Shown in pieces: positions 1-64,000 of a stretch of 64,000 nucleotides of DNA; position 1 is the first letter of the stretch, and the number at the start of each line of letters is the position of its first letter. The position numbers and the translations under genes are program-made. The notes beneath the pieces are model-generated. The model was not told where the DNA came from. It ran no database searches and was given only the letters and a program-made list of their open reading frames with translations. This stretch comes from Glandiceps talaboti (Eukaryota; Hemichordata; Enteropneusta; Spengelidae): positions 27,760,176-27,824,175 of the forward strand of contig NC_135550.1 in assembly GCF_964340395.1 (NCBI RefSeq). Reading direction: 5' to 3'.

Positions 1-377
1 ATGATGTACAAACTATCATTTCCATGTTCAAACATTTATGTTCATATAATTGCATGAAAATAGTTGTATAAATTATGTATATTATTTTCTGTCCTTTGTA
101 ATTATAATTTTCTTTCATTTATAGATCTTTTTTGTATTGTAATAAAATGAGCGAAACAGGTTTTTTTTTTTTATATATAAAGACAGAGCAAGTTAAGAAT
201 TGTATAATGCTGACATTTGTGTGTGGATAATAATTGCTGGACTTTATTATGACTGGCTATTATTACACAGCAATATCTGCATATGTCAATTATATTCCTG
301 TAACCTGTTTCAACTTCATTCTCAGACTTGACATGGCGCAGAATTTGTGCTGGCTTCTTTTCTACCTGTACATTTCA

Positions 378-383
378 AATAAA
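378..383 (+). terminator. poly(A) signal of an upstream gene
   Basis: Canonical AATAAA followed about 30-45 bases later by a T/GT-rich stretch (TTTATTTGTGAGTTTGTGG), the usual layout of a 3' cleavage site. No coding sequence precedes it in the window, so it would end a transcript that begins to the left. Confidence 0.4.
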
Positions 384-904
384 GAATATGAATTTGACAT
401 CTTTATTTGTGAGTTTGTGGTTTAGTGGGAATATGGTATGTACTGAAATTTGCCAAGTTTAGTCAGGCATTTATACTGATCATGCATGGAACATAGCCTT
501 CCTCTGAAGATCTTTAAATGTAGATATGACATATAAAGAAGAAATGGTACCGGTAGAAGTAACAGGTTACAAGCAACTTGCAAAGACTGATCTCAAGTTC
601 AAACATTTCTTTTGAAAATATACAGTATATTAAATTGAACACTTTATATAGTGATATGTTTATGGTAAAAGTGGTGAAAATTTACCCCTAAGGCTGACCA
701 CTTTTATCATTTTCATGTTGGATAATGTTAGACAAAATCTCGGACCACTGCCTAAATGTTGCATGTAGGACAGAGAAGTTAAAGATGGGCACAATATTCC
801 ATCATTAGTAATCAAGTATATTTAGATGTCAAGATTCATGTCTCTGTTTTAGCATATATTCAATGCAAGTTTCAGTAGGCTATAGGTCTGGTAGTGACTG
901 ACTG

Positions 905-1040
905 ACTATGTATGTATGTATGTATGTATGTATGTATGTATGTATGTATGCATGTGTGTGTGTGTGTGTATGCATGCATGTATGTGTGTGTGTGTATGTA
1001 TGTGTGTGTGTGTGTATGTATGTGTGTGTGTATGTATGTG
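905..1040. repeat. TATG/TG microsatellite
   Basis: About ten TATG units followed by mixed TG and TATG runs. Open frames read through it on the minus strand (His/Thr-rich) are repeat artefacts. Confidence 0.9.
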
Positions 1041-2330
1041 AATGACTAAAGGGGATCATGACTACATCACCTACAATTACTTGCGATTTCAGATAGGATA
1101 AATTATTATCTTTGCTATGGGCTATTGCATTGTGGGAGTCAGCAGAAATCATGTATTCATTGGTTGAACACTGAATATTCATAACTGTGTTACACTGAAG
1201 TGTTTAGCATTTTGAATTGCAATTTTTTTTGTAAAAAAAAACGTCATAAAACTCAAAAACTGATATATAATGGGCAAATGTGGCTAATAGTTGGTAGGGT
1301 AGTCTTTTTTGGACAGTGTCATAAAAAGGCATGTGGTTTTACAGAGTTCTCCAGGTGTCCAGCTGAACTCATGGTTCAAGAGACATTGATGCAAATGTTC
1401 CAAGCTACCATGCCCACACTCACAGCAACAGGCAAATAATGGCACCAGTTACAAAGGTAATAATATCGGTATGTGGTGGAGAAACATGGAAAGCATGGAC
1501 ACAAATATGCCAATAATAAAGACCACACCCATAGCAACAGCTGAATGACACTATCAAAGGTAGCAACACTGATGGGTATTTCAGTGAATGGGCATTAAAA
1601 AATAAACAGATCTGTATAATAACCACAGCCGCGCCCATAACAACAACAACAAACCACTATCTTATATAGTGCTAGGTACCAACCAATCCATTCAGGCTAA
1701 ATGATGCCTCATTTATCAAACACTCTAAAGATGCTGGTGTTTCAATGTCCTAGACAAGGAGCAATTCTTTCCTTGTGTTTTGTTGTCTTTGATGTAATAA
1801 ATCTGTCAAATAAAAATAATGTCAGAAATTGACTTTTGTTTTAGCCAGAATGTAGGTAAGGATGTCATCAATTATTCTTGTAAAGTTATCTACATTTTTG
1901 TACATATCAGGGGCATCTTTATCCATGTTATACAGCTTTTTAACTCTACAAAAACAGAGGAAACTGACAAAGAATGTACCTGAAAATGATGGTTTGGTCT
2001 TGACAATATGACAACTTGTAGTCACAAAGTGCTGCAACTACAAATTGATACAAGTCCTTTAGAGTGCCAACAAACAAATTCTTTTTGAAATACCCAACTC
2101 TGTAATTTTACAATGTACACTCAACCGTAACAAATGAACAAATACTTGTTTGCACTTTAAAAGCATATTTATGAAAAGATATTCGTGTACGTTGGCAAAA
2201 TTAGACACTTGTGACAAGCAAGTAATCACATCTTGTATATCTGACAAGTCCAGATGCATTCCATTCCACACTTGGGGTGTCTAAATGCTAATTGTGCGTA
2301 ACTTAGGGGAGTTGAATGTTGTTTAGGAAA

Positions 2331-5300
2331 ATGGCGTCTACCAGTAAAGAGGAGGACTCGCCCGCTGAGATTTGTCCCTTCTTGACGCTTCCAACCGAAG
2401 TATTGCGACACATTTTGACGTTTTTCAAATACGAAGAAATCAGTGATCTGAGAAGTGTAAGTATTTGATAAAGGGTAATGTAAATGTGAGTAAGGAATCG
2501 GTTTGACAGACAGTATACAGCTTCAGTCTAGTCCGGACAAAGAAATGTGTTTTATGTCTCTTACTGTAAATGACGTTTATTAGTATCGTCTTTTTGATGC
2601 TCCGTGGGATAAACCATGTATCTGAGCGAGAATAGAAATCTTTCGTGTCTAAATGTACCAAATGAATGCAAGAACGCGAAATGGTGTTGAAATGACCAAC
2701 TGTAATACGGCTGTTGACAATATCTAAAGTGTCGTACTATCTACTAATTCCTCCCAGAGATAACTCACATAATCCTGATTGCAGACGGACTAAGCTAGGA
2801 CTCGATTCTCAGAATGTCTCTCATATCAATTATAATGAAAACAGTAAACTGTAACCGAAAACAAACGAATCGACGATATCATTTTTCAATTAACATCTGA
2901 CATATTTATAGTACATGTACTAGTGTAAAACATAAATCATAATATCAGCTACAAAGAGAGGATATTATATTCTTTTATATCAGAACTTGTTCAGTTTTGA
3001 ACCCGGAAATTGCTCAACACAAGCATGTCATACTTATGTTTGTATGATTGGGTATACTATGTAAACATTCTTGTAACACATTATATCTGTAACTTCATTC
3101 TTTCGTGTGAGCTTACGTCAACACGATATGTATTTTAACTTTTCAGTGAAGTACATTGTAAATATTATGGATGGGGATCAGATTGCGGGTCAGGACAGTG
3201 TTGTTGAAAATGAATCAAACAGTTTATCCAACAGTTACAAATAATTGTTTATGTCCTGGTGTTATATCTCAAGACTGTATCATTTCTATAATAAAAGTAC
3301 CCAAACTCAAATAACATGTGACACTTTCATTTTCACAAAACTACGACATTGTAATATTGAAAGATGGATGACGATCATGTGTAATTGTGTTTACATGTAT
3401 TTGAATTACATACAGATGTGTTTTAACCCATCCTACTGTTGATATGATGGGTGAATCGATAATTAATCATAGTCAAAACATACTGTCATTTATTATTTCA
3501 ACCAACATGTGGTTCAGACTTCCAATACTCTCTCAAAAAGGGGGGGGGGGGTTGTTCAACAGTCATAACAACGGTGGACAAACACAGAAAACATGTACAT
3601 TTGTATAATATAAGTTCCTGTTTTCTAAACATATTTACAAGCTACATGATGATAGATACCCAAACAGACTGACTTGTAGACTTGTCATATTAGTTGCCAG
3701 AATACACTTCATGTACATATTAATCATGTGATTAGCCATGATTGATGATAAGTGATGACATTGTTGCATTTGCTGACTATTCTCAAATGCAATGTTCTAT
3801 TATTGTGAGCATATTTTTGTGACTTAGTATATGTCACCCTCAGCCCTGTTTCTTCCAACCTTTATGTTTTCAACTCTAAAAGTTTGTAAACCCAGTCAGT
3901 TTGATCATAGATTCTACACATGTAGGGTCTGTCGTTAGATTTATGATTGCTGGTTGCAAGTATGACATCACACTGAATCGTGAGTTGTCCAAATATTTCT
4001 TACAAATAATTATCTTACAAGTGGTTTATTACATTTATGAATTTTATGTCTTTATCACATTTGTGATTACAAGATATCTTCATTTTACAGTGAAATGCAA
4101 TATTATCTGGTAGAAGAATGACAGAATATTTTATTTTTTTATGTGCTGAAATTTCACATTTGTGTATATGGATCCCCTTTACCATCTCATTTTACAGATT
4201 TGTAAAACAATTGACCAAACATGTCAAGAACTTCTGAACCAGGGTTATCATAAAGTTGAGAGATACCATTCCCAGTATCAGAAAGATTTGAAATCTCGTT
4301 TACCAAGGAGAGAGTCTGAACGTCGTAATCATCCACTAGCAAGGCATTGTGATATCATGGCTGCCATTGAAACAAGACTGTCATTGCTGGGTATGACATT
4401 CATGAAATACGTGGATATGAAATTGTGTTGCTTCATTCCAGGAAAGGTGAGAACATGACTAAACTCTGATATATAATTTAAAAAGCAAACTGTATTTGAA
4501 GATTTTGAAGTGTGAAAAGTTCAACTGTTGACTTGGACACCTTGCAAAATACACATGGTACACATGCTTCCGAAATGTATGAGTCACATTGTCATACATG
4601 TATATGTTCAAGATTCTAACGAGTTGACTAGAAAATAACAAATTCTCTGAATACATGATTGCTTAAATGTGCTTCTTTTCAATTCTACTCAAGCACCAGT
4701 ACAGCAGTTCCATCCTTTTCCAGTTCCCAATCTATTTCTGTGAAGTACTTGCTTGCCTCTCATAAAATTACCCAATCTCTTTCAGACAAGAAAATTTTTT
4801 TAACATGTATTTACAGTATCGTCAAAGTGGGGTTAAGTAAATCATAAGTTAGGTTACACTTATGATTTCTTTGCTTTCTCCAACAATTGCCGTCAGATAA
4901 GAATGTCTCTTGTAAATCCAGAAGCTTGATTCTTACCATGAAGCTAATGCTGTTGTTTTAATATTTCAGGTCCTTGATGAGATTCTCCATTTAATTGACT
5001 ACATTAAGAAGACTCCAAAGCCACCAAGAGCACATGAACTTCTCCAAGAATTACGAGACATCTCATCCATGGCAATGGAATACTTTGATGAAAAGATTGT
5101 ACCTACTTTGAGGAAGAAAATATCACACACATCACAATTTGTGATGAAAAGTCCTTGTACAGGTATATACAAATGTCTGTTGGTTAAAATGACTATGTTA
5201 TGATCATTCTTCAGGTTGTCTATTGTGAAGTGCTATGAATAACTTATTTACAGTGTAATGATTCCTGCTACTGTGTCACTGTGGATAACATATGCTATGC

Positions 5301-5930
5301 CAGCAACAAAATATTCAGGAAATCTGTTAGAAAAAAAAGTATGTATTCTATACTTCAGAAGTTTTTCCTGAAGGAAAAGTGGTGTAAGATAGCTTGGCAA
5401 AGTGAAATTAGATATTTTACAGAAATCAGATAACCATGAAATTTGCTTTGTTTTATCTTAAAGCTACATCATCAGGTATTCCTATGGCTGCAACTAGTAT
5501 GGTTGCTAGGAGACAAGACCTGATGAGGTTCCAAACCAGTGTCAACAACCTACTGGTCTTCAAGAAAGAATTTTTGGATTACAAGCGACAACTGGTTGAT
5601 CAGAAGAAGAAAACTCTTGATCAGGAAAAGAGAATACAGAAACAAGACCAGCTTATTGCTGATCTTAATAGCAAGATACTAGATCAGGACAAAAAACTGA
5701 ATGAAATGACACGTAAATTTACAGAATATGATCACAAGTTTGAAGGCCTGACAGCGGAAATCAGTAAATTGAATCAAGTGAGTGGTACTGAGAAATCAGT
5801 GGCACCACGAAGTAGTAGGAAACGAAAAACCTTGGATGAAGATGATGATGATAAAGGTGACAGCAAGCCCAGCACGTCGGCACGGATAGCAAGATCTAGA
5901 GAGAAAAAAATGAAACACTCATCAAATTAA
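2331..5930 (+). CDS. FBXO28: F-box only protein 28 (FBXO28), 4 coding exons, 340 aa
   Basis: Coding exons are 2331-2456, 4198-4446, 4970-5162 and 5476-5930 (TAA), all with GT-AG introns and matching phases. FBXO28 is the substrate-recognition subunit of a nuclear SCF (SKP1-CUL1-F-box) ubiquitin ligase. Residues about 15-50 form the F-box (LTLPTEVLRHILTFF). Exon 2 carries the most diagnostic block: RRESERRN followed by LARH, then TRLSLLGMTFMKYVD and CCFIPGK. Exon 3 has HELLQELRDISSMAMEYFDE. These blocks closely match my memory of vertebrate FBXO28. Residues about 203-288 are a long coiled coil rich in Gln/Lys/Asp (QKKKTLDQEKRIQKQ). The C-terminus is acidic then basic (RKRK, REKKMK), suggesting nuclear localisation. 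The length is close to the roughly 368 aa of human FBXO28, with a shorter N-terminus. The start ATG is the only one in frame just ahead of the F-box. Confidence 0.93.
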
Positions 5931-7004
5931 TGTTGATGAAGAAGTCACTTTATTCAAATCTATATTTACAAATTTCATAACTTTAAAACTCAAAGTAAGA
6001 GTGTATAGGTGATCATATGTACCAGCTGAAGCTGTGAATTTTGAGTTGTGATCCTAAAAAACAAGTTGTGCACAAGTTTTCTGTCTGATGTGCAAAACTT
6101 TGCAGTTGATGTCCAAATAGAATGATGTCTGACGAGTAGCTTGGGTAATGGACTTTGAGGATGAGCTGTAATGCATATTTCTACTTCTGAGTCCTACCCA
6201 TTTTATGTATGAAGTAAACTGACTCTCTTTAAAACATACAGTCAGTCAGTAAAGTCAATAGCAAAGTCATTTATCAACTTTGGAGAGAGTTGAACATAGT
6301 TGAAAGAATTGCTCTCCCATTACATGTTCATTAAACATGCTGCTTTGCATACAATATAAAACAGTGGAAATTAGAGATACAATTCATAATTTTGCATTTG
6401 TAAAGTCATTCTTTAAGTATAGTTGTGGTGCTGGTATATAGGAAAAAGAAACTGTAATTGTCCTTAGTGGGGGGGGGGGGGTTGATTTTGCATTTGTAAT
6501 GTGCAGTATTAAATTTTGCATTTGTTCTAGCCAATGCCTTTCTTCTTGTATCAAAGATCCCTTTCCAAATCTCACTTGTAAATCATGATAACAGTGTACA
6601 AATATAACTGATGAATAATCCCTTTGTTTTTATTTTTCATACACCATTGATGAGAATCAAAAACAGAAACTTTAGACAAAGCTGATAGCATATAGGCTTC
6701 AGTGCTGATAGGGTCTTCATAAGTATGTATAATTCAAGTTACATGTTGTTCCTGCTCTATTTGTTTGTTTGTTTATTTACTAAACCACTATAATATTGCC
6801 ACAAGTAATGCAAATTTCAGTTGTGTACTTGGACACTAGTGTTTTTTCCAATGTGCTACAATCAAATTGGTCCCCATCCCCTCTGCAACTTTCTCATTTT
6901 ATGATATAAAAATCAAGTGCAATTACCTCCCAAATGAAAAATTATGTCAGTCTGTCACTGAAATTGAAAATCTCTGTTGGCAATACTGTGTGATTTGAGA
7001 TTAT

Positions 7005-7275
7005 TAACAAGGTTCAAGTACATAATTTGATGTCAACAATTTCTGAGTGTGTATTGATTCTTGAAAAAGTGAAAATCCTTGCTATGTAGTGTGGCTAAGC
7101 TAAGGTTATGACATACAGTTCAAGTACAGTACTTGGTATTAGCAAGTATGTAATGATTCTTGGAAATGTAAAAATCTCACTTAGGATTGCTACATAGTCA
7201 CAGATCATGAATAAGGTTCTGGTACAGAAATCTATATCAACAACTCCTTGGTGTTATGATTCTTGATCCTTGAAT
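7005..7275. repeat. degenerate tandem repeat, about 120 bp unit
   Basis: Three diverged copies share the order GTTC(A/T)(A/G)GTACA, then TATT or TATCA, then a GATTCTTG motif (7053, 7157, 7258). Identity is low, so this is an old duplication. Confidence 0.45.
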
Positions 7276-7370
7276 GCTATTACATTTCAAAGATGTCCAA
7301 CTCCAAGGTCTCGTTCTTAAATCATGATTGTAAGTAAAGAAATGAAGTACAGTAGGTTTCACCCTTTTTA

Positions 7371-7466
7371 TGTGCTTGTCACATGTACATTTTAGTTGTT
7401 TCATTGCGTACACCCAAATGTGCTTGTCACATGTACATTTTAGTTGTTTCATTGCGTACACCCAAA
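7371..7466. repeat. 48-bp perfect tandem duplication
   Basis: The unit beginning TGTGCTTGTCACATGTACAT occurs at 7371-7418 and again at 7419-7466 without visible mismatch. It lies in the probable FBXO28 3' UTR. Confidence 0.9.
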
Positions 7467-8290
7467 TGTATTCATGGTTCTTCCAAATTCACAACTGTAA
7501 TGAAAGGTGCAGTAACGGTCACATTCAATGAATGACAGGTTATGTAAGAGCTTCCACTTTTCATGGGCAGATAGAAACTTTGAAATGTTCACTTCTGGTG
7601 ATGTGGAAATGCTTTGAATAATTCCAAATGAGTGTGATTTTAATTAAGTGACTTTCATATCATAGATTCTAAATCAATCATTACAAATATCCTCCACTCA
7701 AATGGAATTATGTTGAAACATACAATGATCATATAAAATGGATTGTTATTGTTATTGAATTCAGAAATGAAGCTTAAAACAATATTTTAGTATGTAAAAA
7801 AATATCCTACATCCAAATGGATGAATCACAAGTAACTCAATTTTGAGGAGGCATTCCTTATAATAGCATCAGTGGAAAGATTTTTTTCTTGCATTGTATT
7901 GTTTCTCATTTCTGGAACATAGACTGTTACAGACTGCAAAGAAGCATACACAATGTAGACTGTAGGTGTAGTCAGTTGCCCACAACAACAATGAATCTCT
8001 CAGTAGATGTAAACAGTACCAATGTATGATGGACATTACATGTGTTAGATCATCTGTAGTGACTGCTATTTGTTTAAGTTGTTGTATAAATATATCTAAT
8101 ATGACTGGGATGACCTCATGTAACAGTGCAGTGGGTTGATTTACTGAAATACACCAGTTTCACTTGGAATATGCATTGTGCTTGTATTTTCCTGTTATTT
8201 CCTACATGTTTTTACGTCACTTGAATTTAGAGAATAATTCAAAGCAAACTTCAAATTCAACTTTAGTTTAAAAAACTTTGATTTCCCCGA

Positions 8291-8296
8291 AATAAA
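8291..8296 (+). terminator. possible FBXO28 poly(A) signal
   Basis: AATAAA followed by a T-rich tract. A second AATAAA lies at 8472-8477. Either would give FBXO28 a 3' UTR of about 2.4-2.6 kb. Transcript data are needed to choose. Confidence 0.3.
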
Positions 8297-8685
8297 TGTT
8301 TTTTATTTATTTTGATACTGTACTTGATCATGATTCATAGACTGATTTGTGGTTACAATTAGCTATGTTGCCACCAGAGGGCGTTGTTCAATCAAGAAGT
8401 AGAATTGCCTGAAATACTCCCAACTCAATTTTAGCGGTACTGTATCTCGCTGTTCAGACTAACAAGTACTGAATAAAATCATGTTTCTGTTTTTATACAC
8501 AATTTAGCATGTTTAGACAAACTTGATTTCGTACTTCCCCATTAGGTAAATGTAATGATATCTATTATAGACCAACATGTCAATCTTCAAGTATTGAGAG
8601 ATATATTGTGTCACTTTCACTGTGCTCTCATTTCTATTAAACAAATACTGGTTCAACTTCATCTACCACATGGCACTGTATGTTT

Positions 8686-9377
8686 TGTGTATTTTAAGTA
8701 AAGATTACTTTACACTTGGATATATCAGTATCTGTAAAGAAATGTATGTAATACAAGTCTGCAGTGTTGGTAAATACCTATCTTTGCATCTTCTACAGCC
8801 AGTATTTGTGCTAATCAGTGGCAGCAGCAATAATTACAATAATAAAATAAATACAGAAAAATCTATGTTGTCAGATTGGTTGGTAATTTTTATGAAGTGC
8901 CCTGTATTTATATTATACATGAAGTGATGAATGTGAAACAGATCTAAATCACAGCCTAAATCTAATATTTGCTGTGTAGCAGTTTGCACAGCATACTAGT
9001 AAAAAATACTTCAACCAGATTTAAACTGAATGCCTCCAAAAAGAGCACAAAACCATAATTTTTAAGTCTTACACACATTGTTGGAATGTGAAATTCTGAG
9101 CTATAGGTTTCATACATGATGTACCCCTCAATTGGAAAATTAATTATATGAAACAGTAACTATATGAAATTTGGAACTTACATCGTTAACATATTGCCCA
9201 ATTATTGAAATATCATTAATTATGCAAATTAACCATTTGTGTTAACAATAATTGAGTACAGTAGAAAATGGTTAATATAACCATGTGTGTATTTTAAGTA
9301 AAGATGACTTCACACTTGAATATATCAGTATCTGTAAGAAATGTGTGTAATACAAGTCTGCAATTTTGGTAAATCCA
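8686..9377. repeat. pair of about 92-bp direct repeats
   Basis: The segment starting TGTGTATTTTAAGTAAAGAT at about 8686-8779 recurs at about 9284-9375 with few mismatches (for example TTACTTTACACTTGG against TGACTTCACACTTGA). The copies are about 500 bp apart, so this is a segmental duplication or two copies of an unnamed repeat. Confidence 0.75.
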
Positions 9378-9529
9378 GCTAGAGAAACTAAATTGAGTAC
9401 TAGTACATTTGGTTTAGAAGGAGAGCTATGCCACATTCCTTGTAACAGCAGGCATATTCAACACTATCTATTTTGGATTTTGTTCTTGATTGATTTATTG
9501 ATTGATTGATCGCTGTTTACGTTGTTTAA

Positions 9530-9560
9530 TTCAGTATTGGTCTACCTAGTTTTGCAGACC
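9530..9560. repeat. 31-bp hairpin motif, copy 1
   Basis: Contains CAGTATTGGTCT followed by a short loop and AGACC, which can pair with GGTCT. A second copy is at 11228-11258 (25 of 31 identical by eye). Probably the remains of a dispersed element. Confidence 0.4.
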
Positions 9561-10250
9561 AACAATTATTTGATTAATATATTAATTAATATCTGGAATA
9601 TCAATACAAACGTCATAGTGCCTTCCAGTGAGTAACCTTGTCGGACTAGGGACATCGCATTACTTCATGTATACAATGAAATACAAGTATATGACGAGTC
9701 AACTTTTGTCATTTTAACTGTTACTGTTTGCAGTTGGTGACACTATCGGTATCTTCATCGTATTACGAACGACAGGAGGCAATTGGCAATGTTTCAAAAT
9801 CTGAAAAAGGACAAATTCTCTATGAAATGAAATGTACACACAAACAGTATCGAATTCCTGCCAACATAGCCAATTGTATATACTACCAACTACATTCAGA
9901 CAATAGTGTATCGTTTTCACTTTACACCTTTGTAGTCTAACCAGGATGAAGGTTTCCAGTGACAGGATGTTGGGAAACATAAATACATGTACCAGTCTTT
10001 AAGATCCCACTTGAATAGTAGACATTGTGTGCTTTCATTTCTTGTAACAAAGAGACCAGTTCGAATTTCGATATCAGATTTGACGGTTCTAAGGTCCTTT
10101 AAGAGAGAATATGCTACATGTAACTCTGATTCGAAATTAACGATGTTCTAATGCGGTACTGATTCCGTGAAAATCTATAACTTTCCATCAAGTTTATATT
10201 GGTGCGCCCACTTGATGCAAATGGTATGTCTGTTGTTAATTTTGTTTTGG

Positions 10251-10253
<3 letters not shown>

Positions 10254-10307
<54 letters not shown>

Positions 10308-10607
10308 TTATAGTGTCATTGTTACAAGTCAGCGCCTACAGAGTTCATTAACGCCTTTCAATACTAGTACACATTCACTGCTTAATAATAACTTACAATA
10401 CATTGTAAAGATTTGCAATTTTACCGAATCAAAACGATCGATTTTATCATTGTCTTGCAGTCTTATTTATTTATTTATTCATTCATTCATTCATTCATTC
10501 ATTCATCCATCCATTCATTTATTTATTTATTTATTTATTCATTCATTCATTCATTCATTCATTCATTCATTCATTTGTTTATTTATTTATTTATTATTTA
10601 TTTATTT
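10254..10607. repeat. GT run and ATTT/ATTC microsatellite
   Basis: An uninterrupted GT run at 10254-10306 and, after about 155 bp of unique DNA, an ATTT/ATTC tetranucleotide array at 10463-10607. Open frames here are low-complexity artefacts. Confidence 0.9.
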
Positions 10608-11227
10608 CCAAGGATGACATACGGGACGAGTCCTATTTACAGGCTCCAACAATGAAATTGTACAAGACAAACATGGCGTAGCGCTAAAAACATAAATCGA
10701 CGAATTACTTTATTAAAACGCCTCGTGCTCCCAATTAAAGGCGAATATTTATCAATATTTTATGCGACTTCACCTCTCCCTAAAACAATATGATTCCGTA
10801 AATTCTAGTAGGAGCATTGAAATCAAGCCTAGATAAAATGAAAGAACTATTGTAGCACAATTTATACAAAAACTTTAAACCCAGTATAATTCTACGCCTG
10901 TGGCAAAATGGCAACATTCCAAAAAAGGAACTCAGTTCTATGCACTTATTTCTCTCATAATTTAGTCTGGACTTACGAGTTATTGACATATATTGTATTA
11001 CAAACTTTCGTTGTACCCACTCAAGTTGATCGGTTGAAAATTGTTTGTAGCCATTATTGGTTCCAAACATCGGAGCAATATTCAAGATGACAACGAACAT
11101 GTGCTAAAAAAATATAATGCTACAATATTATTTCGTGACTTCCTTCTCCTTCATATCGTATAAAACCTGACACACTTTACCATGTTTGTACTTACAGAGA
11201 TCTAAGGTTACGGATTATGCGGTTCAA

Positions 11228-11258
11228 CTCAGTATTGGTCTGCTTAGCTTTACGGACC
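11228..11258. repeat. 31-bp hairpin motif, copy 2
   Basis: Matches the motif at 9530-9560. All six differences are transitions, and the GGTC/GACC stem is kept. Confidence 0.4.
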
Positions 11259-11475
11259 TACAGCGAGTATAATATTTACCTTGTCATTCAACACGTTACC
11301 TGGATATAATACGACGGATACCGGGGGGTTGGCGATATTGGTTCTGGCATAGACAGCAAATGCGGTTAATTTCGCCAATTCCCACTCTTCACGTTTGAAG
11401 AAAAGTGTGTATATATGCTAGCAGTGATACATAGAACTAATAGTGTTGATGAATTGTAGCAGAACTGTAACGGAA

Positions 11476-11556
11476 TGGGAAAGATTTATTCGGGATTCTT
11501 CAAACATGTGTTATTGCACCATCTAGTTCGACTCCTATTCAGAGACAGTGCTACAG
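11476..11556 (+). other. possible non-coding first exon ending in a strong splice donor
   Basis: The sequence reaches GCTACAG|GTGAGTATC at 11556/11557, a near-consensus donor. The next good acceptor on this strand is CTCCGGCAG just before 13924, about 70 bases upstream of the LRR gene 1 start codon, so this could be its 5' UTR exon. A short open frame from the ATG at 11476 would run out of frame with the main protein after splicing, so it would be an upstream ORF at most. Speculative. Confidence 0.2.
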
Positions 11557-13570
11557 GTGAGTATCTTTACCACATGTATGCAGTACCGTAGCCGACGATT
11601 CCCAGCATGCGCGATTTAAATTTTATGGTTCACTAAAGTCAAAAGTGACTGTACACTGACTCCTCGCTAATGTATCTTGATATCTTTATTGTACGCTGGC
11701 TTAATTAACTTTGAATAAAAATGTGTCCAGTTAAAAACTGTAACTTTTTGCAGTGTAGCAAATTAAAAATTCTTTGTGCGGGAAAGTACAAAAGAAGTGC
11801 GCACGTGCACTGTGCATTTTCCGCGAGTAGCAGTAGTCTCCTTCATTTGATAGCAAATCGCAATAATGTCAGAGAGTGAAAAAGTCGTTCAACTTGAGGT
11901 CGCCTGCTGCATGCAGTGACTCCGAAGATGCGCTCGATCTCATTTACATCTTGTTCCTTAAAACGGCAGATCTCTTTTTGGAATATTTGGTGGCCCTGAA
12001 AAACTATTAAACTAGGTACACAGTTTAAGATCCACTCTTTGAAGATCCACTTTTCAATAATTGTGTTCGACGTTGTCTTTGGTTAAAATGTTGTTTGATA
12101 TTAATTATCTCATTGCACTGACACTAGCGTTATTCCGCAATTCATTTTGAAGCGACAATTTTCTATGGAAAGAATAACCCTGAATTTGTGAACAGAGCCG
12201 TACCTTCGACATCAAAATCCAAACTTCCATTTCGACTACAATGATAATGACAAGGAGAATTCACTAAGTTCACCTTGGGTTCCGACATAAAGGAGGGCCA
12301 TAAAAGTTTTGGGGGTTGGGTATAGAAAATGATTATTTTGTTGTGTTACTTATTTGAGAAAGCACCATCCAAATTTTTTTTATTTAAAAAGTTTGTTTTT
12401 TTAACTTTGAATGTGACATCTTTTCGGCAGCCACTACTTTGAAAGATACGACATTAGGTCAGAAAAATTGAAAAAGGTGTTCAACCTACGGGCCATATAT
12501 TTTTTCTGGTGATGGGCAATATATCCTCATGCGGACGTCGCATTTGTTTCAAAATCAAGGATATTTCTTTATATTTTCTGAATAGCACATGTAACAATAT
12601 ACATTTGAGTCTATTCCAATTATATAATATCTTATACAGTGGTTTACTTGGCTCTGATGATGCATACAAGCATGAATTGAGATTAAATTACAGAATACAC
12701 TTCCAGATAATGTAATGCATAGCATAATTGTTTCAATTCAGGTATTTTATTACCATATTCAAGCATTGTAAGACTTTAAATTATGTCTATGGTTTGATAT
12801 TTTATGCCTCTAAATGGCCTCCTGCTCTGTCTTATTTTCATTTTTTTTCACCTTTGGAGTTGTCTTCTTCCAATCAGTAACAATCAAGGTGATAATTGTC
12901 TTTCTCCCAAAACAAGATGGAAGGTGTCTGGCTAAGTACAAATGTACCTCCCTGTATAGGTTAGAGCTAATTAGAGACATCTCCTTATCCACATCCTGTG
13001 TAAATTAATCTCGTTCGGAGTATTATTGTAGTTGGCTATCACTGTTATTGCATACATTATTGTACCATATGAATTTATATATCTACTGTAGTGTAGGTGA
13101 CAGAAGGGGTGGCTAAAATAATGCTTGAGTTTAATTTGGCGGGGCTTAAGATTTTTTGAGAAGAGAGGGTGAGAGGAGCTACAACATTTGTTTAACCGTA
13201 AATTGTATACATTTCCTAACTGTAGCTATGCAGACAAATTGCAAGAGATAGTATCAAGATGACTGAATAAGTTCTATCTAAACTCGACCTGAAATATTTT
13301 GCTATCATTATATATGGTTTGTTTTATCCTTGTCAAGCATTGTGAAAAAATGAAATCGACCTACCTACCCAATGTGATGGGTTAGGTTGCCCGTTGACCA
13401 GCTTTTATTTTTTCTGGCCTTACGTTACATATGATATTTAATTGCGTATATGCTAAAATAGATATTATGTAAATTGCATGCACATTTATGTAAATTAGCA
13501 ACTTTTTCATAATTGCACCAAGACAAAGGTCTGCCCCTGGCAATTTAGCCAGGCTATGGCCATGGTATGC

Positions 13571-13572
13571 GC

Positions 13573-13607
<35 letters not shown>

Positions 13608-13608
13608 C

Positions 13609-13653
<45 letters not shown>

Positions 13654-13677
13654 CGTGTGTGTGTGTGTGGGGGGGGG
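13571..13677. repeat. GT/GC microsatellite with G tail
   Basis: Mixed GTGTGT, GCGC and GTGC units ending in a run of G. It lies 0.3 kb upstream of the LRR gene 1 start. Confidence 0.9.
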
Positions 13678-13991
13678 ACATATTCGTTGTTTAGTTATCA
13701 AAAGAGGAGAATTGGGGCAGCCAATGAATTTAAAAGTTAAAGTCATCATATATTGAGCTTTAATAAGCTTTTAGTTAAAACTGTCATATAATTTAACATA
13801 ATTTAAATTTGATGTCAAATGGGTCATGTCAGAATTGTAATGTAGAGTGTAATATCTGTTGATAGCATTCCAAGTTTCTGATATCCTTGCTCTACTAAGT
13901 TAAAACACATATTTCCTCCGGCAGAAACCTATGTGACAGTTGCCAACAGAGAGCTGTACACACATGGTAATATAACAACTAATATCGAAAT

Positions 13992-16900
13992 ATGGGATCT
14001 GGGGTATCGACATTTCGTACGTGGTCTGGTGAGATCACGCCACCGAAGCCAATATTCGACCAGTCACACAAAGGGTTATGGGCAGTACCTGACGAACTGA
14101 TAGATGAATGTAGGACTGATGTTCAAACTCTACAACTTTGCCATAATAATATAAGAGAGATATATGACGATACAGTTGAACTTGTTGGTTTAAGGTATGT
14201 AGATTTGAGCAACAATCAATTATCCTGGATTTCATATCAATTCTATGAGCTGCCAAACCTAACATATGTCAATTTATCGTCGAATAACTTAGAAAACATC
14301 GATGGAATTGGAATTTGTGTCAAGTTACGGCATTTGGATATTTGTAGGAACCTATTCTCAGAACAACTAGAAAGGGGTTTATTTGACCTCCATGATCTCA
14401 GGGCTCTACTTCTAGCAGACAACAACTTCAGTGATCTCCCAAGGGATATATCAAGGTTGAAACGATTGTGTCATCTCGATTATAGTAGGAATACACTTAT
14501 GTTTAATGATGAGAGTGCTCTCCCGAAGATCCCTAAAACACTTCGCAAGTTAGAATTGGTAGAGGTAGACTCACCAAATCTTGTCCTTCACGTAAGCATG
14601 CTACACGCTCTGGTTAGACATCTGACGAGCCTCGAACATTTGAACCTTTGCAACAACCGACTTGATGAACGTGTAGAGAATGATGAAAGAAGCTTCCTGC
14701 ACACTATAGTCAATCTATCCAAGCTGATTTACCTGAATGTTGAGGGCAATTGCATCAAGGCTCTGCCAGAAGCATTTGCCAGGCTTTCAAGACTCGAAAC
14801 ATGTATACTTAGTAACAATGCAATATCGAAGTTACCAAGGACATCTGTCAAGGGACTTGTAAAGGTACGCCGTTTTCATGCTGATGGAAACAACATAGAC
14901 GACATTGCAGCAATGCCATTCGAGAATACGGAACTTGCCACCCTTTCAATGATAGGGAATAATATACATCACCTTCCAAAAGAGGTTGCCCAGCCGTATC
15001 TGGGATCATTATGCCTTGACAACAATCGACTAACTGATCTCAACCATGTAGATTTTGGTCGAATGAAATCATTAAAGACCCTTTCCTTGCAAGATAACGA
15101 AATTAAAGAATTTCCACCCACCCTACATCTTGCATACAATCTCGAAATGCTTAATCTTGCTGGAAATAAAATAACACAATTTCCTGAGAATTTTGAAGCT
15201 AAAATGCTCAAAAAGTTAAACATGTCCAGAAATAACATACAGAAGTTTCCACGACATTTGTTACACTTTGAAGATGTTGACCTGTCAGGAAATTGCATCA
15301 CAGACGATGATCTCAGCGAATGCAATGGTAGTGAAACTGCTGCACTCAAGAGGATCAGTCTGATGGACAATGAGGTTGAGCATATCCCGGCTGTAATATT
15401 GAATTATCCCCAGCTCGAAGAATTACATGTCGGAGGTAACTTCATTCGGAACATACCAAAGGAACTACAAAATCTGACAAATTTGCAGTTACTGGGTGTT
15501 CAAAACAACGAGTTGGTCGTTCTACCTTCACATGTATTCCAACACCCTAGCCTGCAAGAAATTTCGGCCAAGGGAAACAGAATCCACACAATTGCCCTCG
15601 ATAACGAAAGTCCAGATCACGGACGAACACTACAAAAACTAGATGTCAGTGAGAATAGACTACGACATTTACCAAGAGAATTAGAAAACGTCAGAGGTTT
15701 AAAAGAGATTAATGTATCACACAATCAACTCTACTTTCGTCCAACAGTACTCGAAAACCTCACAAACAACCATGGAACAACCCTCTCTGTCGATGGCAAT
15801 TTGTTCAGAGACGTTACTCAATCAGGTGGAGTAAATATTCCCGGAAAAACATTTCGGAGGGGAAAGATGTTTCTGATCGGTGCACATGGTGCTGGTAAGG
15901 CTACGCTTATGCAGAAACTCTTAGAAACCAGTAAGTGGCCAGCAGATACCATTTATGAAGACAACTCAGTAAACGTCAGTGATAATGCTGCAAATGCAGG
16001 TGATGATTATGAAGAGGATTCTGAAGAGGAAGTGGATCTTCATGAACAACTCTACGAAAGAGACATGTCAGTAATGAAAACCAAAGAGAGGAAAGGGAAG
16101 TCTCCCAAGATAACCAATGAAGAAGTAGCTTTTATGGACCGTGTCATATGGCTAATAGATGACAAGACTGATATTGAAATCACATACTGTGGAGGAAAAG
16201 GAAACGTGGATGAAATTTGTCCATTTTTCTTTACCGAAAAATCTCTCTATGTCATCACGTTCAACCTTGGGCAGTATACATCATCTGACAAGGAAGACCA
16301 ACAATTCAAACAAAGTATCGGGGATTGGATCAAAATGATTTTAACTTCTATTGGTGGTGAAATATTACTAGTGCTTGTAGGAACACATTGCGAGAAACTG
16401 ACACAAGATGTACTCGAAGAGTCTTGCCGAAATATCAGAAGAAAAGTTGAGAAATTATTGGGTGACTACAACAGACAGCAATCGAAGATCCTATTGGTAT
16501 CATCGTCTCCACTGGATGTAATAACCATTGGGAAAAGTCAATATACAAAACAAATACATGCACTGAAGGAGAGATTATACAGTATCATCAAAGATGGAAA
16601 AAATCGCCTACTTCCAGCAGATGATAGTTCTCTTTTTAAAAGAGACTTTGCATCTGTGAGTATGAAGCTGCTGAAAGTTGAGAAGGTGTTATTGGAAATG
16701 CGAGACGATGATGATCCTGTGAAGAGAGTTGCTCTGACCCTGGCTCAATTTGGAGACATTTTATTGAAAGTGGGTCTCAACAAAGAAGATACAGGAGATA
16801 TCATTGCCTACTTGAAGCACATTGGGGTTCTTCAACAGTATGTCAGAATACCCGATCTAAATTCTTACATCTTCCATAACCTTGAATTTCTCAGAGATAT

Positions 16901-19236
16901 ACTTCAAGCAATGTTTGAGAAAGACCAACAAAGTATCCTCGATGTTAAGACTTTTCCTCCAGGTTATCGAAGTGTACGTGTTCCTATTATAAAGGAAGCT
17001 TTCAATAACAAAGCAATTCTATCTGAGGATGTGATCAGAGAATGTGTATTGGGCCATTTAGAACTTAAGTACGATGTGATATCACTAGTACTGGATATGC
17101 TAATTCATTTTCATATCTGCTATGAAGTGCCACCAAAAGGAAACGAAGCAGCTTTCCTTCATTCCGAAAACGACCAAACAGAAGGACCACCGAGAATAAT
17201 CCGCTTTCCAGGGTACCTCAAGAAACAAATGTATATACCTTGGAACTTCATACCAGTGTTTGAGACAAGAGTAGATTTCCCATGGTACTGTCCTCCAATG
17301 CTAAAGACAATGTTTGTGTGCATGGTCCACAACAATGTAAAGGAAGAATGGGTCGATGGGTTTCATGGTATATTCGGTGGTAGAGTTTCAGTTGTAATCA
17401 TAGAATATGAAGGTCCTCCCAAACATTTGATGATCAGGACACAACTGAATCCGCAAAGGAATTTGGAACATTCCTACAAAGTCCTAAATGAAGAAGTTAT
17501 TGAAAGGCTACAAGAACTAATCTTCCGATCGTGGCCACATTTGACACATTCTATGCATATGAAAGTCGTCTGTCCAGGTAACGTCGGATGTAGGCATCCT
17601 AGGAGCCCAATTCATCATCATTGGAAACCATACCCTAAAGATGAGGCAGGAGTTCAACAGATACTGGATGAGTGTGTACACAGGGGAGAAGGTAGGATGA
17701 AAAACAGATCATGACATACTACATATAGTTCAAGTATGAGTTTGTACCTTCCACCCATTGTCGAATACAAATCCCATATAAGGTTTTGTATGATATAAGA
17801 TCATCAACTATTTACTTGTCAATGTCTCGTTCTTTCCTTCCTTCCTTCATAACAAGTCAAACTATTGAATTAACGTAAATTGCAAATCAAATGAAAATTA
17901 AAGATTTGTACCTATTGGGATGCTCAAGTGAACACGCTAGAGTTTCACCTTTGTGCCAAGTTTGAATGAAATATATTATTACATATTATAATATGAGACA
18001 CGTGGCTTTACACAAGCGCAAGGATGAGTGGAACCAAATGTAATAGCATGCATATCCGCATATCATATATTTTTTCCTTAAAAAGTTCATATAATTTTAA
18101 CCAGTAGTTTACATGTCTGTAAAGATACAATTAGGAGATCATTGAGGAAACAGCTATTGCCAATTTTCTCTCTCAAGTTGTACTCTGGAACGAGGGTAAT
18201 AATAGTTCATTGTCATTAGATAGTTAGAAAGCTAGACAATACATACACACTCACTTAAGACAATAATTTTCATTCTGCTATGCCAATTAATTTTTACATA
18301 ATTATTATTTTACAGGTGTTGTGCCTGACCACATTATTGCACGTAAGTTATCATCATTATAAAGGCCACAAGTGGCTATAATCTTGATATATACAACCAA
18401 GTTCAAAGTTGTATAAAGTCTAATCTTGAGTCTATACTCGTAAGATCATCAATAACCTCTTCTACAGTAAGTGGCAACATTTATGTCACTGTGATCCGGA
18501 GGCGGAACGTACGAATGATCCAGTAATTAGTACATTTTGTTTTACCTCTCTTCATCTTCCCTCCTCCTGATTTGTTTAAATCGCCCATTATTACTTATGC
18601 GAAGCACATTTCATTGTACCTTCAGGAAGAATGACTGTACTCCCCTCCCCAAACTATAGATAAGGACATTCCCTAAGTATAGAAATACAATACAGTCTCT
18701 TATACCAAACACATTTCATTCATATTTCAGGACAGGAAAAAAAACTGCGTACCTCCCCAGCCATAGAAAAGAGTACTCCTTAGATAATCTTTAGAGTCCC
18801 TAGGCTATAGAAATACGATACTAACTCTAATACCGAAGTTAATGGTTTCATCCATATGTCCAGGAAGAAAAACTGCACCCCTCCAACTATAATGAATATG
18901 AACACCCCTACATATAAATCCGTTTCATTCGTACTTTTAGGGAGAATGGTTTGCGCTGCAACTGACGTCATCCATGCAAAGTTGAATCCTAAACAATGGA
19001 AGCAGTTGCAACAACACCTTGGTATTCCGGACGAAAAAGTTAAGGATCTTGCCAAAATGAAAATAAGTTCTTACAATAAATTGGGATTGTTTTTAGAGAT
19101 GTGGAGAGAACGTATCCAGACGCCTGGAATTGTTGCAACTCAAGTCAATAACCTAATAAGCGCTCTCAAAGTTATCGGGGAGACGAGTTTGGCCAACGAA
19201 ATAGCTGAACTTGACTTTGGTGAATTCACAGAATAA
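13992..19236 (+). CDS. LRR-ROC-COR-Death protein 1 (ROCO family), 3 coding exons, 1340 aa
   Basis: Exons: 13992-17691, 18316-18342 and 18941-19236 (TAA). Phases match (1,1) and all junctions are GT-AG. Residues about 40-610 are a long LRR array (for example [14 protein letters not shown]). A P-loop-like GAHGAGKA lies at 630-637, then an acidic linker of about 75 residues. After that come the ROC-like core, GTH at 797-799 (the position of the base-recognition motif), and a COR domain (about 880-1200; MRDDDDPVKRVALTL, GVLQQY, YIFHNLEFLRD). A Cys/His-rich patch (CPGNVGCRHP) follows, then a C-terminal Death domain (about 1250-1335). Order LRR-ROC-COR resembles MFHAS1; ROC-COR-Death resembles DAPK1. 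The P-loop Ser/Thr is Ala, and the switch-II Asp is replaced (TYCGG). The N-terminus MGSGVS fits an N-myristoylation signal. It is probably a cytosolic or membrane-tethered sensor or adaptor for cell death; that role is inferred. A ninjurin gene follows on the same strand. Confidence 0.87.
18316..18342 (+). CDS. 27-nt microexon of LRR-ROC-COR-Death gene 1
   Basis: TTTTACAG precedes and GTAAGTTA follows. It joins G from exon 1 to read GVVPDHIIA plus one base of the next codon, in frame with the Death exon. The paralogue has a 24-nt counterpart (GVPDHAVA) at the same position, which supports this very short exon. It forms the hinge between the ROC-COR block and the Death domain. Skipping it keeps the frame. 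Confidence 0.85.
18600..18945 (+). repeat. degenerate tandem copies of a splice-acceptor segment
   Basis: Four related segments each carry TTTCATT-like sequence, a pyrimidine-rich stretch, an AG and GGAAGAA- or GGAGAATG-like sequence. The AGs end at 18625, 18730, 18863 and 18940. The last is the acceptor used for the Death exon; the other three look like decoys or decayed acceptors followed by CCCTCC and ACTATA-like sequence. Confidence 0.5.
18941..19236 (+). CDS. Death-domain exon of LRR-ROC-COR-Death gene 1
   Basis: A single exon of 98 codons. It carries the Death-fold pattern: W..LQQHLGIPDEKV in helices 1-2, LGLFLEMWRERI in the central helices, and LISALKVIGETSLANEI in helices 5-6. This is the classic W, L-W and AL..IG..DLA signature (here SLA) of Death domains in adaptors and NLR-like proteins. 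It ends DFGEFTE-stop. Death domains mediate homotypic assembly; the partner is unknown. Confidence 0.88.
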
Positions 19237-19694
19237 ACATTGGTCACAGGCAGTTCCTTGTCGCATATTAAAGATGCATTCGTCTGAACTGTGTGGAGTA
19301 TACGTAGACGAGCAAAGCACTAATCAAACTACACTACATCTCAGACCACTATAAATAACTGTTCCTACAGTGGTGTGAGACTACATGCACTACTGATTAA
19401 AAGTTTCAAGCAAATAAGGCATGCAAATGACATTCAACATCGGTTTAATGATGACTACGATGACGATGAATTCAAATTCAATCCTAGCACAGTGACATGA
19501 TATGGATATATGGCGCTGTGAATAACTGTAATCACAATATGTTAATGACACAACTTTGATACATTTCAAAGAATCTCATACCGTGTACATGGTACAAAAC
19601 ATTGTTTATCCGTTTCCACACTGGTATAATACGACGTCTGTCACGATATATCTAGAAACGTGAATATAGTCCTACAGTGTGATGATTTTACATG

Positions 19695-19700
19695 AATAAA
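19695..19700 (+). terminator. poly(A) signal of LRR-ROC-COR-Death gene 1
   Basis: AATAAA followed by a T/G-containing stretch, 459 bases after the stop codon. It indicates that the Death-domain gene and the downstream ninjurin gene are separate transcripts. Confidence 0.55.
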
Positions 19701-20144
19701 ACATATGATGTGACACAGAAAGTTTCTGAGCGTTCAATCTTGGGAAGGGAAATTGTTTCATGTACTTTGACATAAAGGCCTCATCATCGTAAACCACCCT
19801 CGAACAATGTGCTCTGGGTTGCAAAAATGAAAGCTCAAAGATAACTTACGTACCCCCCCCCACCCCACATCCATTTTCCGATCCGATATATCGGTAACCA
19901 TAGAAACAATACATGTAGTATGTTATCCCTCAGTCTGAGGGTTGGTTAATGAATATCTGAGCCAGACGGATACAACCACACTTGAAAAATAACCCACGTA
20001 TCTAGAGGATGGACTCATGTAAAATTTATAAAATACAATCTCTACTCGTGTCATTGTTTTGACCTTAATTTGGATGTAAGATACTAGTCAGACAGGCAGG
20101 TGGAAAATAAGTTATTTCTAGTTTTGATTTTTGAAAATATAATA

Positions 20145-20389
20145 ATGAATGAATGAATGAATGAATGAATGAATGAATGAATGAATGAATGAATGAATGA
20201 ATGAATGAATGAGTGGGTGGGTGGGTGAGTGAGTGTGTGAGTGAGTGAGTGAGTGAGTGAGTGAGTGAGTGAGTGAATCAATGAAAGCAATGAATGAATG
20301 AATGAATGAATGAATGAATGAATGAATGAATGAATGAATGAATGAATGAATGAATGAATGAATGAATGAATGAAAGCAATGAATGAACG
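20145..20389. repeat. TGAA/TGAG microsatellite
   Basis: A long TGAA array interrupted by GTGGG and TGAG blocks. The Ser/Phe/Ile/His open frames on the minus strand are products of the repeat. Confidence 0.92.
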
Positions 20390-21659
20390 ACTCAACCAAC
20401 GAACGAATGCATGACTGAATGGGCGGTAGGTTTATAAGATCATCGTAGTCACATTTCAAGTCGCAAGGAATGGAAGGAGATTACAAAGTTAGAAATTGTG
20501 TCTAAACATTAAAATGCTTGAAGCCCGGACACAAAAGCCTGCAGTATTGATTTCAGTTAAAGGTACTTTGTCATTGGACCATGGAGAAATGGACTACATA
20601 ACCGGTTTACAAATTGGTGTTATCGAGCAGTCGAGTTTTAAAATACATATTGTTAATTAGTACAACGTTATCGGTTGATTTTTGACACATTATCTGTTGG
20701 TCATACATCGTCGGATGATTAATATATTATATCATGTGTAGAACGGCATATACCATGGAGACTAGCATCGCTCTAGTTATTTGCTCCTGTCCTGAATTGA
20801 ATGTTTTCGTTCGCATTTCTTATCTTCAAAACAATCCTTTATTAATATGTTCACAAACCTCAATTTCGGTACATCGCCATGATTTTCCTCAATACCGGCC
20901 TTACCTGTATTACAAAAAATACACCCCCATTTGTGCCCATATTTTCGTTATTTCTATACCCTATGTATCTGTCCATGGCTAATGGGCCAGGAGGCTTGGT
21001 GGAAAACGTTTGGATTTTTTCTATCTGCCTAGCAACAACAACAACAAAGGCACGAGTCAGACAGTTAGAAATAAATCACTTTGCTGCAATGTTAAAGAGG
21101 TCAAGAGGTTATTGTCCTCACCAGGTCACCATAGATCAATAGACAGACAAAGCATACAGACATTGGGACACGAGCAAAGTTCTGAACAACTTATCAGTGT
21201 TGTTACTATTAGGCAACTACCCATTCTCAACTGTGATTGCATTGAATATATATGATGAGTAAGTGGGACAAAGGATATGTTATAATACTATATATCCACT
21301 GTCTTCAAATTGTGAAGATAAACATTGCTTGAAATCTATTTGGCACATTGTACCACAGATAAGTATGTGTTAGTTATCTGTGATTGTACATAGTTTAAAT
21401 GCGATTAAAGATACTCCCCACCTCCACCCCAGTCCGTAAAGCCATGAATTGGACGGACATTTTAATACCAGCTAAATGAGGTACAATGTATGACAGACTG
21501 GATATCGTTTACTCACTGTAACAAAGGAGTGTGTTTAATTTGTAGAACAGCGTAGATAGGCACCCTTGCCAAACTTTATCATTTCCGTCACACAGTCTGT
21601 CAACAGGTTGCGGATTTTAAATGCTTGACCACAACCATCTTTGCTAGAGAATTTACAAC

Positions 21660-22199
21660 ATGACAGAAAATCAAATCCATCCCGTGCCGGAGCGCACTGG
21701 TATAAGGGTTTCAGGGAGAATGGGCTATGGTACGTACAGTATGAAGGGGAATGTATGGCTTCCGGAGAATCGACTTACACGCAATGTTCTTGGAAAGCTG
21801 TTTTGTTTAGATCCCAAAACAATATTTTTAAAGTCTGCAACAGACAATGGGTTAGTTGGACCGGAAAGTGGAGGCAGATTTCCGATTGATAAACTGGACC
21901 CCTCGATAGAATGGCAAGTTGAAGGAGAACCATCGAGAGAGGTAGGAAGGTAGCTCAACTAAATGACACAATGAAGAGAGGGAGAGGGGATGTTATATTG
22001 CCATGACAGACAGTGCAACAGCAGGGCCACAGACAGAAATATGAAATATATAAGTGAATGCAGTGAAACATATTACTTTTTTGCTAATGCACTTATTTTA
22101 TAGATTTATTTGTTGTCGAATAAACAAATTTGATTGAATGTTGTGAAATATCCTTGCCATTCTCTATGGAAATCTGCTTGTGAGTATGTGTTTTTTTGT

Positions 22200-22230
<31 letters not shown>

Positions 22231-22272
22231 AGGTGGTGGTGGTGGTGGTGGTGGTGGTGGTGGTGGGTGGGT

Positions 22273-22330
<58 letters not shown>

Positions 22331-23024
22331 AACGAAATTTTCTCCCACACAATACTGTAAGATGTACAGTAAAAAATCTCTACAGGATTTTCATTCCCAT
22401 CCAAAACTCGTCATTTTTTACATTGATCAGCACTTCATATATCTTATGTAATCGATATGGGAGATCAAAGTTCTTCCAAGATAACAGTGGAAACTTTTCC
22501 TTGTGACGATATGATTAAGCCAATTATATTTTTAATACCGTATACATCATCCATAAAACATTATATGATATGTATATTTTCTTTCTCAACAGTATGGATC
22601 ATTTAATGCATACACCAGTGTAAAAACAGCTGCTATTGGTATTTTGGATTTCAGCCTGTTTGTGACACACATTGGAATGCTGATAACTTTGACTATATAT
22701 TGTTATCCTGCCGTAAGTGATGGACTAAGAGAGTTCACCATTGCTGCAGTGAGTATCTGCCTTGCATTGGAACTATTTACTGCAGTTCTACTTTATTTGA
22801 TCGGAATTGTCGATATTGACCATGGAGATGGCCAAGAAACTTTGGTGGCAATGTTCACATGTTGTAATCGTGATCTATACAAACAGACTCTCAGGCATTG
22901 GAATAATTCCGTAACCTTTTCCGTGTGTTTGTTGATGGCCTCTACTCTAGTGACTACTGTTTCCTATGTGGTTGTTTTGGTCCAACAATCAGCTGAGGCC
23001 GACGATGACTTATGCGACATTTAG
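21660..23024 (+). CDS. ninjurin-family membrane protein 1, 2 coding exons, 237 aa
   Basis: Exons: 21660-21941 and 22593-23024 (TAG), GT-AG, phase 0. Exon 2 is a ninjurin domain. An amphipathic stretch (FNAYTSVKTAAIGILDFSL) aligns with the NINJ1 segment VNHYASKKSAAESMLDIAL and keeps Lys105 and Asp113, equivalents of NINJ1 K45 and D53, which bridge neighbouring subunits. Two transmembrane helices follow (about 142-168 and 201-224), separated by a VDIDHGDGQE loop and a CC pair. NINJ1 polymerises to rupture the plasma membrane in lytic cell death and was first described as an adhesion protein. Exon 1 encodes about 94 residues (motifs SGRMGYG, ENRLTRNVLG, FCLDPKTI) absent from mammalian ninjurins as I recall them. 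There is no signal peptide; by analogy with NINJ1 both termini would be extracellular. The gene lies 2.4 kb after a Death-domain gene on the same strand. The start is the first ATG in frame. Family assignment is strong; the lytic role is inferred. Confidence 0.85.
22198..22329. repeat. compound TTG/GGT/GT microsatellite in the ninjurin 1 intron
   Basis: TTG units, then GGT units, then a GT run, all inside the 651-bp intron between the two exons. Open frames through it are artefacts. Confidence 0.92.
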
Positions 23025-23311
23025 CGACTGCGGGATCGACGATTCTGGGGAATTGATTGAAAACTGTTCGTGTATCACGTAACCAGTTAATTACCTCCCT
23101 CGCCGATCGTTTTCGGCCATTATAGCTTAGGAAATACTGGTGAAATTAAACAATATTACTTTAAAAAAACAACTGTATGTTGACTCACTCACTTTTCAAA
23201 GTTAAAATATTCCAGGACAACTCCAAGTATTTTATTTGTACTTTTGAGCCGTTGAACCCCGTTTAATACCGAGACATAGTCCTATTTCAGTGCTTTGCAT
23301 TGTCAGTGGAG

Positions 23312-23317
23312 AATAAA
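23312..23317 (+). terminator. poly(A) signal of ninjurin gene 1
   Basis: AATAAA about 290 bases after the stop, followed by a T/G-rich tract (TTTCTCTCTGTGTATGTG). Confidence 0.6.
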
Positions 23318-23446
23318 GTAAATTCTTCAAGAGTTTCTCTCTGTGTATGTGAGTCAAGGACTCAAACTAGTCATGTGCTTTGATTAAACGATAACGGAAT
23401 GACAGGTTTCCATAGTCTAATATCTACATTTATGAGCCTGTATTTA

Positions 23447-23646
23447 GGGAATGTTCAGTAATTACGGGGCGGGGAACAAAGGGGGGGGGGGGTCACATTT
23501 TACAAATTGGTTGTTGCATGTATTGGGTATAGGAATTAAAGGAGCGTCACATTTCACGTTGACTCATTGTGTTATCTAAGTTTGCATTAGTTTTATGATT
23601 TTGGCATCTCACCACAACCACCCTCCTTGTAATTACTGAATGCTCC
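23447..23646. mobile_element. 200-bp MITE-like inverted-repeat element
   Basis: The left end GGGAATGTTCAGTAATTAC pairs with the right end GTAATTACTGAATGCTCC, giving imperfect terminal inverted repeats of about 20-25 bp. The interior has a G run and no coding capacity. A related sequence lies at 36193. Confidence 0.65.
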
Positions 23647-26600
23647 ATAACGTGGATAGTATCACATATTAGTATGAGACAAAGTTATTTTTATCATACA
23701 GAATGCATGTAATGATATTTGCAGTAGTAAGAGCAATAGAGATGATTGGGTGTCTCGTTCCATATGATGTAATTTTTGAGTTGATAACTATTATATTATA
23801 AATCCATTTGGCTTGGCAATCTTTTTAGATGCAAGTCACAATAATAAATAAAACTACTAATATTTTGTGTGCTTCATATTATTTCCTCGCATCTTATTCA
23901 TATTACAATAATGTGCTTACGTCATCCACTATTAGATGAATTGCACTTCATTTCATAAAGAGGCGTCGTTACATATCTAGCAATCACAAAGGGGGTGAAA
24001 ATAGTTGATAGATCGTCAAAGTATTTAGCTTTTGGACATTGGAACGTTCTGATCACCCGTCATCGCATCGTTGCTAACATTACAGTGAATAACTATGTAT
24101 AATGATTAAGGAAACAGTTGAATAATTGGCTTTCGGCAGACATTAATTGATGTTTAACCAGACCCTTTGCAAGACTAACGTCGTCTGTTTGATTTGTCTC
24201 TGGGCTACCTTGATCACGCCACCCTCACTTTAAACCTACTATTTACCTGACATGGCTGTGGTAATATTGCAACTGAAACATCGAGTACTATTCATTTGTA
24301 CCTTCTACAGAAGTAGTACCTACTATGACTAGATCATTGGTTGTTACAAGAATTAAGGTTAGTCTTCTCTACGTCGATAGTTAGCCATTTCGCCGAATTG
24401 TCCACTTGGGATAGATAAAGTTAATGAGTTGACTTGAATTCAATGTCTGTGTGTGGTACCTGGTCCGTATGATTGACCCATGAGCAATTCGTATCATACT
24501 ATTATTGCCAACAACAAAATCGTCAACACGTCCAGTACTTTATAGATAATGCTAGAATATTTTAGACATCTAATTTACTCGTCCACGCCTGGTGCTTTAA
24601 ATATCATGGTTTACCTGCCAATAGTTCCATTAACCCAATATATTTCGTGTATTCTACCCACAATTCACCTCAAAATTTTTTCTTTAGAGATCTTTAAAAG
24701 TCATGTAAATGTGTCACCAAAGGCGATCGTACGAAGATACACGTCTAAAATATCCAATGTATGCTTTGTAGATAAGTATACTGGGCTGTAGAAATAACAA
24801 TATCACCGCATGTTGCCTTTCTGTGTACAAAACGTTCATAAACACTATGAATCGAAACGTCAAAACTATCTCCACAATTCACAAGGAAATCATAATTATT
24901 TTCCATCGCGAATTATTAGATGAATACTTCCTCAAGACGAAGAAGTGTTCATGTTGTAACCATGGAAATTACAATATGCGTGACATATACTTTGGTATTA
25001 AAGTTATGTACTAAATCATGTGGACAGCTGCCAGTGCATAGGTCAGATGTGTCAGCATAATGTAAGACAAAGGCTTCACAAGTAAACATTTGTATATCGA
25101 TTGAGCAATGCATTTGTTGCAAATTACTTTTACATTTTAACTAAGAACTTCAAGGAATACGTGGTTTAATGGGGAAACCATAACCATGTACATATTTGGT
25201 TAAGAGACTGCATAAAATAGAAATTAGATTGATTGGAACATTGACATCTAGAATAATTGTTGATATAGAATATTTAGAACAGAATAATAGATTTGTGAAT
25301 GTCATCATTTCTCAGTCTGGCCTTTAGAAATGATCTAATACAAAGAATTCAAGCTGAATACGTATAAATATACGAAGATACTAGTATTATAAATTTGCAT
25401 TTTCTCTCATATGAAAGTCAAAATAGCCGAATCAAAATAGCCGAATCGTGAAACTTTTCATGTTGGCAACTTCATCCAAAATGTTACTTTAATCAGTACA
25501 GTGTAATTACAGTATTGTGCGTTACTCATCAACAGGGTTGTCTATTTTACCTTCCTGGCAGTGACCACACTCTAGAAGTGTCCTCCGACTGCAGGCTGGT
25601 TTGATTTCATGTTTTACAATTTTGAATATCAGCAAGGTCAAGTGTGAACATGGGGTGTTAAAGACGGTTAACAATAAGATAGGAAATGTCGTATCAAATT
25701 TAAAAAAAAAACATTAGTACCAAAATATATACCATGACTATGGTGCAAATAACAACCAAGGCTAAATCTGGTAAAGCAAACGTCCGAATAAGTTCATGAT
25801 AGAGTTACTTTAATCAGTGGTTGCTCTGGTTACAGTATCATCAAATAAACTTGCCCATTCCCCAAATTGGACGACCCAGATAATACTGCTGTATTTATAT
25901 AAAGTAATGAGTTCTTATCATTTAGATTATGTGCAAATAAAATAATTTAGATTATAAACAAAAACGTACAATTTGTTGTTTGGTTGTTATAGCCTTCCTA
26001 TTTGAGTGTTGTGTGTGACTCCGACGTTAACGCTGTTGACACACCTGTAGATCGGCTATCGGCTAAAGGTGATGATATATTGCTGTACTTATCAAGATTT
26101 ATCTTACCTATATTGTAGACTCAAACATTTTGGAGAGCATCCCTTTGACACGTACCTGTCCTCTAGTTTATGAGTAACGGATTAACAGGTAATGAAGAGA
26201 GCATTCTAATATCTATCAACTAATTGGTATTACGTGTGGTTTGACGTTAGTTTAAAAAAACGAAATAGATTTTAGGGATTGAAAAAGCTGATAAAAATAC
26301 AAACTATTTCAAAAGTCTAGGAAAAGTTCATTGGGCGATTTCATCTTCCAGGATACTTATAGCACCAGTCAATACTTACATCACAAAAATTTAATCACAT
26401 ATACCTTAGCTTTGTTTGAAGAAAGATGTACCCTCGATATCTTTCCGACTCTTGCCTTTTCAAAATCTACAGTCGAGGTCGACTCGAGGACTACACACAA
26501 TTTCCTAAAAAGAAAACAAAACTATGCGATACATATTTCACGACTACAGACTGGACATGGTGACTAAAATACATTGATTTGTTTCTTTCGGTTGACACGT

Positions 26601-26802
26601 AACTGTAAGCAACGATACAAGTTGACCTAAAGTTATCATCACTTGGTCACGGTATAGACGCCGTTTTATAACCATAAACGATGTTGATTAGAATATGCTT
26701 AAATGTCGTCCTACTAGAGGAACTGGTGTTAAAAGAAAGCACAGTCTTTTCATCATACATATGATATATATCTTCCGACATTGGCTGCTCTGTGGGAGAC
26801 CT

Positions 26803-27114
26803 TTATGTCAGCAATTGATACATATAAATAGAAAAGGAAGAGTTGGGTGTTAAAAGTTCACCAGGAATCTGGTTAATGTTATTTGTTGCCATGGGGTTGT
26901 CTAACACAACAGCCAAACAACCTAAAGTAAGTTGTATTTCCAGTCGAACAGAGTGACATGGGCTGATAATAGGTTCAAAGCCCTTGAGTGCAGTAGAAAT
27001 TGATAGAGTAACATCACACGTAGGTTTATTCAGCAATACCAGGAAACACAACACTATGGAAACAACAGACACACGCGACACGAATGATGTCGTTGCAATA
27101 GTCAATACCAGCAT
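26803..27114 (-). other. unidentified open frame with a hydrophobic segment
   Basis: 103 codons on the minus strand with a hydrophobic N-terminal stretch (LVLTIATTSFVSRVSVVSIV) followed by a mixed tail. Upstream the frame runs into a GAT/GGT simple repeat. I recognise no family and see no supporting splice sites. It could be a decayed membrane-protein exon or chance. Confidence 0.15.
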
Positions 27115-27151
27115 CGTTGTTGCCAGGAAAACGCCATCATAAGTACCACAA

Positions 27152-27323
27152 GCATCATCATCATCATCACCACCGGCACCACCACCACCACCACCAACAC
27201 CGACACCAACACCACTACCACCAATATCATCACTATCGCCACTATTACCACCAGAATTACTACTTATACCACTAAAATATCATCATCATCATCATCATCA
27301 TCATCATAACCACCACCACCACC

Positions 27324-27374
<51 letters not shown>

Positions 27375-27390
27375 GTCATTCATCATCACT
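27152..27390. repeat. CAT/CAC trinucleotide microsatellites
   Basis: Runs of ATC/CAT and CAC triplets, partly mixed, with two long pure stretches near 27280-27375. Non-coding. Confidence 0.92.
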
Positions 27391-28171
27391 CATAAATTGT
27401 TCGTGATGCATCAAAATATGGATTGTTTCCATACTTTACAGACTGTAATAGATGCAATCGTTAATATTGGGTGATGCCAAGTATGAAGTCGTTATGATTA
27501 ATGTTTAATTTCCAAAGATTACATTTTGCAATTTTTCAGAGTTGGAATAAAACCTGGCAAACTTGCGCAATGCATTGCAATATATCTATCTTGACTAGAC
27601 ACCGACACCTTAGATAACCTTATGAACTGTAACACACACTCATACACATGTGTAACGTAATAATATCGCCGAAATGACCAAACACAGTGTCGAGTTACTC
27701 TTTGGTCAGTCATTCTACACTTTGTTAATTTTCCCAGCTGATAATGGTCGAATATCATGAACACGTTCAAATCGATGCATTATGGGCTTAGTCTCATTAC
27801 TCTAGCTGAGTGGTGGGTTATCTACACAGCAAACCACCACCACTTCCTCCACTGCACCTCCAATACTGCGTTAACATTACACACTCACCACCACCATCAC
27901 CTTCACTGTACTTCCCCATTGCATTACCACTAACACAGTCATCATCACCACTACGTCATCGACATCATTACAACCATTTCACCAACATCTCAACCATTAT
28001 ATCATGATTTTACCTCCTCCTCACATTAATTTTGGTGAACTCAATCACCAATTAAAAAAACAAAAAACTCATTCACCAATTGAAATAGTGCTGTATGATG
28101 ATTGCTAGCTTATAATTGTCCAAACTTTCACGCTGAAACATATACATGTAGCTTTTTAATATGTAAGCGAT

Positions 28172-28739
28172 TTAAGACTGGGATCAGAATTTAAGGCAGG
28201 AGGGCTGGGAAGAATTGTTTTGGTCAAATTTTTTTCGCAGCCCCCCCCCCCCCCCTTCGCGCTCTCAAAAAAATGAAACCAATAATTTTCGTAGCCCCCC
28301 CCCCCCTCTCGGCAAAACATATTTTTATGTGTTATTATACAGTAACACCCCCCCCCCCCACACACACACACACACACACACTTCAGAGGTGGAAATCAAC
28401 TTCAGCATCCATACATAACAATGAGAGATTTCTTTACAAATATACACGGGCTTTGTGAAAAAGGTGTCACATTGAGCTGTATCCTATACCTGTCTACAAT
28501 ACTCCAATTTTACTCAAGTTAATACATTATTATGCAACTGTATGGCTATATTACCTACACGTTAAGTTATATTTTGGCAGAAACATACTTTCGCTTGGCT
28601 ATTAACTGCCCCATAATTAAATGTACGGTAGGTAAATGAAGTGTCCAATTTTGCAAAGTACAAGGTAAACGACTGATCCTGAGGTTTGAATGTTCAAGAA
28701 AGTCTCCACAGAGAGTGAGGGGGACAGAGAGAGAGAGAC

Positions 28740-28776
<37 letters not shown>

Positions 28777-29066
28777 AAGACAGAGGAAGGCATACACAAA
28801 TACATTAGCATGGCTGTCACCAACTCATTAATGAATCTAGGTTTTATAAAGTATTGCGGCGATGCTGCGAGAATTATTTTTAAATTTACTCTGTAAATGA
28901 CCGCTCCTGAGGTTTAATTTGATTCAAATCATGAGCAAAATATTTCGCCCGCCCCCCTTTCAGACCATCAGAATTTTCGCAGCCCCCTTTGAACCCTAAA
29001 TTTGTTCATGCCCCCCCCCCCCATTTCTCCCGAGGACCCCTGCCGTAAATTCTGACCCTAGCCTAA
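28172..29066. mobile_element. 895-bp foldback element with imperfect inverted termini
   Basis: The left terminus contains GATCAGAATTTAAGGCAGG and the right terminus carries its complement, CCTGCCGTAAATTCTGACCC, inside flanking matches of about 38 bp. The interior repeats a TTTTCGCAGCCCCCC-like motif (near 28230, 28290, 28975) and has C runs, a CA run and a GACA microsatellite. No coding capacity. Possibly a composite of nested small elements. Confidence 0.6.
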
Positions 29067-29154
29067 TAAGTAAATTTCTGGGTTTTTTCTTAGGAACCTT
29101 TCTTCATATAAACTAACATGGTCGGTTTAGAATTGTAAATGCAGTACACAGAAT

Positions 29155-32100
29155 ATGGGATTCGGAGCTTCTAAATACACTACTGAAACTACTGAAATCG
29201 TCGGACCAGAGCCAGTATATTCAGCAAAACATGGAGGGCTAACAGCATTTCCTGATGAACTCATCGATGAATCTCGGACAGACATCAAAACTGTAAACCT
29301 ATCCAGCAATTTGATTCAAGAAATAAGCGATGAAATTGTTGAACTTACTGGCTTGAGACATGTAGATCTTAGCAACAATCAGCTAAGGTGGATTTCGTAC
29401 GAATTCTTTGAGTTACCATACCTCTCTCATGTCAATCTGTCGGCCAATAATTTGGACAGACTCGATGGAATCGGAACAGCTAGAAAGCTGCAATATCTGA
29501 ATATTAGTCAGAACCGATTTTCCATTCTCTCTGGAGAGTTATTTAAAGTTGTTCGCCTTTTGCATTTGCTGGTGGCTGACAACAACCTTTCTCAATTTCC
29601 TGTTGAGATTCGTAGACTACAGCAACTACGAAGTCTTGACTGGAGTCGTAATGGTGTCGTGTCCATCAACGAGGGAGTATTTGCAACAATGCCAAGAACT
29701 CTAAAGGTGTTAAAACTTGGTACAGTAGACCTTGAAATGTGTGTGCTCAATCTGAGTGTTGTACAAAAGATTGGCACACGAATGAAGTTTCTTGAAGAGC
29801 TAGATTTCAGCAACAATCATATGGACAAAGACGTAGTAGAAGGTGGACAGGGTGCCTTGCATACAATTGCCCTTATGACACGTCTCAAATACCTAAATGC
29901 GGAAAACAATGATATCAAAACTGTTCCTGACACCTTTGGAAACCTAGTACAACTTAGAGTATGCATCCTTAACAATAATACCATAACAAGTCTACCAGTA
30001 GCATCTTTCAAAAACCTCACAAGAATGAAGCGTTTTGAAATCGACAACAATGCTGTTGATGGTGTTGAAGCGATTCCTTTCAGGAAAACAGAAATGCGTA
30101 GTCTTTCGGCAAAAAACAATAGCATAAGCTATCTTCCGGGACAAGTAGCTCAACCACACTTGGAATCTTTAAATCTCGAAAATAATGAACTGAAAGTCAT
30201 CGACCATGTTGACTTCAAGCGAATGTCAAAGTTAAAGACTTTGTCCCTTAAGGATAACCACATTGAGAAACTTCCAGATAGTCTATGCCATGCTAAGAAC
30301 CTGGAACATCTTGACTTAGAAGGAAACAAGATAGCACATATTCCCGAAGACCTAAACCTGAAAAAGCTTGGAAGACTCAACTTGTCAAACAACAACTTGG
30401 AAAGCCTTCCCGTACAGATCCAACGCTTCAATAGATTGGTGGATGTTGATTTGTCCGGGAATAAAATCACTGATACGGACCTTCAAGATATCTCTGGTGA
30501 TGAAAATGAAGCAATGCATCTAAAAAGGATAAGCCTAAAGGACAATGAGGTTGAATCCGTTCCAGAAATGTGTTTCAACAGTATTCATCTTGAAGAATTG
30601 GATATTGGTGGCAACAATGTGAAGGAGATACCTGAACAAATACAAACGCTGAAGAAATTACAGTCTCTGAAAATAGAAAACAACGATATCATAATAGTAC
30701 CTGCACATGTCTTTAAGCATCCAAGTCTTCAAGAGCTTGCTGCCAAGGGGAACCGAATTCATACGATTTCCATGGATACTAAAAGTCAAGAACAAAGTAC
30801 TTCACTGCAAACACTGGATGTCAGTGACAACCGCTTACGGTCTGTCCCAAAGGCAATGGAAAGTCTACAAAGCTTGAAGAAGGTCGACGTTTCAGACAAC
30901 CAACTATACTTCCTTCCTTCTGTGCTTGTAAACCTTGAAGACACATCCGGAGCCGAAGTGTCTGTTAGTGGTAACTTGTTACGAGATGTTCCAAAGTCTG
31001 ACGATGCAAAGACCTTGAAGGAAATGGTTAGAGAGATACAGAACAAACCTGAAGCACCTGAGCTCTCTAAGATTAGAAGGGGAAAGATATTCTTCATAGG
31101 CAAACAGGGTGCTGGTAAGGCTACATTGATGAGGAATCTCCTTGCTCTCAGTGACAGACCACCTGGAGAGTTCAAACATGGAGAATCTGACTTGACTGTA
31201 GAGGCCAATACCACAGATGATACAAATAAAGGCGAAGAAAATTCCCAACATTTCCAAGAGGGAAATGAAGTCTCTGAACATCAAGTGACAGAAGATTGTC
31301 AAGATGTACACATTATTAAGAAGAAAGTCCTAGATAAGCTAGCATTTATGGATCGTGTCATTTGGCCAATTGAAGATGATATTGATATTGAACTTACATA
31401 TTGCAGTGGAAGTGGCAACGTGAACTTGGTGTATCCACTCTTTTACACGGAGAATTCGTTATACGTCCTTACAGTGAATCTGCTTCAGTACAAACCATCA
31501 TCAGATGACAGCTTCCACCAATGCATAGGATTGTGGATCAAGGATATCCTGGCTTCTATCGGTGGTGAAGTTTTGGTGGTCATAATTGGAACCCACACAG
31601 ACAGACTAACTAAAGTTAAGTTGGAAGAAGCTTCTGGTAGCATCAGAATTAAAGTGGAGAAATTGCTCAGCGAGTATCAACGACGACAATCTAAGGCATT
31701 GCTGATATCGTCTTCTCCGAAAGATATAATTACAATCGGGAAGAACATAGATGACAACCAAATGTACGCGTGTAGAGATAAACTTTGTGAAATTGTGAGC
31801 AATACACAGAATCGTCTGCTTCCCGGTGTTGATAGCTCTCTGTATAGAAATGGTGTTGCACCTTCAGTATTTAAACTTCTACAAGTTGAAAAACTATTGG
31901 TGGAAATGAGGGATGATGATGATCCAATTAAGAGAGTTGCTCTTACCCTGTCTCAATTCGGAGAAGTTCTAGAGAAAGTCGGTCTCAAGACAGAAGACAC
32001 AGGAGATATTATTGCCTACCTGAAGCGCATCGGCGTACTTCAGCAATATGTCAAAATATCCAGTCTAAAAGGTTATATCTTTCATAACCTCGACTTTCTC

Positions 32101-34393
32101 AGAGATGTACTTCAAGCGATTTTTGAGAAATCTCAGGACAGTTTCCTTGACGTGAAGAGCTTTCCACCAGGTTACCGAAGTGTACGTTTTTCAGTGGTGA
32201 AGGAAGCCTTCGACAACAAGGCAGTTCTATCAGATGACGTCATCAGAGAATGTGTGCTGGGTCATTTGGACTTGGATGACGATGTAATATCATTGGTGTT
32301 CGACATGCTAATTGGATTCAATATCTGCTATGAAGTACCAGCTGAAGCTAACAAAGATGCCTTCCTTCATTCTGAAGGTGATGGTGATGGAATCCTGCCC
32401 AGAATACTTCGATTTCCGGCATACTTGAAAAAAGCCATCAATAACCCGTGGAACTTCAAACCAGTTTTGGAAACCCTCATAGAATTTCCATGGTATTACC
32501 CATCGAGACTTAAAAGCGTCCTGGTCTGCAACATACACAAAAACGTAAGGGAAGAGGGCATGGACAGTGCACATGTTGTATTTCAAGGGGTCGGTACAAT
32601 GATAATACAGCAGAAAGGACCCCCCAAGACACTGATGTTAAGAACAGTTATGGTCAATGATCCAGAACACACATTCAGTGTCTTGAATGGTAACCTCATG
32701 GACAGTTTGCGAGAAGGTATTAAAAATACATGGTCCTCCCTGACGTATTCCATTCACATGAGAGTGATATGCCCAGCTGGTGTCGGATGTAAACATCCAT
32801 ACAGTGCAGTACACCATTCCTGGAAATCATACCCCAAGGATGAATCAGAAGTCTCACAGATTATGAATGAATGTAAATATAGGAAAGAAGGTAAGCAACC
32901 AATTCTGCTATGGGCATTTTGAAAAGTGACAGAATCAATTGAAAAGAAGAATCCAATTTTCTCTAAACTGTCAAATTTTACAAAATGTTACCAGCACATT
33001 GTAGTTTGTTACAACACACCTTTATGTATCACTGCGGTGGGCTTGTATTTTGTCATCACACAGAACTGATGACTATTTAAACTGAAACCATTTTTGACAT
33101 GGCTAACTGGTAAATTTCCAGGTAAAGGCCGCCTACGCAGTGATATCAAGTGTATGAACATTGTATCGATATTGTCTCATAAGTTTACACGACATTGCCC
33201 TGTACTAGTACGACTAACGATACAGTTTATAATCAGAACAACCAAACAATTGCACCTAGTTTCATAAGGTGATCCTGGTGAGTGGTCAGATTCTTTATGT
33301 AAACATCTAGTTCATGTATTAACAATATTACAACTTCGAGAAAATACCTATCAAGTACAAAATGTCGAAGTTGTAAACTACAGCTGTATAGACTGTTGAA
33401 CAAAGTGGTGTCGTTGTTAACTTTGATCTTTTTTTACAGTTACCATTTGTATTTCATTACATACTAAATAAGTATCTTTAATATTAATAAGTTGTCAAAC
33501 TCATCTCCACAGGTGTACCGGATCATGCTGTCGCCCGTAAGTATGATCACATGTAATTTACACTAACGGGACCCAAAATAATATTTCTAAAGTTAAGAGC
33601 CACAAAACACTACTTTACTTGACAAAAGCACGTGCAGTGGTATATGTATTTGGCTGGGAAAATAAGGTGTTTTTCCCTGATACATGTCTGTTTGTAAGTC
33701 CGTTGTTTGGTAGGTAGGTAGGTAGGTAGGTAGGTAGGTAGGCATGTAGGTAGATCTAGGTGCACGTAGGCAGGTAGGCAGGCAGGCAGTGAGTGAGTGA
33801 GTGAGTGAGTGAGTGAGTGAGTAGTAGAGAGTTTGAATTTAGGTAGCACAACAGTACTTTTTTAAAAAGATATAAGCTATTTGATATTTGGATCTAGACT
33901 TTGATGCAGCTGAGTAACGTATTCACCGAGACTCTTACTTCACACGCTAAAATCGTTAATGGTATAAAACTATAGATGTAACAATTTCCATTGTGGAAAA
34001 GATGACAGAAATGGGCAACTTTGTACTTTGTCAATGTTAGTCCATTTGGGGGGTATCTCATGGGATCTCTTGTTCCTCACAGAAAGAATGGTGTCAACAG
34101 CCACAGATATTATCAGTACCAAACTGGACCCACAAAAGTGGAAGGACCTGGCACCACATCTTGGTATTCCAGAAGAGAAAGTCAAGATAATTGAAAAACA
34201 AAGAGACATTGATATGAGGGAAAAACTAAAGCTGCTGTTGGGGAAATGGAAAGAACGAATCCAAACACCCGCCATTGTCAAACCACAGGCAGAGAAGCTG
34301 ACCACGGCCCTTAAAGTCATTGGAGAGCGAGACTTAGCAACAGAAATATCTGACCTTGATCTTGACAATTTGGAGATGGCAATGCAAGAATGA
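29155..34393 (+). CDS. LRR-ROC-COR-Death protein 2 (ROCO family), 3 coding exons, 1356 aa
   Basis: Exons: 29155-32890, 33513-33536 and 34083-34393 (TGA), same phases as paralogue 1. Domain order is identical: LRRs at about 40-625, P-loop-like GKQGAGKA at 649-656, an acidic linker, a ROC-like core with GTHTD from 812, COR ([21 protein letters not shown]), the [10 protein letters not shown] patch, and a Death domain near 1255-1345. The P-loop again ends in Ala instead of Ser/Thr, and the switch-II region reads TYCSG. The N-terminus MGFGASK resembles a myristoylation signal, but Phe after Gly is disfavoured. Identity to paralogue 1 is high in COR (long runs such as [12 protein letters not shown]) and low in the acidic linker. 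The gene repeats the arrangement of the first cassette, with a ninjurin gene 2.6 kb downstream. I see no canonical poly(A) signal close after the stop. Function inferred as for paralogue 1. Confidence 0.87.
33513..33536 (+). CDS. 24-nt microexon of LRR-ROC-COR-Death gene 2
   Basis: CTCCACAG precedes and GTAAGTAT follows. It encodes the hinge GVPDHAVA together with one base from exon 1. It is homologous to the 27-nt exon in gene 1 and one codon shorter. Confidence 0.85.
33709..33822. repeat. GGTA and GTGA microsatellites in the last intron
   Basis: Tandem TAGG, CAGG and GTGA units inside the intron that precedes the Death exon of gene 2. Confidence 0.9.
34083..34393 (+). CDS. Death-domain exon of LRR-ROC-COR-Death gene 2
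   Basis: 103 codons after a CCTCACAG acceptor. Clear Death-domain signature: [30 protein letters not shown] and [17 protein letters not shown]. It ends EMAMQE-stop. This copy fits the consensus better than paralogue 1 because it keeps the DLA of the last helix. Confidence 0.9.
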
Positions 34394-34418
34394 TCGAACG
34401 ACACAAAATGGCAGTTTG

Positions 34419-34528
34419 CATACATACATACATACATACATACATACATACATACATACATACATACATACATACATACATACATACGTACGTACATACG
34501 TACGTACGTACGTACATACATACATACA

Positions 34529-34560
<32 letters not shown>

Positions 34561-34597
34561 CTAGTATGGCAGACAGACAGACAGACAGACAGACAAA

Positions 34598-34673
<76 letters not shown>
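34419..34673. repeat. CATA, GACA and AT microsatellite block
   Basis: CATA/CGTA units to about 34557, GACA units at 34570-34596 and a pure AT run at 34600-34673. It starts about 26 bases after the gene 2 stop codon, so it falls in the 3' UTR if transcribed. Confidence 0.93.
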
Positions 34674-34675
<2 letters not shown>

Positions 34676-34777
34676 CATCCAAGTACTAGTTACGGCATTT
34701 CTATATATATCATTTTACGAGTGACTATGAACTTTTGCTAAACATTTCGTATCACTGAATCCCATTATCAAAACCAT

Positions 34778-34911
34778 GGGGGGGGGGGGGTACTCCAATA
34801 GAAAGGTATACGGGTATGTGCTGCCAAAATGGATAACTTTTCCACAGCTAAACATGGGTCGACTTTTCGTTGGAAAATCTAGAATCAAAGAGTACCACCT
34901 CCCCCCCCCCC
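34778..34911. mobile_element. small foldback element with G/C-run ends
   Basis: Begins with a G run and GTACTCC and ends with GAGTACCACCTC and a C run, so the ends are complementary over about 12-15 bp. The 134-bp interior contains GGTATACGGGTATGTGCTGC. Non-coding. Confidence 0.45.
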
Positions 34912-35154
34912 AGAGGAGTGAATCAAAACCTGTGAGCATGACTAATTTCCATATATCATGTGGAAGTTGACAAATCGTGTAATCTGAAGAGAAAGTATTG
35001 AATACTAACACTATATCCCATAACTTCCGATATACAGCCTGTCTATGTCGCTGGATCTGTGACTATACACTATCATTCGTTTTTTACTAAAACTGCTTAC
35101 AATACTATTAAATACAATAATTTATAAGAGACATAATTCGCCAGTTTTTCCTGT

Positions 35155-36125
35155 TTTATGGATGCAACGGAAGCATTTGATAGGATGAATCACTGGACCA
35201 TGTTTAGAAAACTGGTCAATAGAAAAATTCCTTCATTCATAGTTAGAATATTGCCATTTTGGCATCGTAGTCGCTGGGCTTCAGTGGAATCGACCCCTTT
35301 AGTGTTATTAATAGGGTTCGTCAATTTGCTGTATATGTGGATGGAGTTAGTAAAAAGCTCCAGTCAGCAGGAGTAAGGTGTCACGTGACTGGCAAAATTG
35401 CCAACCACCTGTTTTATGCGGATGACCTAATACTGATTTATCCTTCAGTCAAATCTTGTTTAAGATTTGTGAACAGCATGACATTCTTTTCCACACTATA
35501 GAAACTGAATGTATGCTTGTTTATTTTGGAAACAGGTTCGGATCCCTATTATGTTTATTGTACGGGAAGCAATTGAAGTTTTGTAACCTCTAAAAAGTAC
35601 CCCGGGTATATTATGTCTTCCACTGGGGATGACGAAGTTTATATGCGGAGGGAGCTTAAGTCTTTTTATGCTAGGGCAAATGTTATTTGTTCGTAAATTT
35701 AGTCATTGCTCCGAGGAGGTGAAATGCACACGTTTTAGAAGTTGTTTTTTTAATACAAAGTGTATTGTTTAAATGTTCGGTGTAACTACAGTACTAGGAA
35801 TACAGTGCGGTTAATCTTTGTCCTAAGAGTTGCAGTCAGCATTAGTAATATCTGTGTAACCAGAAGTGCTTTGAATTTTACATCATTCGCGCCACCGAAA
35901 GCTGTTGTATACATTTACAACAGACGTATTCTAGAGAGTAACAATACTTTAATTCGAATCTGCATTGACTCGGACGCATACATTTTTTGGCCATTATAGT
36001 AGGAATGGCATGTACAGTACAAGGTAATTGCTTGTTTAATATTATTCTGTCCTTCTTTTTTGTGTATTTGTATGATTTTATATTTTTATGGGACATCTTG
36101 CTGGCCTGAAATAAAGACATAATAT
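35155..36125 (+). mobile_element. decayed LINE (non-LTR retrotransposon) reverse-transcriptase fragment
   Basis: Frames broken by stops and shifts still show RT-like blocks: MDATEAFDRMNHWTMFRKLV (the D.. .AFD.V.H type block), VNLL/VYVDGVSKKLQ, and LFYADDLILIYPS near 35412, the YADD catalytic motif. RRELKSFYAR follows in another frame, then RVAVSISNICVTRS. The fragment ends with AAATAAAGACATAATA-like sequence typical of a LINE 3' end. It is 5'-truncated and non-functional. Confidence 0.75.
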
Positions 36126-36192
36126 TTTTAAAAAGATCAATTTTGGTATGACACGCTGGTGTACTAGCAGTCCATGCTCGAAAAGCCGGGCT

Positions 36193-36290
36193 TAGGGGAG
36201 TCTTCAGTAATTACAGGGGTGGGGGAAATCAGGTCGGGGCCTATGTGTAAAATGTGACACCCCCCTCTGATTCCGTCTTGCTAAAAATTA
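36193..36290. mobile_element. partial relative of the 23447 inverted-repeat element
   Basis: Contains TTCAGTAATTACAGGGG, matching the terminus at 23447, and AAAATGTGACACCCCCC, the complement of an interior segment of that element. I see no right terminus, so it is truncated or diverged. Confidence 0.45.
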
Positions 36291-36499
36291 CCCTTCCTCA
36301 ATTTTCTTTCTCTAAAACATGACCTCCCCCTGTTAAAAAGCCCATTAAAATAGTGAGAAAAAACATGAGTTAAAAATGCTATTGGAAATGGAAAAGGATA
36401 GGCTGTCCAGAATCATCGGTAAGGACTTAATCCCATCGCCGCTACCATGATGACAGTTTCTAAAGGTATTGGCTATTTCTCACTACTTCCACCACGTGA

Positions 36500-36711
36500 T
36501 GTGTGTGTGTGTGTGTGTATGTGTGTGCGTGTGTCTCTCTGCCTGTCTGTCTGTCTGTCAGTGTGTGTGTCTGTTTCTGTCTGTGTACGCATGTCATATG
36601 CACACTGTATACACAGCTACATACAAAGCTACGTATACATACACACACATACATGCATACATACATACATACACACACATACATACATACATACATACAT
36701 ACATACATACA

Positions 36712-36740
<29 letters not shown>
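36500..36740. repeat. GT, CTGT and CATA microsatellites
   Basis: GT run, TCTGTCTG units, then a CATACATA array. Tyr/Ile/His and Val/Cys open frames on both strands are repeat artefacts. Confidence 0.92.
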
Positions 36741-36743
<3 letters not shown>

Positions 36744-37008
36744 ATTGTGTCCGTCAGCCAAACTACAAAAGTCCATTCTATTTTTGCACTTCATGGTACA
36801 TGTAAATGATTGTGACATCATAGACATTGGCGACAGGAACAATCTTGGGGGCGCGTGTCGTTGTAACAACACAAAACAAAAGGTTACCAACACTGTACAT
36901 TTACTTTCTCAACTTCCACACGATAAGGGTCTGCTCTGATTGCTGCGAGTTCTACAGTATCCACTGTATTTGTTTGTGTCACTTAATTGATCAATCATTC
37001 AATATACC

Positions 37009-38677
37009 ATGGCAGATCTAATGGAAAATAGTTCACAGTTGCAGTTGCCGACAGCTCTAGAGACAAAAGGTCGCAATATTTCTGGAAGAATGGGCTATGG
37101 GGAGTACAGAATGAGTGGCAAAATATGGTTGTCAGAGAATCGACTTACTCGCAATGTTCTTGGACGAATATTTTGCTTGGATCCAAAGACCATCTTGTTG
37201 AAGTCAGAGATTGACAATAAGTTAGTGGGGCCAACAGAGGGAGGAAAATTTTCCTTGGATAGACTGGACCCTACCATTGTGTGGAACGTAGAAGGAGAAC
37301 CAGCTAGAAAGGTGGGTGTGTTGAAATGTATTTTCACTCTAATACCAGAAGGTTTGCTGCTAAATTATCCAGTTCATGGTTGCGTATTCTTTTGTGGTCA
37401 GGTGTTTAAGAATAACTGTCGTACTTTTGTTTTCTATTCTTGTATTGTTGAAACTTTGAACACAGCTTACACAATCAGTCAGAGATTTTCTAGGAGACGT
37501 ATAGTCCATATCTATTGCTTGACAACGGTCTACGTTTCGTATTTTACAAACTTTAACAGTATTAAAAGCTTAAACATACATATTATGTATAGACAAAGAC
37601 AGTAATTAAAAGCTGTAACGTAAGTCACAAATTTTCGAATTTGTTGGGCAATGGATCGCAGACTTGGTAACCGAAAAGCGATGATACGATGATAGACAAC
37701 CAATTATAATCCATACAGAAACTTCCATGTAAAGTTACCTTCCAAGCATTTGGGAATCAAATTGTCGTCTTGTACATGATACGTTTATTATGATGCTTGA
37801 TATCAAAACATTTAAACTATATCGAACAACGCCTGAAAAATCAGCTGTACAAACAGTGACGGTGTAAAGGAAACATCTACGTGATAATATCAGTGGCTTG
37901 AATATCATGGCACTTGTTTATATGAATCAATCGCGATTTATTTACATTTTAACTTTCTTTGAACATGAAACATGTATAACGCAATGCACATTATCGTGTC
38001 AACGTGTAAGTAAGGCCAATAGTGCCATAACGCTGTAGTCTCTGTTTTATCATTTATACCAAGTTCACACATGTCAAAGTATATACATGTACATAGACGC
38101 ATACTGTTTTTAATTTGCAACCAAATGACATGGTCAAATTTAGAAGGTTGGGTTATATGAATTCTGACATAAGTCAGAATCCCTCAATTCTCAGGGTAAA
38201 CTGGCGGACAGGTGGTTCTGTAATAAAATTGAAACTAAAGTTTTCTTTTCTGTTTTTATTTCTCAACAGTATGGTTCATTTAATGGATTTGCCACTATAA
38301 AGACAGTAGGAATGGGGATATTGGATTTTAGTTTATTCGTGACTCATGTCGGTATGTTAGTTACTCTTCAAGCCGTTGGGTTGGCTTCATCAATTACAAC
38401 GAGTTTAGAAGTATTGACCACATTAGCCGTATCCATCTGCATCGTTCTAGAAATAGTCATTGCAGTTTTCATTTATCTGGTCGCGATAGTTGACCTGGAC
38501 GAAAAAGATGGACAAGAAACTCCAATAAAAATGTGTACTTGCTGTGGTGTTGATGTGTGCAAACGATCTCTGAGGAGTTGGAACAATATTATTACCCTCG
38601 TGGTTATGGTTTTAGCTGGTCTGTCGCTTATATCAATCACACTTTACATAATTATTTCGATTCTGTCGCAGTCATGA
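37009..38677 (+). CDS. ninjurin-family membrane protein 2, 2 coding exons, 236 aa
   Basis: Exons: 37009-37311 and 38270-38677 (TGA), GT-AG, phase 0, the same plan as paralogue 1. Exon 1 codes for a 101-residue N-terminal extension with the shared blocks SGRMGYG, ENRLTRNVLG, FCLDPKTI, LVGP and VEGEP. Exon 2 opens with YGSFNGFATIKTVGMGILDF, keeping Lys112 and Asp120 (equivalents of NINJ1 K45 and D53). Two transmembrane helices follow (LAVSICIVLEIVIAVFIYLV and the C-terminal VVMVLAGLSLISITLYIII) around a VDLDEKDGQE loop with a CC pair. By eye, exon 1 is about two-thirds identical to paralogue 1 and exon 2 about half. The protein ends shortly after the last helix and lacks the acidic tail (AEADDD) of paralogue 1. 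It is probably a plasma-membrane protein able to oligomerise; a lytic role is inferred from the family. Reading past the exon 1 donor gives a spurious longer frame ending at 37605. Confidence 0.85.
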
Positions 38678-38945
38678 AACGGCACTGGAGACTAAAAGTA
38701 TTTCCACAGGGAGCCCGGGAACCGCTTACGTACAAACAAAAATACACGCACAAAATGTGTACGAGTAATGACCATTGCACCCACTACATGATCAGTATAC
38801 CACAACACACATGGCTCGATACTTTCATGAAACGTCACTGGAGACTAAAAGTATTTCCACAGGGAGCCCAAGAACCGTTTACGTACAAACAAAAATACAC
38901 ACATGAACAAACAAACAAACAACATGTGTACGAGTAATGAAAATA
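38671..38945 (+). repeat. tandem duplication starting at the ninjurin 2 stop codon
   Basis: TCATGAAACG(G/T)CACTGGAG, then ACTAAAAGTATTTCCACAGG and a block ending GTGTACGAGTAATGA, occurs at about 38671-38775 and again at about 38826-38938. The first copy includes the last Ser codon and TGA of the gene; the second lies wholly downstream. Confidence 0.8.
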
Positions 38946-40204
38946 GTACAAACATATGAATAATTAGTTATAGCTTCCAATACATGTATCAACGGATTTG
39001 TATACTAAACTAGGTTTCTATACTAGACACATCCACTGGCAAATGAATTGCACTACCTGCCATCTATAATACCGCCACCTAGAGGTCAGCTGTACCTATG
39101 GAATTTGCCATTCTGTCAAGAATCATCATCATCCAGGACAGATTGGAAGCTCGATGCTATGTTTACGAAGTTGAACAGCCTGTGTAAGATAACCTTTGTC
39201 ATTCAACTCATTTTCGAACTTCTTCATGGTGTTTGTTTCAAGACACATTTCCATAAATTGGACGGAACAAAACCTCATAAAAAAACAATGTCTTCAAAAT
39301 GTCTAATACATTACCTTGCTTCATATCATGGTCAAAGGGATTCATAAGAGGAGAAAAATACTGTAGATAATGGGGTGGGGGTGGAGGTGGGGTGAACACC
39401 CTTTCCGTGGCAACCAAGATAAGTCTTCATTGAATACATATCCCAAACTTTACATGAAAGTAATTCAGGCATATTTGATCTTAAAGACTCTTGTACTTGA
39501 CACCTACACTAACCTTCTGTGTAACAGCTACTGGACAGTTCTGTAACAGAACTGCTTGATTTTGGCTTAGTTTTAAACCCAGTATTGTGATCATTGAAAA
39601 TACAAGAAAAAGAATATGGCACTCGGTTTTTCATGTAAACAACATGTATTACACATATTACAGTAACAATTATGAGGTACAAATTTAACATTTGAACAGT
39701 GATCATGGTATTAGGTCTGGGAAAATTTACATATGATTTTTGGTAGACACTTGATTTTAGTGTATGTATTAGAGGTTCACAGCTAAAGTATGGTATTTAT
39801 GACACCATAGCTACTTTCTTTCAAATAGATTACCAATAGGTGAGTAAACGGTGTGTATATACTCACTATGGCATGTCTCTTTTTATGTATGGTTTCAATG
39901 AAATTGGCTTGTGTGTGTGTGACTGGTAGACACTAACATAAAGCCATGACAAGTTTGATGAAACCAATGTCTATAGCCAGCTACCAATAGTGTCTGCTGT
40001 CACCATAACAAACCAATAATAGTCAAAAGATGGCGAGATAATATGGATACCGCAGCATGGACAAGTATCATAGCAAGTAGACAAAGTTGGACAATACTTC
40101 AGGACCCTTAACTTGAATTGCTTGATTGACGGTAGGAAGCAGTGACAGCACATATGAATCATAAATCATAGATGCTGGAGTCTCTTCTCTCTTCAATGTC
40201 CATG

Positions 40205-40556
40205 AATAAACCAAGCAGCACATTATATACTAGTGACATGACATTGTGAATCATAAACCAAGCAGCACATTATATACTAGTGACATGACATTATGAATCA
40301 TAAACCAAGCAGCACATTATATACTAGTGACAGGACATTATGAATCATAAACCAAGCAGCACATTATATACTAGTGACATGACATTATGAATCATAAACC
40401 AAGCAGCACATTATATACTAGTGACAGGACATTATGAATCATAAACCAAGCAGCACATTATATACTAGTGACCGGACATTATGAATCATAAACCAAGCAG
40501 CACATTATATACTAGTGACAGGACATTATGAATCATAAACCAAGCAGCACATTATA
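40205..40556. repeat. 47-bp minisatellite, about 7.4 copies
   Basis: The unit contains CCAAGCAGCACATTATATAC and TAGTGACATGACATTATGAA. CCAAGCAGC recurs at 40211, 40258, 40305, 40352, 40399, 40446, 40493 and 40540, exactly 47 bp apart. Copies differ by one or two bases (ACATGACA, ACAGGACA, ACCGGACA). Confidence 0.95.
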
Positions 40557-40594
40557 CGCTACAAAATACCACAATGGGCACAAGAGGCCAACAG

Positions 40595-40600
40595 TTTATT
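40595..40600 (-). terminator. possible PPP2R5 poly(A) signal
   Basis: TTTATT on the plus strand reads AATAAA on the minus strand. Downstream on the minus strand the sequence is T/G-rich (TCTTGTGCCCATTGTGG). This would give a 3' UTR of about 2.3 kb. Confidence 0.35.
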
Positions 40601-42869
40601 ATCAATAATAATAATAATGTACACAAGGGAAATTTTAGTCTCTTTTTTCTACTTCTGAATACAATTGAAACTCAGCCAACTGGTTGTTGTTTTTCCTATG
40701 TAGTACTTCTCTTATATATTACATGACAATGGAAAAAGCAATTGTAATACATACAAGTCTTGGGGTAAATTTCATAGGCAATATTACAATAATAATTACA
40801 GGATTATCAAGAAGACTGCCACAGCTATAACTTGACATTTGACCTTCAAATTTGGAATCATTTCACATTATTGTTCTAATCTATCAAATTAAAAGACCTT
40901 TTTTAAACAAAACAAAAAACTACTTTGGTGGTCAAACATTGCATATTACTTGTGGTCTGCTGCATTGTAAGTAGAATTAACTAGTAGTTCTCTACCTTAG
41001 CTTAATTCACAACTGGAGACAAAGACTTGGTATTACAAATTACAAGGTCTTTCAATTCAACACTGATTTCTTTGAATCCAGTACACAACAATACAAAATC
41101 ACAGCCAGTGGACTTTGTGCCTATGTTATTGTTAATATTAACATTTCTTCAAATGAAAAAAAGCAAAGGTAAAAAAAAACTGAACAAAATATTCACTGGA
41201 TAATCACATTGAAGGAGTATCTACACCATTGCTATATACTAATGATATTTTTGGTTTGTACACTACTAAAACATAAAATTCGGACATTTTACATACTCCC
41301 CCTGACTTTAAAAGACAAAAGTGACAATATACTAGGGGATCATCCTACAATCTTTACCTGAACAAGCTCTTCTAAGTCTCTCATATTTGGCATTGTCCAT
41401 ACTTAATCACATACTTCACATTATAAACAAAGGAGCTTGCATACATAATGAGGAGGCCCACATACATAATGAGGCTCACATACAAAATAATGGGTTCATG
41501 TATGTGGTTGTGAGGCATTGCTACAGAGTGTCACTAAGGGATGAAGCAAATACTACCTCCACAAAACACAGTATACACATGGACAAAATGTGTCCTATAT
41601 GCATGCTTTGGCAAACTGAACTACAGGTAGGCTTCTGTCAAAATTAAACTGTCAAGAGAGAGAAGATTAAAGAGTACACGATCCTAAAAAAAGAAAAAGT
41701 ACTAAATCAATATTAATCATAATTATCATAACTACACACAACAGTATTTCGTGTAGTTTTTCTACTGTTGTACATTTTCATTTCAGTTATACATATTTTA
41801 TGTAAGAAATCAACAAGACTTAAGGTTGCAAGTGACATCGACAAAATTCACTAGGAGTTCTTATTGCACAATTACTTACGACATTTTTGCAGGATGCATT
41901 ATGGCTGTACAAAAACTTGCAACAAATTTCAAAATGATTGGACTCCGTCTCAGATTAAAACTGGCAATAACAAAAAGCATTGATATTACTGTATGCTGTT
42001 ACTATTCTTTACATACAGCATATAGACATGCTAAAATAGTGAGCCTTCGTACTCCGGTCTCTGATATCAATGTTACTTTGACCTGGTAAATATTTTGGTC
42101 AAAGCACACAGCTGCTTTCAAATTCAAAGCACCACAGATTAATGTAGTTATGTAGTATAATATGACTCTTACATTGGCTGATATGCATATTACGGATATC
42201 AAATAGAAAGGATAATGTATTGTATTGTTTTGTTATGCTGTGGGTACTGGTTGCGAACCATTTCCCGCACTACAAAAGTGAATAACTATCACCTAGGATT
42301 CATTACTACATATCGTTTCAACTGTGTAACAGTCTTATCAATCAAACACCAATAATAGGACAGTCACTGCAGACAATTCTGGTTACAGTGATTAAAAAGT
42401 CTACACAAGTTTGTATATGCCATGGAGACATGTACAGACAACAGATAATCTATTGAACTACACTTTTACAAATATTTAAGTCCCTATGAAGTACTGACTG
42501 ATTACAGTAGTTCTAGTACACGCAACCTACATACATCTACATCCCAGACTCTCTAAGTCCTCTCCTTAGTAAATATCACAAACAGGGTAAACTTAAACAG
42601 TAAAGCTATAAAGATCTGCAACTAAATAATATTAGTATAGCTACATGACAGTTAGATTGGCCTGTCCATTGGTCCAAAATTAAGTACATACTTTTGGAAG
42701 ATGTTTTTTTTTTTTTTTTTGGGGGGGGGGGGGGTGTGTTGGATGGGGGAGGGTTGCCATCACTAAGTGTTACCCTGTAGGAGCCATCGTTCAATGATTG
42801 GGTAAATAGGGTGGACAGTTTAAGACATGTATGTTTGACCATCTATGGTCATCCTGATCCGGATCATCT

Positions 42870-60587
<17,718 letters not shown>

Positions 60588-63500
60588 CTAAATAGGAGCA
60601 ATTGATAAAACACAGGTAATGCTATGAGTTTACAGTACTAAGATTAACTCATTGATACTCACTGGGGATATTGCACATTAAATGCTGTCGAATCATACTG
60701 AAAGCAAAATCTCATAGGCCTCCTTTATTGACATGTACTTTTCATTGACACCTTGAATACCGTACATGTTGCATTGCCATCAGAAAACTATTACAGTAAA
60801 TAGCTAAGGGTTATCTTGGAATGCAAGCATTACTTGGAACAACATTCTTAACCTAAGTTTACTGCAAATGGCTAGCACACAAGATGGTACCAGTAAGTGT
60901 TATAAACTGCACACAACTTGGCAAAATTATGTATTCATAATTTGTGTTCTAAATGACTTCAGAGCCAAGGTGAAGTTCAGAACTCCTTGTTCAATTGGTA
61001 ATTTGTACCTCCGTGTAGGATTCACGACAAACTACGGACACAATGCCACAGACCATTTTCTTTTTTTTCAACATTACATAACTTCCAGTTTACTTACTGT
61101 ATGGTATGATGTTGAAAGGTTGGTAAGGCCTTTACAAAGGTATACGTAAGTGACTTACAAAGGTAGGTAAGAGACTTACACTAAGGTAGATAAGGGTTGG
61201 TGTTGATTAAATGAGTCCAACAAAACAAACCTGCATGCATACATACCTACCTATGGTTATGCCAATACATTGACTATGACTAACAATTTGACGATTGGAA
61301 TGTGACAGCACAGAACTACAAAGGAAACTATGTCAAATATTATAATACTGAATTCTATATTTTATTATGCAACTATACACTACGCAGTACACTTGTGTTT
61401 GTCACCATACGCTGTACAACTACATGTAATTGTTATCATTATATTAGCCATTGTTATGTAACCAACGGTGATGCACACAGCTTTATATTTCAAGCTCTTT
61501 CATATGAATTCACCCTTCCCAATAATACCCACATAACATACACATAGATTACCACAGTGTTGGACACAGTTGCCTGTTTAAGAATTCCCATGAGATCATT
61601 TAGTACACGAGGTATTGTTTAATTGAAAGTTAACAAATAATGACAGTTCAAACTACCTTTAAATTGGTGATTGAAAGTACATGTACTGTATGTACATTAT
61701 GACAAACAAACTAAACAACCCTCCTGGGTTTGTCTGACAACTTTAGTGTATGGTTGATAGAAACCAAGGCCACAGACTCTCAGAGAAATATCCTAGCTCA
61801 GCCGTGTCTTTGACATTGTATTTATTCTGTTAGGACTTCTTCTTGTAAAGCTATTTTAAGATGTGTCTACACAGGAACAAAAGATTAATCCTGGCATACT
61901 GCCAAACATACATAAGTCCATTGATAACACAAAGTTATCCTGTAGGGTCCATGGTTCCCCTTGATACCTATTACCATACTGGTGCATGGCAGACATTTCT
62001 CAGATCAACATATGAAATTAATCAAGAAAATACAAACAGTTTACCATATACTTATTATATTTGGATGACACTGCTGTACTAATTAAGGTTAACCATGGGT
62101 TAACCAATCTCCAGTGTCTCCTTAGTAATCATATTTAATAAACTTATTACTGCAGTTTATTTGCATTTGGCCAGCAGTTGCTTACACATGTAGAAATCCA
62201 TTCACACCCTTTCCTTTCCACTAACACAGAAAGTCACAACATTCATTAAACAAATCCAACTGTCTGTCATTCGCTATCTTCAACAGCACTGTTGTTAAGC
62301 TGTTAACCCACATGCTATTCTTAATGATTTGACAAAGGATGGGAAGAAGGATAAATTTATCTCAATCTAATTCTCCCTATTCTTTCTTCTCAGTTTAAAG
62401 GGTTCTGAAATTTTAGGATTGAATTGACAATTATTGTACAAAACACTTGATACTTGAGGGAAAATGAGTCAAAATTTGCCAAGTAGTTCTTTAATGGATA
62501 CAAATGGATAAATTTGAAAAGATCTTCACCACAGACTCAGTTTAATGAGAAGGCAATGTAACGATAAGGAGTAATGGCATTAACATTTTCTTTCTACACA
62601 GAACACACAAATCTCAAACCCTACCCGGCTATTAATCATACCTGCCAAATGTGATTGATAGCATTTCTACACTGACTCTGAAAGCAAAAATTTGCCAGAG
62701 AAGTGAAAGCTGTATGACTTTGCTGTTAAACAGACAAAATTGCTTGGGCCATAAAATGAACCAGTTTATTGATAGTGTTCCCCAGTGTCATACTAACCTT
62801 AAGGCAAATACCAAATTATATTGTTATTACCCTATAATCATGATTCATATTGTTCTCAATATACAGTGAATACAAGTGCCACACACACCTAGACACTCCA
62901 CACACCATGGATCATCAGGAAGTCGCTAAAATTGGCAATGAAAATATCAGAGTTTGACATTTTTTCAGGGAAGATGTTTGGTTGGTGCCTCTAACACCAT
63001 GAAAACACTTCAAAATCTTCAAGAAATACTTGTGATTGTTATGCTGAACATGTTTTTATTGCATACTACTATACAATGTCAACATGTCATGAATACAGTA
63101 TCACTGAGGAACACATCAAACTACTTGCGCTATGTTAAAGGAAACCATTTTCTCACCGTCCAGTATGCTGTCAGTTCATTGACTGAGTCCACTAATGGCA
63201 AAGACAGTCTGAAGACACAACTTCAGTTCTTTAATTAACACAATCTAATTCATTTTTCTCTATTGATTGATCTTTTCAGTCAAGAGGTAAATCTTTTACG
63301 TAACACAATAAATTATCGATGCAAAGTTCATTGTGCCATATACAACAATACAGTTGAAAAATCCATACCTAGAAACCACTGTAGAAATAATCTGTAGTAG
63401 TTTCAATCCTTGGAATTCTACTTGCGCTAAACTAGAGACACTGCAAATTGACAATTGTTACATAAATGTATACTAGTAATGTTGGTATGAAACCCTTGTC

Positions 63501-64000
63501 TCACTGGATCGAAGACAAGAACTGATGGGGATAAATTCAATGACTAGAACTGCCTTGCCAAGCCTGAATTGTGACTACAGTCTGGCATGACTTCACAATT
63601 GTTAAATTGTTATAATAATAGTTGTGAAACGATTCATTTGTGTGAAATGTTAAAGGTTACCAACAACAGCAGTGCAGATGTCATGTCAGACACTGTCTAC
63701 CTACAGTGATAACTCCTCCATTCAACTTTAATGAGAAAAGCTGGCTAAATTTAACATCAAATACTGTAGGCAGTTATTAATTCCTCATTACCATACAGTA
63801 TATGCATGAACTGCAGTGTAAAAACAGGACACCATATTTATACATATATTATTACATATATATTTATATATCTATGTGTATTATTGTACAGTGTAAAATA
63901 GCTGTCAGACCTGTCACAAACAATAACATAACAAGGTCATTCATACTGGTGTTTATGCAAGTTACCAGTAACTGTTGTAATTCAGTGAGCTCTTTAACTG
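60588..64000. other. PPP2R5 upstream intron, no exon recognised
   Basis: 3.4 kb to the right edge. The upstream exon should end in phase 1 and encode a basic segment before the [13 protein letters not shown] region. I could not find it, so it lies outside or is too diverged for the eye. Two candidate mini-exons (62642-62677 and near 63378-63460) fail the phase test. No other gene is visible. Confidence 0.45.

Follow-up and report, generated by a model that had tools for sequence, protein, structure and literature searches.

Two gene pairs in the Glandiceps talaboti window

The window analyzed here is a 64,000-nt stretch of Glandiceps talaboti contig NC_135550.1, and all coordinates below are positions within it. 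It contains two gene pairs, A and B, in each of which a gene for an LRR-ROC-COR-Death protein (LRC for short) is followed by a ninjurin-family gene, with all four genes on the + strand. LRC_A, modeled at 1340 aa, comprises a first exon encoding an MGSGVS start, the LRRs and the ROC-COR region (residues ~622-1225; 13992..17691, +), a 27-nt microexon with GT-AG sites that maintains the frame (18316..18342, +), and a Death-domain exon that includes the stop (18941..19236, +; PF00531, 1e-6). NINJ_A, which lies 2.4 kb downstream, consists of an exon for an extra N-terminal domain, predicted to be a beta-grasp (21660..21941, +), and an exon for the ninjurin domain and stop (22593..23024, +). In the second pair, LRC_B (1356 aa) has a first exon encoding an MGFGAS start, LRRs and ROC-COR (residues ~641-1237; 29155..32890, +), a 24-nt microexon in our splice model (33513..33536, +), and a Death-domain exon with the stop (34083..34393, +; PF00531, 1.8e-9); NINJ_B, 2.6 kb downstream, has one exon for the extra N-terminal domain, the sequence of which was used for AlphaFold modeling (37009..37311, +), and one for the ninjurin domain and stop (38270..38677, +). 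The exon junction is in phase 0 in both ninjurin genes. These clean splice models, with GT-AG sites, agree with an earlier note on this DNA, which had described two same-strand cassettes with a ninjurin 2.4 and 2.6 kb after the LRC gene and a shared exon plan of microexon, Death exon and two-exon, phase-0 ninjurin.

That note had also assigned LRR, ROC-like, COR and Death domains to the large proteins, and all four assignments stand. The LRR matches in LRC_A and LRC_B are far above the Pfam cut-off, and the Death domains score 29.2 and 38.0 bits, respectively, against a cut-off of 22.6. The Roc (3e-4 and 0.0098) and COR-A (0.012 and 0.016) matches fall under the Pfam cut-off, but we accept the ROC-COR region because a profile of the ROC-COR regions of the four LRC proteins found in this genome matched three LRR-ROC-COR proteins of the same genome, which we take to be MFHAS1-like, at 99.8% (E 4e-28) over 471 columns. 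Judged from this profile match, LRC has ROC followed by COR, homologous to the MFHAS1-like proteins. The Death-domain profile of LRC finds its nearest PDB entries in THOC1, FADD and RIPK1. LRC shares with MFHAS1/MASL1-type ROCO proteins the order of LRRs then ROC-COR; its Death domain and myristoylation-type start set it apart. Reading the open frame of the three MFHAS1-like genes revealed no Death domain; no listed Death match lies less than 500 kb from them, and any ninjurin match on their contigs is at least 9 Mb away. DAPK1, according to PMC6320773, likewise has ROC-COR followed by a Death domain, but differs in having a kinase and ankyrin repeats and in lacking LRRs.

Two features of the LRC proteins go beyond the earlier note. 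First, all four begin with MGxGxS, that is, with Gly2 and Ser6 after Met (MGSGVS, MGFGAS, MGCGIS and MGSGIS), which we take to be an N-myristoylation-type consensus and from which we infer that LRC may be N-myristoylated. Second, at the positions to which we assigned the motif names P-loop, G3 and G4, the ROC domains of LRC_A and LRC_B both have Ala in place of the P-loop Ser/Thr and have lost the G3 Asp, and LRC_A has Glu in place of the G4 Asp; LRC_C and LRC_D, encoded elsewhere in the genome, retain GKS, D.GG and THAD. By these motifs, the window LRC proteins have degenerate ROC GTPase motifs and the other two a predicted intact set. (Note that intact GTPase motifs are usual in ROCO proteins but serve here as no criterion for family membership.) LRC_C and LRC_D (dN 0.22, dS 1.10), the sole LRC pair in which selection could be measured, are under purifying selection.

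Linkage and duplication history in the host genome

All linkage counts come from a single genome, the 590-Mb genome of the host. We found four LRC genes (A, B, C and D), all on contig C2, using a search that could miss LRC-like genes whose ROC-COR region is split, and seven ninjurins of the divergent type present in the window; this set was the same on a repeat search and omits an extra match on C12 (E 0.47). The earlier note had proposed counting, in related genomes, the LRC-type genes that have a ninjurin within 10 kb. In this genome 4/4 LRC genes found have one: each has a divergent ninjurin within 5 kb (at one locus this nearest copy is broken). Six of the seven divergent ninjurins begin no more than 8.2 kb from an LRC gene; the seventh, on C9, has no LRC match within 20 kb on either side. 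Locus C carries one ninjurin with frame breaks and an intact one 8.1 kb from its LRC gene.

The linkage occurs in two layouts: same-strand with the ninjurin downstream at A and B, and head-to-head (divergent) at C and D, with two ninjurins each and ~4.7 kb between starts. The same-strand layout is therefore not general. As controls, we found that none of 19 canonical ninjurin matches has one of the 148 listed Death matches within 500 kb, which rules out a general proximity of ninjurins to Death genes in this genome, and that none of 145 other listed Death matches lies within 500 kb of any of 26 ninjurins.

Pairs A and B share 52% identity in LRC and 53% in the ninjurin, and DNA similarity between the two blocks was detected in coding parts only. 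Synonymous sites are saturated between A and B, and also between A/B and C/D. The coding-only similarity and the saturation together mark the duplication of the window pairs as old, and the saturation rules out that these pairs arose recently or through mis-assembly. We also reject the idea that loci C and D are allelic copies, as they lie 19 Mb apart on one contig and have 65.5% protein identity. In a tree with seven canonical copies, the divergent ninjurins form a separate clade (support 1.0). The linkage of the copies found and the trees support the earlier claim of a block-duplicated pair with linkage kept. The LRC tree and the full-length ninjurin tree concur on an AB|CD split, which speaks against the independent insertions in the window that the note had raised as a competing possibility. 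A rooted exon-2 ninjurin tree with an outgroup added joins B to C/D, but weakly (support 0.65), and the ninjurin root from exon 2 alone with this outgroup is unsettled.

Given the change of order and orientation between A,B and C,D, the pairing has outlived a change of layout. This bears on a neutral account, in which a chance pair of neighbours with unrelated jobs was block-duplicated several times. Block duplication alone would suffice for the copies, with which the trees agree, all four LRC genes found lie on one contig, and one divergent ninjurin stands alone on C9; indeed, independent linkage events could be as few as one, followed by spread through block duplication. However, the pairing persisted through the layout change and for long enough that synonymous sites became saturated between A/B and C/D, and neither the canonical ninjurins nor the other listed Death matches have such linkage. 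We regard neutral inheritance as the less likely account, but still a serious alternative.

Divergent ninjurins with an extra N-terminal domain

The window ninjurins match PF04923 at 14.2 and 18.5 bits (E 0.041 and 0.002) against a curated cut-off of 26; the C9 ninjurin of the same divergent type reaches 30.7 bits, above the cut-off, and all six intact exon-2 domains match at E ≤1 (best 2.1e-7). Profile-profile comparison (hhalign) of divergent exon 2 with six canonical ninjurins of this genome gave 96.1% (E 3.1e-9), and the best real relatives of the exon-2 profile in the PDB were NINJ2 and NINJ1. The PF04923 and hhalign matches rule out a spurious call and, as the earlier note had it, place the divergent family among the ninjurins by sequence. 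Two designed-repeat proteins that topped the PDB profile lists were dropped (displayed stretches of only ~2-5 bits each), as were receptor rows in one of these lists (E 0.036 and weaker); the AlphaFold exon-2 model (two sequences; pLDDT 58) was left out of fold searches.

Equivalents of the K45-D53 salt bridge, which we placed by the human NINJ1 sequence and which are consistent with the NINJ2 alignment, are present as Lys in 6/6 and Asp in 5/6 intact divergent ninjurins. NINJ_A and NINJ_B have both residues, 8 apart; the intact locus-C ninjurin lacks the Asp, as does a canonical ninjurin of this genome (L006). According to PMC10307626, K45Q and D53A mutants of NINJ1 reduce or abolish lysis and are dominant negative. 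A divergent copy lacking the Asp would thus suit a regulatory role, in which the divergent ninjurins inhibit or modify canonical ninjurins under LRC control instead of acting as rupture effectors, and the genome holds at least 19 canonical ninjurin matches. Retention of both Lys and Asp in five of six intact copies argues against this role, which we consider quite improbable.

Relative to NINJ1/NINJ2, the divergent copies have a lengthened loop joining their last two helices, an alpha1-alpha2 stretch more hydrophobic than in 5/6 canonical members measured, and an extra N-terminal domain of ~80 aa on its own exon, which the earlier note had not described. The AlphaFold model of this domain from NINJ_B (pLDDT 80, pTM 0.66) retrieved ubiquitin-like folds in most of the best 50 Foldseek rows (best E 5e-3, TM ~0.47), with no match at E ≤0.001 among the matches listed. 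Pfam gave no hit for 7/7 sequences, a PDB profile search gave chance-level kinase rows only, and no relative turned up in viral or prokaryote contigs. The domain is thus predicted, at modest scores, to be a ubiquitin-like beta-grasp. Helices 1 and 2 of NINJ1 are described as outside the cell in PMC10307626; if that topology is kept, the N-terminal domain would be extracellular and contact with LRC impossible, whereas the more hydrophobic alpha1-alpha2 stretch would permit, though it does not demonstrate, another topology.

A possible two-gene unit

From the domain content, the splice plan, the linkage seen in the copies found, the matching family history and the purifying selection on LRC_C and LRC_D described above, we propose, at about an even chance, that LRC and the divergent ninjurin are inherited together as a two-gene unit that serves programmed cell death or innate immunity. 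In particular, LRC would be a myristoylated, membrane-tethered switch, with LRRs that sense, a ROC-COR region that sets its state, and a Death domain that recruits a partner; the inherited ninjurin domain would oligomerize and break or remodel the membrane, and the extra beta-grasp domain would couple the ninjurin to the LRC pathway. Like the earlier note, we infer that sensor and membrane effector may act together in one pathway; linkage alone could be inherited. Ninjurins were originally described as adhesion proteins, and a role outside cell death would place the ninjurin in adhesion or membrane organization with LRC as a scaffold. According to PMC6320773, the LRR-ROC-COR protein MASL1/MFHAS1 acts in erythroid differentiation by way of Raf/MEK/ERK, but is also said to contribute, via ERK, to necrotic cell death. 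With a Death domain in LRC and the NINJ1 filament residues conserved, we hold the adhesion role to be very unlikely.

That the beta-grasp domain docks directly on LRC is speculative. In an improbable version of the two-gene unit, the ubiquitin-like (Ras-association-like) domain would dock on the ROC domain and rupture would be direct and gasdermin-free, with two subtypes: one that combines an intact GTPase motif set with two ninjurins transcribed divergently, and another that combines a degenerate ROC with a single ninjurin downstream.

Our literature search, with subscription papers mostly outside its scope, found no paper joining ninjurin with ROCO and none combining NINJ1, ROCO and death domain. 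A review touching on ninjurin, death domain, leucine-rich repeat and invertebrates describes no such gene pair in its accessible text; papers on ninjurin and echinoderms include none on LRC-ninjurin pairs, judged by title, and the matches listed for ninjurin and hemichordates include none on ninjurin. Sensor-effector gene pairs include fungal NWD2/HET-S, plant NLR pairs and bacterial defence operons, which similarly link a switch gene to a partner or membrane-effector gene but belong to other protein families; to our knowledge, none of them uses a ninjurin. If our proposal is correct, animals gain a gene pair of this layout. The presence of an unusual ninjurin beside each of the four LRC genes found is a hint that the two form a dedicated system for bursting cells. 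A 2025 review calls the switching-on of NINJ1 poorly defined (PMC12547243). With ninjurins linked to one type of Death-domain switch, that switch becomes a concrete candidate for an upstream partner. How such proteins can be controlled could be tested directly on a ninjurin that carries an extra domain of its own.

Anatomy of the loci

The window carries, on the forward strand, two genes for LRR-ROC-COR-Death (LRC) proteins (LRC_A, 1340 aa, and LRC_B, 1356 aa; 52% identical), each accompanied by a two-exon ninjurin gene of a divergent type (NINJ_A, 237 aa, and NINJ_B, 236 aa; 53% identical) that begins 2.4 kb (A) or 2.6 kb (B) past the end of its LRC gene. The exon plan that the earlier note had proposed for this tandemly duplicated cassette holds, with all splice junctions GT-AG and the frame preserved. 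In the 590-Mb host genome, where the window occupies C2:27760176-27824175, a ROC-COR query returned seven matches, namely four LRC genes with near-complete query coverage and three ROCO relatives with weak, partial matches. The exon-2 (ninjurin domain) query gave nine matches, corresponding to seven genes (one split in two) and one chance-level match that was dropped; a separate search with exon 1, which encodes an extra N-terminal domain, recovered the identical seven genes and, up to E 1, no others.

The two further LRC genes, LRC_C (C2:4914341-4920216, minus strand, 1336 aa) and LRC_D (C2:24072519-24077266, plus strand, 1329 aa), splice in frame without the microexon in these models. Each is adjoined by two opposite-strand ninjurins oriented divergently from it, the nearer starting 4.7 kb away (start to start) at both loci and the second 8.1 kb from LRC_C and 7.8 kb from LRC_D. 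At locus C, both exons of the nearer ninjurin contain frame breaks, and the gene resembles a pseudogene. Its distance was therefore measured as far as its first conserved codon, and the copy 8.1 kb away is the intact one. For the seventh divergent ninjurin, on contig C9, no LRC match was found in the surrounding 40 kb of sequence. In addition, the head-to-head gaps of loci C and D share some 80 bp (C2:4924211-4924288 and C2:24068606-24068687) that align at 79% identity; this stretch lies 0.65–0.8 kb from the nearer ninjurin and is possibly regulatory.

Domains and motifs of the paired proteins

In the window proteins LRR and Death reach the Pfam cut-offs, and Roc, COR-A and Ninjurin miss them. 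Nevertheless, a ROC-COR profile of the four LRC proteins matched three MFHAS1-like proteins of the host genome (99.8%, E 4e-28, 471 columns), and PDB matches of the LRC Death profile included THOC1, FADD and RIPK1. All six intact divergent exon-2 domains matched PF04923 at E ≤1 (best 2.1e-7), the C9 copy lying above the cut-off; in a profile–profile comparison, the divergent exon-2 profile matched six canonical ninjurins of the host genome (96.1%, E 3.1e-9), and the real relatives in a PDB profile search were NINJ2 (0.0013) and NINJ1 (0.019).

All four LRC proteins start with MGxGxS, which we take to be an N-myristoylation pattern, and LRC_C has Cys3. The ROC motifs GKS, D.GG and THAD are retained in LRC_C and LRC_D; in LRC_A and LRC_B the first of these reads GKA and the G3 Asp is missing, LRC_A also having THCE, and these degenerate motifs suggest that GTPase activity may be poor in the window copies.

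The N-terminal domain of the divergent ninjurins, about 80 conserved residues in an exon of its own whose junction falls within a few residues of the ninjurin-domain start, matched Pfam in none of the seven copies. Its predicted model (pLDDT 80, pTM 0.66) resembles ubiquitin-like folds, with scores that are modest: the best E is 5e-3, with TM about 0.47, and none of the 50 matches shown, which also include Ras-association domains, reaches E 0.001. For the NINJ1 pair K45–D53, the Lys is present in six of six intact divergent copies and the Asp in five, the C-locus copy having Val, as does the canonical copy L006. The stretch after the Lys is amphipathic in NINJ1. Its peak hydropathy is 1.72–2.25 in the six intact divergent copies versus 1.06–1.35 in five of the six canonical copies measured and 2.04 in the sixth (a seventh, L008, in which the motif did not match, was omitted). 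With hydropathy this high, the N-terminal domain could, but need not, lie on the cytosolic side.

Linkage and common history of the pairs

Over aligned columns, which give values slightly different from those of the window gene models, LRC identity is 53% for A–B, 65.5% for C–D and 41–43% for AB versus CD; for the ninjurins it is 52% (A–B), 63% (A–C9), 39–44% (AB versus CD) and 55–57% (intact C copy versus D copies). When the three relatives served as outgroup, a ROC-COR tree of the LRC proteins joined C and D at 0.999 and set A and B apart at 0.83. In a full-length ninjurin tree, the copies at loci C and D were separated with support 1.0 from A, B and C9. In an exon-2-only tree with seven canonical copies as outgroup, the divergent ninjurins formed a single clade (1.0); the root within it is unsettled, because B grouped with C/D at 0.65. 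The LRC C–D comparison gave dS 1.10 and dN 0.22, synonymous sites were saturated (pS at least 0.75) for A–B and the four AB–CD comparisons, and at the DNA level the two window blocks resemble each other only in coding stretches.

PF04923 gave 20 matches genome-wide, 19 canonical plus the C9 copy. PF00531 (Death) gave at least 148; the Death counts are lower bounds, since scoring covered 150 of the 199 candidates and the list lacks the LRC_A Death exon. Of the 148 listed Death matches, the same three, all of them LRC genes, lie within 20 kb and within 500 kb of any of 26 ninjurin positions; the 19 canonical ninjurins have no listed Death match up to 500 kb away. A random position would have a listed Death match within 20 kb in about 1% of cases and an LRC gene within 10 kb in about 0.02%, figures that assume independent copies, which is untrue here. 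These analyses establish the anatomy, linkage and common history of the pairs, and the safe reading is one ancient LRC–ninjurin linkage, retained (provided that the pairs were duplicated as blocks) across three LRC duplications and at least one layout change.

The chief rival to a functional interpretation is that the linkage, seen in the one genome examined, was simply inherited and that the two proteins have separate functions. Two observations favor the functional reading over inheritance alone: the layout has changed, and neither the other ninjurins nor the other Death matches listed show this pattern. On these grounds our best reading, in which we infer that LRC and ninjurin act as a co-inherited switch-and-effector pair, stands about an equal chance of being right or wrong. 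No paper in the collection searched connects ninjurin with ROCO. Relevant sources treat NINJ1 structure and mutants (PMC10307626), describe how NINJ1 is activated as poorly defined (PMC12547243), associate MASL1 with erythroid differentiation and necrotic cell death in a ROCO overview (PMC6320773), and describe Aplysia receptors and adaptors with ROCO and Death domains (PMC9334734).

Elsewhere, 14 canonical ninjurin matches form a tandem array of about 112 kb (C1:1684615-1796869), in 30 kb of which no LRC match was found. The Death matches, on many contigs, are partly clustered (for example, C4:23.34-23.44 Mb, C11:11.05-11.10 Mb and C6:14.93-15.31 Mb).

Flanking genes and the mitochondrial contig

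The cassettes are flanked on the right by PP2A B56 regulatory-subunit exons (window 47954-60621, minus strand), in which PF01603 matched three pieces, one query being approximate (six wrong letters at its start), and on the left by exons (window 4150-5930, plus strand) that we take to be FBXO28-like; of two left-flank pieces compared with Pfam, one had no match and one a sub-threshold match to another family. A fragment that by eye is reverse-transcriptase-like (window 35137-35500, plus strand) follows the LRC_B Death exon and precedes NINJ_B; Pfam gave no match for 35137-35373.

Inspection by eye showed no AAA, AGA or AGG within COX1 of the mitochondrial contig C40; three AAA codons and a single AGG lie upstream of the conserved start. 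The gene has four ATA codons, most at positions that are usually Ile. In Balanoglossus, according to PMC3121625, AUA is Ile and AAA and AGG are missing, and in Saccoglossus AAA is Lys. The codon usage of this one gene points to an enteropneust hemichordate as the probable source of the window. C40 holds three copies of COX1, spaced 15,435 bases apart, and is probably an assembly concatemer.
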